This document shows positions 1 through 64,000 of a stretch of 64,000 bases of DNA, one piece after another; the first letter of the stretch is position 1, and each line of letters opens with the position of its first letter. The notes beneath the pieces were generated by a model that was not told where the DNA came from, did no database searches, and was given only the letters and a program-made list of their open reading frames with translations. Position numbers and translations under genes: made by a program. Source of the DNA: Lachnospiraceae bacterium (GTDB lineage: Bacteria; Bacillota; Clostridia; Lachnospirales; Lachnospiraceae); contig JAFXXN010000175.1 of the NCBI GenBank assembly GCA_017542245.1, positions 1 through 64,000 of the forward strand. Reading direction: 5' to 3'.

Positions 1-2
1 GA

Positions 3-3000
3 AGACGTACTAAACAGGATAATGCCGTGGTCAGAGGAACTTCCGGATTGTTGCAGAAAAACAAAAACAAGGTAATAACCTATGCCAGCCTTGAGGGCTG
101 GCTTTATTTGAGGTCAGGACGGGTTATTTACCATTTACGAGCATTATACATACCTGACGCCATAGATTTTGATGCGAATATGATTATTGGAACTCCGATC
201 AAAGAATTTATTGTTAGCGACTCTAATGAAAAGTATGTAGTAGATGATGGCGTATTATATTCTAAAGATGGCACAAAACTAATGGCTTGTCCTAGATCAA
301 AGACAGGAGTATTGAAAATAGCAAATGGAACGATTGAAGTTGCAGATTATTCATGTCAAGATTGTAACGAGTTGACGGGTATTATATTTAATGACGATAT
401 TAAAAAAATTGGGGAAAGGGCATTTTTTACACTTTCTAATAGCAAATTAAGTGGAAATCTTATTTTGCCAGAAGGACTTGAATATATTGGAGATAGCGCA
501 TTTGATGGAGCAAATTTTATAGGCGATTTGAATATTCCTGATAGCGTAACATATATTGGAAATCATGCTTTTTGCGGTAATAGTTTTGGTGGAAAAATAA
601 AAATATCATTAGGAGTTACTGAAATTTTAAATGGAACTTTTCTTTGGTGTAATTTTGTAGATGATTTGATTATTCCAGAAGGAATTACTCGAGTAGGTGA
701 CTATGCTTTTAGTAGTTGGTGCGATGGAGAAAGATTATTTAATAAAGGAGCAACTTTGTTGTTACCATCTACACTAAAAGAAATTGGTTCGCATGCTTTT
801 TGGTATTCGGGATTAAGTGGTGACATAGATATATCAGAAATTACAGTAGGAGAAAAAGCATTAGAAGGTAACTATTTTAATACAATAGGATTGCTTATTG
901 ACGTTCAACCTACAGATGTTACAACAGATATCGGGACAACCATAACATTTGGAATAACGGCAAGTGGGGACGAACTTAAGTATCAGTGGCAAACCAGTAT
1001 AGATGAAGGAAATACATGGTTTGATACCCAGATAAAAGGATATGATACAAATACACTTACGGTTTTGGCCAAGGCAGAGTTGAACGGAAATAAGTTCAGA
1101 TGTATAGTAAGTGATATAAATGACGTTTCAGAAATTTCAGATGTAGTAACACTTACTGTAACTGCCAATATATTTATTAATGATACAAATTTCCCCGACG
1201 AAGTTTTCAGAAATTATGTTTCGGATAATTTTGATAATGATAGCGACGGAACTCTTTCACCGGAAGAGGTATCAAATGCTACTTTTGTTGATTTAAAAAA
1301 TACGGGTTGTACCTCTCTTGACGGGATAAAGCTTTTATCGGCGGTGGAAATAATATATTGTAGTGAAAATTCTTTTGAAAGTATTGACGTAAGTGGCTGT
1401 CAGAACTTGATAAATCTGCAATGTTCTTATAATGAATTATCAAGATTGGATGTAAGCGGCTGCCAGGATCTTCAATTTCTTAATTGTTGTTGCAATTTAT
1501 TGACAAGCATAGATGTAAGTGATTGTAAGTCGTTAAAATACCTCAATTGCGGAGATAATGCTTTGACAAGTTTGGATGTAACCAATTGTCAATCGTTGGA
1601 AGAACTTAGTTGTGGTGAAAATATTTTAACAAGTCTGTATATGAGTGAAAATCAGCCATTACGTCACTTAAGATGTACGGCAAACATATTGACAGAATTA
1701 AATGTAAGTGTATATCAGGCGTTAGAAGATTTAGACTGTAGCTGGAACAATATAACAAATCTTGATATAAGCGGCTGCAAATCATTAAAAATACTTAAAT
1801 GTTTCAGGAATAATCTTTTAAGCCTGGATATAAGCGAATGTACAGAATTGATTGATCTCGATTGCAGCAATAACAAGCTATCACGTTTGGATATTTCAAA
1901 TTGCGAGTCCTTATGTACTGCATATGTTGCAAAACCGACAGAACCCGGGCATTATGAATTTGAGACTGAGTATCTGGATGAAGAAGGCCAGAAGATATGG
2001 TATCGACTTGTGTTTGATCCGAACGTAAGAATTGTTTCTGGAAATCCTATTTCAATTGATACTCAGCCTGTTGATATAACTACAATAGCCGGGGCAACAG
2101 TGACTTTCGGAATTACCGCAACAGGCGATGAGCTGACATATCAGTGGCAGACTAGTAAGGACAATGGAGAAACCTGGATTGATTCCAAAATGACCGGTTA
2201 CAACACTGATACTCTTACTGTATCAGCGGCAATCAGCAGAAATGGTTATCAATTCAGATGTGTAGTGACTGATAAGTATGGTGAAACAGCAATATCGGAT
2301 GCTGCTACTCTTACCATTACAGCCCCGATAGAAATAACTGCTCAACCGCAGGATATCACAACTGAAGCCGGAAAAACAGTTAAATTCAGTATAACCGCTA
2401 CCGGAATCGGTCTTAAATATCAGTGGCAGACAAGCAAGGATAAAGGAGCGACCTGGCTTGACTCCAAGATGACTGGTTATAATACCAATACACTTACAGT
2501 ATCAGCCGCTATCAGCAGAAATGGATATCAGTTCAGATGTGTTGTAACTGATGCTTCAGGAAAGATAATAACATCAAATGCTGCAACTCTTACTATAAAG
2601 TCAGCTGTAGAACTTAAGATAACAGCTCATCCTGAAGACGTAACAACGCCTGCAGGAGCAAATGTAACATTTAAGATTACAGCACAGGGAGACGGTCTTA
2701 AGTACCAGTGGCAGGCAAGCAAGGATGGTGGAAAAAACTGGACAAATTCCAGCATGACCGGAAATAAAACAAATACTCTTACAGTGTCAGCGGTAGCAAG
2801 CAGGAACGGATACAAATTCAGGTGTATCGTTACAGACAGCACAGGAAAGACAGTGACCTCAAATGCTGCAACACTTATCATCGGTTCAGCAACAGAACTT
2901 AAGATAACAGCTCAGCCTGCGGACGTAACAACACCTGCAGGAAAAGATGTTACATTCAGTATCACAGTAACCGGAGTCGGACTTAAATATCAGTGGCAGA

Positions 3001-4328
3001 CCAGTAAAGATGGCGGCAAGACATGGCTTAATTCCGGAATGAGCGGATATAATACTAATACTCTAACTGTATCGGCAATAGCAGACAGAAACGGCTATAA
3101 GTTTAGATGCGTAGTAACTGATAAGAGCGGAGGTTCGGTAACATCTGAAGCCGCAACACTTACAATCGGAGCATCAACCGATACAAAGATAACAAGTCAG
3201 CCACAGGATGTAACAACATCTGCCGGCACCATGGTTAAATTTAGTATAACAGCGACCGGAACAGGGTTAAAGTACCAGTGGCAGACCAGTAAAGATGGCG
3301 GCAAGAACTGGGTTAACTCAGGAATGAGCGGATACAATACAAACACTCTTACAGTATCAGCTATAGCAGATAGAAATGGCTATAAGTTCAGATGTGTAGT
3401 GACCGATAAGTGTGGTGGTTCAGTAACATCCGAAGCTGCAACACTTATAATCGGAGCCTCAACAGATACAAAGATAACAGGTCAGCCACAGGATGTAACA
3501 ACAGCAGCCGGAACGACAGTAACCTTTAGTATAACAGCGACTGGAACAGGGCTCAAGTATCAGTGGCAGACAAGTAAGGATGGTGGAAATAATTGGATTA
3601 ACTCAGGAATGAGCGGATACAACACCAACACTCTTACAGTATCAGCTATAGCGGACAGAAACGGTTACAAGTTTAGGTGTGTAGTAACCGATAAGAGTGG
3701 AGGCTCGATAATATCGGAAGCAGCAACGCTGATAATAGGTTCCGGAACAACCACAGAACTTAAGATCACATCCCAGCCTGATGATGTTACAACAGCAGAC
3801 GGAACTACTGTTAAATTTAGTGTAACTGTAGAAGGAACAGGCCTTAAGTATCAGTGGCAGACCAGCAAAGACGGTGGAAGTTCATGGGTTGATTCTGGAA
3901 TGACCGGATATAACACAAACACCCTTACGGTATCGGCTATAACTGCAAGGAACGGATATAAGTTCAGATGTGTAGTAACAGATAAGAACGGAACAAAAGT
4001 AATCTCAAATGCAGCAACTCTTATCATAGGTTCCGGTACAACAACAGAACTTAAGATTACATCCCAGCCTGCAGATATAACAACAGCAGACGGAACTACT
4101 GTTAAATTCAGCGTAACTGCAGAAGGAACAGGCCTTAAGTATCAGTGGCAGACCAGTAAGGACGGAGGCAAGACCTGGGTTAATTCGGGAATGACCGGAT
4201 ACAATACAAACACCCTTACAGTATCAGCCATAGCTGACAGAAACGGATATCAGTTCAGATGTATAGTAACAGATAAGAACGGAAATACGGCAACGTCTAA
4301 CGGTGCAAAGCTTTCCGTAACAAAGTGA
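3..4328 (+). CDS. Large LRR / Ig-like repeat surface protein, probably 5'-truncated
   Basis: A likely cell-surface adhesion or binding protein. The frame is open to the window edge; the first possible start inside the window is GTG at 27 (1433 residues). From 27: a BspA-type leucine-rich domain (about residues 55-285), one Ig-like domain (about 290-380), an EF-hand-like Asp-rich loop (about 395-415), a second leucine-rich block with repeated DVSGC units (about 425-635), then eight tandem Ig-like domains (about 675-1433), each with YQWQ, NTNTLTVSA and FRC[VI]VTD. No signal peptide, transmembrane anchor, LPXTG or dockerin is visible. The first 45 or so residues are basic and unlike the rest, and a terminator-like hairpin lies inside the frame (84-109), so true coding probably begins near 145 and the original 5' end is lost or lies elsewhere. 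The repeat architecture is clear; binding partner unknown. Confidence 0.75.
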   Translation, partial: RRTKQDNAVVRGTSGLLQKNKNKVITYASLEGWLYLRSGRVIYHLRALYIPDAIDFDANMIIGTPIKEFIVSDSNEKYVVDDGVLYSKDGTKLMACPRSKTGVLKIANGTIEVADYSCQDCNELTGIIFNDDIKKIGERAFFTLSNSKLSGNLILPEGLEYIGDSAFDGANFIGDLNIPDSVTYIGNHAFCGNSFGGKIKISLGVTEILNGTFLWCNFVDDLIIPEGITRVGDYAFSSWCDGERLFNKGATLLLPSTLKEIGSHAFWYSGLSGDIDISEITVGEKALEGNYFNTIGLLIDVQPTDVTTDIGTTITFGITASGDELKYQWQTSIDEGNTWFDTQIKGYDTNTLTVLAKAELNGNKFRCIVSDINDVSEISDVVTLTVTANIFINDTNFPDEVFRNYVSDNFDNDSDGTLSPEEVSNATFVDLKNTGCTSLDGIKLLSAVEIIYCSENSFESIDVSGCQNLINLQCSYNELSRLDVSGCQDLQFLNCCCNLLTSIDVSDCKSLKYLNCGDNALTSLDVTNCQSLEELSCGENILTSLYMSENQPLRHLRCTANILTELNVSVYQALEDLDCSWNNITNLDISGCKSLKILKCFRNNLLSLDISECTELIDLDCSNNKLSRLDISNCESLCTAYVAKPTEPGHYEFETEYLDEEGQKIWYRLVFDPNVRIVSGNPISIDTQPVDITTIAGATVTFGITATGDELTYQWQTSKDNGETWIDSKMTGYNTDTLTVSAAISRNGYQFRCVVTDKYGETAISDAATLTITAPIEITAQPQDITTEAGKTVKFSITATGIGLKYQWQTSKDKGATWLDSKMTGYNTNTLTVSAAISRNGYQFRCVVTDASGKIITSNAATLTIKSAVELKITAHPEDVTTPAGANVTFKITAQGDGLKYQWQASKDGGKNWTNSSMTGNKTNTLTVSAVASRNGYKFRCIVTDSTGKTVTSNAATLIIGSATELKITAQPADVTTPAGKDVTFSITVTGVGLKYQWQTSKDGGKTWLNSGMSGYNTNTLTVSAIADRNGYKFRCVVTDKSGGSVTSEAATLTIGASTDTKITSQPQDVTTSAGTMVKFSITATGTGLKYQWQTSKDGGKNWVNSGMSGYNTNTLTVSAIADRNGYKFRCVVTDKCGGSVTSEAATLIIGASTDTKITGQPQDVTTAAGTTVTFSITATGTGLKYQWQTSKDGGNNWINSGMSGYNTNTLTVSAIADRNGYKFRCVVTDKSGGSIISEAATLIIGSGTTTELKITSQPDDVTTADGTTVKFSVTVEGTGLKYQWQTSKDGGSSWVDSGMTGYNTNTLTVSAITARNGYKFRCVVTDKNGTKVISNAATLIIGSGTTTELKITSQPADITTADGTTVKFSVTAEGTGLKYQWQTSKDGGKTWVNSGMTGYNTNTLTVSAIADRNGYQFRCIVTDKNGNTATSNGAKLSVTK
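84..109 (+). terminator. Terminator-like hairpin inside the 5' part of the LRR frame
   Basis: GCCAGCC (84-90), a five-base loop, GGCTGGC (96-102), then TTTATTTG. A strong GC stem followed by a T-rich run is typical of an intrinsic terminator. Its position inside an apparent reading frame suggests that the first 100 or so bases belong to another transcription unit. Confidence 0.5.
2050..4325 (+). repeat. Eight tandem Ig-like repeats, about 285 bp each
   Basis: Eight successive units of about 95 codons, each running from an ...QP.D(I/V)TT start to ...AATL(T/I)I. The last five units are nearly the same at protein level and very similar in DNA, so slippage or recombination could change copy number. 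A ninth, more diverged copy lies at about 895-1170 between the two leucine-rich blocks. Confidence 0.85.
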
Positions 4329-4344
4329 CTAAAACAGAAGCATA

Positions 4345-4376
4345 CAAAAAGCTGTTGTAAACAACAGCTTTTTTTG
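4345..4376 (+). terminator. Intrinsic terminator after the LRR/Ig gene
   Basis: AAAAGCTGTTG and CAACAGCTTTT form an 11-bp stem around a TAAA loop, followed by more T. It closes the surface-protein transcription unit. Confidence 0.9.
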
Positions 4377-4432
4377 ATATAATGACGTAAACAGGAACTG
4401 TTTGGGATGTTAATACCGAAGGAGTATTGAAG

Positions 4433-6187
4433 ATGAAGAAAATAGGCATAGGATACGAATTTTATAAGAGAATGATAGATGATGGGTGTTACTATGTGGA
4501 TAAGACTATGCTCATAAAGGATGTAGTGGAAAAAGGAGGTACGGTAACACTTTTTACACGCCCCCGACGCTTTGGAAAGACTCTGGCTCTCAGTACGCTG
4601 AAGACCTTTTTTGAGAAAGAATATGACTATAACGGAAATATAGTGGACAACAGGCGTTATTTTGAGGGGATGAAGATAATGGAAGCAGGGGAAGATATAC
4701 TTTCCCGGCTTGGAAAATATCCGGTTTTATCTCTAACTCTCAAATCCACCAAACAGCCAACTTTTAAAGGGGCTTTTTATAAGCTTAAGACCAGTATTGT
4801 TGATGAGATAGCCAGACACTCTTATCTTTTGAATTCGGAAAAGCTTAATCCGGTAGAAAAGTCGAAAATACAAAATTGGCTAAGTACCGATTCAAAGGCA
4901 TATATTGAAGATGCGGAAGGTGATAAAAAGCTGTATGAGGATCTAAACACCTTTTCTACATCATTTGGAGAATTTTCTAGGATGCTAAAAAAACACTATG
5001 GGGAAAATGTGATCATCCTAATGGACGAATATGATGTTCCTTTGGAAAATGCTTATTTTGCCGGATTTTATGATGAGATGATAGGATTTATACGCTCATT
5101 CTTTGAAAATGCGTTAAAGACTAACGATTCATTGGAGTTTGCGGTAATAACAGGCTGTTTGAGGATAAGTAAGGAAAGCATATTTACGGGTCTCAATAAC
5201 CTATCAATAAATTCTGTCAGGAGTGAAAAGTTTGCAGAGTATTTTGGGTTCACTCAAGAAGAAACGGATTTGATGTTAAAGGAGTATAACCTAGCCGATA
5301 AAGTTGAAGAGGTAAAGAACTGGTATGACGGTTATCTTTTTGGAAACACTGCTGTATACAATCCATGGAGTGTTACCAAATATGTCGACGACCATGAGGT
5401 AAAGCATGATAAACTGCCGGAACCTTACTGGAGTAACACCTCATCCAATTCCATAATCAGGAATCTAATATATACAGCTGACAGCAACATGAAGGAGGAA
5501 CTTGACAGGCTTGTAAATGGTGGAACCATAGAGAAGAAAATACATGAGGACATAACCTATGGTGATATATCCTTCAAAGATAACGAAAAAAATGATGAGA
5601 ACCTTTGGAACTTCCTTTTCTTTACAGGATATCTCAAGAAGGTTTCTGAAAGAAGCATCAAAGAAGATATATATCTTACGATGTGTATCCCGAATGCTGA
5701 GATAAGAAGCATTTACAGAAATCAAATAACAGATTGGTTTGACATGGAGGTCAAAAAGAAAGCAGACTATAGCATACTGCATAAAGCAGTAATGTCAAAG
5801 GACACGGAGGCAATAAGCGAATTTGTGAATTCGATTCTGGAGCAGTGTATCAGTTACTTTGACAGTGATGAGTCCTTCTACCATGGGATATTTTTAAGTA
5901 TGCTTTATGGGACTCCGGGTTATTCGGTACGTTCAAACAGGGAGGAAGGGAACGGCAGGGCTGATATTGTCATGTATCCCAATAGACCAAAAGACCCGGC
6001 AATTCTTTTTGAACTAAAGGTAAGAAAGAAATTCAATGAGATGGATGACGGCATAGAAGAGGCATTTACCCAGATTAGAGATAAAAAGTATGAAGAAGGA
6101 ATCCTAGAAGAAGGATATGCAGGAGTGGTATCATTCGGAGTGTGTTTCTGCAAAAAGAGCTGCATAGTTTCTGTATATCGGTCATAA
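4433..6187 (+). CDS. AAA-ATPase-like protein with C-terminal PD-(D/E)XK nuclease-like domain
   Basis: 584 residues from ATG 4433. A TTG at 4427 is in frame but lies only two bases from the AAGGAG ribosome site, so ATG is preferred. The N-terminal part has the early conserved block of the AAA-ATPase-like family (YYVDKTMLIKD) and a P-loop RPRRFGKT near residue 45, with a Walker B-like ILMDEYDVPL near 200. The C-terminal segment (RADIVMYP ... AILFELKVRKK) fits the D...ExK core of the PD-(D/E)XK nuclease-like domain usually fused to this ATPase. These proteins occur in many copies in gut Firmicutes and Bacteroidetes. Cellular role is not established; mobile-element or defence roles are only speculation. 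Lone gene between two terminator or promoter regions. Confidence 0.85.
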   Translation: MKKIGIGYEFYKRMIDDGCYYVDKTMLIKDVVEKGGTVTLFTRPRRFGKTLALSTLKTFFEKEYDYNGNIVDNRRYFEGMKIMEAGEDILSRLGKYPVLSLTLKSTKQPTFKGAFYKLKTSIVDEIARHSYLLNSEKLNPVEKSKIQNWLSTDSKAYIEDAEGDKKLYEDLNTFSTSFGEFSRMLKKHYGENVIILMDEYDVPLENAYFAGFYDEMIGFIRSFFENALKTNDSLEFAVITGCLRISKESIFTGLNNLSINSVRSEKFAEYFGFTQEETDLMLKEYNLADKVEEVKNWYDGYLFGNTAVYNPWSVTKYVDDHEVKHDKLPEPYWSNTSSNSIIRNLIYTADSNMKEELDRLVNGGTIEKKIHEDITYGDISFKDNEKNDENLWNFLFFTGYLKKVSERSIKEDIYLTMCIPNAEIRSIYRNQITDWFDMEVKKKADYSILHKAVMSKDTEAISEFVNSILEQCISYFDSDESFYHGIFLSMLYGTPGYSVRSNREEGNGRADIVMYPNRPKDPAILFELKVRKKFNEMDDGIEEAFTQIRDKKYEEGILEEGYAGVVSFGVCFCKKSCIVSVYRS

Positions 6188-6251
6188 TGCCTAAAATATC
6201 GGCATGATAATTCTAATTTGAAAATTTTTGGTATATTTATACAAATTTTAC

Positions 6252-6280
6252 TTGACTTTTTTGGTAAAAACCTATAAAAT
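6252..6280 (+). promoter_or_regulatory. Probable promoter of rny
   Basis: TTGACT (6252-6257), 17 bases, TAAAAT (6275-6280), about 85 bases before the rny start and followed by an AT-rich leader. Not tested; spacing is standard for the housekeeping sigma factor. Confidence 0.5.
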
Positions 6281-6363
6281 AATATTTTGTATGATTGTGT
6301 GATAAGATTTTGTATCTTTTATGCATAAAATACAAATAATTTAATATTTGGAGGTGCTCCTGC

Positions 6364-7923
6364 GTGATTGAAGCAATAATCGGCGGTTTAGTCGGGCTGA
6401 TCATAGGTGCACTTGTCGCAGGCTTAATAGTTTCCAAGATGGTCAATGCCAAACGTGATAAGCAAGATGAAGAAAACATTGACAATGCCAAGAACAAGGC
6501 AAAGGAAATTCTCGACAAGGCAAAGATAGAAGCCGAATCCGCCAAACGTGAAGCTTTAGTCGAAGTCAAGGAGGAATCTCTTCGTTCGAAAAAAGAACTG
6601 GAAAAAGAGACCAGGGACAGAAAGACCGAACTTCAGCACTATGAGAATCGTGTATTGAAGAAAGAAGAGAACCTTGACAGAAAAACTGAAGCCTTAGAAC
6701 GCAAGGAAGCGAAAATGACTCTTAAGGAGCTTGAACTTGACAAACTGAAAGCTGAGCTGGAAGAAGCTCATGCTAAAGAGATTCAGGAACTTGAGAAGAT
6801 TTCGGGACTTACCTCCGACCAGGCTAAGGAATATCTGCTTAAAACTGTTGAAGATGAAGTGAAACATGAAACTGCCGTACTTATCAAGGATCTCGAGGCT
6901 AAGGCCAGAGAAGAAGCTGATAAGAAAGCTAAGGATCTGATTATTACAGCTATTCAGAAAACTGCGGCAGACCACGTTGCGGAAGCTACAATTTCTGTTG
7001 TACAGCTTCCCAGCGATGAAATGAAAGGAAGAATCATCGGACGTGAGGGACGAAATATCAGAACTCTCGAAACGATGACCGGTGTAGACCTTATTATCGA
7101 TGATACACCGGAAGCTGTTGTTTTATCCTGCTTTGACCCTGTAAGAAGGGAAGTTGCAAGGATTGCTCTTGAAAGACTGATATTTGACGGACGTATCCAT
7201 CCTGCAAGAATCGAGGAAATGGTAGAAAAAGCTCAGAAGGAAGTAGAACAGATGATCCGCGATACCGGAGAAGCTGCTATGCTTGAAGCCGGTGTTCATA
7301 ACCTTCATCCGGAGCTTGTAAGATTACTCGGCAGAATGAAATTCAGAACAAGCTACGGTCAGAATGCATTAAGACATTCTATAGAAGTAGCCATTCTTTC
7401 CGGACATTTGGCCGGAGAACTCGGATGCGACGTTAGACTTGCAAAACGTGCAGGTCTGCTCCATGATATCGGTAAATCGGTTGATCAGGAGATGGAAGGA
7501 ACTCATGTACAGATAGGTGTTGATATTTGTAAGAAGTACAAAGAGTCAGCTATCGTTATTAATGCAGTCGAGGCACATCATGGCGATGTTGAATTCCAGT
7601 CGCTTATTGCATGCATAGTTCAGGCTGCAGATGCCATCTCGGCAGCACGTCCGGGTGCAAGACGAGAAACAGTTGAAACATACACCACAAGACTTAAACA
7701 GTTAGAAGATATTACCTCAAGCTTCAAGGGCGTTGAGAAGTCGTTCGCTATCCAGGCAGGTAGAGAAGTAAGAGTTATGGTTATTCCTGAGCAGATCAAT
7801 GATGATGATATGGTACTTCTTGCTCGTGAAATCTCCAAGAAGATTGAAAATGAGCTTGAATATCCCGGTCAGATCAAAGTTAATGTCATCAGGGAATCAA
7901 GAACCACAGATTATGCAAAATAA
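6364..7923 (+). CDS. rny: Ribonuclease Y
   Basis: 519 residues, the usual length. Membrane-anchored endoribonuclease that starts mRNA turnover in Firmicutes. One N-terminal membrane helix (about residues 3-24) is followed by a long charged coiled coil (about 30-200), a KH RNA-binding domain with [12 protein letters not shown] (about 220-290) and an HD domain with the metal-binding HD pair at about 367-368 (LLHDIGKS). GTG start at 6364 follows GGAGGTG at 6350-6356. Monocistronic: its own promoter region upstream and a strong terminator directly downstream. Confidence 0.97.
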
Positions 7924-7929
7924 TCCTAT

Positions 7930-7958
7930 GAGGAGGGAGAATAATCCCTCCTCTTTTT
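7930..7958 (+). terminator. Intrinsic terminator of rny
   Basis: GAGGAGGGA pairs with TCCCTCCTC around a short AT-rich loop, followed by TTTTTA, directly after the rny stop codon. Confidence 0.9.
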
Positions 7959-8152
7959 ATGCCATAAATGAATGCCATCAGTGCAAGCTCGCTTACAAAC
8001 TGAGGGCTGAGTGATAAACGAAATAATCAACAAAAAAATTAATCGAATAATAATATTTTTGTGCTTTACAAATCATATATTTTGTGAGAAAATAAAATTT
8101 GGGTTATAAGAAATGCTCAAAGTATTTATAACAACGAAAGGAGTTTTATAAC

Positions 8153-8845
8153 ATGACTTACACTCATGAAGTACAAACTATGTGTCCTGTAGCAAAGGGC
8201 GCTAAGCATGATCCGGCTCCTATTCCTCAGGAAGGACAGTGGACCAAGGTTAAGAAGGTTGAAGAAATCAACGGCTTTACACATGGTATCGGCTGGTGTG
8301 CACCTCAGCAGGGCGCTTGCAAGCTTACCCTTAATGTAAAGAACGGCGTTATCCAGGAAGCTCTTGTAGAGACTATCGGATGTTCAGGTATGACTCATTC
8401 AGCAGCTATGGCAGCTGAAATTCTTCCCGGCAAGACCGTTTTAGAGGCTATGAACTCTGACCTTGTATGTGACGCTATCAACACCGCTATGAGAGAGCTT
8501 GCTCTTCAGATCATCTACGGACGTACACAGTCTGCATTCTCAGATGACGGACTTGCTATCGGTGCAGGACTTGAGGATCTTGGAAAGGGCTTAAGAAGCC
8601 AGGTTGGTACCATGTACGGTACATTAGAGAAGGGACCTCGTTACTTAGAGATGGCAGAAGGTTATGTAACCGGTATCGCTCTTGATGAGAATGACGAGAT
8701 CATCGGATATCAGTTTGTTTCACTTGGAAAGATGACTGACTTCATTAAGAAGGGTGATGACCCTACAACTGCTTGGGAAAAGGCTAAAGGTCAGTACGGA
8801 CGTGTTGATGATGCAGTTAAGATCATCGATCCCAGAAAAGAATAA
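8153..8845 (+). CDS. NifU/IscU-like iron-sulfur scaffold protein (partner of GGGtGRT protein)
   Basis: 230 residues. The core matches the IscU/NifU N-terminal scaffold fold with three conserved cysteine positions: GWCAPQQGACKL, IGCSGMTHSAAMAAE and DLVCDAINTAMREL, plus the GKTVLEA segment typical of the family. Such scaffolds assemble an iron-sulfur cluster and pass it to client proteins. This version is longer than plain IscU, with an extra C-terminal part of about 70 residues. It is followed after 18 bases by the GGGtGRT gene, its usual neighbour in Clostridia, so the two are probably one operon with linked function. Start ATG after GAAAGGAG. Codon choice (many CTT, GGT, GCT, GTT) suggests high expression. 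The client is unknown. Confidence 0.9.
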   Translation: MTYTHEVQTMCPVAKGAKHDPAPIPQEGQWTKVKKVEEINGFTHGIGWCAPQQGACKLTLNVKNGVIQEALVETIGCSGMTHSAAMAAEILPGKTVLEAMNSDLVCDAINTAMRELALQIIYGRTQSAFSDDGLAIGAGLEDLGKGLRSQVGTMYGTLEKGPRYLEMAEGYVTGIALDENDEIIGYQFVSLGKMTDFIKKGDDPTTAWEKAKGQYGRVDDAVKIIDPRKE

Positions 8846-8863
8846 TAACAGGAGGAGATTAAA

Positions 8864-9874
8864 ATGGCATTATTTGAATCATATGAGAGAAGAATTGACC
8901 AGATTAACAAGGTCATTTCACAGTATGGCATCTCCTCTGTAGAGGAATGCGAAACAATCTGCAAGAATGCAGGTCTTGATGTTTATGCAATGGTAAAGAA
9001 AATCCAGCCTATCTGCTTTGAGAATGCTTGCTGGGCTTACACCGTTGGTGCTGCTATCGCTATCAAGAAGGGTGCTAAGCGTGCTGCTGATGCAGCTGCA
9101 GCTATAGGAGAGGGCCTTCAGGCTTTCTGTATCCCCGGTTCAGTTGCTGATCATCGTAAGGTTGGTCTTGGACATGGTAACCTTGGCAAGATGCTTCTTG
9201 AAGAAGAGACTGATTGTTTCTGCTTCTTAGCAGGTCATGAGTCATTCGCAGCAGCTGAGGGCGCTATCGGTATCGCTGAGAAAGCAAACCGTGTTCGTAA
9301 GAAGCCCCTTAGAGTTATCCTTAACGGTTTAGGAAAGGATGCTGCTCAGATCATCTCACGTATCAATGGATTTACTTTCGTAGAGACCGAGATGGATTAC
9401 TTCAGCGGCGAAGTTAAAGAAATCAGCCGTAAGTCATATTCTAACGGACCTCGTAGTAAGGTTAACTGCTATGGTGCAGATGACGTTACTGAGGGTGTTG
9501 CTATCATGTGGAAGGAAGGCGTTGATGTTTCTATTACCGGTAACTCAACCAATCCTACCCGTTTCCAGCATCCCGTTGCTGGCACCTACAAGAAGGAGTG
9601 CAATGAGAAGGGTAAGAAGTACTTCTCAGTAGCTTCAGGCGGTGGTACAGGCCGTACACTTCATCCCGATAACATGGCTGCAGGTCCTGCTTCATACGGT
9701 ATGACGGATACTATGGGACGTATGCATTCAGATGCTCAGTTTGCTGGTTCTTCATCAGTTCCCGCTCACGTTGAGATGATGGGTCTTATCGGTATGGGTA
9801 ACAACCCTATGGTTGGTGCTACTGTTTCTGTAGCTGTTGCAGTTCAGGAAGCTTTCGATAACGGAAAGTGCTGA
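8864..9874 (+). CDS. GGGtGRT family protein
   Basis: 336 residues. Carries the family's name motif (SGGGTGRTLHPDN, about residues 264-276) and the rest of the conserved protein. Family members are found mainly in anaerobic Firmicutes, usually next to the NifU-like gene as here (18-base gap, AGGAGG ribosome site). Biochemical function is unknown; the constant pairing suggests the scaffold serves this protein or a complex containing it. No signal peptide or membrane segment is seen, so it is expected in the cytoplasm. Codon bias resembles that of highly expressed genes, and a strong terminator follows. Confidence 0.93.
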   Translation: MALFESYERRIDQINKVISQYGISSVEECETICKNAGLDVYAMVKKIQPICFENACWAYTVGAAIAIKKGAKRAADAAAAIGEGLQAFCIPGSVADHRKVGLGHGNLGKMLLEEETDCFCFLAGHESFAAAEGAIGIAEKANRVRKKPLRVILNGLGKDAAQIISRINGFTFVETEMDYFSGEVKEISRKSYSNGPRSKVNCYGADDVTEGVAIMWKEGVDVSITGNSTNPTRFQHPVAGTYKKECNEKGKKYFSVASGGGTGRTLHPDNMAAGPASYGMTDTMGRMHSDAQFAGSSSVPAHVEMMGLIGMGNNPMVGATVSVAVAVQEAFDNGKC

Positions 9875-9914
9875 TTGCGCTGATCACATATCCACAAATA
9901 AGATAAATTTTTTG

Positions 9915-9944
9915 AGGCATGTAAGCGAGCTTACATGCCTTTTT
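9915..9944 (+). terminator. Intrinsic terminator of the NifU-like/GGGtGRT operon
   Basis: AGGCATGTAAGC and GCTTACATGCCT form a perfect 12-bp stem with a GA loop, followed by TTTT. Confidence 0.93.
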
Positions 9945-9964
9945 AATAAAAATACGGGATATTG

Positions 9965-10014
9965 AATCACAGCCTTTCTCTTGGCCAGGAAACGGGCAGA
10001 GAAAGGCTGTGATT
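9965..10014. repeat. Long perfect inverted repeat (17-bp arms)
   Basis: AATCACAGCCTTTCTCT (9965-9981) is the exact reverse complement of 9998-10014, with a 16-base loop. No T-run follows on either strand, so it does not look like a simple terminator. It lies in the 311-base gene-free stretch 9875-10185, with the operon terminator before it and a candidate ECF promoter after it. It could be a mobile-element remnant or a structured RNA element. Confidence 0.8.
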
Positions 10015-10110
10015 CCAACATCCCTTAGCATCCAACAAAAATGGATAAGGTATGTATGTTTCAAATTTTCGTTATTACCGGTAAATTTAGTAAAATATTC
10101 TTTCTAAATT

Positions 10111-10135
10111 TGCAACCATATGTTAAATAAACGTA
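10111..10135 (+). promoter_or_regulatory. Candidate ECF-type promoter of the sigma/anti-sigma operon
   Basis: TGCAAC (10111-10116), 15 bases, CGTA (10132-10135) resembles the SigW-like consensus TGAAAC-N16-CGTA. It lies about 50 bases before the sigma-factor start, where an autoregulated ECF promoter is expected. Matching is by eye and the -35 differs at one base. Confidence 0.4.
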
Positions 10136-10185
10136 CTTAATAAGTAAGGAACTTTTTGAATCTTTTGTGAAGGGAGGTGAACAGT

Positions 10186-10740
10186 GTGGATGATCAGAAG
10201 ATCATTGAGCTTTATTTTGAAAGGAATGAACAGGCTATAAAAGAAACGGAGATTAGGTTTGGTAAGCTGTGTTTCAGTATTGCCAGAAATATTCTTGGAA
10301 ATGAAGAGGATGCAGAAGAGTGTGTCAATGATACTTTTATGGGCGTTTGGAATGCAATACCGCCGGCTAAGCCAAATAATCTCACAGCTTTTGTATGTAA
10401 AATAGCAAGAAATCAAGCGCTTAAGAGAGTTGAGTTTCTGAATCGTGATAAAAGATCAGCTGCTTTGACAGTTTCTTTAGATGAGCTTGAGGATATTCTA
10501 CCCGATGACAGATATGTTCCGGGTATGGATGATGAAGATCTTGGCAGGTTAATTAGTTTGTTCCTTAGAAAACAGAAAGAAGATGTCAGAAATGTTTTTA
10601 TCAGAAAGTATTATTTTTTCGATAGCATTGAAGCAATAGCTAAAAGATATTCTTTTTCTGAAAGTAAAGTGAAGAGCATGCTGTTCAACATTCGCAAAAA
10701 GCTAAAAGCTTATTTACTTAAGGAGGGCGTTTTGATATGA
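10186..10740 (+). CDS. RNA polymerase ECF-type sigma factor
   Basis: 184 residues from GTG 10186. An earlier in-frame GTG at 10177 lies inside the GGGAGGTG ribosome site and is unlikely. Region 2 is recognisable (LCFSIARNILGNEEDAEECVNDTF, quoted in parts: SIARNILGN, DAEECVNDTF, AFVCKIARNQAL), as is region 4 with a helix-turn-helix (IAKRYSFSESKVKSML). ECF sigma factors redirect RNA polymerase to a small stress or envelope regulon and are held by an anti-sigma factor, here probably the overlapping downstream membrane protein (four-base ATGA overlap). The stimulus is unknown; a candidate autoregulatory promoter lies at 10111-10135. Confidence 0.9.
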   Translation: MDDQKIIELYFERNEQAIKETEIRFGKLCFSIARNILGNEEDAEECVNDTFMGVWNAIPPAKPNNLTAFVCKIARNQALKRVEFLNRDKRSAALTVSLDELEDILPDDRYVPGMDDEDLGRLISLFLRKQKEDVRNVFIRKYYFFDSIEAIAKRYSFSESKVKSMLFNIRKKLKAYLLKEGVLI

Positions 10741-11909
10741 AGGAAAATAGTATTGTCAGCGCAATTGGGAATATAGATGATGATCTTGTTTTAGGAGCAT
10801 TGAATGAAAAAAAAGATAGAAAATCATTACATTTTATTAAGTGGGGAGCTATTGCTGCTTGTTTATGCCTGCCTGTAGTTTTAGTGATTGTTATAGGTAT
10901 TAATAAAGGATGGTTTAACAAAGAAGATGTTAAAACAGAAATTTATTCAATTAATTCCGATAAATCAATATACAATTCAGGTGATAAAAATGAGACAAAT
11001 GATTTAGATTATCCGATTGATTATGATATAATATATGATTCTGCTTCAAGTGAAGATATCATTACAAATCTTACTGCTCGTTATGCTTCATTTTTTCCGG
11101 AGAACAATGATAAGATCGTATATTATGAACTTAAAGGTTTTGACAGTTTAAAGAATTGGGGTCTGATTACTGATAACAGTCAAGGGCTGACACCGGATAA
11201 TACATATAAGATTACAAAGAAGGATATTGGATCAGCCATGGGTATTGTTGGTAAATGTGAAAATGCTGATCTTGTTGGAAAAACAATTTATCACTTTGCT
11301 TCATACCCTGAAAATGATGTTATCTGTATATTGGATAACAATGGGGAATATACGTTTTACCAGGGATATTTTTATGGCCTAGAATTTATAAATTCTGAAT
11401 ATACTTCCGAAATTATATTTAATAAGTATATCCTGCCGGAAGAGTGTGTTGAGATTGAAATAACGAATGATGCTGGCGTTAAACAGCGTTCCATAACAGA
11501 TAAAGAAACCATTCAGGAAGTTTGCGGATTGCTTTCGGGGTGTAAGAATATAGGGATGGAAGGTTCGGCAAGAAGACTTGCTGAAAAATGGTATGAAACT
11601 TACGGTAACGACAATGTTTACTATGTTGAAGGCAGTCAAAGTGTAGTTTATAAAAAAATACCGAAATCGGAGAGTTCTAACGATGATATTAATGGGTCAG
11701 ATGGAAATGTTGCTGAACATGACGACACTGAAATGGAAGCAGCGCATAATCTGTGGTTTAATGGAGAGAGATGTTTTACTATTAGAACCGCAAACGGTTT
11801 TGGAGTTTTCTTTGATTTCTTTCCTGTAGGAAACGGATTTCAGTGTGTGGATGGTTTCTTTGATTTATCTGAAGAATCAGTAAAGAGACTAAGTGAAATT
11901 TTGAAGTAA
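10737..11909 (+). CDS. Membrane-anchored protein, probable anti-sigma factor
   Basis: 390 residues. A cytoplasmic N-terminus of about 30 residues is followed by one membrane helix (about residues 35-55, IAACLCLPVVLVIVIG) and an extracellular domain of about 330 residues rich in acidic and aromatic residues. The start overlaps the sigma-factor stop (ATGA), which strongly suggests translational coupling and a regulator/antagonist pair. No zinc-binding anti-sigma motif (HxxxCxxC) is visible, so anti-sigma function rests on context only. The outer domain matches no family I recognise and may sense an envelope or extracellular signal. Confidence 0.65.
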   Translation: MKENSIVSAIGNIDDDLVLGALNEKKDRKSLHFIKWGAIAACLCLPVVLVIVIGINKGWFNKEDVKTEIYSINSDKSIYNSGDKNETNDLDYPIDYDIIYDSASSEDIITNLTARYASFFPENNDKIVYYELKGFDSLKNWGLITDNSQGLTPDNTYKITKKDIGSAMGIVGKCENADLVGKTIYHFASYPENDVICILDNNGEYTFYQGYFYGLEFINSEYTSEIIFNKYILPEECVEIEITNDAGVKQRSITDKETIQEVCGLLSGCKNIGMEGSARRLAEKWYETYGNDNVYYVEGSQSVVYKKIPKSESSNDDINGSDGNVAEHDDTEMEAAHNLWFNGERCFTIRTANGFGVFFDFFPVGNGFQCVDGFFDLSEESVKRLSEILK

Positions 11910-11910
11910 A

Positions 11911-12010
11911 TCAATCATAGGGACGGTTCTTTGATTGAAAATTGAGCAATAGAGAAGCCGCATTAATTCAGTATTTGTGGGATGAACAAAATCAATCACA
12001 GAACCGTCCC
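11911..12010. repeat. GGGACGG-type long inverted repeat
   Basis: GGGACGGTTCTTTGATTG (11920-11937) pairs with CAATCACAGAACCGTCCC (11993-12010) with one mismatch over 18 bases. A second local pairing, TCAATCA (11911-11917) with TGATTGA, would compete with it. The GGGACGG core recurs in hairpins at 30495-30524 and 33310-33347. Confidence 0.75.
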
Positions 12011-12027
12011 ACTGATCGGTCTAAAAC

Positions 12028-12072
12028 AAACCCATGACTTATGCTAAGATATAGATAAGTCATGGGTTTTTA
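12028..12072. terminator. Bidirectional terminator between the anti-sigma and solute-binding genes
   Basis: AAACCCATGACTTAT (12028-12042) and its exact complement at 12055-12069 form a 15-bp stem with an A-rich 5' side and a T-rich 3' side, suited to stop both converging transcripts. Confidence 0.9.
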
Positions 12073-12118
12073 ATATTGCTATATTATTTTATATAAATAA
12101 GAAATTCAGTTGATTAGT

Positions 12119-13642
12119 TTACCATAATTTTTCTTTCAAGATTTTTATAAATGTATTTCCATCTATTTCTAAGTTATATACCTGCTTTACACAATCAAGA
12201 TATATAGCCGCGTCTTCAGCGCCCATAGCTGTATCACCGGCAAGAACACATTTATCATCGGGCCAAACAATATCACGAACAGCATTTAGCAGGCTGTTTA
12301 GCGTACCAGAATCATACCCTGAAGACCAGGTAGGAAGACCTGAACCATAATAATATGAGTATTTACTTATGGTTTTTCCTAATTCAACAGCATATTCAGC
12401 AACTTTGTTGACATATTGTGATGAAGATGAAACTGCTAAAGCATCGGTAGAACCACCGATAAATTGGCCATCCAAAGGTGAGTTACCAAAACCATGTCCT
12501 TCCTCATCAAATATCCATGGGAATCTATTTATTGTTATTGACTCTAAAGCTTCTTCAGAGAATGTGCCGCAATTCCATGTGCCGCTGAAATAGAAGGCAT
12601 AGTCACCTGATTCAAAATTAGATCTTACATCTTCACTTCCTAACTCATTTCCTTCTGAGTTAAAATATCCCTTGCGAATCATATCTTGTAGCATATCTAC
12701 AGCTTGAGCAATTCCTTTATTATCCCAACTTGATTTACCGGAGTAAATATTCTGCAATTCTTCAGCACCAATTAGTTTCAGAATAAGTGGCTCAAGATAT
12801 TCGGTTATGCACCATGTTTCATCTCCGGAACATCCCATAGGTGTTATACCTTCATATTTAAGCTTTTCGCAATATTCCAAAAACATATCCATTGTAAAAG
12901 GAAAAGGAATCTTATCATATCCGGCTTTTTTTAATACGTCCATATTAGCAAAGAGAAGTATTACATCACGGCTGTAAGGAATGCCATAGTGTTTTCCGTT
13001 ATAAGTAGTGCTTTCCAATGCAGATTCTGATATTTCTTTATTTTTGATATTTGTTTTCAAAATTTTATCAAGACAATATACTTGTTCGGCATTCACAAAA
13101 TCACCTAAGAAACCACCTGTCCAAGAAAAGAATATATCGGGAAGTTCATCATTTTTGGATGCATTTCTTATTACTTCTTTATATTCTTCATTTTCATATG
13201 AAGTTACTTCAACTGTGATATTTGGATATTTTTCCTTCATTTCTTCGAGTGCACTGTTATATACGGAATTGCCATTCTTGGATCCATCAGATAGACACCA
13301 CAATTTTAAAGTAAAACTATCAGATTCACTAAGATGTGGATCAGTAACTTTGATTTTACACTCATAAGTTTTGTTCTTATATTTTGCCTTTATTATGGCA
13401 GAGCCTACTTTTCTTGCAGTGACACGTCCATTTTTGTTAACGGTAGCCACTTTTTTATTTGAAGAAGACCATTTTACAGTACCTTTTGCATTTTTTAACT
13501 TCAGTTTAACTTTTTCACCAACATCCAGAGAACAACTAGTCTTATTCAGCTTAGGTGAAGCTGCCTGAACTACAAATCCTGGAAGCATAAAAACCAAAGA
13601 AAGCAAAAGTGCTACAAATATAGATTTTTTTGATAGTTTCAT
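12119..13642 (-). CDS. Secreted Big_2 domain / extracellular solute-binding protein fusion
   Basis: 507 residues. A signal peptide (about 1-27, ending VVQA-A, no lipobox cysteine) is followed by a Big_2 bacterial Ig-like domain (about 29-101, with VKWSSSNKKVATVNKNGRV) and a family 1 solute-binding domain (about 110-507, starting LKLWCLSDGSKNG, with DELPDIFFSW and the FSGTWNCGTF segment). Solute-binding proteins deliver sugars to ABC permeases, but no matching permease is adjacent, and the missing lipid anchor plus Ig domain suggest a wall-associated or released binding protein. GGAGG ribosome site and a consensus promoter lie upstream. Ligand unknown, probably an oligosaccharide. Confidence 0.85.
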   Translation of the reverse strand: MKLSKKSIFVALLLSLVFMLPGFVVQAASPKLNKTSCSLDVGEKVKLKLKNAKGTVKWSSSNKKVATVNKNGRVTARKVGSAIIKAKYKNKTYECKIKVTDPHLSESDSFTLKLWCLSDGSKNGNSVYNSALEEMKEKYPNITVEVTSYENEEYKEVIRNASKNDELPDIFFSWTGGFLGDFVNAEQVYCLDKILKTNIKNKEISESALESTTYNGKHYGIPYSRDVILLFANMDVLKKAGYDKIPFPFTMDMFLEYCEKLKYEGITPMGCSGDETWCITEYLEPLILKLIGAEELQNIYSGKSSWDNKGIAQAVDMLQDMIRKGYFNSEGNELGSEDVRSNFESGDYAFYFSGTWNCGTFSEEALESITINRFPWIFDEEGHGFGNSPLDGQFIGGSTDALAVSSSSQYVNKVAEYAVELGKTISKYSYYYGSGLPTWSSGYDSGTLNSLLNAVRDIVWPDDKCVLAGDTAMGAEDAAIYLDCVKQVYNLEIDGNTFIKILKEKLW

Positions 13643-13677
13643 TTTTCCCTCCTATATATTAATTTAAAATCAAAGCA

Positions 13678-13707
13678 ATTATATATCTTTGGTTTATTAA
13701 ATGTCAA
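13678..13707 (-). promoter_or_regulatory. Promoter of the Big_2/solute-binding gene
   Basis: On the minus strand TTGACA (13702-13707), 18 bases, TATAAT (13678-13683), about 35 bases before the start codon. It is back to back with the sugar-importer promoter at 13729-13757. Confidence 0.75.
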
Positions 13708-13728
13708 GCTTTTTCATAGTGTTTTTGC

Positions 13729-13757
13729 TTGACGCCCTACAAAATAGGGGGTATAAT
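13729..13757 (+). promoter_or_regulatory. Promoter of the sugar ABC importer with palindromic spacer
   Basis: TTGACG (13729-13734), 17 bases, TATAAT (13752-13757). The spacer holds the inverted repeat CCCTA (13735-13739) / TAGGG (13745-13749), a possible operator placed to block polymerase. Confidence 0.8.
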
Positions 13758-13840
13758 AAAAAATTATTGAATCATTTTTATATATGGTTAGAACAATGAA
13801 TCAAATATTTGAAGAAGTATAAACTTATGGAGGATTACAT

Positions 13841-15352
13841 ATGTCTTCTGAATATAAACTGGAACTGCGGGGCGTTTCAAAGTCCTTTCCGGGTGTAAAG
13901 GCATTGGACAAAGTGCAGTTGGCAGTAAGACCTGGTACGGTTCATGCTTTAATGGGTGAAAACGGTGCCGGAAAATCAACACTTATGAAATGCCTTTTTG
14001 GAATTTATAAGATGGATGAAGGTGAAATATATATCGATGGCGAGAAAACCACTATAGATAATCCTGATGAAGCCATGAAAAAAGGTATAGCTATGGTGCA
14101 TCAGGAATTACAGCCGGTTTTGGCCAGAAGTGTTGGCGAAAATATGTTCCTGGGAAGATTTCCTGTCAAAAAATTTGGTCCTCTTAAGATAATAGACCAT
14201 AAAAAGATGTATGCAGAGACCGAAAAATGGCTTAAAGAAGTTGATATGGATTTTAATCCAAAGGCACAGTTGGATACCCTTTCCATAGGACAGATGCAGT
14301 CTGTCGAGATAGCAAAGGCTGTTTCACATGATGCAAAGGTTATCATATTTGATGAACCGACATCTTCACTATCGAACAGCGAAGTTGAAGCATTGTTTAA
14401 AATAATGGAATCTCTTAGAGCCAAAGGGGTTGCCATGATATACATCTCTCATAAGATGGATGAAATTAAGCGTATTGCTGATGATGTAACTATCATGAGA
14501 GATGGCACTTATATCGGAACATGGCCTGCTGAGCAACTTACAATAGATCAGATTATCACCAAGATGGTAGGACATGAACTTACGGCTATCTATCCTGAAA
14601 AGGATAGATCTCCCGGTGAAGTGGTTCTGGAGGTGGATGGGCTTTCATCCATACATCATAAGTCATTCCAGAATATTACTTTTAAACTAAGAAAAGGTGA
14701 AATACTTGGATTCGGAGGTTTGGTAGGTGCACAGAGAACCGAACTTATGGAAGGACTTTTTGGAATCAGAAATCTTTCATCCGGGAAAATAAAGATTCAT
14801 GGTAATGAAGTTAAGATTAAAAATCCTAAAGATGCTATGGATGCAGGAATCGGTATGATTACTGAAGACAGAAGAGGAAACGGCATATTTGGCTGTCTTT
14901 CCATAAAAGATAATGTCGGTGTTTCTGTATACAAAAAATTCCTGCTCGGCGGATTAGTGTTAGATCATAAAAAGATTAACCGTATAGTACAGAATAGTAT
15001 TGACAAGCTTAAGATCAAAACTCCTAATATGCAACAGCACATAGCAAATCTTTCCGGCGGTAATCAACAAAAAGTTATCGTGTCGAGATGGCTTGCCAAC
15101 GATCCTGATATTTTGATAATGGATGAGCCGACTAGGGGGATTGACGTAGGATCCAAGCATGAGATTTACGAAATAATGAATAATCTTGCAAAACAGGGGA
15201 AAGCCATTATAATGGTTTCATCTGAGATGGCAGAACTTCTTGGCATGTCTGATAGAATTTATGTGATGTGCAACGGTAAACTCCGCGGAGAAATTACCGA
15301 AGAAAAGGATATGACACAGGAAAATGTAATGAAGTACGCAACACAATTCTGA
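13841..15352 (+). CDS. mglA: Galactose/methylgalactoside-type sugar importer, ATP-binding protein
   Basis: 503 residues, standard for the double-ATPase subunits of the ribose/galactose importer family. First ATPase half has Walker A GENGAGKST (about residues 39-47), signature LSIGQMQ and Walker B VIIFDEPTSS. The second half has a degenerate P-loop (GLVGAQRTE), as is usual in this family, and an intact signature LSGGNQQKV with ILIMDEPTRGIDVG. It powers uptake together with the permease 59 bases downstream. Galactose is favoured by overall similarity to MglA, but RbsA- or XylG-type specificity cannot be excluded. Transcribed from the strong promoter at 13729-13757, which has a possible operator. 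Confidence 0.9.
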   Translation: MSSEYKLELRGVSKSFPGVKALDKVQLAVRPGTVHALMGENGAGKSTLMKCLFGIYKMDEGEIYIDGEKTTIDNPDEAMKKGIAMVHQELQPVLARSVGENMFLGRFPVKKFGPLKIIDHKKMYAETEKWLKEVDMDFNPKAQLDTLSIGQMQSVEIAKAVSHDAKVIIFDEPTSSLSNSEVEALFKIMESLRAKGVAMIYISHKMDEIKRIADDVTIMRDGTYIGTWPAEQLTIDQIITKMVGHELTAIYPEKDRSPGEVVLEVDGLSSIHHKSFQNITFKLRKGEILGFGGLVGAQRTELMEGLFGIRNLSSGKIKIHGNEVKIKNPKDAMDAGIGMITEDRRGNGIFGCLSIKDNVGVSVYKKFLLGGLVLDHKKINRIVQNSIDKLKIKTPNMQQHIANLSGGNQQKVIVSRWLANDPDILIMDEPTRGIDVGSKHEIYEIMNNLAKQGKAIIMVSSEMAELLGMSDRIYVMCNGKLRGEITEEKDMTQENVMKYATQF

Positions 15353-15411
15353 GTGTAATAAATAGGATACACAGAGAGTTAAACGTGTTTTTCTATTAAA
15401 GGAGAATAGAA

Positions 15412-16401
15412 ATGGTTAAATCAAAAAGAAAGAAAGCATTAGATTTTCTGATAAATAACGGTGTTATAATCGTTATGTTTATTTTGGTAATTTATACCGG
15501 ATTTACTAATGACAGATTTATTACCACGGATAATCTGTTCAACATTCTTATGAATATGAGTGCGAGAGTTGTAATTGCATTAGGTATTGCCGGTTGTGTT
15601 ATTACATCCGGATGTGACCTGTCAGCCGGACGTATGGTCGGTTTCGCAGCATGCATTGCAGGAACGCTACTGCAAAAAATGGATTATTCCGGAAAGTTCT
15701 TCCCGGATATGGAACCTTTAAACATTCTTGTTGCTCTATTAGTCGTAGTGGTGATTACCGGAGCATTTGGATCCATTACAGGATTTTGCATCGCATTTCT
15801 ACATATTCCTCCTTTCATAGCTACACTTGCAATGATGGAGGTGGTATACGGAATAGCTCTTATCTACACAGGAGCAAAACCTCTTGGCGGATACACTTTA
15901 GATTATACCAGTATTGCAACAGGTAAGTTTCTAGGAGTAAGTTATCTAATATGGATAGCAATTATTGTTGCCGGTGTCACGTGGTTCATTTTTAATATGA
16001 CAAGACACGGTAAATATATGTATGCTATAGGCGGGAATCCTCAGGCTGCTGAGGCTGCAGGTGTTCCGGTACGTTTGACTATAGTACTCGTCTATATGAA
16101 AGCTGCTATGATGTACGGGCTTGCAGGATTTATGCTTGGAGCTAAAGCCGGCGGTGCATCTGTAAATCTCGGTCTTGGTTATGAAATGGAGGCTATAGCG
16201 GCATGTACTATAGGCGGTGTATCTGTTACCGGCGGACGTGGTAAGGTTTCTTCTGCTATCATCGGTGTTGCTGTTTTCGAACTTCTGAAGGCATCTCTGC
16301 AGTATCTCGGTGTTGATGCCAATTCACAATACATATTTATCGGAGTAGTAATCTTCGTTGCTATTTCTTTGGATATAAGAAAATATGTAGCTAAGAAATG
16401 A
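15412..16401 (+). CDS. mglC: Sugar ABC importer permease
   Basis: 329 residues with about eight to ten membrane helices and a short basic N-terminus. Shows family features of MglC/RbsC permeases: GCVITSGCDLSAGRMVG, FLHIPPFIATLAMM, GNPQAAEAAGV and the AIAACTIGGVSVTGGRG block. AAAGGAG ribosome site. Forms the membrane channel with the upstream ATPase; the partner binding protein is presumably the convergent lipoprotein gene at 16568-17617. The operon ends at a two-way terminator. Confidence 0.92.
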   Translation: MVKSKRKKALDFLINNGVIIVMFILVIYTGFTNDRFITTDNLFNILMNMSARVVIALGIAGCVITSGCDLSAGRMVGFAACIAGTLLQKMDYSGKFFPDMEPLNILVALLVVVVITGAFGSITGFCIAFLHIPPFIATLAMMEVVYGIALIYTGAKPLGGYTLDYTSIATGKFLGVSYLIWIAIIVAGVTWFIFNMTRHGKYMYAIGGNPQAAEAAGVPVRLTIVLVYMKAAMMYGLAGFMLGAKAGGASVNLGLGYEMEAIAACTIGGVSVTGGRGKVSSAIIGVAVFELLKASLQYLGVDANSQYIFIGVVIFVAISLDIRKYVAKK

Positions 16402-16448
16402 TTTAGTTGTTTATAATCATAAGCCTAAATGAGTTTAAAAAGTCCAAA

Positions 16449-16496
16449 TAAAAGAACGCTTTCAGGCATATCTTAAACCTGGCGGCGTTCTTTTTA
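16449..16496. terminator. Two-way terminator between mglC and mglB
   Basis: AAAGAACGC (16451-16459) pairs with GCGTTCTTT (16485-16493), with an inner CAGG/CCTG stem. T-rich on the plus side and A-rich before the stem, so it can end both convergent transcripts. Confidence 0.85.
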
Positions 16497-16567
16497 ATAT
16501 TTTTGATCCTATTTTTTTAGTCCAATCATGATATTTCCAATGAAGATAACGAAGAAACTTCAAAAAA

Positions 16568-17617
16568 TTATTTCAAGGTATCAAGAATTGATTGAGCATT
16601 TGTGGTAGTAACCTTAACGTAGTCACAGCCGAAATAATATTCATTCTTTGTACCGGAAATATATTTTATGGCAGCATCAACAGCACCATGAGACTGTGCG
16701 ATATGGTCATTAAATACTGTACCGGTCATTTTACCGGAAATAACATTCTCTAATGCTTCTGTAAGAGCATCAACACCTACCAGATAGATGTCTGTGCCGA
16801 CTTTACGGCCAACTGCTTCGATTGACTGGAGAGCACCAAGCGCCATAGCATCATTATTACAGAAAACCACTTCAATTTCAGGATGTGCTGATAATGAATT
16901 TGCTACTAACTGCTGAGCTGTAGCCTGATCCCAGTTTCCAACCTGATCATCAAGACATTCCATATCCCAACCGGCATCCTTAAGAGCCTTTACTGAAAAC
17001 TCCGTACGGTACTGTGCATCAATATTTTCAGGATCTCCTTCAATCATAATATACTGAATTTTTCCGTCTTTATTCAGATCAACTTTATCTTTTCCAAGGT
17101 CTTTAATGATTTCACCCTGCATAGTTCCTGACTGGCGGGCATCACATCCTACATATGTCACATTCCAGTTATTTGCGCTCCATCTTGCTTCCTCATCCTT
17201 ATCAGGCTCGCGGTTGATATAAACAAGAGGGATATTAGCGTTTACAACTAAATCTGTAATAGTTGAAGCGGAAGAAGAGTTAACCGGGTTGATGATCAGA
17301 ACATCAACACCCTGGGTTATGAAGTTCTGAATCTGATTTGTCTGTGTAGCCTGGTCATTTGCACCGTCAACTATTGTAATGTTTTCCTTTGAAAATCCCT
17401 TTGAAACGAGATAATTCTCAAGTTCGGTACGGAACAAAGTCATAAAGTTGTCAGCGAACTGATAGATACAGACGCCGACCTTTTTGTTTGCATAAGCAGA
17501 ATCACTGCTTGTTCCTGATGACTGTTGGTCAGTGCTTCCGGATTTTTTACTACATCCTGCAAGCATAGCAGCCACCATCGTCAAAGTCAAAAAAATAACA
17601 ACTAATCTTTTTTTCAT
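16568..17617 (-). CDS. mglB: Galactose-type sugar-binding lipoprotein
   Basis: 349 residues. Lipoprotein signal peptide with lipobox LAGC at about residues 18-21, a Ser/Thr/Gly-rich linker, then a periplasmic-binding type 1 fold (KVGVCIYQFADNFM ... INPVNSSSAST ... CNNDAMALGALQSI ... VGVDALTEAL), close to the glucose/galactose-binding protein MglB. It captures the sugar at the outer membrane face for the importer. Unusually, it is on the opposite strand and converges on mglC, rather than leading an mglBAC operon. It has its own consensus promoter, so binding protein and transporter can be regulated separately. Confidence 0.9.
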   Translation of the reverse strand: MKKRLVVIFLTLTMVAAMLAGCSKKSGSTDQQSSGTSSDSAYANKKVGVCIYQFADNFMTLFRTELENYLVSKGFSKENITIVDGANDQATQTNQIQNFITQGVDVLIINPVNSSSASTITDLVVNANIPLVYINREPDKDEEARWSANNWNVTYVGCDARQSGTMQGEIIKDLGKDKVDLNKDGKIQYIMIEGDPENIDAQYRTEFSVKALKDAGWDMECLDDQVGNWDQATAQQLVANSLSAHPEIEVVFCNNDAMALGALQSIEAVGRKVGTDIYLVGVDALTEALENVISGKMTGTVFNDHIAQSHGAVDAAIKYISGTKNEYYFGCDYVKVTTTNAQSILDTLK

Positions 17618-17645
17618 ATTAGCCTCCCAAAATTAAATTGAATGA

Positions 17646-17674
17646 ATTATATCATAGGACATAAGATATTTCAA
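17646..17674 (-). promoter_or_regulatory. Promoter of mglB
   Basis: On the minus strand TTGAAA (17669-17674), 17 bases, TATAAT (17646-17651), about 30 bases before the start codon with GGGAGG between. Confidence 0.75.
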
Positions 17675-17896
17675 TTTATTTCGTATAAATACTTGGTAAA
17701 ATCTCAAAAAAAGATTGTGTTTACTTATAGCTTATGTTAATATAATAATAGTGTTCTAATAACCGGAGAAACAGTTTTCGGTTTGTTTTTGTGTAACAAC
17801 TCAATACTGTAAAATATAAGCAGGACATAAGGACTTTTACCAAATGAGTCAATATTCTGCCCGTTTTTTTATAAAAAATAATGGGAGGTTTTACTA

Positions 17897-18994
17897 ATGA
17901 AAACAGAAAGAAAACTATTGGGGCTGCTTTTAGTGGCGATTATGTTTGTCAGCGTATTTGCGGTGCTTACGCCGAATGTAGGCGTAAGTGCGGCAGAGGG
18001 GCTCGGAACACCGAAGATTACGCTGAAGAGGATAAACAGTGGAACGGGTGTGAAAATCACCATAAGCAAGACAAAGGGAGCGGCAGGGTATTTCATCTAT
18101 ATCACAAATACTGACAACACTTATTCGAAGTATATGCACAGTGATGGGAAAGATGAACGTCTTGTGGGACAGCTTGAAAAAGACGGGACAAAAAAGCGCA
18201 CATATAAAATAAAAGGTCTACCAAAGGGAAAATATACTTTCAAGGTTATGGCTTATGATTCAAATTGGGAATACAATAATTACAGTGCGGAAAAAACCAT
18301 AAAGATAAAAGCAGCCAAGGTTAAGGATACAAAGGAAAAGAGCTATGATTTCTCAAAAGTAAAGGTTGGAGAGGTCGTTGAATTTGGCTCTTATGAGCAG
18401 GATGCTAACATGAATAACGGAAAGGAAGCCATTGAATGGATAGTGCTTTCAAAGGATAAGAACCAGATGCTCTTGATAAGCAAGTATGCGCTTGACACGC
18501 TTCCTTACAATAAGGAATACAAGGGTATCACATGGGAGAATTGTACTCTTCGTGAATGGCTGAATAAGAGTTTTTACAAGACAGCTTTCACTGACAAAGA
18601 AAGAAAAATGATAAAGAACACGAAGCTTACCAATGCGGATAATACAGTTTACGGCACACCGGGCGGAAGTGACACGAAGGATAATGTATTCCTGCTTTCA
18701 TTTGATGACATAAAGAACACGGAATATGGCTTCAGTTCGGAATATCGTGAAAATGATATAGCGCGTAGATGCGCTCCGACAGCTTATGCTGTTGCACAGG
18801 GTGCATATACTGATTACATGTACATGACTAAGGATGGCGAGAATACTTGTTGTTGGTGGCTTCGTTCTCCTGGCGACGGCGCTATCTTCGCTGCCGCGGT
18901 TGTGGGCTACGGTGGCGGCGCGGGCGGCGTCGGCAGCTATGTCATCAGCGAAGGTGACTCCGTTCGCCCAGCAATATATGTTAGTCTGAAATAA
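17897..18994 (+). CDS. Secreted DUF6273-type protein with hypervariable-looking C-terminus
   Basis: 365 residues. Signal peptide (about 1-32), a fibronectin III-like region (about 36-140, AAGYFIYITNTDN, GKYTFKVMAYD), then a DUF6273/C-type-lectin-like domain (about 150-365): FGSYEQD, IEWIVLSKDKNQMLLISKYALD, REWLNKSFY, and the terminal WWLRSPG (residues 320-326) and VRPAIYV (356-362). Between these two landmarks lie about 29 residues dominated by Gly, Ala, Val and Ser, encoded by GC-rich, often C-ending codons unlike the rest of the gene. That layout is typical of diversity-generating-retroelement targets, where a variable surface-binding patch sits at the C-terminus. GGGAGG ribosome site. Ligand unknown. 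Confidence 0.82.
   Translation: MKTERKLLGLLLVAIMFVSVFAVLTPNVGVSAAEGLGTPKITLKRINSGTGVKITISKTKGAAGYFIYITNTDNTYSKYMHSDGKDERLVGQLEKDGTKKRTYKIKGLPKGKYTFKVMAYDSNWEYNNYSAEKTIKIKAAKVKDTKEKSYDFSKVKVGEVVEFGSYEQDANMNNGKEAIEWIVLSKDKNQMLLISKYALDTLPYNKEYKGITWENCTLREWLNKSFYKTAFTDKERKMIKNTKLTNADNTVYGTPGGSDTKDNVFLLSFDDIKNTEYGFSSEYRENDIARRCAPTAYAVAQGAYTDYMYMTKDGENTCCWWLRSPGDGAIFAAAVVGYGGGAGGVGSYVISEGDSVRPAIYVSLK
18853..18972 (+). other. Candidate retroelement variable region (VR)
   Basis: The stretch from the WWLRSPG codons to the VRPA codons. By hand count the 100 bases 18871-18970 are 69% G+C and contain only 11 A, in an AT-rich gene. Codons such as GGC, GAC, ATC, TTC, GTC, TAC and AGC dominate, as expected if AAC codons of a template were mutated at A. 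No template copy or reverse transcriptase was seen in the window. Confidence 0.5.
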
Positions 18995-19047
18995 TCCGAG
19001 GCGTATGTGGATAGTATTATATAGGCTAATCTCTACCCAAAAATCTA

Positions 19048-19075
19048 TTTACAATTCACAGATTTATAGTATAAT
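19048..19075 (+). promoter_or_regulatory. Promoter of the candidate non-coding RNA
   Basis: TTTACA (19048-19053), 16 bases, TATAAT (19070-19075). The next open frame starts 300 bases later, beyond a strong terminator, so it appears to drive the RNA unit at 19082-19256. Confidence 0.6.
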
Positions 19076-19081
19076 ATAAGT

Positions 19082-19256
19082 ACTTGCAGCTAACCGGGTT
19101 TACTTCTCTGGCCAGGCAGGAACGGGAATACCGCCTGCCTATAATAATTCGGTGATATTCGCAAGAATAGCCACAGCTAGTAATGCTTACTTCTTTGGGC
19201 AGATAGTATTATAATATCGTGGCTTGTTGGCCGGCAGAAATGCCGGCTTGTTTTTC
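19082..19256 (+). ncRNA. Candidate structured non-coding RNA, about 175 nt, unassigned
   Basis: A gene-free stretch of 390 bases (18995-19384) holds a consensus-like promoter, then about 175 bases rich in pairing and ending in an intrinsic terminator. Visible structure: GGCAGG ... CCTGCC with an inner CGG/CCG pair; a TATTC-GCAA-GAATA hairpin with GNRA loop; and two copies of a TTACTTCT(C/T)T-GG motif, one near each end. No open frame of note. It does not show the hallmark motifs of SRP RNA, T-box, tmRNA or common riboswitches, as far as I can tell by eye; 6S RNA cannot be excluded. Nothing was seen at 19257-19384 beyond the next gene's ribosome site. Confidence 0.5.
19229..19256 (+). terminator. 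Intrinsic terminator of the candidate RNA
   Basis: GCCGGC (19231-19236), loop AGAAAT, GCCGGC (19243-19248), then TTGTTTTT. Confidence 0.9.
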
Positions 19257-19384
19257 GTTATCAATCAGAGCCTAAAGTTCTCTTATTGATAATAGAACAG
19301 CATAAAAGTCTTGGTAATCCAGTAATCAACAAATGGTCAAAATCATCGAATAAGCGTCCGTGTGATTGAAAGAATAGGAGCAAT

Positions 19385-21430
19385 ATGGAGAAGATATTTA
19401 AAGATTTTTTGTTTTCAAAACATATATTAGTAGCTGAAAAGTATGGGGATTCCAATACATTTGAAACTTTATTCAGTATCGCAAATCTGTTTAACATCAG
19501 GATAAAAGAGGGGCAAGATCTGGTCGAAAGGGAAATGATAGAATATATTTCCGGTATGATAGGAAAAGTAGTTCCTGAGCCGTTTTATAAAGGTTTTCCG
19601 GATAGTGTTAGGAAACTAACAAGTGATGAGCTTCTCTTTGACCAGATGGTGCATTACTCAATAACATACGGATTTGGCAAATTCGATGAAGCCGGGCACT
19701 CCGTTCTTGAAGAATATATGGAGAGAACGGTTTTCAGCGAGAAAACAGAAACTAAGGATTTTATTGTGGTACCTGAACTGGAGGCTTTAAAAAGGATTCA
19801 GGCTGCAGTAGATGATATGGCCTTAAGCACCAGACCGCTCAGCCAGCAGCAATATGATGTAGTTCGTGAATTTGCTGATAAAATACATTATTATCCGGTA
19901 AAGATAGCTTCAAAAAATCTGGCTATAAGACTGCTTAATGATGTTCGTGACCAGTATTTTATCAATTTCATAAAGCTGTCGGATGTATTAAAACTGGTCG
20001 AAGAGATAAACTATCGTAGGTACGGTAATACTAATATTCGTAAATTGAACCTAAAAAATCAGGACAGAAGGTTTATTACTTTTGTGATTGATTTTCTGCT
20101 TAAGAAACCTACATATGATATTATAAATTGTTACGAGAGAAAAGCCGAATGGTGCGGACTACTGCATCATATTCATTATGAAATCAAGGATATGTATGGC
20201 AGAGATTTTGTATTCAAGATGCGTGGCCGTGTAAACCACTCTGTTTATTCAGATTTTGAAGAAGCAATAAATAAAGGGAAAATAGAAGATGCAGTAAGGG
20301 TCCTGGAAAAAGGTAAAGGCTCCGGAGCAATTCTTCGAAATCTTGATTATCTTATAAGCCGTTGCGAGAATGAAGATGATATAAAAGTAGTAATAGATAA
20401 TATTTCATCAACAAACGTTATGATTCTGATACAGCTGTTGATTAAATATTCATCTAAAAACAAAATACAAACCAAGAGAACCTTCACTTTCACAAAGTTT
20501 GAGAAGATGAAAGTACATTCTGAGACAGATGCTGAAGCAAAGCGAAGAAGAACATATTTGTCAGATGCTCAGACGGAGGTTTTGCGAACCTTCATTAAAA
20601 AAGAACTTGAATTTGCATTAAAAAAACGCTTGGGTAAAGTCTATGTGGATGATGATATGGCATATCATGCTCTGCCTGTGCAGGAGACGGCATCTTCGGG
20701 TGGATACGGCGTACTTACAAAAGGTACCAGGCTTCATATAGATGATTTCAAAAAATTAAGAGCATTTACTTATTGGGAAAAAGTTGATGATATTGATCTG
20801 TCCTGCTTTGGTATAACTGAAGACGGTAAGAAAATCGAGTTTTCGTGGCGTACCATGGCAGAAAAACAGTCGGATGCCATTGTTTATTCTGGAGATCAGA
20901 CAAGCGGATATAAGGGAGGCTCTGAATATTTTGATATCAATCTGGAGAATTTTAAAAAAGAGTATCCGAATGTAAAGTACATTATATTCTGTGATAATGT
21001 ATTTTCACCTGTGAGATTCTGTGATTGTTTCTGCAAAGCAGGATATATGCTGCGTGACACAGAGGATTCAGGTAAAGTATTTGAGCCGAAGAGTGTTGAG
21101 TCTTCGTTTATTATTAACTCAGACAGTACTTTCGCATATCTTTTCGGACTTGACTTGGAAAAAAATGATTTTATCTGGCTAAATGTAAACAGAAACAGTT
21201 ATGCGGCTGTGGCAGGAGAATCTCCATTGGCATTCTTGATTGATTATTTCTTTGTGACGGATGTTATAAATGTAAAAAGCTTCTTTGAAATGATGGCTAC
21301 AGAAATAGTATCAGATCCTAAAAAGGCTGATATTGTCGTATCGGATAAGATTGATGAGTCTGAAGTAAAAGAAGGGGCTAAACTGATACATAGCTATGAT
21401 TTCGAAAAGATGACGGCACTTATGGGGTAA
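19385..21430 (+). CDS. Protein of unknown function with C-terminal TerD-like domain
   Basis: 681 residues, no signal peptide or membrane helix, so cytoplasmic. The N-terminal 440 residues are mostly helical-looking and match no family I recognise. The region about 455-600 resembles a TerD (tellurite/stress resistance) domain: DIDLSCFGITEDGKKIEF, VYSGDQTSGYKGGSEYFDINL, then VKYIIFCDNVFS, keeping the DxDLS start and the GD...GG..E..D calcium-site-like spacing. Start ATG follows AGGAG. Lone gene with no other ter genes nearby. A stress-related or scaffolding role is only inferred from the domain. Confidence 0.6.
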   Translation: MEKIFKDFLFSKHILVAEKYGDSNTFETLFSIANLFNIRIKEGQDLVEREMIEYISGMIGKVVPEPFYKGFPDSVRKLTSDELLFDQMVHYSITYGFGKFDEAGHSVLEEYMERTVFSEKTETKDFIVVPELEALKRIQAAVDDMALSTRPLSQQQYDVVREFADKIHYYPVKIASKNLAIRLLNDVRDQYFINFIKLSDVLKLVEEINYRRYGNTNIRKLNLKNQDRRFITFVIDFLLKKPTYDIINCYERKAEWCGLLHHIHYEIKDMYGRDFVFKMRGRVNHSVYSDFEEAINKGKIEDAVRVLEKGKGSGAILRNLDYLISRCENEDDIKVVIDNISSTNVMILIQLLIKYSSKNKIQTKRTFTFTKFEKMKVHSETDAEAKRRRTYLSDAQTEVLRTFIKKELEFALKKRLGKVYVDDDMAYHALPVQETASSGGYGVLTKGTRLHIDDFKKLRAFTYWEKVDDIDLSCFGITEDGKKIEFSWRTMAEKQSDAIVYSGDQTSGYKGGSEYFDINLENFKKEYPNVKYIIFCDNVFSPVRFCDCFCKAGYMLRDTEDSGKVFEPKSVESSFIINSDSTFAYLFGLDLEKNDFIWLNVNRNSYAAVAGESPLAFLIDYFFVTDVINVKSFFEMMATEIVSDPKKADIVVSDKIDESEVKEGAKLIHSYDFEKMTALMG

Positions 21431-21564
21431 TGGCTATATTAAGTATCCGTTATATTAGTTTTAAATCGTTTTATATATTAGTTGTAAAAAATTTAGTTAT
21501 ATGGTATTATATTTCTATCTGAAATTATTAAATGTATTTGGATAATATGCAAAGGAGAAAGAGT

Positions 21565-21755
21565 ATGAAGAAATTATCTAAGCTATTTGGGGTATTGGCT
21601 GTACTTGTAAAACTTTAAAGGTATCACAGGATATACCCGGAGCTGAAGCATTTAAGGGTTCAACAATTTATGTTCGTGTAAGAGTATACTTCGCATATGG
21701 TGAAGTAACTACTTACAGTACATGGAGCAAGATCAAGAGTATAAATGTAAAATAA
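21565..21755 (+). pseudogene. Remnant of a secreted fibronectin-like protein
   Basis: An AAGGAG ribosome site and ATG at 21565 start a typical signal-peptide beginning (MKKLSKLFGVLAVLVKL) that stops after 17 codons at 21616-21618. Immediately, in another frame, 46 codons or so encode the C-terminal end of a fibronectin III-like domain (GAEAFKGSTIYVRVRVYFAY ... YSTWSKIKSI) ending at 21755. The middle of the gene is missing, so this looks like an internal deletion that fused start and end out of frame. A perfect terminator follows. Confidence 0.75.
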
Positions 21756-21764
21756 CATTATTTC

Positions 21765-21796
21765 ATAGGCTTAAGAGAAATCTTAAGCCTATTTTA
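21765..21796 (+). terminator. Intrinsic terminator after the decayed gene
   Basis: ATAGGCTTAAGA and TCTTAAGCCTAT form a perfect 12-bp stem with a GAAA loop, followed by TTTT. Confidence 0.92.
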
Positions 21797-21809
21797 AGAG
21801 GTGAAGGTT

Positions 21810-23783
21810 ATGATAAAGTTTAAAAAGATTTTTGCTATACTTTTAGTTTTTACCATAGTTATTGGTGCATTTATTTGGACCAAAAACGAAGTACCCGCAA
21901 GCGCCGCATCAGAAAACAACTATGTACTTGCCTGTAATGTCAAGCAATTAAAAAAAGCCATGAAAGCTAAGCAGGCAGCCACAATTATATTTAGGACTGA
22001 AACATATAATAATATAACTATACCTTCTGTAAAAGCAGCTAAGAATAAACAAATATTTATTGTTACTCCCAATTCTAACGTAACGAATAAAGCAAGGTTT
22101 AGCACAGTTACAGTTAATGCCGTTAAGACGTATACTGAGGACGCAAAAGGAAATACTATATTTTGGGATGTTGACGAAACCGAACGTCTGACTGTTGCCA
22201 AAGGGAAAACTATCAGTAAACTGGTTTTATCAAACTGGCTGGGATATGATCCGTATTTTAATGTAAGAGAAGATGCAAAAGTTAAGAATATAGAGATAGA
22301 TACCGAAGGATATGAAAGCACATCTAATAAAAAGAAACGAACTGTGACTGCTTCATGGGAAGATGATGGGCTTTCTGTAAAAGTAACATTTAAGTTTAAT
22401 AAAAACGGCCGTATAACTAAAATGTCCGGAACAAATCTGATCCGGGAAGGCGAGTATACTACCACATATGAATATGACAAGAGTGGAAATCTTATAAGAC
22501 AGGATATTTCCAAACCGGTTAGAAGAAATACCGTAATGACATATGAATATGATTCGGATAATAATCTTATTAAGGTTATCGAATCAAAAAACGGAGAAAA
22601 AGAATATATAACCTATTATGAATATGATTCGTATGGTAATTGCACCTATGTTTCAGGAGTTATTCCCGTAGATGAGGTGGATTATGCTTTAAGGCCTGAT
22701 TATGATGATAATGGAAAAATCATTTCGGCAAATAATGTTTCGTACACTTATGATTCAGAAGGAAGATTAACAGAATATATTAATACAAACAGTTACGATG
22801 GGTATTCTTTAAAATATTATTATGACAAAAACGGTTTCCTTACAAAAACAGTAGGTGATTTTGGATATGGTAATAATTCCGTAAATGAATATTCAAATGA
22901 CTTTCTTGGTAACAAAATTTTCGAGGTAGACAGATATGAAGATGAACAAGGTTATTCTGATAACGCAACTAGAACGCTACATGAAAAAAATGAATATTTA
23001 GGTGATTATAAGGTTTATGAGGATGGGTTTGTTTCACCTGTAAAAAGATTTCAGAATACAAAGGAAGAATATGAAAAAGCCGGCTATTGTGTTGTTACAA
23101 ATACTGAAGAATTTCTTGATGCTATAGCTCCAAATGCTAAAATAATTCTTGCGTGTACTGTGGAATTGGGTTTTTACACCGATTATTATAGGTTTGGGGC
23201 AGAAGATTTTAATAAATCTCATAAGTATGTAAGTTTTGAAAAAAATGGAGATGGATATGATTTAGTTATAACCGGTGTGGACAATTTGTTGATAAGCGGT
23301 GGAAATATTAAAGGCACTTCTTCAGCTATCTATACCGGCCCGGGAAGTGCTAAAGCTTTGAAGTTTGTTGATTGTAATGGCGTTAAACTGAATTCATTAT
23401 ACTGCAGTCATATAAGTTATGTAGATGTTTCGGCAAATCTCTTAGAGTTCTATAACTGTCATGATGTCGGACTGTATGACTTAATTATACGCGATAGCCT
23501 TTACGGTGTGGCTGCTTATGAAAGAAGCGGTAATATAAGAGTATATAATAGTAAGATTCAGTCATGTGAAGGTGTATGCTATTTTTCTGAAATTGATAAT
23601 AGCGTTTTATTTGCCAACTGCATTTTTGCACGTTCAAATTCAGGCGGAGAGATCAATAAATCAGCAAATTATAATCCTGATGTTACGTTCAGGAGATGTT
23701 CGTTTGGAGTTGAAGAAAGTAAAGCAAATGCCTTTTTAGGAAAGATTAACTTCGATGAATGCCTATGGAGTAGTGGGACATAA
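21810..23783 (+). CDS. Secreted YD-repeat / beta-helix protein of unknown function
   Basis: 657 residues from ATG 21810; an upstream GTG at 21801 lies within the AAGAGGTG ribosome site. Signal-anchor-like N-terminus (about 5-35). Residues about 200-380 contain RHS/YD-type repeats (TYEYDKSGNLIRQD, TYEYDSDNNLIKV, YYEYDSYGNCTYV, SYTYDSEGRLTEY). The C-terminal 220 residues look like a right-handed beta-helix (NLLISGGNIKG, ALKFVDCNGVKLNSLYCSHI, LEFYNCHDVGLYDLII). A combination of short YD repeats with a beta-helix suggests a surface or wall-bound carbohydrate-binding role, but no catalytic motif is evident. No polymorphic-toxin domain or immunity gene is present. Confidence 0.65.
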   Translation: MIKFKKIFAILLVFTIVIGAFIWTKNEVPASAASENNYVLACNVKQLKKAMKAKQAATIIFRTETYNNITIPSVKAAKNKQIFIVTPNSNVTNKARFSTVTVNAVKTYTEDAKGNTIFWDVDETERLTVAKGKTISKLVLSNWLGYDPYFNVREDAKVKNIEIDTEGYESTSNKKKRTVTASWEDDGLSVKVTFKFNKNGRITKMSGTNLIREGEYTTTYEYDKSGNLIRQDISKPVRRNTVMTYEYDSDNNLIKVIESKNGEKEYITYYEYDSYGNCTYVSGVIPVDEVDYALRPDYDDNGKIISANNVSYTYDSEGRLTEYINTNSYDGYSLKYYYDKNGFLTKTVGDFGYGNNSVNEYSNDFLGNKIFEVDRYEDEQGYSDNATRTLHEKNEYLGDYKVYEDGFVSPVKRFQNTKEEYEKAGYCVVTNTEEFLDAIAPNAKIILACTVELGFYTDYYRFGAEDFNKSHKYVSFEKNGDGYDLVITGVDNLLISGGNIKGTSSAIYTGPGSAKALKFVDCNGVKLNSLYCSHISYVDVSANLLEFYNCHDVGLYDLIIRDSLYGVAAYERSGNIRVYNSKIQSCEGVCYFSEIDNSVLFANCIFARSNSGGEINKSANYNPDVTFRRCSFGVEESKANAFLGKINFDECLWSSGT

Positions 23784-23877
23784 TAAATTATATATTGATA
23801 TCATACTGTTAAAGAGTATAATGAATATAAAGAAGTGAAATTAACTTTGAATTTAAACATAAGGAGGAACAGAAAAG

Positions 23878-24726
23878 ATGGATTATGTATTTGAAATGCC
23901 TTCTACAATGCTTAAGGAATGCAGCAAGAAGGGAACAGTCGAAAGATTTGAATATGACACATTTACTTATGAAGACGAAAACAAGCCCCTGCATAAAGGT
24001 GCATGGGTATATCTGCCTTACGGATATGATAAAGAGAAAAAATATAATATTCTTTATCTTATGCATGGCGGTGCAGTGACAGAGGATTGGTGGTTTAAGA
24101 TGTTCCCTGATACTGTTACTATACTTGATAACATGATGGCTGACGGTATCTGTGATCCTTGCATCATAGTAACTCCAACGTATTACAGAGGTGATGAAAA
24201 GGTAGACAAGAACGGAGACTACATAACAGAGCAGTTTAGATATGAACTCCGTAAGGATCTGATTCCTGCAGTAGAGAGCCATTATCTTACATACGCTGAA
24301 CGTGACGTAACAGAACAGAATCTTGTAAAGTCCAGGGATCACAGGGCATTTGCAGGATTATCGCTTGGATCAATGGCTACATACCGTGCTGCTTTCTATA
24401 ATAATTTTGATTTATTTGCATGGTACGGACCGTTCTCAGGATGCGGCGGCCCGTTTGGTAATCATGATAATGAGGCAAAGCGGATATGCGAGACTTTAAA
24501 AAATGGTGTAGAAAAAGGACTTGAACTTAAATATATGTTCTGTTGTAACGGGGATAAGGACATAGCTTACGCTGAGCATACTGATATCATGGGAAAGGTA
24601 ATTGCTGATTGTCCTCAGCTGAAGAAAGGCGAGAACTATGATTTCTTTGTTATCCCGGGCAGGGTACACGATATGAAAGCATGGCAGCTTGATCTTTATC
24701 ATGCTTTACAGATTTTCTTTAAATGA
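23878..24726 (+). CDS. CE1-type alpha/beta-hydrolase esterase (feruloyl or acetyl-xylan esterase-like)
   Basis: 282 residues, no signal peptide. Matches the esterase D / carbohydrate esterase family 1 fold: oxyanion region YLMHGG (about 60-65), nucleophile in GLSLGS (Ser162), an acid in NGDKD (Asp226 or Asp228) and His264 in VHDMKAW. Related enzymes release ferulic or acetyl groups from arabinoxylan side chains. AAGGAGG ribosome site. It lies 135 bases before a GH3 glucosidase, with a dispersed repeat between, suggesting a hemicellulose-processing set. Without a secretion signal it would act on imported oligosaccharides. Exact ester specificity cannot be told. Confidence 0.85.
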   Translation: MDYVFEMPSTMLKECSKKGTVERFEYDTFTYEDENKPLHKGAWVYLPYGYDKEKKYNILYLMHGGAVTEDWWFKMFPDTVTILDNMMADGICDPCIIVTPTYYRGDEKVDKNGDYITEQFRYELRKDLIPAVESHYLTYAERDVTEQNLVKSRDHRAFAGLSLGSMATYRAAFYNNFDLFAWYGPFSGCGGPFGNHDNEAKRICETLKNGVEKGLELKYMFCCNGDKDIAYAEHTDIMGKVIADCPQLKKGENYDFFVIPGRVHDMKAWQLDLYHALQIFFK

Positions 24727-24762
24727 AATCTTCAAATATTATATTAAAAGGTTAACATAAAA

Positions 24763-24839
24763 TATAACAATATGATATGCCGAGTATTATTTTGTTACCA
24801 AGGAAACGCTGAAGGCCTTTTCGAAGTGACAATTGACAA
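24763..24839 (+). repeat. Two-hairpin dispersed repeat, copy 1
   Basis: Starts TATAACAA, has TTTTGTTA (first-stem 3' arm), GGAAACGC-tgaag-GCCTTT (second stem, one mismatch) and ends GTGACAATTGACAA. Lies directly before the GH3 start (24862). It accounts for the spurious in-frame extension upstream of GH3. Confidence 0.85.
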
Positions 24840-24861
24840 AAACAGAAAAGGACGTTTAAAT

Positions 24862-27054
24862 ATGGATAAAAAATCGCTGGAAGCATTATTAAATGATATG
24901 TCAACTGAAGAAAAGGTTATGCAGCTGGTACAGATTCCCGGTTCTGAGTATGAGGCCAGTGCGGAGATCACAGGAATCGAAAGAGGCCAGGTAAAAGATA
25001 ATGTAAAAAGGCTTGCCGGAAGTACTTTAGGAATATGGGGCAGCCAAAGGCTTAGGAAAATTCAAAAGCAGTATATTGAAAATCATCCTCATCATATCCC
25101 GCTCATGTTCATGCTTGATGTTATACACGGACATAAGACGATTTTGCCATGTCCTTTGGGTCAGGGAGCGACATTTGATCCGGATATGGTAAGGAAAGGA
25201 GCTGAAATGCAGGCACAGGAAGCATCTGCTGACGGTGTTCATGCTACATTTTCTCCTATGGCAGATCTTTGCAGAGATGCGAGATGGGGCAGGATCATGG
25301 AATCTACCGGTGAAGACAAAATCTTGAATTCACGTATGGCTTCAGCTATGGTTGAAGGATATCAGGGGAATGATTTAAAAGACAGTGATCACATAGCCGC
25401 CTGTGTAAAGCATTATGCTGCTTACGGTGCTGCTGAAGCCGGAAGGGATTACAACAATACTGAACTTTCGGAACATACTTTGAGGGAGCATTATCTTCGG
25501 GCATACAGCGAGGCTATAAAGAAAAATCCGGTTATGGTTATGACTTCATTTAACAGCATAAATGGAATTCCTGCTACCGGAAACAAATTTCTGATGAAAA
25601 AGATATTAAGAGAAGAGTTTGGTTTTAAGGGAGTCCTTATCTCTGACTGGGGTGCTGTAGGAGAAATGATAAATCATGGTTTTGCTGAGGATCAGAAAGA
25701 TGCTGCATTTAAGGCTATGATGGCAGGAGTGGATATTGACATGTGTTCGGGCTGCTATAGCTCCTGCCTCGTGGATTTGGTAAACACAGATGCTGTGTCT
25801 ATGGAGATGCTCGATGAGGCGGTTCTGAGAGTTCTCAACATGAAGAATGACCTTGGTCTTTTTGAGGATCCTTTCAGGGGTATTGATATGGATGCCGGTC
25901 CTGTGTTAACCGATGAAAGCAGGAACATGGCCAGAGCTGCTGTTGCAGCGAGCCTTGTGCTTCTTGAAAACAAGAATGACACATTACCGCTTAGGAAGGA
26001 AAAGTATGCTTTTATCGGTCCCTATGCCGATAATAAAAAGCTTCAGAGTTCATGGGCTTTTTCCGGAGATGACAAGAATACAGTAACCGTATTGGAAGCA
26101 GCTTTAGAAGTATATAATCCTGAGAGTATTAAAGTTGCTGCCGGCTGTACCATGTTGGATCAGGATACCATGACTGCCAGAGGAAAGCGGCACGTGGATA
26201 ACTGGGAGGAAGAGAACCGCAAACTCCTTACTGAGGCTGTTAAAGCTGCTGAGTGGGCAGATACGGTAATTCTGTGTCTTGGTGAAGATTTTGCTCAATC
26301 CGGAGAAGCTACAAGTAAGGTGAGTCTAAAGCTTTCGGATATACAGTTTAAACTTTTAAATGAAATCAAAAAAAACGGAAAAAAGATAGTAACGCTTGTA
26401 TTTACCGGAAGACCGCTTGAACTTAGTGAAGTAAGAGAACTGTCGGATGCATTGATGATCTGCTGGCTGCCCGGTACCGAAGGAGGACACGGTATACTTG
26501 ATGTTCTTACCGGAAAGATTTCTCCTTCCGGAAGACTGCCGGTAAGTTTCCCTTATACCGTTGGGCAGGAACCCCTGCATTATGACATGTATCCTACAGG
26601 ACGTCCCAGGCCGGAAAACGGACCTTCTGCATTCACATCAAGTTATCTTGACTGTGAAAATGGTGCACTCTATCCTTTCGGATATGGATTGTCATATACT
26701 TCATTTGAATTCATTAATCCGAAACTGAGTTCACAAAAGATGTCAGCCTTTGAAAATATCACTGCTTCCGTAACCGTCAGAAACACCGGTAATATGAAAG
26801 GAAGTGTGACGGTTCAGCTTTATATAAGAGATGTTACATCAAGCCGTGTACGTCCCGTTAGGGAACTCGCAGATTTTAAAAAGATTTTCTTAGATAAGGG
26901 AGAAGAAGAGGAAGTGAGCTTCGTCATAAATGAAGAAATGCTGCGCTTTTGGACTGCGGAAGAAAAATGGGAAAGCGAAGCAGGAAAGTTCCTGGTATGG
27001 ATCTGTAACAGCAGCAGTGATGGGCAACCGCTTGAATTCCGATTGATGATTTAA
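24862..27054 (+). CDS. Glycoside hydrolase family 3 (beta-glucosidase or beta-xylosidase-like)
   Basis: 730 residues from ATG 24862. The frame is open back to 24772, but those extra codons are a dispersed repeat, so the shorter start after AAAAGGA is chosen. N-terminal TIM-barrel GH3 domain with PLMFMLDVIHG, the catalytic nucleophile Asp262 in LISDWGAV, and substrate loops (CVKHYAAYGAAEAGRDYN). A C-terminal alpha/beta domain (LCLGEDFAQSGEATSK) and a fibronectin III-like end (about 620-730) follow. No signal peptide, so it hydrolyses imported oligosaccharides. Followed after 11 bases by a MATE exporter, probably co-transcribed. Glucose versus xylose specificity is uncertain. Confidence 0.93.
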   Translation: MDKKSLEALLNDMSTEEKVMQLVQIPGSEYEASAEITGIERGQVKDNVKRLAGSTLGIWGSQRLRKIQKQYIENHPHHIPLMFMLDVIHGHKTILPCPLGQGATFDPDMVRKGAEMQAQEASADGVHATFSPMADLCRDARWGRIMESTGEDKILNSRMASAMVEGYQGNDLKDSDHIAACVKHYAAYGAAEAGRDYNNTELSEHTLREHYLRAYSEAIKKNPVMVMTSFNSINGIPATGNKFLMKKILREEFGFKGVLISDWGAVGEMINHGFAEDQKDAAFKAMMAGVDIDMCSGCYSSCLVDLVNTDAVSMEMLDEAVLRVLNMKNDLGLFEDPFRGIDMDAGPVLTDESRNMARAAVAASLVLLENKNDTLPLRKEKYAFIGPYADNKKLQSSWAFSGDDKNTVTVLEAALEVYNPESIKVAAGCTMLDQDTMTARGKRHVDNWEEENRKLLTEAVKAAEWADTVILCLGEDFAQSGEATSKVSLKLSDIQFKLLNEIKKNGKKIVTLVFTGRPLELSEVRELSDALMICWLPGTEGGHGILDVLTGKISPSGRLPVSFPYTVGQEPLHYDMYPTGRPRPENGPSAFTSSYLDCENGALYPFGYGLSYTSFEFINPKLSSQKMSAFENITASVTVRNTGNMKGSVTVQLYIRDVTSSRVRPVRELADFKKIFLDKGEEEEVSFVINEEMLRFWTAEEKWESEAGKFLVWICNSSSDGQPLEFRLMI

Positions 27055-27065
27055 AAAATACTAAA

Positions 27066-28436
27066 ATGGATAAATTAGATTTTTTGAGAAACGGTGGAGA
27101 ACTAAGCCGTAAAAATCAGATATCACTGGTTCTGATGCTTAGTTTTCCGGCAATTATGTCCATGATTTCTACTATAATCATGGAATATATAGATGCCTCC
27201 ATGGTGGGCAGTCTGGGGTCGGATTGTTCTGCAGCCATAGGTGTAGTTTCTACTACAACATGGCTTATCTCAGGATTATGCTCTAGTGTTGGCACAGGCT
27301 TTACTGTAGGATTGGCTCACAGGATAGGAGCCGGAGAAGAAGCAGAAGCCAGAAAGTATGTTAAAACCGGTTTTATAATTGTTGTTTTATTTTCTATGGC
27401 ACTAATGGGGTTATCTTTGCTTATACATAGGCAGTTACCTGCATGGATGGGTGCGGAAGAAAAAATATTAGATGATGCAGCGGATTACTTTTTTATATTT
27501 GCGCTTTCTCTGCCTTTGATGCAGATAAATCATACAGGGGCAGGAATGTTAGAATGCAGCGGAAACATGAAGTTACCGGCTATACTTAATGTTGGTCTTT
27601 GTTTTCTTGATGTTCTTTTCAACTCATTTTTCATCTATGAAGCAGGTTTAGGCGTAAAAGGAGCCGCACTGGGTACATTCTGTGCAAATGCAGTTGGTAC
27701 AATATGTATCTTACTTGCTGTTCTTGTTTTTTCAAAGAAACTTCATATCAGGAAAAATGAGCGTGGATTTCTAACGCGTGAAAAAGTTATAAATGCGGTT
27801 AAGATTTCTCTGCCTGTAATGCTAAGTTCTCTTATCATGGGTTTTGCTTATGTACTTTCAACTAAAATAGTAGCTCCGCTTGGCAATGTTGCTATAACTG
27901 CGAATTCATTTTCAATAACTGCAGAAAGTCTTTGCTATATGCCAGGATACGGCATCTCACATGCGGCGGTTACTCTGGTTGGTCAGATGAAAGGTGCCGG
28001 AAATAAGAAACAGGAAAAGAACTTTGCATATATGACCGTAATAATAGGTATGATGTTTATGGCATTGTCTGCAATTCTGTTATATATATTTGCACCGCAA
28101 ATGATAGGTATAATGTCTGCTGAAGAAGAAGTACGGTTACTTGGTACAAAGATACTGAGAATAGAAGCATTTGCGGAGCCAATGTTTGGCGCCTCAATTG
28201 TGGTTGAAGGTGTATTCAGGGGTATAGGAAAAACCAGAATTCCTACAATTCTTAATCTTATAAGTATGTGGTGTATAAGACTTCCGGCATCTTTCTTCGC
28301 TGCCGAAAAATTTGGACTAGTCGGAGTCTGGGTTGTCATGTGCCTTGAGTTATGTTTTAGAGGTATAATATTTCTTTTTTCTATGTGGAAAGAATATAAC
28401 AAAACTGAAGATGCGAAGCACCGTTTTGTTACCTAG
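27066..28436 (+). CDS. MATE family efflux transporter
   Basis: 456 residues with about twelve membrane helices in two related halves. MATE features include LMLSFPAIMSMISTIIMEYIDASMVGSLG (quoted in parts: FPAIMSMIS, YIDASMVGSLG), the GTGFTVGLAHRIGAG segment, and the second-half NSFSITAESLCYMPGYGIS. Exports cationic compounds or metabolites using a sodium or proton gradient. Starts 11 bases after GH3 with no clear ribosome site, so coupling to GH3 translation is likely. The last dozen codons and the stop (TAG) are provided by a dispersed repeat (28395-28472), so the native C-terminus may have been altered. Confidence 0.92.
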   Translation: MDKLDFLRNGGELSRKNQISLVLMLSFPAIMSMISTIIMEYIDASMVGSLGSDCSAAIGVVSTTTWLISGLCSSVGTGFTVGLAHRIGAGEEAEARKYVKTGFIIVVLFSMALMGLSLLIHRQLPAWMGAEEKILDDAADYFFIFALSLPLMQINHTGAGMLECSGNMKLPAILNVGLCFLDVLFNSFFIYEAGLGVKGAALGTFCANAVGTICILLAVLVFSKKLHIRKNERGFLTREKVINAVKISLPVMLSSLIMGFAYVLSTKIVAPLGNVAITANSFSITAESLCYMPGYGISHAAVTLVGQMKGAGNKKQEKNFAYMTVIIGMMFMALSAILLYIFAPQMIGIMSAEEEVRLLGTKILRIEAFAEPMFGASIVVEGVFRGIGKTRIPTILNLISMWCIRLPASFFAAEKFGLVGVWVVMCLELCFRGIIFLFSMWKEYNKTEDAKHRFVT

Positions 28437-28472
28437 GAAACGCAGAAAGCGTTTTCGGGGTTACATTGACAA
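28395..28472 (+). repeat. Two-hairpin dispersed repeat, copy 2
   Basis: TATAACAAAA ... GATGC-gaa-GCACC ... TTTTGTTA, then AAACGC-agaaa-GCGTTT, ending TTACATTGACAA. Overlaps the end of the MATE gene and supplies its stop codon; the next start is 28517. Confidence 0.88.
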
Positions 28473-28516
28473 AAAATGAAAATACTCTTGATAAATATTT
28501 TAATTGAGGTAATCGG

Positions 28517-29365
28517 ATGACGAAAAAAGATGATTATAATAATCATTTAAAAAATGATTCACGAAATAGAGAATATACACAGGAAGAATATGAACTATTG
28601 CTTCAGGATGCTAATAATCTTCTGAATGATACAGAAAGAATGATAGCCAGGACAGAAGCGAAAATGACTGTAAGCAAAAAGAAAAAATATATGTTTATGA
28701 TATCTTTCCAAATGATGGTATTTCTAATGATCATAGGTGGATTTATTCTTCTGTTTGCTGTTGTTTATGCAAGTGACTGTATTTCTTTAAGACATAATAC
28801 AAAAGCTGCGGTCATAGCAGTTGGGTTTGCAGTTGCTGTTGAAGGACTATTCATTTTCTGGATTCTTAAATCATTAAAGCTTAAGAAAGAATTTGACAGT
28901 GATGTTGAGAGAACATTAATATCCGGTGATTATGAACATATCATATCATCGCATACTCAAAAAAAGTCAAAGAATGTTGAACTTAAATATAGAATTGAAC
29001 TCTTAGAAAAATTATCAAAAAATGAGCTTTTTGAGGCCGAAGATGAATGGGATTCTTTATATAATACTATAACAGACTCATTTTACAGATTTTCATCGGA
29101 TTATTATACCTGTATAAAAAATAATAAACTATATAAATATTTTATAGAAATACGATATGAAAACGGATACCCGGACAGTGAAAAAATAAAACTTCTCGAA
29201 GAAAAAGTAAGTAAAGAAATTGAATCTATAGAGGATTTTGATCTTTCAAGGCAGATGTATCCATTCAAAGAAAAGATAAAGGAAATAGTTTCGCGGTATT
29301 ATTCACAGTATGTTTCAGATATCAAACTTAAGGAAGTTTGTGTAGCTGTAGTGCCTGTCAACTGA
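28517..29365 (+). CDS. Small membrane protein of unknown function
   Basis: 282 residues. A charged N-terminal 55 residues with coiled-coil character, two membrane helices (about 58-85, MISFQMMVFLMIIGGFILLF, and 95-117, VIAVGFAVAVEGLFIFW), then a cytoplasmic C-terminal half rich in Lys, Glu and Tyr. No recognised domain. TGAGGT ribosome site. It lies between the MATE and asparaginase genes and has a dispersed repeat just upstream. Function cannot be assigned. Confidence 0.7.
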   Translation: MTKKDDYNNHLKNDSRNREYTQEEYELLLQDANNLLNDTERMIARTEAKMTVSKKKKYMFMISFQMMVFLMIIGGFILLFAVVYASDCISLRHNTKAAVIAVGFAVAVEGLFIFWILKSLKLKKEFDSDVERTLISGDYEHIISSHTQKKSKNVELKYRIELLEKLSKNELFEAEDEWDSLYNTITDSFYRFSSDYYTCIKNNKLYKYFIEIRYENGYPDSEKIKLLEEKVSKEIESIEDFDLSRQMYPFKEKIKEIVSRYYSQYVSDIKLKEVCVAVVPVN

Positions 29366-29423
29366 ATTTGGAGGCATGATTAGGTTTTTAAAAAATTTAA
29401 TAATATAAAACAGGAGGTGTTCT

Positions 29424-30479
29424 ATGAAACGTATTCTTTCTTTCATTCTCTGTATTGCTTTAATGCTTAGCATTGCACCAGTCAATGCCAATGCCGCTGC
29501 TAAGTCTGGCAACAAGGGAAAAATTATTGTTCTTGCTACGGGAGGAACAATAGCAGGTGTTGGTGATGTCGGAAAAACAGCCGGATATAAGCCCGGTTCA
29601 TTGACTGCCGATGAGCTGCTTTCTGCAGTACCTCAGCTTGCCGATATTGCAGAAATAGAGGCAGTACAGATATGTAATGTTAATTCTGATGATATTACTG
29701 CAGAAACGTGGCTTACAATTGTAAATACCATTAATGAAAAAGCTGCAGATCCTGAAGTAAAAGGTTTTGTTATTACTCATGGAACAGATACTTTGGAAGA
29801 AACCGCATATTTTCTAAATCTTACTGTAAAAACAGACAAGCCCGTTGTTCTTACCGGTTCAATGAGACCTTCTACATCAATTTCAGCCGACGGGCCTATG
29901 AACCTTTATGAGGCTGTTTGTGTTGCTGCTTCAGAAGAAGCTGTCGGGCAGGGAGTTCTTGTAGTCTTTTCAGACAGAATATTTGCTGCAAGAACGGTTA
30001 CTAAAACAAGTACTTATCATGTAACTGCAATCAGTTCCGGTGAAACAGGAGCAATCGGCATAGTACGTGACGGTGAAGTATTTTTGTATGAGAGTCCGGT
30101 TAAGAAACATACGACTGAGACGGAATTTGATGTAAGCGGTTTAAAAAATCTTCCTAAAGTTTCAATCCTTTATTTTTCTGTTGATGCAAGTCCTAAGCTT
30201 GTTAAATACGCAGCAAAATATTCGGACGGATTGGTTATTGCCGGGGCCGGGGCAGGAGAGTTCAGTAAGAAATGGATAAAAGCCATTAAGAAACTTAAAA
30301 TTCCTGTAGTTATCAGTTCAAGAATTGATGACGGTATTATAACAAAGGAAAATCTGCTTTGCAAGAATACTGTTGCAGCCAATAATCTTTCACCTCAAAA
30401 GGCAGCAATACTTTTAAGGCTTGCATTAATAAATAATGCTGATCAAAAGACTCTTGAAAAAATGTTCCTTGAATATTGA
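29424..30479 (+). CDS. Secreted L-asparaginase (type II-like)
   Basis: 351 residues. Signal peptide (about 1-26, ending ANA-AA), then the asparaginase fold: first catalytic threonine motif ATGGTIAG (about 38-45), second motif THGTDTLEET (about 113-122), substrate loop TGSMRPSTSISADGP and the C-terminal IDDGIITKENLL. Hydrolyses asparagine to aspartate and ammonia outside the cell, giving nitrogen and reduced carbon. AGGAGGTG ribosome site. Length and secretion fit type II enzymes. Monocistronic, followed by a perfect palindrome. Confidence 0.93.
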   Translation: MKRILSFILCIALMLSIAPVNANAAAKSGNKGKIIVLATGGTIAGVGDVGKTAGYKPGSLTADELLSAVPQLADIAEIEAVQICNVNSDDITAETWLTIVNTINEKAADPEVKGFVITHGTDTLEETAYFLNLTVKTDKPVVLTGSMRPSTSISADGPMNLYEAVCVAASEEAVGQGVLVVFSDRIFAARTVTKTSTYHVTAISSGETGAIGIVRDGEVFLYESPVKKHTTETEFDVSGLKNLPKVSILYFSVDASPKLVKYAAKYSDGLVIAGAGAGEFSKKWIKAIKKLKIPVVISSRIDDGIITKENLLCKNTVAANNLSPQKAAILLRLALINNADQKTLEKMFLEY

Positions 30480-30494
30480 CAAATGATAACTGAC

Positions 30495-30524
30495 GACAGG
30501 GGACGGTTCGAACCGTCCCCTGTC
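30495..30524. repeat. GGGGACGG perfect palindrome, 15-bp arms
   Basis: GACAGGGGACGGTTC followed directly by its exact reverse complement, 30 bases in all. Sits between the convergent asparaginase and aldehyde dehydrogenase genes and may act as a weak terminator (TCTTTACA on the plus side). Shares the GGGACGG core with hairpins at 11911-12010 and 33310-33347. Confidence 0.9.
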
Positions 30525-30530
30525 TTTACA

Positions 30531-31910
30531 TTATTTCAAAAACATTTTGAGCATCATACCATATAGTTTTTTGTAAGGCTGGTATCTCATAGGAAGATCG
30601 ATCCAGCGTTTCTTGTCAAGAATGCTCTTTTTATGAGAGAAAGTTTCAAAGCCTGCTTTACCATGGTAAGCGCCCATGCCTGACTCACCGAATCCGCCAA
30701 AGCCCATATTGTTTGTAGCCAGATGTACAACACAATCATTAATACATCCACCGCCAAATGCAAGTTCAGTGGTTACATATTTTATCTTCTGTTTGTTTTT
30801 GCCAAAGTAGTAACCGGCGAGAGGATGAGGCTTTGTATTAAGAAAGCTTACTAACTCACGTAAGTTCGTGAATGTGAGTATCGGCATTATAGGGCCGAAT
30901 ATTTCTTCACCCATGATTTTATCATCCCAAGTAACATTATCCATAACAGTGGGCTCTATTTGGAGCTTTTTGATGTCATGATATCCACCGTATACAATCT
31001 TTTCTTCATCAAGAAGACCTATAAGACGATTGAAATGTTTTTCATTTATGATTTTGCCGTAACTAGGATTACTTAATGCAGAATCGGTATACTGTCTGGA
31101 TATCTCATGTTTTACAGCTTTGATAAACAGGTCTTTTATGCTTTCTTCAACATATATATAGTCTGGAGCAACACATGTCTGACCGCAATTTAAGAATTTA
31201 CCGAATACTATACGTCTTGCTGCCAGTTTTATATTTGCCTCTTTGTCAACTATGCAGGGACTTTTGCCGCCGAGTTCCAGCGTTACAGGAGTAAGGTTGG
31301 GTGCAGCGGATTTCAATACTTCTCGGCCTACATTTTTGCTACCTGTAAAGAAAATATAGTCAAAATTTTGAGCGAGCAGACTCTTGTTTTCTTCGCGTCC
31401 ACCTGTAATACATGTTACATATTCAGGTGCAAAAACAGCTTCTATCATTTTGCGAATAGCTTCAGAGGTGTTAGGAGAGTATGCACTGGGTTTAACTATA
31501 CAGGTATTTCCCGCAGCGATAGCATCTACTAAAGGTTCGATCGTTAGAAGAAAAGGATAGTTCCAGGGGCTCATAATGAGTACTGTACCGTAGGGGACAG
31601 ATTTTATAAAGCTTGAACTGTGAAACTGAACAAGAGCAGTCAACACATGTTTGTCTCGGGCAAAGCGGGGAGTGTTTTTGATCATATATGAAATCTCCGA
31701 AAGTGTGAGTCCTGTCTCGCACATATAACTTTCAAATTCACTCTTGCCTAAGTCTGCCTTTATGGCAGCATTTAACTCATCCATATGCTCATGGATATAG
31801 CGTCGTAATCTTTTTAATGCGGTTATTCTATATGAAACATCATATGTATGCCCTTCTGCAAAGAATTTGCGCTGGGCATCTATTTTTTTTCTGATTTCTG
31901 ATTCTGTCAT
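30531..31910 (-). CDS. NAD(P)-dependent aldehyde dehydrogenase
   Basis: 459 residues. Aldehyde dehydrogenase superfamily with PWNYPF, the cofactor glycine motif FFTGSKNVG, general base Glu212 in LELGGKSP and catalytic Cys246 in NCGQTCVAP. The length and the C-terminal hydrophobic tail (KKLYGMMLKMFLK) are like the fatty- or aromatic-aldehyde group. Cytoplasmic, possibly membrane-associated. Downstream of an iron alcohol dehydrogenase on the same strand (62-base gap), so the pair probably oxidises an alcohol to its acid, or works in reverse. Substrate is unknown. Confidence 0.92.
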   Translation of the reverse strand: MTESEIRKKIDAQRKFFAEGHTYDVSYRITALKRLRRYIHEHMDELNAAIKADLGKSEFESYMCETGLTLSEISYMIKNTPRFARDKHVLTALVQFHSSSFIKSVPYGTVLIMSPWNYPFLLTIEPLVDAIAAGNTCIVKPSAYSPNTSEAIRKMIEAVFAPEYVTCITGGREENKSLLAQNFDYIFFTGSKNVGREVLKSAAPNLTPVTLELGGKSPCIVDKEANIKLAARRIVFGKFLNCGQTCVAPDYIYVEESIKDLFIKAVKHEISRQYTDSALSNPSYGKIINEKHFNRLIGLLDEEKIVYGGYHDIKKLQIEPTVMDNVTWDDKIMGEEIFGPIMPILTFTNLRELVSFLNTKPHPLAGYYFGKNKQKIKYVTTELAFGGGCINDCVVHLATNNMGFGGFGESGMGAYHGKAGFETFSHKKSILDKKRWIDLPMRYQPYKKLYGMMLKMFLK

Positions 31911-31972
31911 TTAAATGTGCCTTTCTGTATTTTTGTGGGGAATAGCTATTATCAAGCAAGTTTGAATGGCTT

Positions 31973-33181
31973 TTAGACATTTGTCCTAAGTATCATATAG
32001 TAGAACTTTTCAAGTTCTTTCGCTGTCATTAGCTTCGGTACAGGATATATTGGATTTCCTTCTTTTGCTGCAGTTTTTGCAAGTTCGGGGATGTCTTCTT
32101 CCTTGATACCTTCTATAGTATCCGGTATATTAAAATCACGTTTCATTTGCTTTACAGCTTCAATGAACTTTTTAGCACCTGCTTCGTGTGAGTCATTTAT
32201 ATCTGAGATACCGATGACACAAGCTAATTGATGGAGTTTTTTATAAGCATTTTTTCCATATTCTTCAAGTACAAAAGGAAGAAGAACGGCATTGGCAAGT
32301 CCGTGAGGTGTATTGTATTTACCTCCAAGGGAATGCGCAACACAATGTACATATCCTACATATGAAGTTGTAAATGCACTGCCTGCCAGGTATGAAGCAT
32401 GGAGCATTTTCCTACGTGCACGAAGATTAGTAGGATTATTGTATGCCTCATATATATTTTCAAAAATGAGTCTTACCGCATGCCTAGCATCACGCTTTGA
32501 ACTTTTAACCAAAGAACGGCCAATATATGCCTCTACGGCATGAGTTAAGGCATCCATGCCCGTTGTAGCAGTGAGATGTTTAGGCAGACTCACTGTGATC
32601 TTAGGATCGAGAACAGCATATCTCGGAATAAGAGGAAAATCGCTTATCTGGTATTTAAGTCTGGTTTCAGCATCAGTTACTATGGCAGCAACGGTTACCT
32701 CGCTACCTGTACCGGCAGTAGTAGGTATAGCGATAATTAAGGGTAATTTCTTAAGTACCTTAAGTATACCCTTCATCTTTATAAAAGGAGTATGCGGTCT
32801 TGCTATCCTGACTGCTGCGGCTTTTGCACAGTCCATGGAAGAGCCTCCGCCAAATCCGATAAAGGCTTCACATTCGTTTTCAAGATAAGCGGTAGCACAT
32901 TCTTCAATGATGTCTGTAGTTGGATTAGGTACAGTTTTATCAAATATTATGCAGTTTATACCAGCTTTCTTGAGAGCTTTCTCAAGTTCTAAGGTAAGTC
33001 CGTGTGAACGGATATCCTTATCGGTAACTAAAAGTACGTTTTTAGCTTCTTTGTTTTTTAGCATTGCGGCCAATTCACGCATATTATCCAGAATGGTAGG
33101 CTTCCTGTAAGGGAGCAGCGGTATAGCAGCATGCATAGCCTGCTGAAATGTTCTGCAATAAGCAGTTTTGATGATATTCAT
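31973..33181 (-). CDS. Iron-containing alcohol dehydrogenase
   Basis: 402 residues. Family III (iron) dehydrogenase: nucleotide-binding GFGGGSSMDCAKA (about 100-112), PTTAGTGSEVT (about 154-164), and metal-site histidines in GMDALTHAVEAYIG and CVAHSLGGKYNTPHG. Interconverts an alcohol and aldehyde with NAD(P). AAGGAA ribosome site. First gene of a likely two-gene operon with the aldehyde dehydrogenase. Butanol/ethanol-type activity is possible, but substrate cannot be read from sequence. Confidence 0.93.
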   Translation of the reverse strand: MNIIKTAYCRTFQQAMHAAIPLLPYRKPTILDNMRELAAMLKNKEAKNVLLVTDKDIRSHGLTLELEKALKKAGINCIIFDKTVPNPTTDIIEECATAYLENECEAFIGFGGGSSMDCAKAAAVRIARPHTPFIKMKGILKVLKKLPLIIAIPTTAGTGSEVTVAAIVTDAETRLKYQISDFPLIPRYAVLDPKITVSLPKHLTATTGMDALTHAVEAYIGRSLVKSSKRDARHAVRLIFENIYEAYNNPTNLRARRKMLHASYLAGSAFTTSYVGYVHCVAHSLGGKYNTPHGLANAVLLPFVLEEYGKNAYKKLHQLACVIGISDINDSHEAGAKKFIEAVKQMKRDFNIPDTIEGIKEEDIPELAKTAAKEGNPIYPVPKLMTAKELEKFYYMILRTNV

Positions 33182-33309
33182 GATCTTTTCCTTTGTGTTA
33201 AATATTTGGGATTATGCCCAAAGCACTATTTTATCAGTATTTTATAAAATGTCAAGCATGTATTAATGAAAACTACATTATGTGATTATTAAAACTATAT
33301 AAATAATAA

Positions 33310-33347
33310 AAAGGGGACGGTTTTGTCAACGTAAATCCGTCCCCTTT
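33310..33347. repeat. GGGGACGG hairpin
   Basis: AAAGGGGACGG (33310-33320) and CCGTCCCCTTT (33337-33347) form an 11-bp stem with a 16-base loop. Third member of the GGGACGG set. Lies in the 285-base gap upstream of the alcohol dehydrogenase and downstream of the next minus-strand gene, where it could act as a terminator. The rest of the gap shows nothing else. Confidence 0.85.
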
Positions 33348-33466
33348 CGCCATTTTAGCCCCCAATTATGGACAGGTGAAGATCATATTTTACAAAATTA
33401 TAGCAATATAAAACAGTCCATTATATACATATGAAGTTCATCCTTGAAAAAACAATAACTGTATCC

Positions 33467-34492
33467 TCAACCAATAATTGCATCAGTTACAACTTTCAGA
33501 ATGGAATCTTTCATGTCCTGAGTGAGCGGAGTCTCTGAGTCATCCATTCCCAAAACCAAGATCATATATGTGTCATCAACAACTTTTAACGCAATATAAC
33601 TATATGCAATATCTATCGTGACATAATAAGATCCCTTGCCATCAGAAATCATCTGAAATGCATTTTCAAGATCGACCTTGGCTGCAGCTTCTTTATTAAT
33701 TGACATAAGTTCATATAAAGTATTTTTTAGCTTCTTGGCGTTTTTCTCTTTTTTGAGAAGAGAAGCTACTTTTTTTGTATCTTCATCTGCATCAATATAA
33801 TCAGCACGGATATTTATGAATATATCTTCGCCAGCTTGGCAAAGAACATCATTAGCCTCATAATCGGATATGATTTTCCAGCTGCTGTCATAGGGTACTA
33901 TAAGATCCTTGACCATTGTAAGAGTCATACCCATTTCGTCTGCAGCCATTTTTTTTGCATATCCGAGGATTAGCTTTTTCATACTTTTTTTGAGTGTACC
34001 GGGGTCTTCATTTTTAACACCGTATATCGCAAGGAATTTATCATCTATATTTCTGACTACAATATAATAAGCCTCTTTGTATTCAGAAAGAGTAAAGTCA
34101 AGGATTGCCATATACTTGCCACTTGAATCCTTCTGCAATTTAAGATTCTTTGAGTCAAAATCTGTATCCGGGGCAAGATTACTTGCTACAAGTGCCTTCA
34201 GCACTATAGATTTCTTACTCTTTTTAGATAGAAGTTTAATTATTTTGTCGATTCCTTTATTTTCTCCGGCCGACTTAGCGCCTATAATGAAGACTGTATC
34301 CTGATCTTCAATATCGTAGAAAAGCGTTGTGCCATTATTTTCCAAATCCTTAGCCCAATTTTCACTAATGGGTACAATTATACCGCCTGTCCTAAAATAA
34401 ACTTCTGTCTGTTTTTTCTTTGCACTGGCAGGTGTCCAAACACTGCCGATGACCATAACAAGTACCATTAGAAATATTGATATTCTCTTCAT
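33467..34492 (-). CDS. Secreted protein of unknown function
   Basis: 341 residues. Signal peptide (about 1-24, VWTPASA) followed by a basic KKKQ stretch and two similar halves, each beginning with a beta-strand and a W-containing segment (IIVPISENWAKDL at about 38; LIVPYDSSWKIIS at about 198), suggesting an internal duplication. No lipobox, anchor or catalytic motif. AAGGGGA ribosome site. Monocistronic by position. Function not recognised. Confidence 0.75.
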   Translation of the reverse strand: MKRISIFLMVLVMVIGSVWTPASAKKKQTEVYFRTGGIIVPISENWAKDLENNGTTLFYDIEDQDTVFIIGAKSAGENKGIDKIIKLLSKKSKKSIVLKALVASNLAPDTDFDSKNLKLQKDSSGKYMAILDFTLSEYKEAYYIVVRNIDDKFLAIYGVKNEDPGTLKKSMKKLILGYAKKMAADEMGMTLTMVKDLIVPYDSSWKIISDYEANDVLCQAGEDIFINIRADYIDADEDTKKVASLLKKEKNAKKLKNTLYELMSINKEAAAKVDLENAFQMISDGKGSYYVTIDIAYSYIALKVVDDTYMILVLGMDDSETPLTQDMKDSILKVVTDAIIG

Positions 34493-34520
34493 AGTTCCCC
34501 TTTCCTTATATATCCCAAGG

Positions 34521-34578
34521 TATCAAAACAGAAGATATTACCTACCTCTTAGCGGAGTATCATTTTGTTACCTTGACA
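34521..34578 (+). repeat. Two-hairpin dispersed repeat, copy 3 (second hairpin deleted)
   Basis: TATCAAAACAGAAGATAT ... AGCGGAGTATCATTTTGTTACC joined directly to TTGACAT. Shares the longer loop (CCTCTTAGC) with copy 4. Sits in the 330-base divergent gap 34493-34822, which otherwise holds only the promoter at 34725-34753 and AT-rich sequence. Confidence 0.75.
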
Positions 34579-34724
34579 TATAGTAAAAAATATGGACATT
34601 TATGTGTAACATCTGTTATCAAAATAAAATTATACCATAATTTGCTAAGATTTGCTACAAATATATGAGACTTAAAAAAATATTTTAAAGTGTCTTAAAA
34701 CATTGACTTTTTTAGGATTTTTTA

Positions 34725-34753
34725 TTGACAAATATGTTGCAAAAAAATATAAT
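34725..34753 (+). promoter_or_regulatory. Consensus promoter of the AIM24 gene
   Basis: TTGACA (34725-34730), exactly 17 bases, TATAAT (34748-34753), with an A-run just before the -10. The spacer and both hexamers match the housekeeping consensus fully. Confidence 0.88.
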
Positions 34754-34822
34754 ATATTATAATTAATACAGAGAGAATAATACTGTGTTAATGCTTTTAA
34801 TATTTTTAAGGAGGAAAATGTA

Positions 34823-35497
34823 ATGAGGTATTCTATTGAAGGAACTCCCATGCCTGTTGTTATCTGTGAGCTTAACAGCGGTGAAACCATGATAACTGAG
34901 AAGGGTGCTATGGCATGGATGTCTCCTAATATGAAGATGGAAACTGTCGGAGGCGGTATAGGAAAGATGTTTGGACGTGCTTTTTCAGGTGAAGCTATGT
35001 TCCAGAACCGTTATACTGCTGAAGGTGACGGCATGATCGCTTTTGCATCAAGTATGCCCGGTGAAATAAGAGCTTTTGAGATTGCTCCCGGAAAAGATAT
35101 GATCTGTCAGAAGTCAGCATTCTTAGCATCAACATCAGATGTTGAACTTTCTATTTTTGTTAATAAGAAAGTAACATCCGGTCTTTTCGGTGGTGAAGGT
35201 TTCATCATGCAGCGTCTTTCGGGTAATGGTGTTGCATTTGTAGAGCTTGACGGATATATCAAAGAGTATGATCTTCAGGCAGGTCAGTCTATGGTTATCG
35301 ATACCGGTTATTTGGCAGCTATGGAACCCACAGTTAATATTGAAATCCAGACTGTAGCCGGAATAAAGAATAAGCTTTTCGGTGGTGAAGGATTCTTTAA
35401 TACAGTTCTTACAGGCCCCGGAAAGATTTGGATCCAGTCTATGCCTGTTTCTTCACTTGCTGGTTCACTTATCCCGTTCTTACCCGGCCGTGGCTGA
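34823..35497 (+). CDS. AIM24 / TIGR00266 family protein
   Basis: 224 residues. Beta-rich protein with the family pattern: N-terminal YSIEGTPMPVV, GAMAWMSPNMKMET, then two similar GGEGF repeats (LFGGEGFIMQRLSGNG and LFGGEGFFNTVLTGPG) reflecting internal symmetry, and a Gly/Pro-rich C-terminus. Named after a yeast mitochondrial protein; bacterial role not established, with no enzymatic motif known. AAGGAGG ribosome site and a perfect promoter suggest strong expression. Monocistronic, with its own terminator. Confidence 0.9.
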   Translation: MRYSIEGTPMPVVICELNSGETMITEKGAMAWMSPNMKMETVGGGIGKMFGRAFSGEAMFQNRYTAEGDGMIAFASSMPGEIRAFEIAPGKDMICQKSAFLASTSDVELSIFVNKKVTSGLFGGEGFIMQRLSGNGVAFVELDGYIKEYDLQAGQSMVIDTGYLAAMEPTVNIEIQTVAGIKNKLFGGEGFFNTVLTGPGKIWIQSMPVSSLAGSLIPFLPGRG

Positions 35498-35532
35498 TAT
35501 GTAACTCAACAATAAAGCACTATTTATCAAAG

Positions 35533-35560
35533 GCTTGCCATATATGGCAGGCTCTTTTTT
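35533..35560 (+). terminator. Intrinsic terminator of the AIM24 gene
   Basis: GCTTGCCA and TGGCAGGC pair (one G-T) around TATA, followed by TCTTTTTT. Confidence 0.88.
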
Positions 35561-35614
35561 ATTTTTCTTTTTCAAAACAACATAATCAGTGACAAAATAT
35601 AAAATATATGGTAA

Positions 35615-35706
35615 TATAACAAAATAGAAGATATCCCCCACCTCTTAGCAAAGCATCATTTTGTTAACGTGGAAACGTAGAAGGCGTTTTTGTGGTGACA
35701 TTGACT
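35615..35706 (+). repeat. Two-hairpin dispersed repeat, copy 4
   Basis: TATAACAAAATAGAAGATAT, longer loop with CCTCTTAGC, GCATCATTTTGTTA, then AAACGT-agaag-GCGTTT and GTGACATTGACT. 30 bases before the GH31 start. Confidence 0.88.
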
Positions 35707-35736
35707 AAAGATTATTAACGACAGGAGAAAAGATTT

Positions 35737-38103
35737 ATGCTTCCATGTATTCCTTACGATCAAAATGTGATAACAGATTTTGAAAAGAATAGCGATTATG
35801 TTATTCTTAAGCTGAAAGAAGGAAAGATCAAGTTAACGCCTGTTAATGAGAGAAGTATACGTATTATGTATACTAAAAAGGACTTCTTTTCTAATGAAGA
35901 CTTGAATCCTGATAAGCAGGCAAAGCCCGGTCTCATAGACCTTGTTCCATATACAGACTTTGAGATTAATGATGGTACCGAAAAAGATCTGATAGAATTT
36001 TCTTTACCTAAGCTTATCATAGAAATAGACAAAAAAACGAATTCATTTAATTACTATGACAGAAATGAAGATGGTTCTAAAGGAAAGCTTTTGCTTAAGG
36101 AAGGCAAAAGATCTAAAGAAATTGAAGAATTTCCTATTTACCGAATAGCTGAAAATTCGGGTAAAAAGGAATATATAGAAACAGCTGACGGAAAGAAAGA
36201 AGTGTTTAGAGATGCCGGGAAGATACAGACCGGCTCTGCATACCATACCTGGTTAAGACTTAAATTTGATGAGGATGAAGCTTTATATGGATTAGGTCAA
36301 CATGAAGAAGGCTTTGGAAACTTAAGGGGTAAAAGGGTTTATCTTCATCAGGGTAACAGAAAGATAGCCATTCCGGTCCTTGTTTCATTAAAAGGCTATG
36401 GAATCATGATTAATTCTTATAGTCCGTCAATCTTTAATGATACCGAAGAAGGAACATACTATTATACAGAAGCTGATGAAGAAATGGACTTCTTCTTCAT
36501 GAATGGCAACAGTCCTGACGGAGTAATAAAAGAATACAGAAAAATCACAGGAAAAGCTGCTATGCTTCCTAAGTGGGCATATGGATATATTCAGTCCCAG
36601 GAAAGATATGAAACTCAGGAAGAAATACTGAATGTTGCAGAACAATATCGAAAAAGGAATATTGGCTTAGATTGTATAGTCCTTGACTGGATTTCATGGG
36701 AAGATAACTGCTGGGGGCAGAAAAGTTTTGATCCGGCAAGATTTCCGAACACCGATATGATGACAAAAACACTGCATGACAACCATGTTCATTTTATGAT
36801 TTCTATCTGGCCCAACATGGCTGAGATTACAGAAAATCATAAAGAGATGAAAGCTGCCGGATTAATGCTTCCGGGATACAGTTTGTATGATCCTTTTAAA
36901 GCGGAAGCACGAAAGCTGTACTGGAAACAGGCAAATGAAGGTTTGTTTAAACATGGGATTGATGCTTGGTGGTGTGATAACAGTGAACCCATAGCTCCGG
37001 AATGGATGAGACAGGTTAGGCCTGACAGTGCCAAAATGTTTGCAGATTATATTTCTGAAACATCATATATCATGCCTGCGACAAAAACTAATGCTTACGG
37101 TCTTTATCATGCGCAAGGTATATATGAAGGCCAAAGATCCGTAACAGATGAAAAGAGAGTAATAAATCTTACACGAAGCGGATATATAGGTCAGCAAAAA
37201 TATGGAACAATTCTCTGGTCAGGAGATATCTCTGCTTCATGGGATACATTAAGAAAACAGGTTTCTGCCGGTACAGGCTTCTGTGCATCAGGTATGCCTT
37301 ACTGGACTGTTGATATAGGTGCTTTTTTCGTAAAGAACGGAATAAACTGGTACTGGGACGGAGAATATGATGAAGGTCCTAAGGATCCGGCATATTGTGA
37401 ACTTTTTACAAGATGGTATCAATGGGCAGCATTTCTTCCGATTTTCCGAGGACACGGAACTGATTTCAGAAGGGAACTGTGGGAGTTTGACAATTCCGAC
37501 GCTCCTTTCTATAAAGCATTATTAAAAGCAAACAGAGTAAGATATGAACTTATGCCGTATATTTACTCTTTAGCCGGTATGGTATGGCTTGAAGATAGTT
37601 TGATCATCAAACCTCTGGCATATTCTTTCGGTGATGACAAAAATACGTGGAACATAAAGAATCAATATATGTTCGGAGATTCCATGATGGTCTGTCCTGT
37701 GACAGAACCGATGTATTTTAATACAGAAGTTGTTTCACACACGCGAAAGGTATACCTGCCTAAAGGCTGTGGGTGGTATGAATATTTTACCTCACGGTTC
37801 TATGAAGGCGGTCAGTGGATTGATGCAGATGCTGAACTTGATCATATTCCGGTATTTGTCCGCGAAGGGTCGATAATCCCTGTAACTGAGTTTGCGCTTT
37901 CTACGGAAGAACAGTCTAACGATATAGTATTTATTGTTTATCCCGGAAAAGATGCTTCATTTAAGCTTTATCAGGACAGTGGTGACGGATATGCTTATGA
38001 AAAGGGAGCATTTACGGTAACGGATATTGTCTGGGATGATAAAGAGCAGAAGCTTACTCCTGATGATATTAACTATAGAGTGATTAGTAATATAACAAAA
38101 TAG
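35737..38103 (+). CDS. Glycoside hydrolase family 31 (alpha-glucosidase or alpha-xylosidase)
   Basis: 788 residues, cytoplasmic (no signal peptide). Galactose-mutarotase-like N-terminal domain (about 1-235), then a TIM barrel with LDCIVLDWISWED, nucleophile Asp414 in DAWWCDNSEP and the probable acid/base Asp497 in LWSGDISASWDTL, then beta-sandwich C-terminal domains (DSMMVCPVTEPM, HIPVFVREGSIIP). Removes terminal alpha-linked glucose or xylose, e.g. from xyloglucan oligosaccharides. AGGAG ribosome site. Its stop codon TAG lies inside copy 5 of the dispersed repeat, and copy 4 lies just upstream, so this gene is bracketed by repeats. Confidence 0.93.
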   Translation: MLPCIPYDQNVITDFEKNSDYVILKLKEGKIKLTPVNERSIRIMYTKKDFFSNEDLNPDKQAKPGLIDLVPYTDFEINDGTEKDLIEFSLPKLIIEIDKKTNSFNYYDRNEDGSKGKLLLKEGKRSKEIEEFPIYRIAENSGKKEYIETADGKKEVFRDAGKIQTGSAYHTWLRLKFDEDEALYGLGQHEEGFGNLRGKRVYLHQGNRKIAIPVLVSLKGYGIMINSYSPSIFNDTEEGTYYYTEADEEMDFFFMNGNSPDGVIKEYRKITGKAAMLPKWAYGYIQSQERYETQEEILNVAEQYRKRNIGLDCIVLDWISWEDNCWGQKSFDPARFPNTDMMTKTLHDNHVHFMISIWPNMAEITENHKEMKAAGLMLPGYSLYDPFKAEARKLYWKQANEGLFKHGIDAWWCDNSEPIAPEWMRQVRPDSAKMFADYISETSYIMPATKTNAYGLYHAQGIYEGQRSVTDEKRVINLTRSGYIGQQKYGTILWSGDISASWDTLRKQVSAGTGFCASGMPYWTVDIGAFFVKNGINWYWDGEYDEGPKDPAYCELFTRWYQWAAFLPIFRGHGTDFRRELWEFDNSDAPFYKALLKANRVRYELMPYIYSLAGMVWLEDSLIIKPLAYSFGDDKNTWNIKNQYMFGDSMMVCPVTEPMYFNTEVVSHTRKVYLPKGCGWYEYFTSRFYEGGQWIDADAELDHIPVFVREGSIIPVTEFALSTEEQSNDIVFIVYPGKDASFKLYQDSGDGYAYEKGAFTVTDIVWDDKEQKLTPDDINYRVISNITK

Positions 38104-38168
38104 AAGATGCAGAGCATCGTTTTGTTACCGAGGAAACGCTGAAGGCGTTTTAGAGGTGACATTGACAA
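38091..38168 (+). repeat. Two-hairpin dispersed repeat, copy 5 (most complete)
   Basis: TATAACAAAA, GATGC-aga-GCATC, TTTTGTTA, then AAACGC-tgaag-GCGTTT and GTGACATTGACAA. Overlaps the GH31 end; the ilvB start is 52 bases on. Taken as the reference copy. Confidence 0.93.
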
Positions 38169-38220
38169 TACGGAATATTTATAAAAAAATCCAATATACG
38201 TCAGTAATTTGAGGAATAAT

Positions 38221-39897
38221 ATGAAATCAAAGAAGATAACAGGAGCTGAAATACTTGTAAGAGTATTGATTGAACAGGGTACAGATATAGTTTTCGGATA
38301 TCCGGGCGGACAGGTCATGGATATATATGAAAGCCTGTTCCATCATCGAAAAGAAATAAAGCATATTTTAACTGCACATGAACAAGGAGCTGCACATGCT
38401 GCTGACGGATATGCCAGGGCTACCGGAAAAACCGGTGTAGTTATAGCAACATCCGGTCCGGGTGCAACCAATCTTGTTACAGGAATAGCTGCAGCATATA
38501 TGGATTCAATACCCGTAGTGGCAATAACCGGAAATGTTCCTACATCACAGATAGGAACTGACAGCTTTCAGGAAGTTGATATTACAGGCATAACAATTCC
38601 TATAACAAAACATAACTTTTTCGTCGATGATGTGGCAAAACTTGCCGGTGTTCTCAGAAAAGCTTTTTTACTTGCCGCGTCAGGAAGACCCGGACCTGTT
38701 CTGGTAGATATCCCAAAAGATGTTCAGGAAGCTTTGTTCCCTTATGAGCCCCAAGGTCCTGTAATGAAGGAAAGTCCTTTTGCCGCAAAAGATATACGGA
38801 TAAAAGAAGCGGCGGCTATCATTAATCAGGCCAAAAGGCCATATATTTATTTTGGCGGTGGAATCATTTCATCGGATGCGGAAGAAGAGCTGCTTAAATT
38901 GTCGGAATTAACCGATGCACCAATGGGATGTTCAATGATGGGGATATCAGCAATACCGTCCGATTATCCACGTTTTCTTGGAATGCAGGGTATGCACGGA
39001 CATTACTCAAGTACGGTTGCCATGAACAAAGCCGATGTAATAATTGCTTTAGGGGTTCGTTTTAATGACAGATCTACAAATGACAGGCTGAAATTTGAGC
39101 CAAACGCCAAAGTTGTCCATATAGATATTGATGGGTCCGAACTTTCTAAAACCGTTGAAGCATACTGTGGTTTGAGAGGAGAGCTTAAACAGACTCTTCA
39201 AAGTCTTCTTCCTCTGATAGAAAAAAGAGAAAATGAAATCTGGTGGAAAAATATTAAAAGTTTAAAGAATTCGGAAGCAGCCATGGCTGATAAGCGTGAA
39301 GGATTTACGCCGGCGAATCTTTATTCGATACTTAACAAATTCAAAAACGAGAATACACCGGTTGTAACTGATGTGGGGCAGCATCAGGTTTGGGCTTCTC
39401 AATATATGAATTTTTACAAAAAAAGAAAGTTTATTTCAAATTGCGGCTTAGGAGCAATGGGTTATGGTATGGGAGCCGCGATAGGTGCTTCCTTTGGACT
39501 TAACAGAAAAGAAAAAGTCTTGCTTATAACAGGTGACGGAAGTTTCGGAATGAATCTGAATGAACTTGCGACTGCTGTAACCTACAATATCCCGATGACT
39601 ATAGTTATCCTAAACAATCATACTCTGGGTATGGTTAGGCAGCTGCAGACCATGTTTTATCATAAGCATTATTCTGCAACAGATATTGACAGAAAGACTG
39701 ATTTTGTACTTTTGGCAAATTCGTTTGGTCTCAAAGCAAGAAAAACTGAAAATTTAAGCGAACTTGAAAAGGCTCTTAAAGAAGCGGATAATTGTAAGGG
39801 TCCGTTCCTTATAGAGTGTGTAATTGATAAAGACGAATCTGTACTCCCTATGTTTAAACCAGGAGGAAGTACAGAAGATATAATCACAGAAATATAA
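38221..39897 (+). CDS. ilvB: Acetolactate synthase, large (catalytic) subunit
   Basis: 558 residues from ATG 38221 (GAGGA upstream; an in-frame TTG at 38209 is too close to it). Thiamine-diphosphate enzyme joining two pyruvates, or pyruvate and 2-oxobutyrate, in valine, leucine and isoleucine synthesis. Shows the N-terminal FGYPGGQVMD with conserved Glu in AHEQGAAHAADGYAR, the QEVDITGI segment, and the diphosphate-binding GDGSFGMNLNEL ... LNNHTLGMVRQ. No small subunit gene (ilvN) follows; the next gene converges and overlaps by 14 bases. No T-box or leucine-type leader is visible upstream, only the dispersed repeat. Confidence 0.95.
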   Translation: MKSKKITGAEILVRVLIEQGTDIVFGYPGGQVMDIYESLFHHRKEIKHILTAHEQGAAHAADGYARATGKTGVVIATSGPGATNLVTGIAAAYMDSIPVVAITGNVPTSQIGTDSFQEVDITGITIPITKHNFFVDDVAKLAGVLRKAFLLAASGRPGPVLVDIPKDVQEALFPYEPQGPVMKESPFAAKDIRIKEAAAIINQAKRPYIYFGGGIISSDAEEELLKLSELTDAPMGCSMMGISAIPSDYPRFLGMQGMHGHYSSTVAMNKADVIIALGVRFNDRSTNDRLKFEPNAKVVHIDIDGSELSKTVEAYCGLRGELKQTLQSLLPLIEKRENEIWWKNIKSLKNSEAAMADKREGFTPANLYSILNKFKNENTPVVTDVGQHQVWASQYMNFYKKRKFISNCGLGAMGYGMGAAIGASFGLNRKEKVLLITGDGSFGMNLNELATAVTYNIPMTIVILNNHTLGMVRQLQTMFYHKHYSATDIDRKTDFVLLANSFGLKARKTENLSELEKALKEADNCKGPFLIECVIDKDESVLPMFKPGGSTEDIITEI

Positions 39898-41137
39898 AAT
39901 CCAGATTGTCTTTTGAATGATCAAGAAGAATATAATACGACAGTTTTTTTAATCTGTCTTCATCAAAATGCAGAAGATCGTTTACGGGAAGATAAAAGTC
40001 AGGTGACTCGTAATTTTCTTTATAACGGTTTTCTGCAGCTTTTTTATCGAATGTTATGAAACTTGACGGGATTTTTAAAAAACTTCCTTTTACTTTTATA
40101 TAAGCTGTCTGAGGAGTGGCTTTTTTTCTGGAATCAGAAGAAGTAAAAGAAGCCACGGATTTATGAACGGCAGAATCTTCTTCAGGAAAATAAAAATAGT
40201 CTCTGTAGTTTGAGAAGAAGAGTTTCAAAGAAGCATCTTTAACGTCAAGTGATATTTTTAGAGTATATTTGCCTATACAGCCTATATCATAATTAAATAC
40301 GATACTTGATATTTCGCCATTTTCCTCCTGCTTATTTACAAAACAGGAAAAATCCCCTTTCTGCACAGAAAACAGAAGTCCCAGCCTGCATAAATAAATA
40401 ACTGCCTCAAGATTATCCTGATTGCTTGAGAGCATATCCTGTAAAAAGCTGTCATTACTGATAGGGTAAAGATGAGCCAAATCGTCACTTAAGGTTTTGG
40501 GTTCATAGTCAGGTATAAGCCCAACATTCTCAGAGAGACAGTTTATAGCCTTTAATCTGTTTATTTTATTTTCAGCAAGGAATTTTACATAAAAATGACA
40601 GATGTTTTCTCCGGAAATCTTTTCTGTAAATTCCTGTCCCATAAGTTTTCTTAAATAGTTCAATTTAGTCGAAACAAAGCCTAACGGAGCTTTGATCGGC
40701 TTAATGAAGCTAAATATATCAGATGATTTTATCCTTAAGTGCTGTATTTTTTGAAATATTTCCGAAAACTCCGGACCGATATTGTTCTGTATTTGACCGT
40801 TTTTCCTTATTTGTTCAATCCTGCCTGAAATATAAGGTATATCAAAGTTTTCACCCTTATAACTAAGTACTTTTTCATAATTTTCAGCCATATCAAGGAA
40901 AGATTTAATCACTAAAAGCTCCTCTGTTATATCTTCTGAAAAAAACTGTCTCACTTTAAGCCTGCCACCTGACAGAAAGGCTGTCCCAATAAGAAAGATA
41001 CATCCGTTTGCAGCCTCAAATGAAGTAGTTTCAATATCGAAGATAAGAAGCTTATCTATTGAAATGTCCTTATAGATCACATTGGCTGTTTTTATATATA
41101 ATTTCGTCTTATCCGAATCACGCTCATATATTTTCAT
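39884..41137 (-). CDS. RNase H-like (DEDD, YprB-type) exonuclease-like protein
   Basis: 417 residues. N-terminal exonuclease fold with the first acidic motif LLIFDIETTSFE (about 28-39), a second region YKGENFDIPYISGRI with Asp (about 93-107), and a helical segment LNYLRKLMG. This arrangement fits the RNase_H_2 family seen in YprB. C-terminal 180 residues are unassigned and beta-rich. Probably handles single-stranded nucleic acid ends; substrate unknown. Its stop lies inside the end of ilvB (14-base overlap), a convergent arrangement with no room for a terminator. Confidence 0.8.
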   Translation of the reverse strand: MKIYERDSDKTKLYIKTANVIYKDISIDKLLIFDIETTSFEAANGCIFLIGTAFLSGGRLKVRQFFSEDITEELLVIKSFLDMAENYEKVLSYKGENFDIPYISGRIEQIRKNGQIQNNIGPEFSEIFQKIQHLRIKSSDIFSFIKPIKAPLGFVSTKLNYLRKLMGQEFTEKISGENICHFYVKFLAENKINRLKAINCLSENVGLIPDYEPKTLSDDLAHLYPISNDSFLQDMLSSNQDNLEAVIYLCRLGLLFSVQKGDFSCFVNKQEENGEISSIVFNYDIGCIGKYTLKISLDVKDASLKLFFSNYRDYFYFPEEDSAVHKSVASFTSSDSRKKATPQTAYIKVKGSFLKIPSSFITFDKKAAENRYKENYESPDFYLPVNDLLHFDEDRLKKLSYYILLDHSKDNLDFIFL

Positions 41138-41305
41138 GTTTTGCTCCGATAAATATAATCTATTATTCGGGTGTGTTTCTAAATCACCTACATTATCTGC
41201 TTAAGTTTATGTATTATTATATCATATTCCTATTTATTGTAAATATACTTGGTTGATTTGATTCTATTATCTTTGGCATCTTAAATAATGCTTTTTTATT
41301 TGGGG

Positions 41306-41363
41306 GATGCTTTCACCTCATCCGGCTGCTTCGCAGCCATCTTCACTTCGCCAGTGAGGCATC
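41306..41363. repeat. Structured intergenic repeat (GGCTGC-TTC-GCAGCC core)
   Basis: An outer stem GATG (41306-41309)/CATC (41360-41363) with CCTCA/TGAGG encloses two hairpins: GGCTGC-TTC-GCAGCC (41324-41338) and CACT...AGTG (41344-41356). The CACCTCATCCGGCTGCTTC wording resembles a repeat I have seen widely in Clostridia; this is memory, not a search. Lies in the divergent gap 41138-41425. Confidence 0.55.
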
Positions 41364-41425
41364 TCAACCATTTCGTGGTAGAGATAATATTTACTTGATT
41401 TTATAATTGAAATGTTGTAAAATAT

Positions 41426-43102
41426 ATGTTTATGAAAGAAAATAAGAGCAGACACAAAAGAAAAGGTTATATAAAGACGTATGTGAGCGGTTTCATTCGT
41501 GCATTTGTAATCGCCCTTCTTCTTTTATTTCAGTTTGGGATTATATTTCTTTTATCTTATTATCTTATTTTTGGTGTATATATCTATTTCGCAGTTGAAA
41601 TTGTAAGTGTTTTTGTTGTTATCGGACTTGTTAATAAACGAACAAATGCTTCATTTAAAATCGGATGGCTTGTTACAATAACTCTGGTTCCTTTAGCAGG
41701 ACTTGTAATGTATTTGTTATGGGGCGCAAACAGAAGTAACAGGATTAAAAGACGTAATCTGTATTACATCCGTTACGGAGAACAATTTTTAAAGTCGGAT
41801 AAGACGGTACTCAGCAATTACATAGAACGTTATCAAAGAAGTTCAAATGCGGTAACATATCTTGAAAACTGCAATTTCCCTTTATTTGGGAATAACAGTT
41901 TTACGTATTATCCTATGGGCGAGGATGCTTTTGAAGCAATCATAGAAGATCTTGAAAAGGCAGAGAAGTTTATTTTCATTGATTTCTTTATCGTCGCAGA
42001 CGGAATATTATGGAATAAGATAAAAGAGATACTGCTTGAAAAAGCAAAGATGAATGTTGAGATTAAATTTCTTTATGACGATTACGGCTCAATGTTCAGA
42101 ACCAGCAAACAGTTATGGAATGAATTGAAGGAAAATGGTATTGAGGTCGCAGAGTTTAATTCAATAGGTAAATACATTGACAAACTTTATCTTAACTACA
42201 GAAGCCATCAGAAAATAGTTGTAATCGATGGCAAAGTAGGTTATACGGGCGGATTTAATCTTGCGGATGAATATGTAAATGCGGTTTCACGTTTCGGTAT
42301 ATGGAAGGACACCGGTGTGAGGATTGAAGGGGACGGTGTATTCGGATTGACCGCAACATTTCTTCAGATGTGGACCATGACAACCGAAAAGTTGATAGAG
42401 GATTATAATATTTATAAATATAATCCCAAAGACGATATCATAGATAAATCTGAATATGAAGAAGCATGCCAATCTGAAGATAAGAATATAGACCAATATG
42501 AAACCGTGACGTCAGAAATAAACGACAAAAATAAGCTTTCAAGCAAATCCGGAAAAGGTTTCTGTCAGATTATTTCAGACGGCCCTGCAAACAATCCGGA
42601 GAATCCTATTGCCGATACGTTGCTTCAGATAATATACAGTTCATCAGATTATATTTATATTACTACTCCGTATCTTATCCTTGATGATGATATTATGGAA
42701 GCACTTGCAATATCAGCCAAAAGAGGTACTGATGTCAGAATAATAACTCCCGGTATTCCGGATAAAAAAATAATCTATCAGTTAACAAAATACAGTTATG
42801 GATATCTTTTAGAAAACGGTGTAAGGATATTCGAGTATACCCCCGGATTTATGCATGCCAAGACGATACTTACCGATGAATGCGCACTTGTGGGAACGAT
42901 AAATCTTGATTTCAGAAGCCTGTATATACATTATGAATGCGGTGCACTGATGTGGGACAAAAATATGAACACTGATATTATGAACGATTTTAAAGAAACA
43001 ATGGATGCCTCTAAGGAAATCACTTTGGAGGAATGGAAGAAGAGACCTGTCCCAATAAAGATTATCCAGAACTTTTTCAATCTTTTCTCAAGCCTGATGT
43101 AA
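41426..43102 (+). CDS. cls: Cardiolipin synthase (phospholipase D family)
   Basis: 558 residues from 41426; ATG at 41432 is equally possible, and neither has a clear ribosome site. Two N-terminal membrane helices (about 22-48 and 53-95) precede two phospholipase D catalytic halves with HxKxxxxD motifs: HQKIVVIDGKVGYTGGFN (about 257) and HAKTILTDECALVGTINLD (about 477). Condenses two phosphatidylglycerol molecules to cardiolipin at the membrane. Slightly longer than the common 480-residue enzymes because of an insertion of about 50 residues rich in Asp, Lys and Ser between the halves. Confidence 0.93.
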   Translation: MFMKENKSRHKRKGYIKTYVSGFIRAFVIALLLLFQFGIIFLLSYYLIFGVYIYFAVEIVSVFVVIGLVNKRTNASFKIGWLVTITLVPLAGLVMYLLWGANRSNRIKRRNLYYIRYGEQFLKSDKTVLSNYIERYQRSSNAVTYLENCNFPLFGNNSFTYYPMGEDAFEAIIEDLEKAEKFIFIDFFIVADGILWNKIKEILLEKAKMNVEIKFLYDDYGSMFRTSKQLWNELKENGIEVAEFNSIGKYIDKLYLNYRSHQKIVVIDGKVGYTGGFNLADEYVNAVSRFGIWKDTGVRIEGDGVFGLTATFLQMWTMTTEKLIEDYNIYKYNPKDDIIDKSEYEEACQSEDKNIDQYETVTSEINDKNKLSSKSGKGFCQIISDGPANNPENPIADTLLQIIYSSSDYIYITTPYLILDDDIMEALAISAKRGTDVRIITPGIPDKKIIYQLTKYSYGYLLENGVRIFEYTPGFMHAKTILTDECALVGTINLDFRSLYIHYECGALMWDKNMNTDIMNDFKETMDASKEITLEEWKKRPVPIKIIQNFFNLFSSLM

Positions 43103-43158
43103 CATTTAACTAAATTAATTTAAGTACTTTATTCAATATTCAAGAGGTGGATTGTCTT

Positions 43159-43419
43159 ATGAAAAAAAGATATAAGGAACTCTGCACGTGCAAACATTGC
43201 GGTAAAACGTATGAAGGATATAAAAATACAAGTACCTGTGATGACTGCAAAGATATTGACAACATGATCTTCACACAGATACGAGTTTATCTTAGAAAAT
43301 ATCCAAACAGTAATGCAATCCAGATATCGGAAGCCCTTGGCATAAGTACAAACCTTATCATGAAATATATAGATGAGGGAAGGCTTTTCTTTGGAAAGGG
43401 AACATTTTCAAAATTATAA
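43159..43419 (+). CDS. Small zinc-ribbon / helix-turn-helix protein (YvyF-like)
   Basis: 86 residues from ATG 43159; the in-frame GTG at 43147 overlaps the AGAGGTGG ribosome site. N-terminal zinc ribbon with two CxxC pairs (CKHCG, CDDCK) and a C-terminal helix-turn-helix (IQISEALGISTNLIMKYIDEGRL). This layout matches the small flagellar-operon protein of the YvyF/TIGR03826 type, a possible regulator. No flagellar gene is nearby here, so its target is unknown. It lies between cls and ruvA and may be co-transcribed with cls. Confidence 0.75.
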   Translation: MKKRYKELCTCKHCGKTYEGYKNTSTCDDCKDIDNMIFTQIRVYLRKYPNSNAIQISEALGISTNLIMKYIDEGRLFFGKGTFSKL

Positions 43420-43490
43420 CAAAACATAAGATAAAGCATCATTTTTTTTACATGGAAACGCTAAGGATGTTTCCGGAGCAATATTGATAA
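43415..43490 (+). repeat. Two-hairpin dispersed repeat, copy 6
   Basis: TATAACAAAACATAAG ... GCATC ... TTTTTTTA, then GGAAACGC-taagg-ATGTTTCC and AATATTGATAA. More diverged than copy 5. It supplies the stop codon of the small zinc-ribbon gene; ruvA starts 19 bases after it. Confidence 0.8.
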
Positions 43491-43508
43491 TAAAAAACGG
43501 AGACCATC

Positions 43509-44126
43509 ATGATTTCATATTTACGAGGAAAATATCTGGACCGAACTGAAGACGGAAATATTATCATTCTGGTTAACGGTATCGGTTTTGAAGTTACTGT
43601 GACAACTGAAGTCCTTGGAATGATAGAACACAGAAAAGATGAAGAAATAGAAATATATACTTATATGCAGGTAAAAGAGGACGGTATGGCTCTTTTCGGA
43701 TTCAGTTCTCTTGATGAAATGTCTGTATTTAAGAAAATAATTGGAGTAAGCGGAATAGGACCCAAAGGCGGAATAAGCATACTTTCTACTTTGTCAAGGG
43801 AACAACTTATTCTTGCTGTTATTGAAGAAAACAGCGACCTGATTTCCAAAGCACCGGGAATTGGTAAAAAAACTGCCGCAAAACTTGTACTTGAGTTAAA
43901 AGACAAATTTAAGCTTTCGGATGCATTAAACGGTAATTCCGGTGTCGAAAATACAAATGTTCTGTCTGATGCTTCTACAGACAATTCTATAGTAAACGAT
44001 GCTATAGCCGCTCTTGTTTCTTTGGGATACAGTTCGCAGGAAAGCACAAAAGCTGTACGTGCAGTTGAGATTACCGAAGATATGACTGTTGATAAGCTCT
44101 TAAGCTTAAGTTTGAGAAATATTTGA
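43509..44126 (+). CDS. ruvA: Holliday junction branch-migration protein RuvA
   Basis: 205 residues, usual length. N-terminal OB-fold ([29 protein letters not shown] in parts), two helix-hairpin-helix motifs ([15 protein letters not shown] and [16 protein letters not shown]) that grip DNA, an Asp/Asn-rich linker and a C-terminal UBA-like domain ([16 protein letters not shown]) that contacts RuvB. Tetramer on Holliday junctions in recombinational repair. RuvB follows after 16 bases in the same operon; the start lies just after dispersed repeat copy 6. Confidence 0.97.
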
Positions 44127-44142
44127 TTCCCGGAGGTTAAAA

Positions 44143-45147
44143 TTGGCAAAAAGAATGATAACCACCGAGTTTACCGTTGAGGACAGTGCAGTCGAAGGAA
44201 CACTTCGTCCGCAGCTTCTCAAGGATTACATCGGTCAGGAAAAAGTCAAAGATAATTTAAAAATATATATAGATGCAGCAAAACAAAGAAATGAATCATT
44301 AGATCATGTGCTTCTTTTCGGGCCTCCCGGACTCGGTAAAACGACTCTCGCAGGCATTATTGCAAATGAGATGGGGGTCAATATAAAGACAACTACTGGG
44401 CCTGCAATAGAAAAAGCAGGAGATATGGCAGCAATTCTAAACGGACTAAAAGAAGGAGATGTTCTTTTTATTGATGAGATCCACCGGCTTAACCGTCAGG
44501 TTGAAGAGCTTCTGTATCCTGCGATGGAAGATTTTTGTATTGATATTGTTATCGGACGCGGCGCAGCAGCCAAATCCATAAGACTTGACCTTCCAAAGTT
44601 TACACTTGTCGGTGCTACAACAAGAGCAGGCATGCTTACGGCTCCGTTAAGAGACAGATTTGGAGTTGTAAGCAGACTGGAGTTTTATACTATTTCTGAA
44701 TTAAAGGATATAATTACCAGATCTGCAAATGTATTAAATGTTGAGATTGATTCCGAAGGAGCTGTTGAACTTGCCAGACGTTCCAGAGGAACTCCAAGAC
44801 TTGCAAACAGGTTTTTAAAAAGAATCAGGGATTTTGCCCAGGTAAAATATGACGGCAAAATCACTCTTGAGGTTGCAAATTTTGCGCTCGATCTGATGGA
44901 AGTTGATAAACTTGGTCTGGACAATATTGACAGAGCTATCCTTAACACTATGATCAGTAAGTTTGACGGCGGTCCTGTAGGTATTGATGCAATAGCTACC
45001 ACAATAGGCGAGGATTCCGGTACAGTAGAAGATGTTTATGAGCCGTATCTTGTTCAATCGGGACTGATTGCAAGAACTCCACGTGGTAGAATAGTTACAA
45101 GAGAAGGCTATTTGCATTTGGGACTTGATAAGCCCGAAAAAAAGTGA
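44143..45147 (+). CDS. ruvB: Holliday junction helicase RuvB
   Basis: 334 residues from TTG 44143, six bases after GGAGG. AAA+ motor that drives branch migration with RuvA: Walker A GPPGLGKT (residues 60-67), Walker [10 protein letters not shown], the sensor segment [18 protein letters not shown], arginine finger region, and a C-terminal winged helix ([18 protein letters not shown]). Second gene of the ruvAB operon, followed within 25 bases by the chorismate mutase-shikimate kinase gene, so those may share the transcript. RuvC is not in the window. Confidence 0.98.
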
Positions 45148-45169
45148 TATTCAAAAAGGTATTATATTT

Positions 45170-45955
45170 ATGGTTGATTTAAAAGAACTTCGTAAGGATA
45201 TAGATATAGTTGATGCCGAACTTCTCACCGCTTTCAGGAAAAGATTCGAAATTACGGAAAAAATCGGTGAATATAAAGCTGAAACAAATGCAGAATTATT
45301 CTGCCCGGAAAGAGAAGAAGAAAAGCTGGATGATTTGAGAAAAAAACTTAATGATTCTGAATATGCGCCATATATAGTCGATCTTTACAAATGTATTATG
45401 GATTACTCTAAATATCAACAGAGTAACAATATTTTCGGTACTAAAGATATATTTCTCATAGGAATGCCCGGATGTGGAAAGACAACTATCGGGAGATTGC
45501 TTGCTGATAAAATGCAGAGGAATTTTATTGATATGGATATCCTCTTTGAAAATACGTATAAGATATCACCTGCGAAAATGATTGAGGATAAAGGTGAGGC
45601 TTTTTTCAGAGACAGTGAAACTGAACTTTTAAAGAAAATTGTTTTAAAACCTCACAGCCAAAAGGATGGTGATACCATACATGCAAGGATTATCTCATGT
45701 GGTGGAGGAATTGTCTGCCGCGATGATAACAAAGAGCTTTTAAAAACTAATTCCATCGTCTGTTATATCAAAAGAGATTTAGCGAAACTTACCGTAAAGG
45801 GAAGACCTCTTTCTCAGAAAAACGGTATTGCAGCATTGTATGATCAAAGAAAAGAAAAATATGAGAGTTGGTGTGATCATATTATTGAAAATGACCGAAC
45901 ACCGAATGAATGTGCTGACAGGATCATCAGTCATATAAAAGAAGATAATAAATAA
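45170..45955 (+). CDS. Fused chorismate mutase / shikimate kinase
   Basis: 261 residues from ATG 45170 (AAAAGGT upstream; the open frame reaches back into ruvB). Residues about 1-85 form an AroQ-type chorismate mutase (LKELRKDIDIVDAELL, RFEITEKIGEYKA). Residues about 95-261 form shikimate kinase with Walker A GMPGCGKTTIG, DMD, FFRDSE, ISCGGGIV and the KGRPLS lid arginine; all expected residues look intact. The enzyme would catalyse step 5 of the shikimate pathway and the first step towards phenylalanine and tyrosine, which are not consecutive. Follows ruvB closely and precedes trkA by 29 bases. Confidence 0.93.
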   Translation: MVDLKELRKDIDIVDAELLTAFRKRFEITEKIGEYKAETNAELFCPEREEEKLDDLRKKLNDSEYAPYIVDLYKCIMDYSKYQQSNNIFGTKDIFLIGMPGCGKTTIGRLLADKMQRNFIDMDILFENTYKISPAKMIEDKGEAFFRDSETELLKKIVLKPHSQKDGDTIHARIISCGGGIVCRDDNKELLKTNSIVCYIKRDLAKLTVKGRPLSQKNGIAALYDQRKEKYESWCDHIIENDRTPNECADRIISHIKEDNK

Positions 45956-45984
45956 AACCGGTTGTTTACGGTTTCGGAGGAAAA

Positions 45985-47349
45985 ATGAAAATCATTGTTG
46001 TTGGATGCGGTAAAGTAGGTATTGCCATTGTTGAACAGCTTGTTGCCGAAGGACATACGGTTACCGTTGTGGATAATAATAAAGAAAGGCTTGGAGCAAG
46101 ACTCGGAGGTCTCGATGTTCTTACATACTGTGGTGACGGTTGCAGTTCAGCAACTCTTGACGGCGCAGGAATAAAGGATACGGATCTATTTATTGCCGCA
46201 ATGGATACGGATGAGACCAATCTTCTAAGCTGCGTTATAGCAAAAAAGAAAAGCAGTAACCGCTGCAAAACCATAGCAAGAGTAAGAAATCCCATCTACA
46301 GTATGGAAACAAATTTCCTTAAGCAGGAACTTGATATAGATATTGTTGTCAATCCTGAGCTTGCAACTGCTGACGAATTTGCACGTATTTTTAAATTCCC
46401 ATATGCAACACAGATAGATACATTTTATATTCAGCGTGCAGAACTTGTTCATTTTAAGATCAAATCGGATTCAAAGCTAAAAGATGTCAGTCTTATGGAC
46501 ATCAGAATGAAGTATAACTGCAAAGTTCTTATATGTATGGTTGAAAGAGGCGATGAAGTATTCATTCCGGATGGTCATTTTGTCCTAAAAGAAGGCGATA
46601 TGGTCGGAGCCATGGGTAACCAGAAGGATATCTATTCATTTTTCCAGAAATTCGGATTCGCTACAAAAAAAGCCTCTAACGTTATCATTGTAGGCGGGGG
46701 TAAAACCGGTTATTATGTGGCAAGGAACCTTATAAATTCCGGCATCACTGTTAAGATAATAGAAATAGACAGGAAAAGATGTGATTTTCTTTCGGAAAAT
46801 CTTGAAGGTATTGATGTAATATGTGGTGACGGAACAACTAAAGATCTTTTAATAGAAGAAGGAATCCAAAATGCTGCCGGACTGGCCGCACTTACCGATA
46901 TTGACGAAGAAAACCTGCTCCTTTCGCTTAACGCCAAGTCAATTACTGATGTAAAAACAGCTACTAAAGTAAGCAGGACCAATTTTGAAGATGTTATAGG
47001 AAAACTTAATCTTGATACAATAATATTCCCAAATAAAATAGTATCAGACAGGGTTTTACAGTTTGTAAGGTCACTTCAATATACATTGGGAAGTAATATA
47101 GAGTCTTTCAGACGTCTTGGCGGAGGAAAAGCCGAAGCTCTCGGTTTTAAAGTTACAGATCAGTCAAATATCACGGGAAAAGCTCTTATGGATATTAAGA
47201 TTAAGAAGAATGTACTGATCTGCCTGATTTCAAGAAACGGAAAAAATATTATCCCTTCAGGTTCAGATACCATAGAAGTAGATGACAGAGTTGTAATAGT
47301 TCATTCAAATGCCGATATCAAAAATATTGATGACATTCTTGAAAATTAA
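45985..47349 (+). CDS. trkA: Trk potassium uptake protein TrkA
   Basis: 454 residues. Cytoplasmic NAD-binding regulator of potassium uptake, with the two-fold layout of full-length TrkA: RCK-N with VVGCGKVGIAIVEQL (about 4-18), RCK-C (about 135-215), a second RCK-N with IIVGGGKTGYYVARNL (about 233-248) and a second RCK-C (about 370-454). GGAGG ribosome site. The membrane partner TrkH follows after 52 bases, a gap that contains a small CTTCTC/GAGAAG hairpin next to the trkH ribosome site. Confidence 0.96.
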   Translation: MKIIVVGCGKVGIAIVEQLVAEGHTVTVVDNNKERLGARLGGLDVLTYCGDGCSSATLDGAGIKDTDLFIAAMDTDETNLLSCVIAKKKSSNRCKTIARVRNPIYSMETNFLKQELDIDIVVNPELATADEFARIFKFPYATQIDTFYIQRAELVHFKIKSDSKLKDVSLMDIRMKYNCKVLICMVERGDEVFIPDGHFVLKEGDMVGAMGNQKDIYSFFQKFGFATKKASNVIIVGGGKTGYYVARNLINSGITVKIIEIDRKRCDFLSENLEGIDVICGDGTTKDLLIEEGIQNAAGLAALTDIDEENLLLSLNAKSITDVKTATKVSRTNFEDVIGKLNLDTIIFPNKIVSDRVLQFVRSLQYTLGSNIESFRRLGGGKAEALGFKVTDQSNITGKALMDIKIKKNVLICLISRNGKNIIPSGSDTIEVDDRVVIVHSNADIKNIDDILEN

Positions 47350-47401
47350 AATATTTTTAATTTATGGGAGGAATTGCTTCTCTTATGAGAAGTAGGGAAT
47401 A

Positions 47402-48844
47402 ATGAATTACGGAGTTGTTATTTATGTACTTGGCATGATCCTTAAGGCAGAGGCCGCTTTTATGTTTTTTCCGTTTATAGTTGGTATTATTTATGGTGAA
47501 AACAGTGGCTTCAGCTATCTGATCACTGCCGGAATATGTCTTGCCTGCGGGCTTCTTATGAATATCAAAAAGCCTAAAAAAGGCGGACTTTTCCTAAAAG
47601 AAGGCTTCTTTGTTGTTGCATTGGGCTGGATAGTTATGTCTTTATTCGGAGCACTTCCGTTTGTTCTGTCAGGTGATATTGAAAGATATATAGATGCAGT
47701 TTTTGAGACTGCCTCAGGTTTTTCTACAACAGGATCAACAATCCTTTCCGATGTTGAAGCAATGAGTCATGCAGGATTATTCTGGAGAAGCTTTACTCAC
47801 CTTTTAGGCGGAATGGGAGTATTTGTGTTCCTATCGGCATTGCTTCCCATGCTTGGAGGTAATCCGATAAATCTGATGAAAGCAGAGAGTACCGGTCCTT
47901 CTGTAGACAAACTTGTTCCGAGAATGAAAGATACGGTTAAGATATTGTATTCGATATATCTTATAATGGCTGCTGTCGAATGCATAATTCTTCTTATCTG
48001 CGGGCTGGATCTTTTTGAAAGTTTATGTACAACATTCGGTACTGTCGGAACCGGCGGATTCGGTATAAGAAATGACAGTCTTGCTTCACTTTCACCTTCA
48101 GTACAGTGGGTAGTAACAATCTTTATGATACTGAGCGGTGTTAACTACAGTATGTATTTCCTAATACTCAGGAAAAAGCTTAAACAGGCTATTACATTAG
48201 AAGAAGTAAGGTTATATCTTATAGTAATCATACTTGCCGTTGCTGCGATTTCAATAAATATTTATTCATTGTATCCGTCTTTATCTGAAACGGTAAGGGC
48301 AGCATCATTCCAGGTAGGTACGCTTATTACTTCTACAGGATTTGCTACAGCGGATTTTGATATGTGGCCCGAATTCTCAAAGGCTGTGCTTATATTATGC
48401 ATGTTCATGGGTGCCTGTGCGGGAAGTACCGGCGGCGGTCTTAAAATGAGCCGTGTACTGATCATGGTCAAGAGTATGAAGAAACAGATAAAGACTCTTA
48501 TACATCCGAGAGCAGTCGCAAAGATACGTATGGACGGCAGTGTGCTTGATGATGAAACGGTACATTCTACTGCAGTTTATGTTTTCATATTTGTTGCTGT
48601 GTTTGCAGTTTCAACCCTTATAGTTTCTTTGGACGGACATGATTTTACAACTAACTTTACGGCAGTTCTGGCAACTTTAAACAATATGGGACCGGGTCTT
48701 AATAAGGTAGGCCCAACATGTAATTTTGGATTCTTCTCAGATGTATCAAAGCTCGTATTGATTTTTGACATGCTTGCGGGACGTTTGGAACTGTTACCTA
48801 TGCTTCTTATAATTACACCGAAGAGTTGGAGACGTAATTTATAA
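47402..48844 (+). CDS. trkH: Trk potassium channel subunit TrkH
   Basis: 480 residues with about ten membrane helices. Ion-conducting subunit with repeated pore segments: ETASGFSTTGSTIL, FGTVGTGGFGI, STGFATADFD and LATLNNMGPGLNKVGP. Imports potassium together with TrkA, probably with gating by NAD or ATP binding to TrkA. Second gene of the trkAH operon; a two-way terminator follows. Confidence 0.96.
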   Translation: MNYGVVIYVLGMILKAEAAFMFFPFIVGIIYGENSGFSYLITAGICLACGLLMNIKKPKKGGLFLKEGFFVVALGWIVMSLFGALPFVLSGDIERYIDAVFETASGFSTTGSTILSDVEAMSHAGLFWRSFTHLLGGMGVFVFLSALLPMLGGNPINLMKAESTGPSVDKLVPRMKDTVKILYSIYLIMAAVECIILLICGLDLFESLCTTFGTVGTGGFGIRNDSLASLSPSVQWVVTIFMILSGVNYSMYFLILRKKLKQAITLEEVRLYLIVIILAVAAISINIYSLYPSLSETVRAASFQVGTLITSTGFATADFDMWPEFSKAVLILCMFMGACAGSTGGGLKMSRVLIMVKSMKKQIKTLIHPRAVAKIRMDGSVLDDETVHSTAVYVFIFVAVFAVSTLIVSLDGHDFTTNFTAVLATLNNMGPGLNKVGPTCNFGFFSDVSKLVLIFDMLAGRLELLPMLLIITPKSWRRNL

Positions 48845-48892
48845 GCTTAAAAATTTTTAAGTAAAAGATATATGTTAATCAGCATAAAAAGA

Positions 48893-48940
48893 CCCGGAAT
48901 CAGAGATTCCATAACGGAATTTCTTCTTCCGGGATTTTTT
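48893..48940. terminator. Two-way terminator between trkH and the epimerase gene
   Basis: CCCGGAA (48893-48899) pairs with TTCCGGG (48927-48933), with an inner ATTCC/GGAAT stem. T-run on the plus side, and the complementary A-run on the other side gives a T-run for minus-strand transcripts. Confidence 0.9.
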
Positions 48941-48978
48941 TATCTTAAAGAATTTACAAATAACGAAATCTTACATCA

Positions 48979-49677
48979 TTATTTCTGACCGTAATATGCA
49001 TTTGCACCGTGCTTGCGGAAATAATGCTTATCTAACAAACTCTGGGGCACGGGTGATATAGTGCAGCCCGAAAGAGAAAGATTATGCCAGGCCATAAATG
49101 AAACTTCTTCAAGAACGATGGCATTTTCCACAGCTTTTGCAGGATTCTTTCCCCATGTGAAAGGTCCGTGAGACTTAAGAAGAACAGCCGGAACATCCAT
49201 GGGTTTAATCCCGCGTGTCATAAATGTTTCTATGATAAGTTTTCCAGTATTTCCCTCATAATCTTCATCAATCTCTTCCTGTGAAAGACACCTTGCGCAG
49301 GGAACAGGACCATAAAAATAATCAGCATGGGTTGTTCCTAAAGCAGGTACATCCATACCTTGCTGAGCCATAACCGTAGCCCATCTTGAATGAGTATGGA
49401 CTATGCCACCTAAATCTTTATATTCTCTGTAAAGAGCAAGATGAGTGGGCGTATCGGACGAAGGACGAAGATTGCCTTCAACAATTTTACCTTCAAGGTC
49501 AAGAACAACCATATCATCCGGCTTCATAGTGTCATATGAAACTCCTGAAGGTTTGATGACAACAAGACCCTTTTCGCGGTCAATTCCAGAAACATTACCC
49601 CAGGTAAGAGTTATCAGATTGTGTTTCGGGAGAAGCAGATTGGCCTCACAGACTTCTTTTTTTAATTCTTCTAACAT
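48979..49677 (-). CDS. araD: L-ribulose-5-phosphate 4-epimerase
   Basis: 232 residues, usual length. Class II aldolase fold with zinc-binding histidines in GGIVHTHSRWA (His95 and His97) and a third in LLKSHGPFTWG (about 171), and the substrate segments TWGNVSG, KPSGVSYD and RPSSDTPTHLALY. Converts L-ribulose 5-phosphate to D-xylulose 5-phosphate in arabinose (or ascorbate-type) catabolism. AGGTGG ribosome site. Lies 26 bases after a HAD phosphatase gene on the same strand. No araA, araB or regulator is in the window. UlaF/SgbE-type roles cannot be excluded. Confidence 0.93.
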   Translation of the reverse strand: MLEELKKEVCEANLLLPKHNLITLTWGNVSGIDREKGLVVIKPSGVSYDTMKPDDMVVLDLEGKIVEGNLRPSSDTPTHLALYREYKDLGGIVHTHSRWATVMAQQGMDVPALGTTHADYFYGPVPCARCLSQEEIDEDYEGNTGKLIIETFMTRGIKPMDVPAVLLKSHGPFTWGKNPAKAVENAIVLEEVSFMAWHNLSLSGCTISPVPQSLLDKHYFRKHGANAYYGQK

Positions 49678-49703
49678 GTTTCCACCTTTTCCGTTTTGAC
49701 GGA

Positions 49704-50315
49704 TTACCTTTCTGTATTTTTCAATAATTTTTTCAGCTCTTCATGAGCCTGATCTTTTTCTTTATATTGAATCCCGTGTATGCCAAGTTTAACGGCTGCA
49801 TCGATATTCTTTTTTGTATCATCAATAAAGACCGTTTCTTCAGCTTTTAATCCGTACTTTGAGAGGAGCAGAAGATAAATCTCGGGATCCGGTTTTGTCA
49901 TTTTTACTGTATATGAAAGAATCCCGCCATCAAGATAAGGAATAAAAGATGTTGCATCTTTACACTGATCTAAAGCTTTTTGGGAATAGTTTGAAAGATA
50001 ATAAAGCTTATAACCCCGGCTGTGAAGATCATTAATCCATTCCATAGTTTCAGGCTTAAGAATGACCATGCCTGAAACATTATCAAAACCTTTGTGTATC
50101 TCAGAAGCTATTTCAGGATCGTTCTTAACAAAAAAATCAATGACTTCTTCGTCACTGTATACTCCTCTGTCAAATTCAACCCATGCATCGGAAAGAACAG
50201 AAGCACGGCCGATACGTTCTACCATTTCATCACTAAATCCCTTTTCTGAAAGAAATTTTCTCCAACAGAAATCAGCCAGTACATTTCCTATGTCAAAAAT
50301 AATATTTTTAATCAT
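49704..50315 (-). CDS. HAD superfamily hydrolase (YihX-like sugar phosphatase)
   Basis: 203 residues. HAD subfamily IA: motif I FDIGNVLADF (about 6-15, the DxGN form seen in YihX-type phosphatases), motif II YYLSNYS, motif III with Lys in KMTKPDPEIY, motif IV VFIDDTKKNID. Dephosphorylates small metabolites, possibly a sugar phosphate given the araD gene directly downstream. Promoter TTGACA-N18-TAATAT lies upstream (50364-50393). Substrate uncertain. Confidence 0.92.
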   Translation of the reverse strand: MIKNIIFDIGNVLADFCWRKFLSEKGFSDEMVERIGRASVLSDAWVEFDRGVYSDEEVIDFFVKNDPEIASEIHKGFDNVSGMVILKPETMEWINDLHSRGYKLYYLSNYSQKALDQCKDATSFIPYLDGGILSYTVKMTKPDPEIYLLLLSKYGLKAEETVFIDDTKKNIDAAVKLGIHGIQYKEKDQAHEELKKLLKNTER

Positions 50316-50363
50316 ATATTTAACCCTTTTGCTTTCTATTCCTACATTCGGAATACGATAGAA

Positions 50364-50393
50364 ATATTACCACATACTATATATTTGTGTCAA
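50364..50393 (-). promoter_or_regulatory. Promoter of the HAD phosphatase/araD operon
   Basis: On the minus strand TTGACA (50388-50393), 18 bases, TAATAT (50364-50369), about 50 bases before the start codon. Confidence 0.65.
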
Positions 50394-50405
50394 GTACTGA
50401 CTATA

Positions 50406-50419
50406 GTGACAATTGACAT
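50406..50419 (+). repeat. Solo tail of the dispersed repeat
   Basis: GTGACAATTGACA is identical to the tail of copy 1 (GTGACAATTGACA) but without hairpins. It lies 34 bases before copy 7 and may mark a second, decayed insertion. Confidence 0.5.
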
Positions 50420-50452
50420 ATCAGTATTCTGATGTTAAAATATTAAATTGGG

Positions 50453-50528
50453 TTATTATAAAAAATGATGCAGAGCATCGTTTTGTTACTGAGGTAATGC
50501 TGAAGGCATTTTCGATGTAACATTGATG
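50453..50528 (+). repeat. Two-hairpin dispersed repeat, copy 7
   Basis: GATGC-aga-GCATC, TTTTGTTA, then AATGC-tgaag-GCATT (both stem sides changed relative to copy 5, keeping pairing) and GTAACATTGATG. 28 bases before the histidine kinase start. Confidence 0.88.
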
Positions 50529-50556
50529 TTTTTTAGGAACTTTAAGGAGTTTTATA

Positions 50557-53136
50557 ATGAAACAGAATGAAGACAGTAATGAGTTGTTTCAGGCAGCTCA
50601 TTTAACCATACTTTTAACATATTCGGTGTTTTCAATAGTACTGATATTTGAATCACTGCTCATGAATTGGGAGATATGGCCGCTTTTTGTCATAGCCGGA
50701 GGAGTTGTATTTAGCTGGGTACTCCATATAAGCAATTCCATAAATGAGAAAAACAGAATCTGGATATATTCCTGCCTGACCATGTTCGCTTTTTTCTTCT
50801 ATGGAAGTCATATTACCAGTGTTTTTGATACTGTTGCGGTTATGTCGGTCATTCTTATACTTTACACCATGACCGGTATGAAAAATCTGATCACATTTCT
50901 TCAGATCATATATTATATCACTCTTGCTTATGGTTTAGGCTTATTATGGCAGGAAGGTACTGCATTTGACAGTCTTATAATAAGCCGTTCCATCCTTCAC
51001 TTTATAGTTGTAACCTTTATAAGCTGTATATCAAGGATAATAATAGACAAATGGACATTTGTTCTTAACCGTTCAAAGAATGAGATAGAAAATCTTACCG
51101 ATGCCACAGACAGATTAAACGATTTTCTGGCTAATGTTTCTCATGAAATCCGTACTCCGGTAAATGCCGTAATAGGTCTGACAAGTATCTGTATCGATGA
51201 AGAAAACGATGCCGAAAAGCTTGCAAACCTTAGTGCTGTCAGAGATGCCGGACGCCGTGTGGCTGAACAGATAGGCGATATACTTGATTATTCTGAGATT
51301 GACAGAAATAAACTTACCAATAACATGGAGGATTATATCCTTTCTTCAGTTCTTAATGACCTTGTTTCAGAACTTAAGCCATACAGAACAGAAAATATTG
51401 AGCTCATAATCGATGTGGATCCGACCATTCCGTCCGTTCTTCATTCAGACGTTACAAAGATTAAAAAAATCTTAAGACACCTTATAATGAACGGTATAAA
51501 ATATACCCGAGAGGGCGGAGTATACGTAAGGATATCCATGGAAAAGGAACCTTATGGCATAAATCTTCTGATAGAGGTTACCGATACCGGTATCGGTATG
51601 ACTGAAGCAGAGATAGAAAAAGTATTTGTCAGATTCTTCCAGGCTGATTCGGGAAGAACGAGGCAGGGCAGCGGGCTTGGAATCGGTATGTCTATTGTTT
51701 ACGGATTTGTATCATCGCTTGGCGGTTTTATGATGGTAAACAGTAAAATAAATGAAGGTACTACCGTAAAAGTAAGCATACCTCATAAGGTTATTGACCC
51801 TGCAAGCTGTATGTCTGTAAATTACAGGAATTCCTTATGTCTGGGCGCATACCTTCATTTTGACAAATTCGAGAATCCTTCTGTCAGGGAGTATTACAAT
51901 AATGTGGTCCATAATATTGTAAACGGACTCGGCGTACAGATGCACCGTGTAGACAATGTAGAAAATCTGAAGAAATTAACAGAGACCGTTAGGCTTACAC
52001 ATCTTTTTGTTGGCGAAGAAGAGTACCTTGCTGCGAAAGACTATCTTGAGAACCTTTTATCAAACACAGTTATAATAGTCGTTGCGGGAAGTGATTTTGT
52101 TCTTCCTTCGAATTCCAGGGCAAGAATTATGGAAAAACCTTTCTATTGCTTCCCTGTCGTAACTATTTTAAATTCGGATGCTGACAGTGACGATACGATC
52201 GAGACTTCGATGTACTGCAGAGGTGTCAGGGCGCTTGTTGTAGATGATGAGCCTATGAATCTGACCGTTGCCAGAAATATCTTTAACAGGTACGGAATGA
52301 TAGTAACTACTGCAACATCAGGTCAGGAAGCGATCGATCTTTGCCGCGAAAAAGATTTTGATATAGTTTTCATGGATCATATGATGCCCGGTATGGACGG
52401 TGTTGAGGCAATGAAGAGAATAAGTGTTGAAAGGGCTAAAATGAGGAGTTATATTCCTATGGTAGCTCTTACTGCCAATGCCGTAAGTACAGCAAAAGAA
52501 ATGTTTCTTTCCGAAGGCTTCGACGGTTTTGTAAGCAAGCCAATAGAACTTGTTGAACTTGAAAGAGTTATAAAGAAAGTTCTTCCTCATAATATGATTA
52601 CATATGAAACGAACGAAATTGTAAGTGACGGTGATATAGGAACTGATATAACCACAGTTAATGATACAGTCAAAAACACTGCTGAAAACTCTTCAGAAAA
52701 CAATACATATGTCGTTGATTTCGAACCTGTTGATAAGCAAGGAGGAAAAGTACCTTGCGATCAGTATCAATCTTCAGATATGATAACGAATCTTAAAAAG
52801 ATTGGGATAGATACCGAAACAGGATTGAAATACTGTATGAATGAGGAAGACTTTTATAAAACTGTTATACTTGAATATGTTGCAGACTCAGATAACAAGA
52901 GAAACAGTTTAAATAAATTCTTTAAAGAAGAAGATTTTAACAATTACAGGATTGTTATTCACGCGTTAAAGAGTACTTCTCAAATGATCGGAGCACTTGA
53001 TCTGTACAGTGAAGCAAAGATGCTGGAAGGTGCCGCAAAAGAGGGAAATTCGGATTATATAAAGAAAAATCATTTACGAGTTTACGATATGTATGAAAAA
53101 TTGACTTCTAATCTGTCAATATTACTTAAAGAGTGA
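50557..53136 (+). CDS. Hybrid sensor histidine kinase with receiver and Hpt domains
   Basis: 859 residues. About six N-terminal membrane helices (12-170) without a large external domain, then HisKA with His196 in NVSHEIRTPVN, an ATPase domain (GIGMTEAEIEKVF, RQGSGLGIGMSIV), a poorly conserved middle segment (about 420-560), a receiver domain with Asp607 in VFMDHMMPGMDG, and a C-terminal histidine-phosphotransfer domain with His802 (IHALKSTSQMIGA). It therefore carries a full phosphorelay His-Asp-His in one protein; the final response regulator is not adjacent. AAGGAG ribosome site; the next hybrid kinase follows after 17 bases. The signal is unknown, probably membrane-borne. Confidence 0.93.
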   Translation: MKQNEDSNELFQAAHLTILLTYSVFSIVLIFESLLMNWEIWPLFVIAGGVVFSWVLHISNSINEKNRIWIYSCLTMFAFFFYGSHITSVFDTVAVMSVILILYTMTGMKNLITFLQIIYYITLAYGLGLLWQEGTAFDSLIISRSILHFIVVTFISCISRIIIDKWTFVLNRSKNEIENLTDATDRLNDFLANVSHEIRTPVNAVIGLTSICIDEENDAEKLANLSAVRDAGRRVAEQIGDILDYSEIDRNKLTNNMEDYILSSVLNDLVSELKPYRTENIELIIDVDPTIPSVLHSDVTKIKKILRHLIMNGIKYTREGGVYVRISMEKEPYGINLLIEVTDTGIGMTEAEIEKVFVRFFQADSGRTRQGSGLGIGMSIVYGFVSSLGGFMMVNSKINEGTTVKVSIPHKVIDPASCMSVNYRNSLCLGAYLHFDKFENPSVREYYNNVVHNIVNGLGVQMHRVDNVENLKKLTETVRLTHLFVGEEEYLAAKDYLENLLSNTVIIVVAGSDFVLPSNSRARIMEKPFYCFPVVTILNSDADSDDTIETSMYCRGVRALVVDDEPMNLTVARNIFNRYGMIVTTATSGQEAIDLCREKDFDIVFMDHMMPGMDGVEAMKRISVERAKMRSYIPMVALTANAVSTAKEMFLSEGFDGFVSKPIELVELERVIKKVLPHNMITYETNEIVSDGDIGTDITTVNDTVKNTAENSSENNTYVVDFEPVDKQGGKVPCDQYQSSDMITNLKKIGIDTETGLKYCMNEEDFYKTVILEYVADSDNKRNSLNKFFKEEDFNNYRIVIHALKSTSQMIGALDLYSEAKMLEGAAKEGNSDYIKKNHLRVYDMYEKLTSNLSILLKE

Positions 53137-53153
53137 TTATCGAGGGACAAAGT

Positions 53154-55847
53154 ATGACGCTGAAAAAAATAAAAGATTTCATATTTAACAATGAAACAGA
53201 TCTGAAAGACAGATTATTTGTCCTGATAATGAGCAGTCTGGTTTTATCATGGGGTATCGCTCTTATCGAGATAATTATAACAGGAGCTGAATGGTTTACT
53301 ATTGCTGCTCTTTCCGGCGGTGTAGTATCTGTCATTTTAATTGCAATCATCTCAATTAGAAAAAACAAGATAAAAATAGGATCGCTCTTAATTACAATCG
53401 GATACTGCTTTATATACGTTCCTTTGACATTTATTTGTGGCGGAGGAATATACGGTGATGCTCCCTTATGGTTTCTGTTTGGAATAATCCTTATTAACCT
53501 ATGCCTTGGAAGGCGTGTCAAAATTGCACTTCTTTTGCTGTATTGGGTTGAACTTAAAGCACTCTGGCACCTTGATTTAAGAAGACCGGATATAATTTTA
53601 CAAAATGATGAAATGATGGCTCATGTTTATTCATTTATTGCCATGATCCTCATTGGACTCGCCTTAAGTATCATCATAAGCTTTTGGATCATTCTTTATG
53701 ATAAAGAAGTTGAACGTTCCAAAAAGCAAAAATCGGAAATTGAAATTCTTAACAAAGCTCAGAATACTTTCTTTTCAACTATGAGCCATGAAATCCGTAC
53801 TCCGATAAATACTATAATCGGTTTGAACGAGATGATATTAAAGGAGAATATCTCTGATGAAGTTGCAGAAGATGCCATAAATATTCAGTCGGCAAGCAAA
53901 CTGTTGCTGAATCTTATAAATGATATTCTTGATATGTCTAAATTTGCATCGGGACAAATGGAACTTACTCCGGCAAATTACCAGACCGGAAATATGCTGT
54001 CGGAAATAGTGGGAATGCTTTGGCTAAAAGCTAAGGAAAAAGGGCTGGAATTCAAAGTGGATGTTTCTCCCGAAATACCTGCTGAATTATTTGGCGATGA
54101 AATAAGAATAAAACAGATATTGATCAATATACTTAATAACGCTATTAAATACACAAAAGAAGGAAGTGTCTCACTGCATATTGAATGCGGTGACGCTCAA
54201 GACGGCATAACCAATATAATATATACCGTCACCGATACAGGTATAGGAATCAAAAAAGAAAGCCTTCCGTATCTGTTTGATGCTTTTAAGCGTGTTGATA
54301 TTGATAAGAACAGATATATTGAAGGTACCGGACTCGGTCTTTCGATTGTTAAACAGTTTCTTGATCTAATGGGTGGAAAAATAACCGTCAACAGTGTTTA
54401 TACCAAAGGATCGACTTTTATAGTAGAAATACCTCAAAAAATCATTAGCGATAAAAAAATCGGAGATGTAAATATTGACAACAGATCATCCATCAGAAAG
54501 CAGATGACCAGAATGTCTAAATTTGTGGCTCCGGATGCACGTATTCTTGTTGTAGATGATAATGCTTCAAATCTTCTTGTTATTTCAAAGCTTTTAAGAG
54601 AAACAAACGTAAAAGTAGACACTGTATCTTCGGGTGAAGAAGCCTTAAAGAAAACTCTTAATTCTTTTTATCATGTTATTCTTATGGATCATCTTATGCC
54701 TGAAATGGATGGTATTGAATGCTTTAAAAATATTAAAAACCAGACAGGCGGAAAATGTAAGGAATCAAAGATTGTTGCACTTACAGCAAATGCCGGGTCC
54801 GATAACCGTGAATTATATATGTCAGAAGGATTTGACGGATATCTTTCAAAGCCTGTTATGGGAGAAGACCTTGAACGCGAACTGTACCGTCTTCTTCCAA
54901 GCGATCTCACTTTTGTTCAGGGAACCGATCAGCAGATATATGAAGAAACTATCTCTTGGATGAAAAATGAAAGGAAGAAAAAAGCGGTTATAATATCCAC
55001 AGAAAGTGTAGCAGATCTTTCTCAGGAAATAATCGACAAATACCAGATAGCCGTTCTTCCTCATCTGGTATGTACAGCTGAAGGTAATTTCCTTGATGGT
55101 GTTGAGATAGAAGCAAACGGTCTGTTGGATTATATGTCGGATGTTTCACATAAAGTTACTACTAAAGCACCTGATGTTTCATATATAGAAGCTTTCTTTG
55201 CTAAACAGCTTTCAACAGCAAATAATGTTATCCATCTATCCATTTCAAAAACGCTTGCAAACAGCGGGTGCATGGCCGCGATGGAGGCTGCAAAAGCATT
55301 TGATAATGTAACGGTTATAGATACCGGACATCTTTCAAGCGCCCAGGGACTTGTTGTTATAGAAGCATGCAGACTTGCTGAGCAGGGCAAAAGCCCTCAG
55401 GAAATCCTTAAACATATTGAAAAGGTTAAAAACAAGATACATTCAAGCTTTATAGTTGATAATATGGAATTTCTTGCGAGATATAATCAAGTAAGCAGCC
55501 GTCTTGCAAACACAGCCAGATCTTTAATGGCACGACCGGTACTTATACTAAAAAAAGGAAAGATGAGAGTTGGAAAATTCTATTTCGGGTCCAGAGAACA
55601 TGCCTGGAAAAAGTATATTGAATCAATTCTAAAGTTCCCTTCCGGTATTGATAAGAGGATACTTTTTGTTACTTATGTCGGGCTCACGGGAAAGGATATG
55701 GAATGGATAAAGGAGCAGATAGAAAAAAATATGTCATTTGATAAGATTTATTTCCAGAAAGCTTCCCCTGTCATTGCAGTAAACTGTGGCCCCGGTACTT
55801 TCGGATTACTTACAAGAGATGCCGAAACAAAAGACAGACTAATTTAG
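53154..55847 (+). CDS. Hybrid histidine kinase-receiver with C-terminal DegV (fatty-acid-binding) domain
   Basis: 897 residues from ATG 53154, six bases after CGAGGGA; a GTG at 53133 overlaps the upstream stop. About six membrane helices (20-190), HisKA with His212 (TMSHEIRTPIN), ATPase domain (TGIGIKKESLPYLFDAF, GTGLGLSIVKQF), receiver with Asp512 (ILMDHLMPEMDG), then about residues 605-895 a DegV/FakB-type domain: IISTESVADLSQE, FLDGVEIEANG, TKAPDVSYIEAFF, HLSISKTLANSG, VIDTGHLSSAQGL, RPVLILKKGKM, CGPGTFG. DegV proteins bind fatty acids. The usual TSQPS segment reads TTKAPD and the usual C-terminal histidine region reads NCGPG, so binding chemistry may differ. Output partner not adjacent. 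Confidence 0.9.
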   Translation: MTLKKIKDFIFNNETDLKDRLFVLIMSSLVLSWGIALIEIIITGAEWFTIAALSGGVVSVILIAIISIRKNKIKIGSLLITIGYCFIYVPLTFICGGGIYGDAPLWFLFGIILINLCLGRRVKIALLLLYWVELKALWHLDLRRPDIILQNDEMMAHVYSFIAMILIGLALSIIISFWIILYDKEVERSKKQKSEIEILNKAQNTFFSTMSHEIRTPINTIIGLNEMILKENISDEVAEDAINIQSASKLLLNLINDILDMSKFASGQMELTPANYQTGNMLSEIVGMLWLKAKEKGLEFKVDVSPEIPAELFGDEIRIKQILINILNNAIKYTKEGSVSLHIECGDAQDGITNIIYTVTDTGIGIKKESLPYLFDAFKRVDIDKNRYIEGTGLGLSIVKQFLDLMGGKITVNSVYTKGSTFIVEIPQKIISDKKIGDVNIDNRSSIRKQMTRMSKFVAPDARILVVDDNASNLLVISKLLRETNVKVDTVSSGEEALKKTLNSFYHVILMDHLMPEMDGIECFKNIKNQTGGKCKESKIVALTANAGSDNRELYMSEGFDGYLSKPVMGEDLERELYRLLPSDLTFVQGTDQQIYEETISWMKNERKKKAVIISTESVADLSQEIIDKYQIAVLPHLVCTAEGNFLDGVEIEANGLLDYMSDVSHKVTTKAPDVSYIEAFFAKQLSTANNVIHLSISKTLANSGCMAAMEAAKAFDNVTVIDTGHLSSAQGLVVIEACRLAEQGKSPQEILKHIEKVKNKIHSSFIVDNMEFLARYNQVSSRLANTARSLMARPVLILKKGKMRVGKFYFGSREHAWKKYIESILKFPSGIDKRILFVTYVGLTGKDMEWIKEQIEKNMSFDKIYFQKASPVIAVNCGPGTFGLLTRDAETKDRLI

Positions 55848-55861
55848 AAGGAGCATATATT

Positions 55862-57031
55862 ATGAGTGAAATTGATTTTAAAAAACTTACAGAATTTCTT
55901 GACAGTATGGTTGAGGCAGGAATCCCTTCGGTAGACTGTATTGTTTGCCGGGATCATAAGGAAATTTACAGGCATATGTCAGGAACTGTAGATATTGAGA
56001 AAAAGAAACCCGTATCCTCAGATCAGAGATATCTTATGTTCTCCATGACAAAAGTTATGACTATGACGGCTGTACTTCAGCTTGTAGAGAAAGGACTTCT
56101 GTCTTTGGATGATGAAGTCGGACGATTTCTTCCGGCGTACAAAAATGTCAAAGTTAAAGTAAAACAAAACGATCCTTCTGATGGGACAGTCAAGTCGGAC
56201 GTTTTAGTCACGGATCTTAAAAGGCCAATGCTGATCAAACATCTGCTTTCTATGCAGTCAGGACTTGACTATAATCTTGAACGCGGCGGCATAAACAGGA
56301 TTCTTAAAGAAAAAGGGAAAAACGCGACCACTCGTGAACTTGTTGATTCATTTGTCGAATCTCCCCTTGATTTTCAGCCGGGAGAACATTTTGCATACAG
56401 CCTAAGCCACGATGTTGTCGGAGCTGTTATAGAAGTTGTATCCGGAATCAGTTTTGGTGAATATCTGAAGAAAAACATTTGGGAACCACTGGGACTAAAA
56501 GATACCTTCTTTGCCAAACCTATGAATGACGGCGTTGAAAGACTGGCTCAGCAGTTTACCAGTAACGAAAAAGGAGAGATTTCTCCCATGGATCAGTCAT
56601 GCTGCTATCAGCTTTCCGATTCTTATGAGAGCGGAGGAGCCGGGCTTATAAGTACTACGGAAGATTATATGCTGTTAGGTGACGCTTTGGCATGCAAAGG
56701 CATGGGAAAGACCGGAGTTCGCATTCTTAATCCTGAAACAGTTGAAATTATGAAAACAAATCTTCTATGCGAAAACTCCATGAAGGAAATTGCAACGAAT
56801 ATGGGACGTACCGGTTTTGGATATGGCTGCGGAGTACAGGTTCTCCTTGATCCGAAACTTATAGGAAGTAAGGCTCATGTAGGTGTTTTTGGCTGGGACG
56901 GTGCAGCCGGCAGTCTTGTACAAATGGATACTTCGACCGGAACAAGCGTTGTTTACACAATGCATGTCAGAAGCTGCGGCATGGCATACGGTACAATTCA
57001 TCCTACAATACGCGAGATTGTTTTTATATAA
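55862..57031 (+). CDS. Serine hydrolase, beta-lactamase (class C/esterase) family
   Basis: 389 residues, no signal peptide. SxxK catalytic motif SMTK at residues 61-64, a YSL motif where YxN is usual (FAYSLSHDVVG, about 177-187), and the C-terminal HVGVFGWDGAAGS segment in place of KTG. Members are esterases, peptidases or transglycosylase-like enzymes rather than resistance factors. It follows the DegV kinase by 14 bases (AAGGAG), so it probably shares that operon; a lipid or ester substrate related to the DegV sensor is a guess. The missing Asn in the second motif may alter activity. Confidence 0.85.
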   Translation: MSEIDFKKLTEFLDSMVEAGIPSVDCIVCRDHKEIYRHMSGTVDIEKKKPVSSDQRYLMFSMTKVMTMTAVLQLVEKGLLSLDDEVGRFLPAYKNVKVKVKQNDPSDGTVKSDVLVTDLKRPMLIKHLLSMQSGLDYNLERGGINRILKEKGKNATTRELVDSFVESPLDFQPGEHFAYSLSHDVVGAVIEVVSGISFGEYLKKNIWEPLGLKDTFFAKPMNDGVERLAQQFTSNEKGEISPMDQSCCYQLSDSYESGGAGLISTTEDYMLLGDALACKGMGKTGVRILNPETVEIMKTNLLCENSMKEIATNMGRTGFGYGCGVQVLLDPKLIGSKAHVGVFGWDGAAGSLVQMDTSTGTSVVYTMHVRSCGMAYGTIHPTIREIVFI

Positions 57032-57069
57032 AAAAGAATTTACTTTTTGGGTCTGTAAGAGTATAATGA

Positions 57070-57105
57070 AGGAAACACTAAAAGTGTTTCGATGTGACAT
57101 TGACT
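57070..57105 (+). repeat. Two-hairpin dispersed repeat, copy 8 (second hairpin and tail only)
   Basis: GGAAACAC-taaaa-GTGTTTC followed by GATGTGACATTGACT. Stem bases changed in pairs relative to copy 5 (CGC/GCG to CAC/GTG). Located 57 bases before the HD-GYP gene. Confidence 0.8.
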
Positions 57106-57161
57106 TCGAAGATTTAGATGACATTTGAATTCTCATATCTTGTTTATCAGGAGAAGAAAAT

Positions 57162-59375
57162 ATGGAATCAAACATTATGGAAGGAAAGCGTAAAACAGGT
57201 TTGCTCAGGGCTTTTTTACTTGTTCTGACAGGCCTTGTCATAAATTTATTATTCTCAAATATTGTAAAATTACTCGAATTGCCGCTATATATTGATACTG
57301 TGGGTATCATATTTACCTCGGCCATGGGAGGATATATTCCCGGAGTTGCTGTAGGATATATCACTAACATTATTAATGGTATAAGCGATTTAGAGAGTTA
57401 TTATTACGGAACTTTAAGTGTATTTATTGCCGTTATTGCCGCCTATGGCTCCAGAAGAGGCTGGTTCAGAAAAATTACCGGTATTATCAAATCCATAATT
57501 CTTTTTACTATTGCAGGCGGTGTACTCGGTTCGATTCTTACATGGATGCTCTATGGTTTTGATCCCGATTCCGCAAAACCTATCGCAGCCTCATTTTATG
57601 ATAACGGAAACGGATTGAGTCCTTTCTGGGCACAGTTCTGGTCTGACGTAATATATGATCTGATAGATAAAACAATTACAGTTATTATAGTTCTAGGCAT
57701 TCTGATCGTTGTACGAAAACTTTTAAAAATACGAAAGGTGGATTTTTCCTTCTGGCATCAGAATGTACTTAGTGAAGAGAACCTGAAACATGTAAAAAAG
57801 AGCAAGACAAGAAGTACGCCTCTAAGGACGAAAATACTTATTATTCTTGGTACCGTTATGGTCATCATAGCTTGTGCTACAACACTTATCGGATTTATGA
57901 TATTCCATTATAAACTGATAGATGATAACGAAGCAATGGGAACAGGTATCACCAATATTACAGCGTCACTTCTTGCAAGAGAAGAGAAATATATTACTCC
58001 TGAAAGTATAATTGTAGAGTCTGACCGGATAGATGAGATTATTGCCAAAGGAGAGGATGATCCTGAATTTAAAGCTATACAGGATCAAATGGAACGTATC
58101 GCTAAGAGTCACCCTGATATACAGAACATTTATGTTGTAAGAATGACCGAAAAAGGATACGAATGTATTATTGATGCAAATATAAATGATGATTACTGGC
58201 ATCCGGGACAGATCATTCCATATGAGGAACAGCCGGATTTTATACAATATAAAGAAGCAGCACTTAATGGCGAAGATATTCCTGCCATTATCATGGATGA
58301 TAAATACGGGTGGTTTCTTACAAAGTTCAGAGCTGTAAGAAATTCAGCCGGAGAGACAGTATGCTATTCATGTGTCGATATTCTTATGAGCCATATACAG
58401 GAGGATGAGAATACATTCCTTGCGAAAATCATTTCGCTCTGTATCGGATTCTTTATACTTATAATGGTTATAGTCCTGTGGCTTACTGACTATTGTGTAG
58501 TTTATCCTCTTAATGCTTTGGCCTTATCGGCAAAGGATATGGCTTTCCATATTGAAGGAACTGAAAAAGACGAGGCTGCTAAGATAAAAAGTCTTGGTAT
58601 TACAACAGGCGACGAGATAGAAACACTTTATGACGCTCTTGTAAAAACAAGCGATGATATAGTAAAGCATGTAAATGATATAGAAGAGCAGAAAGATACT
58701 ATAAGCGAGATGCAGACCGCCTTGATCACTGTTCTCGCCAATATGGTTGAAAGCCGTGACAAGTTTACCGGAAACCATGTTAAAAATACTGCTAGTTACG
58801 CTAAGATCATACTTGATCGATTAAGAGAAGATGAAAATTACAAAGATATCATTACAGAGGATTATGAAAAGACAATAATCAATTCCGCTCCTTTGCATGA
58901 TGTCGGTAAGATTCAGATTCCTGACTCTTTATTGAATAAAAACGGCCGATTAACCGATGAAGAGTTTTTAAAGATGCAGCATCATACTCTTGCAGGTCAA
59001 AAGATTATTGATGAAGCTGCAAGCATGGTAAAGGATTCTTTATACTTATCTGAAGCAAGAAATCTTGCAGCGTATCATCATGAAAAATGGAACGGAACAG
59101 GTTATCCTTATGGCCTAAAAGGAGAAGATATTCCTCTTTCTGCAAGGATTATGGCTGTAGCAGATGTATTTGATGCTCTTGTTTCAAAGCGAAGTTACAA
59201 ACCCGGATTTCCTGTTGAAAAAGCTCTTGATATAATAAAAGAAGGGGCCGGAACACATTTCGATCCCGAGATAGCAAAAATATTCCTAGATGCAGAAGAT
59301 GAAGTAAGAAAAGTTGCTGAAATAAATTATAAGCGTGATAATCCTGAAGAGAAAAAAGGAGATTTAAATGTCTGA
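57162..59375 (+). CDS. Membrane HD-GYP domain protein (probable c-di-GMP phosphodiesterase)
   Basis: 737 residues. About five or six N-terminal helices (15-190, with IDTVGIIFTSAMGGYIPG resembling an ECF substrate-binding membrane fold), a further helix (about 224-250), an extracellular sensor of about 170 residues, a helix (about 422-445), a HAMP-like linker and coiled coil (to about 520), then HD-GYP (about 525-715): HD pair 579-580 in APLHDVGKIQIPD, HHEKWNGTGYP and VFDALVSKRSYK. These motifs fit active phosphodiesterases that degrade c-di-GMP. Overlaps the diguanylate cyclase gene by 8 bases, so synthesis and breakdown enzymes are co-expressed. Confidence 0.93.
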   Translation: MESNIMEGKRKTGLLRAFLLVLTGLVINLLFSNIVKLLELPLYIDTVGIIFTSAMGGYIPGVAVGYITNIINGISDLESYYYGTLSVFIAVIAAYGSRRGWFRKITGIIKSIILFTIAGGVLGSILTWMLYGFDPDSAKPIAASFYDNGNGLSPFWAQFWSDVIYDLIDKTITVIIVLGILIVVRKLLKIRKVDFSFWHQNVLSEENLKHVKKSKTRSTPLRTKILIILGTVMVIIACATTLIGFMIFHYKLIDDNEAMGTGITNITASLLAREEKYITPESIIVESDRIDEIIAKGEDDPEFKAIQDQMERIAKSHPDIQNIYVVRMTEKGYECIIDANINDDYWHPGQIIPYEEQPDFIQYKEAALNGEDIPAIIMDDKYGWFLTKFRAVRNSAGETVCYSCVDILMSHIQEDENTFLAKIISLCIGFFILIMVIVLWLTDYCVVYPLNALALSAKDMAFHIEGTEKDEAAKIKSLGITTGDEIETLYDALVKTSDDIVKHVNDIEEQKDTISEMQTALITVLANMVESRDKFTGNHVKNTASYAKIILDRLREDENYKDIITEDYEKTIINSAPLHDVGKIQIPDSLLNKNGRLTDEEFLKMQHHTLAGQKIIDEAASMVKDSLYLSEARNLAAYHHEKWNGTGYPYGLKGEDIPLSARIMAVADVFDALVSKRSYKPGFPVEKALDIIKEGAGTHFDPEIAKIFLDAEDEVRKVAEINYKRDNPEEKKGDLNV

Positions 59376-61314
59376 TTACAGAAAAATCATAGCTGTATGC
59401 GGTGTATGGTTATATGAAGAAAAAGAATATGGATTTATTAAAGAATTGAATAAAATGTGCAGTGAAAAAGGCTATGTTGTAATGGCATTTAACTTTTCAA
59501 TCGACACTATGACTTTGGAAGATGACATCATAAGGGAAAAGAAGCTTCTTGAACTTATGAGTTATCTTGATTGTTCTGCCGTGATTATCATGGGTGAAAC
59601 AATCAAGAGCGAAAGAATGTTTGACTGCATCAAAAAAAATATAAAGAGCATGAATGTCCCGACATTTACTCTGGAATGCCCCATTGAGGGATGTATTAAT
59701 ATCTCTATGTGTTTCGGAGATGGATTCAGAAATATTGTTAATCATATTATTAAAGATCATGGCTGCCGCAAAGTAAACATGATCGCAGGAGTTAAGGATA
59801 ATTCTTTTTCTGAAGACAGAATACAAGTCTATAAAGAAGTGCTTCAGGAAAACGGTATTCCTTTTGAAGAAAAAAGACTCGGATATGGTAACTTTTGGGA
59901 CAGACCGGCAAGGCAGGTTACCGAACAATTTCTTGAAGAAGGAGATATCCCTGAAGCTATAATATGTGCGAATGATGTTATGGCAGTGGCAGCATGTAAA
60001 GTACTTGATGAAAGAGGTATACACGTTCCTGAAGACATTATTGTAACAGGCTTCGACGGAATTGAAAGCGCTAAGATCAACTATCCCTCAATCTCTACGG
60101 TTGCACCTGACTATGAAGAAGAAGTTAATCTGATTTTCCAAATGCTTGAAAAAATTGAAAAATGTGAAAAAGTTGATCTTGATAAAACATATAAAATAAG
60201 TTTTAAAGTATTAAAAAATCAATCCTGCGGCTGCGGTAAAATTGATGAACGGGAAGCACGTGACCGGATAAGCACTTTTTCAGTTCTTGCAAATGATCAG
60301 AAGTGGCATATGATGGCTCTTAATAAAATGCTTCTTTATTCAAGCGAAAAAGATAAACTGTCCGATATGACTTCATTACTTGAAGAAAGTATAGGATTAT
60401 GGGTAAATAATTTATATTTTGTCGCTGTTTATGAACAGTTTTATAATGGTTCAGATGAATTAGCCATTCAGGAAAAACCCGGGTATGCAAAAGAAGATTC
60501 CTGCGTGACATTACTAAATGAACAAAATTATGATATTAACAGGGACAGAACACCTTTTAAAGAAGAAATCCTCATGCCGGATATGAAGGAAATCTTTAGA
60601 ACCGATAACGGCTATGATATGTTCATGGTCAGACTTATAAATACCAAGTCAGATCTTTATGGATATATTATCGAGGGATTCAGGGATGTTGATGCCCGTT
60701 CCATGAGAAGATGCGAGGAATTCGGTCTATTCCTTTCAACTGCTATTACTGCAGTTCTTAAAAACCAGAAGCTCATACAGCTTAACGAAAAATTAAGGCG
60801 TATTAATAAAGAAATGGAACAGGCTTCTATCAGAGATTATCTTACTGAGCTGTATAACAGAAGAGGATTCTATGATGAACTTTATAAAATAGTTCATTCG
60901 AAAGATAATGAAGGAAAATACCTTACTTTTTGTTCAATTGATATGGATGGTCTCAAAATTATTAATGATACCTATGGTCATGACGATGGGGATTTTGCCT
61001 TAAAAGCATTGGCTTCGGCTATAAAACATTTTGCTATAAGAAACGGAATCTGTGCCCGATACGGCGGTGACGAATTTGTATGTGCATTGCTTACTGAAGT
61101 TGAGACAAATTTTAATGCAGATATTATAAGAGCACGTTTTAAATCTACTTTCGACAAAAACAAAGAACTTGCCGAAAAGCCTTATGATGTATGTGCAAGT
61201 ATCGGCTGCCGATGTGCAATGATAACTCCGGGACTTAATCTGGATGAGCTGATGAGAATAGCAGACGAAGAAATGTATCAGGATAAACTTTCAAGAAGAA
61301 AATCCCGTGATTGA
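59368..61314 (+). CDS. Diguanylate cyclase with LacI/periplasmic-binding-type sensor domain
   Basis: 648 residues, start overlaps the HD-GYP gene (AAGGAG inside it). Residues about 5-285 match the sugar-binding domain of LacI-type regulators (CANDVMAVAACKVLDERGIHVPEDIIVTGFDG in parts) but without the DNA-binding helix-turn-helix, signal peptide or membrane helix, so it should sense a cytoplasmic ligand. A middle region (about 290-470) is followed by GGDEF (about 480-645) with active-site GGDEF at 566-570 (CARYGGDEFVCAL). The inhibitory RxxD site is not seen (IRNG at the matching place). Makes c-di-GMP in response to a sugar-like ligand, inferred. Confidence 0.9.
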   Translation: MSDYRKIIAVCGVWLYEEKEYGFIKELNKMCSEKGYVVMAFNFSIDTMTLEDDIIREKKLLELMSYLDCSAVIIMGETIKSERMFDCIKKNIKSMNVPTFTLECPIEGCINISMCFGDGFRNIVNHIIKDHGCRKVNMIAGVKDNSFSEDRIQVYKEVLQENGIPFEEKRLGYGNFWDRPARQVTEQFLEEGDIPEAIICANDVMAVAACKVLDERGIHVPEDIIVTGFDGIESAKINYPSISTVAPDYEEEVNLIFQMLEKIEKCEKVDLDKTYKISFKVLKNQSCGCGKIDEREARDRISTFSVLANDQKWHMMALNKMLLYSSEKDKLSDMTSLLEESIGLWVNNLYFVAVYEQFYNGSDELAIQEKPGYAKEDSCVTLLNEQNYDINRDRTPFKEEILMPDMKEIFRTDNGYDMFMVRLINTKSDLYGYIIEGFRDVDARSMRRCEEFGLFLSTAITAVLKNQKLIQLNEKLRRINKEMEQASIRDYLTELYNRRGFYDELYKIVHSKDNEGKYLTFCSIDMDGLKIINDTYGHDDGDFALKALASAIKHFAIRNGICARYGGDEFVCALLTEVETNFNADIIRARFKSTFDKNKELAEKPYDVCASIGCRCAMITPGLNLDELMRIADEEMYQDKLSRRKSRD

Positions 61315-61386
61315 ACATAATTTAATTAGTTTAAAAGACTTGCCCGATGTCTGAATTTTTTTGTAAATATATATAGAATCGTTATA

Positions 61387-61417
61387 CATTCCACGTGTTT
61401 TCTACGCACGTGGAATG
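61387..61417. repeat. Inverted repeat CATTCCACGTG/CACGTGGAATG
   Basis: Perfect 11-bp arms around a nine-base loop, in the 234-base gap before the VirD4-like gene. No clear T-run follows, so terminator or operator are both possible; an otherwise AT-rich gap. Confidence 0.7.
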
Positions 61418-61548
61418 CTTTGCAAAAAAGTGAATTTATTTCTGCAATTTATGTCAAAAAAATAATGCTTACATAAAAGGTAAAGTGTAGTAATATGATA
61501 TCAACAGAAGAAGTATGGATATAATTCTGTACGGGGGGAGTTGATATT

Positions 61549-62844
61549 ATGGCTAGAGTAAAAGGACTTGAAGATTTAAAATGGGGGAGCATTAAAGCTT
61601 TTAACAAGAGTTACTCGCATCTTTCGGTAAAGAGGGAACCCGAGTCTAATGACTTCATTCTTTCCGAAAGTGTAAGATTACGTCTTACACGTTATGGTGA
61701 GAATAACAGTTATAATAATAATGTTATTGTTATGGGAAGCTCCGGTTCAGGGAAGACAAAACTATATGTTAAGCCAAATATTCTTCAGAGAAACTGCAGC
61801 TATGTTGTTACTGATAAAGCCGGTCTTCTTTATAATGACCTTAACAGTCTTTTCAAAAGTTCAGGTTATACTGTAAAGATTATTAACAGTCTGGATCCGG
61901 AACGCAGTGATTATTATAATCCTTTTGTATATATTCATGATGAAGACGATATCACAGATGTAGCTAATGCACTTCTTGCTTCAGACACAAGCGATGTTGT
62001 TACCTTGAGCGAGAAGAAGATGCTTCTTGAAGCTCTTATCAGCTATGTAAAGAATTTTGCAGATGATTCTAACCGCAATTTCAAGATGGTTAAGCAGATG
62101 CTTTCAGAGATGGAATACGGAGGATTCGGTGATAACGGAGATAACTGGAAGATTAAGCCTGCAGATGATCTTGACAGAAGATTCTTAGAGGTCGACAGTT
62201 CAAATCCCGATCATCCCTGCCTTACCAAATATGATAATTTCCGTATCATGGTCGGCACAGATAAAATGGAGATAGCAGAATCTATCACCAAGATTGTTAA
62301 TTCAATAACCGCAGGTGTTATTGACCGTTCAGGAGATCTTGATTCCGTTGAACTTGACAAGATCGGTGATTCAAAGAGAATCCTCTTTATTGTCCGTCCG
62401 AATACCGGTGTTAACTCTGAATTCCCTGCACTGCTTTATTTCCAGATTTTCTCAGCTCTCTTTAAGAAAGCTCAAAAGCAGGCATTATATTATCCTGTAC
62501 ATCTGATGATGAGTGATTTTGGTGAGAACGGAAAGATTTATGATTTCCCCAGAATACTTATGACATCCAAAAAATATGACATTTCCTGTTCTATTATTAT
62601 AAGAACTATTGATGACCTTAAGGATATGTATAAAGATTATCAGACAGTTATTAAGAACTGCTCCATGCAGGTATTTATGGGAAGTAAAGACAGGAATACA
62701 ATGGAATATGTCGCCCAACAGGTTAATGAAACAGGTTCGAAAATTGCGGGAACGTTGTATACGGAAATGCTGAATGACATGGAAGACGACGAATGCATTG
62801 TCATAGCCACGGGTGGCGAAGCATATTATGATAATAAATTCTAA
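61549..62844 (+). CDS. Isolated VirD4/TraG-like coupling ATPase
   Basis: 431 residues. Walker A GSSGSGKTKLYVKPNIL (about 62-78), YVVTDKAGLLYNDL matching the D(P)KGE-type strand of coupling proteins, and NPFVYIHDEDD. Walker B should read LDEFANIG; here it is MSDFGENGK, so the usual D-E pair is S-D. The end matches the family's SIII... segment (DISCSIIIRTIDDLKDMYKDY, in parts) and a sensor-like GSKDRNTMEYVAQQVNETG. Shorter than usual coupling proteins and without N-terminal membrane helices. No relaxase or other conjugation gene is nearby; possibly a relic or a co-opted ATPase. Start ATG after GGGGGGAG. Confidence 0.85.
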   Translation: MARVKGLEDLKWGSIKAFNKSYSHLSVKREPESNDFILSESVRLRLTRYGENNSYNNNVIVMGSSGSGKTKLYVKPNILQRNCSYVVTDKAGLLYNDLNSLFKSSGYTVKIINSLDPERSDYYNPFVYIHDEDDITDVANALLASDTSDVVTLSEKKMLLEALISYVKNFADDSNRNFKMVKQMLSEMEYGGFGDNGDNWKIKPADDLDRRFLEVDSSNPDHPCLTKYDNFRIMVGTDKMEIAESITKIVNSITAGVIDRSGDLDSVELDKIGDSKRILFIVRPNTGVNSEFPALLYFQIFSALFKKAQKQALYYPVHLMMSDFGENGKIYDFPRILMTSKKYDISCSIIIRTIDDLKDMYKDYQTVIKNCSMQVFMGSKDRNTMEYVAQQVNETGSKIAGTLYTEMLNDMEDDECIVIATGGEAYYDNKF

Positions 62845-62856
62845 CACTTAAAATAT

Positions 62857-62892
62857 GCCCCCACGCATTTAATGCTGGTGGGGGCTGTTTTT
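62857..62892 (+). terminator. Intrinsic terminator of the VirD4-like gene
   Basis: GCCCCCAC (62857-62864) and GTGGGGGC (62878-62885) with an inner GCATT/AATGC stem, then TGTTTTT. Confidence 0.93.
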
Positions 62893-62900
62893 AAATTGAT

Positions 62901-62950
62901 TTTTGTTTCTTAAGAAAACACCGAAGGTATTTTTGTGGTGACATTGACAA
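62901..62950 (+). repeat. Two-hairpin dispersed repeat, copy 9 (first arm missing)
   Basis: TTTTGTTTCTTAAGAAAACAC-cgaag-GTATTTTT, ending GTGGTGACATTGACAA. Located between the VirD4-like terminator and hpt. Confidence 0.8.
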
Positions 62951-62986
62951 ATTTTTAAAGAAAAATATTAATCGGAGGATAAGACC

Positions 62987-63547
62987 TTGTATAATTTAGA
63001 CAATGATATTGAAAAAATACTTTTTTCACAGGATGTTTTAAAGAAAAGGTGCAAGGAATTAGGCGAAGAGTTAAGTGAAATATATAAAGATTCCTGCCCG
63101 ATAGTCACCGGAGTATTAAAAGGTGCATCCGTATTCTTTGCCGATCTCGTAAGGGAACTGAAATGTGATCTTGTATTTGATTTTATTACAGTTTCTAGTT
63201 ACGGACTTAAAACAACATCTTCCGGTGTAATAAACATGAGAAAAGATTTTGATAACGATATTACCGGAAAAGATATTCTAATTGTTGAAGATATTGTTGA
63301 TTCGGGATTTACATTAAAATACCTGAAAAATCTTCTTTATGAAAGAAAAGCAAATTCTGTAAGAACAGTAGCCCTTCTGAATAAATATGAATGTCATCCG
63401 AGAGAACTGGATACAGACTTTTACGGATTTAAGATAGAAAATGAATTTGTAGTCGGTTATGGACTGGATTATGCCGGCAGATACCGTAATCTTCCGTATG
63501 TCGGCATATTAAAACGTTCGGTATATGAGAAGAAAGACGAAAAATGA
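62987..63547 (+). CDS. hpt: Hypoxanthine phosphoribosyltransferase
   Basis: 186 residues from TTG 62987, eight bases after GGAGG. Purine salvage enzyme forming IMP and GMP from free bases and PRPP. PRPP-binding motif ILIVEDIVDSGFT (about 104-116), metal/pyrophosphate loop VLKGASVFFADL (about 43-54), and the flexible-loop SSYG. Cytoplasmic. Neighbours (an isolated ATPase upstream, rimP downstream) give no functional link. Length is normal. Confidence 0.95.
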   Translation: MYNLDNDIEKILFSQDVLKKRCKELGEELSEIYKDSCPIVTGVLKGASVFFADLVRELKCDLVFDFITVSSYGLKTTSSGVINMRKDFDNDITGKDILIVEDIVDSGFTLKYLKNLLYERKANSVRTVALLNKYECHPRELDTDFYGFKIENEFVVGYGLDYAGRYRNLPYVGILKRSVYEKKDEK

Positions 63548-63637
63548 TAAAAATTTTATTAATTTTTTTCAAATAATTGTTGCATTTTTTTTTATAGTGT
63601 GTTATTGTCATATATGTAGCATATAGGATAAAGTACT

Positions 63638-63667
63638 GAGTGGGCGTGAGTCCACTCTTTCTTTTGG
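63638..63667 (+). promoter_or_regulatory. Leader hairpin before rimP
   Basis: GAGTGGGC-GTGA-GTCCACTC: eight base pairs (one G-U) closed by a GNRA loop, followed by TTTCTTTT, 25 bases before the rimP start. It looks like an attenuator or processing hairpin in the leader of the rimP-nusA operon. Confidence 0.65.
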
Positions 63668-63692
63668 CTATAAGATATTTTAAGAGGTATTA

Positions 63693-64000
63693 ATGAACAT
63701 CAGAGAACAATATGAAGAAAGAACCGAAAAACTTCTTGAACCGATAGTAAATTCATTCGGTTTCAAAACTGTCGATGTTGAATATGTCAAAGAAGGATCC
63801 GATTTCTATTTGAGAGCCTATATCGACAAAGAAGGCGGAATAACAGTCGACGATTGTGAGAAAGTAAGCAGACGTTTGGAGGAACTTCTCGATAAAGAAG
63901 ATTTCATTCCGAATGCCTACATTCTGGAGGTCAGTTCCCCCGGACTTGGAAGACAGTTAAAGAAAGAAAAACATTATCTTTCAAACATCGGAGAAACTGT
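63693..64000 (+). CDS. rimP: Ribosome maturation factor RimP (N-terminal part)
   Basis: About 102 codons are inside the window; the rest runs past its end. Shows the family start: [44 protein letters not shown] and [18 protein letters not shown] (quoted in parts). RimP helps assemble the 30S ribosomal subunit and normally heads the nusA-infB operon. AAGAGGT ribosome site at 63681-63687. The AT-rich gap 63548-63692 holds the hairpin above. Confidence 0.93.

Follow-up and report, generated by a model that had tools for sequence, protein, structure and literature searches.

The repeats dispersed through the window (the whole 64,000-nt stretch of DNA analysed) resemble degraded copies of a small mobile element whose insertions fall beside TATA, between genes, in a single group of rumen bacteria. 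Mobile DNA explains the evidence better than a conserved RNA control switch does, and we assign a probability of roughly 0.58 to the reading that the repeats form a non-coding, non-autonomous family of mobile elements moved as single-stranded DNA in an IS200/IS605-like manner. The window repeats exceed chance and the family is genome-wide. The element recurred, was absent in intact form from ten compared places in relatives, was nearly identical across species, decayed from both sides, and was strongly biased in orientation.

Copies in the window, the genome, and the genus

The covariance model R1 was built from 29 training rows, four of them from the window (24763, 28395, 38091, and 50453). 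With filters off, its top nine matches in the window had E 1.6e-26 to 0.011 and lay on the plus strand without exception; they were the same nine places named in the original prediction, which were upheld as real; the tenth-best match had E 0.16 (Table 1). Eight of the nine copies lay 19-56 bases before a downstream start, in line with the 15-60 bases claimed for eight, and the exception was 34521, located 238 bases ahead of a gene start; all gene starts and ends were taken from script-made gene calls. The claim that each copy had two hairpins stood for six (24763, 28395, 35615, 38091, 43415, and 50453) and failed for 57070 and 62901, both without hairpin 1, and for 34521, which kept a remnant of hairpin 1 and had no hairpin 2. 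The window contained shortened forms only, and a CCCCCACCTCTTAGC-type piece, a leftover of the 156-nt form (see below), was present in 34521 and 35615. The upstream gene call terminated at TATAA of copy 43415.

Table 1. Element copies in the window and their R1 scores
Coordinates	Strand	Form	Score and remarks
24761..24838	+	Short-form copy with both hairpins	69.6 bits, E 4.5e-17
28395..28471	+	Copy with both hairpins	92.1 bits; overlaps last codons of gene 27066-28436
34519..34584	+	Remnant that keeps the first part of the 92-nt form; no hairpin 2	19.2 bits, E 0.011
35615..35706	+	92-nt form, with its two outer parts and one half of a long-form hairpin	67.1 bits; long-form comparison by eye
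38091..38167	+	Short-form copy, the best in the window, with both hairpins and a tail	102.7 bits; RNA fold z -5.7
43415..43489	+	Decayed copy, both hairpins	39.4 bits
50454..50528	+	Decayed copy, both hairpins, divergent gap	81.4 bits
57070..57105	+	Hairpin 2 plus tail only	24.6 bits, E 3.3e-4; model match 57025-57105
62914..62949	+	Hairpin 2 plus tail only	26 bits, E 1.3e-4; model match 62886-62949

The R1 scan of the source genome showed that the copies were not confined to the window, with at least 144 matches at E<=0.01 when 150 of 3582 candidates were scored. The left-end pattern gave 66+31 genome matches (0+1 for the reversed pattern), and the right-end pattern gave 78+36 (0+0 for the reversed one). 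None of 147 copies (these 144 plus three weak window copies) lay inside a called gene, with a 15-base tolerance. Of the 24 genomes from the genus (rumen Lachnospiraceae), 16 had R1 matches, and three of these were copy-rich with 144, 106, and 95 model matches, while 17 genomes of other genera yielded two marginal matches; among 392 genomes drawn from the order, with at most two candidates scored per genome, there was one weak match besides the source genome (G363, E 9.5e-9). No element match was detected in plasmids by a distant search or in viral contigs by one exact pattern, and no published description of the element was found in a literature search that covered few subscription journals.

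Full-length form and insertion sites

The full form was 156 nt long, a length that includes the preceding TATA, and had four hairpins; the predicted architecture comprised an outer stem able to enclose three hairpins, followed by the fourth hairpin and a tail. The element would start directly 3' of a TATA-like host tetranucleotide, and it terminated in ...GACATTGAC; the conserved unit ran from TATAAC at the start to TTGAC at the end, contained no terminal inverted repeats, and was bordered by flanks at about background level, the left side being slightly A/T-preferring. Predicted folds of the short and long forms placed a hairpin near each end, the DNA fold of the 156-mer had z -8.4, and ARAGORN detected no tRNA-like fold in four long-form loci. 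Read against the full form, the 77-, 92-, and ~106-nt forms are probably internal deletions of it. Copies were lost from either side, some having hairpin 2 only and others having an intact left end with the right part gone. The best long-form copies were 95-99% identical across G010, G013, G008, G007, G006, and G003, while gene matches to the window in five of these six genomes had 65-87% identity; the long form was thus more alike between six related species than genes were, which argues for recent spread. A miniature mobile element, one of the possibilities raised in the original prediction, was supported by the genome-wide copies, the relatives without an intact element, and this near-identity between species. 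Several contigs broke off ~140 bases into long-form copies.

To compare sites in relatives, 14 of 24 prepared left flanks served as queries against eight genomes; 10 sites led to 30 places, none of which held an intact element when inspected by eye. TATA stood exactly at the junction in 8 of the 30 places (5 of the 10 sites), and in one of the eight (L243) it ran on into ACAAAA, which may be a left-end remnant; the L231 place held a collapsed element, and L233, L254, and L257 showed tail-like letters. Three comparisons aligned around the junction: (i) C34:114913 versus L230, a near-exact empty site whose alignment spanned the junction with a one-base gap; (ii) C30:3584 versus L253, with the junction aligned without a gap; and (iii) 28395 versus L189/L197, aligned with a gap of a few bases past the junction. 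Place 28395, element-free in L189, L192, and L197, was the only clear empty site from a window-region query. Neither (i) nor (ii) showed a target duplication, and the other sites aligned less cleanly.

The TATA-like tetranucleotide would be the general target of insertion. TATA preceded 65 of 84 copies picked solely by ACAAAA at positions 5-10, and at several sites, read by eye, a stop codon within TATAA stood at the same codon in relatives. One copy lay inside another palindromic repeat, whose loop would be 21 bases if TATA were host-derived, as against 22 in two other copies. The relative at the best two-sided empty site had TGTA instead of TATA, and at C32913 of C114 the source genome had 9-11 extra bases beside the junction.

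Orientation, stem variation, and rival readings

The single orientation predicted from the window held genome-wide: in co-directional gaps, 100 copies were sense to both neighbours and 3 were antisense to both. The sense gene was the nearer one in 23 of 28 divergent gaps (p 0.0009), and 79 of 131 sense downstream genes began 15-60 bases past the copy. The locally G-rich strand carried 135 of 147 copies, and gene-neutral gaps showed a replication-strand bias of 32 to 8 (p 0.0002), the replication strand being assigned from local GC skew, itself influenced by gene direction. At 97 to 1, the excess of sense copies in co-directional gaps was stronger than this neutral-gap replication bias (p 0.0002). 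The target sequence was rejected as the source of the sense bias: with copies masked, TATAA occurred 324 times in sense and 286 times in antisense across 567 co-directional gaps. Under the preferred reading, this strand preference and the loss of antisense insertions would each account for part of the sense bias.

Three of these observations (the 100 to 3 ratio, the divergent gaps, and the spacing to downstream starts) would also suit an mRNA element, mobile or not, selected in leaders or between operon genes for processing, stability, or translation control, as would the strong RNA folds (z -5.7 and -9.4), both-side changes in 37 cells versus 16.0 (sd 3.6) in shuffles, and inner stem 1 pairs matched by only 0-5 of 500 shuffles; the both-side counts come from an alignment fitted to the structure and are inflated by relatedness. 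However, sliding the partners by +3 columns still gave 31 both-side cells with the pair number unchanged (11), G-C pairs of stem 2 had decayed at nearly equal frequencies to A-C (60) and G-U (72; p 0.34), and those of inner stem 1 likewise (17 and 24, p 0.35), truncation came from either side, and nothing in the window reached an Rfam gathering score, while three long-form loci gave only chance-level Rfam matches, all below that score. Since A-C decay resembled G-U decay in stem 2, a maintained mRNA hairpin was unsupported, and we regard this explanation as rather unlikely. The compensatory changes noted originally do exist, but they are weak, and support for the selection on structure read from them is slight at best.

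An RNA-borne or transcription-coupled mobile element, which would use an RNA copy or insert into transcribed DNA on its non-template strand, would agree with a sense bias (97:1) stronger than the replication bias (32:8) and with the 38 of 147 matches that kept the 3' part and had no TATAA-type head; it is nevertheless improbable, since other copies had kept the whole left end and lost the right part. The same 3'-truncated copies set back a retro-type 5' truncation, which had been suggested by the hairpin-2-only copies. Equally doubtful is a single-strand insertion after TATA coupled to transcription, in which the family would be served by an enzyme other than a recognised Y1 transposase and would pass between species of the rumen genus as bare folded 156-nt DNA; the coupling would make copies sense in nearly all co-directional gaps. 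The small size, non-coding nature, and AT-rich target recall a classical MITE, mobilised by a DDE (cut-and-paste) transposase and flanked by a TA duplication, and the first-stem arms TAACAAAA/TTTTGTTA resemble inverted repeats, but the conserved unit extends to TTGAC and lacks inverted repeats at its ends, no TA opens the right flank, and the best empty site has no duplication, which makes such an origin very improbable. Hardly credible is a promoter-carrying repeat in which TATAAC would serve as a -10 box, or else the TTGACA tail would serve as a -35 box: the letters resemble both boxes, but a -35 box was not in excess 15-19 bases before TATAAC (90 copies), nor was a -10 box 15-19 bases after the tail (99 copies).

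Candidate enzymes and related systems

Under the preferred IS200/IS605-like reading, the element would move as single-stranded DNA, its hairpins being read in trans by a Y1 (HUH) transposase on the lagging-strand template. The source genome had one Y1_Tnp match, with the nearest element ~1.3 kb off and one gene between. Of 44 Y1 matches, 31 were checked with R1, including all 25 of the genus, and none was a Y1 transposase whose element had matching ends, so the enzyme class is one that we infer; R1 models the short form, and distant end pairs could escape it. No element-like match better than E 0.22 lay near the 25 genus matches. The element was absent at L209, where repeats did not flank the RAYT gene, and L220, a Y1 locus outside the genus, had a weak match (E 0.0026) in repeats unlike the element. 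G007, with 95 matches, contained no Y1 gene at 81% completeness. A RAYT-like Y1 gene, sorted by length and score, was present in 9 of 16 element-bearing and 1 of 8 element-free genus genomes (p 0.08).

PMC7290912 describes insertion sequences of the IS200/IS605 type as having neither inverted repeats nor duplications, as inserting 3' of a tetra- or pentanucleotide, and as relying on hairpins at their ends; insertion into the lagging-strand template is described in PMC6006769. Judged by these two papers, the element resembled ends-only derivatives of this group (PATE-like) in having no inverted repeats, no target duplication seen, and end hairpins; a short fixed insertion neighbour and strand bias may be further likenesses. 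It differed from them in that no autonomous partner with these ends was found, no coding piece was recognisable, four hairpins were packed into 156 nt, and the copy number was high. A tetranucleotide GTAG/GTGG at the hairpin foot characterizes REP/RAYT systems as described in PMC6006769 and PMC3733652. The element consensus, read from alignments, had no such foot; it was short, palindromic, intergenic, and multicopy like REP/REPIN with RAYT (TnpA-REP), but it was an asymmetric multi-hairpin single unit, and Y1 genes were not flanked by elements. BOX, ERIC, NEMIS/Correia, and RUP are dispersed, intergenic, folded, and modular repeats of other bacterial groups, and the element resembled them in these general properties.

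The element breaks assemblies. If the preferred reading is right, rumen Lachnospiraceae would carry recently active bare hairpin elements with their own target and a mobilising enzyme, and with ~100 or more matches in each of three genomes, it becomes possible to ask why these elements lie in sense between genes.

Copies, forms, and spread of the element

The nine places of the original prediction were the nine best window matches, all on the plus strand, to covariance model R1 (built on the 77-nt short form, hairpin 1 plus hairpin 2 plus tail, from 29 rows, four of them window copies); the tenth-best match had E = 0.16. Eight of the nine were located 19–56 bases upstream of a start, as predicted (starts from our own simple coding-score gene finder), but the two hairpins ascribed to each copy were present in six only, two copies having hairpin 2 alone and one a hairpin 1 remnant. 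The genome scan gave at least 144 matches at E ≤ 0.01, elsewhere and in the window (150 scored out of 3582 candidates); with a recorded contamination of 8.58%, the source assembly may include some contigs foreign to the organism. Matches occurred in 16/24 genomes of the genus, the source genome included (106 in G013, 95 in G007, and 32 in G010), and marginally in 2/17 genomes outside it (E = 5e-4 and 1.7e-3); when named genomes were scanned by pattern, six stretches turned up in three rumen Lachnospiraceae MAGs. No match was found in Rfam (window searched) or, for the element, in the plasmids and viral contigs searched.

The long form (156 nt) carried two additional hairpins within its first arm, and its fold had z = -9.4 (RNA) and -8.4 (DNA); forms of 92 nt (at five sites, plus a remnant) and ~106 nt look like its internal deletions. 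As a query it matched 10/24 genus genomes at E ≤ 1e-20, nine matches spanning at least 149 bases and that of G019 ~100. Its best copies showed 95–99% identity in six relatives and 88–89% in G001 and G022; for window genes against five of those six (without G003), the figure was 65 to 87% among the matches listed. Because contigs break ~140 bases into copies (four in the source genome and several in G013 and G007), the long form is undercounted in these assemblies.

Locations of features and side observations
Feature	Location	Remark
Remnant of 92-nt form	34519	
Contig ends inside long-form copies, source genome	C146, C149, C68, C169	
Left-end fragment adjoining full long-form copy	L301 (G013:C206)	opposite orientations
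Second dispersed palindromic repeat	L108:3961-4101; L131:3977-4074; L186; L277	GTCATCCCGA-type and CAGAATGAC-type arms, ~22-base loop; one copy carries the element in its loop, another has a hairpin-2 copy as loop
Only Y1_Tnp match of source genome (RAYT-like)	L209:1213-1920 (-)	nearest element ~1.3 kb off, one gene between
GGGACGGTTCTT-type short repeated units	L220:2150-2380	near Y1 gene from a different family within the order; model matches weakly (E = 0.0026), letters differ from element

Insertion sites and orientation

For the proposed comparison with orthologous gaps, 24 sites whose upstream gene reached the element were prepared and 14 searched in eight relatives; ten yielded 30 comparable places (three of site 28395 arrived twice and were counted once), none with an intact element as judged by eye. 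TATA stood at the element's starting point in 8/30 places (5/10 sites), one of which, L243, read on as ACAAAA and is possibly a remnant of a left end. Locus L231 (G006:C83) held a collapsed element displaced by a few bases from the counterpart of C30:3584, so this gap may have been hit more than once; tail-like letters were seen at L233, L254, and L257. The junctions were as follows: (i) C34:114913 aligned across it to L230 (reading TGTA) with a one-base gap; (ii) C30:3584 aligned to L253 with no gap at it; (iii) 28395 showed gaps of 3–5 bases past it; and (iv) at C114:32913 the source genome had 9–11 extra bases. TATA preceded 65/84 copies selected solely by ACAAAA at positions 5–10, and where one copy sits inside another palindromic repeat, counting TATA as host gives a 21-base loop, versus 22 in two other copies. 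The likeliest reading is that TATA is the insertion target, without target duplication.

The predicted orientation bias was borne out genome-wide: among 147 copies (144 matches plus three weak window copies), none within called genes, neighbors were both sense in 100, divergent in 28, convergent in 12, both antisense in 3, and incomplete in 4. By local GC skew, copies on versus against leading sense numbered 97:1 in leading-strand gene gaps, 2:3 in lagging-strand ones, 23:5 in divergent gaps, and 9:3 in convergent gaps; pooled gene-neutral gaps (32:8, p = 0.0002) differed from 97:1 (Fisher p = 0.0002). The 23 long-form copies readable among 30 loci had neighbors both sense in 13, both antisense in 2, convergent in 4, divergent in 3, and incomplete in 1.

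Folding, candidate transposases, and likeness to known systems

Pairing held in 90.6% of cells across 139 aligned copies (135 distinct rows), in an alignment that had itself been fitted to the model. The claimed compensatory changes held in part: both-side changes numbered 37 versus 16.0 (sd 3.6) in shuffles, but partners slid by +3 gave 31. Shuffles were exceeded by 5/5 inner stem 1 pairs (0–5 of 500) and 1/9 outer stem 1 pairs (7 of 500), and 3/15 stem 2 pairs stood at 27 of 500 or below. Selection on structure gained weak support at best: selected sense RNA should lose G-C pairs to G-U more often than to A-C, and the counts were 72 versus 60 in stem 2 (p = 0.34) and 24 versus 17 in inner stem 1 (p = 0.35). 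We read these results as folding probably required for movement, with mostly free decay afterwards, in agreement with the shortening of copies from either side.

RAYT-like genes (Y1 transposase genes sorted by length and score) occurred in 9/16 genus genomes with elements versus 1/8 without (p = 0.08), and in 5/5 versus 1/5 of those at least 90% complete (p = 0.048, post hoc split); in G007, which is 81% complete and rich in copies, no Y1 gene was seen. These counts do no more than suggest a link. Across all 25 genus Y1 matches examined, no transposase matching the element ends was found, and the model gave no nearby element-like match better than E = 0.22. Two REP features, as described in PMC6006769 and PMC3733652, were looked for and neither was observed. 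The insertion features stated for IS200/IS605 in PMC7290912 and PMC6006769 resemble those of the element. Ends-only derivatives of this family are known. Given the transposase and REP results, likeness rather than family membership is proposed: on present evidence, the element appears to behave like an ends-only IS200/IS605 element.
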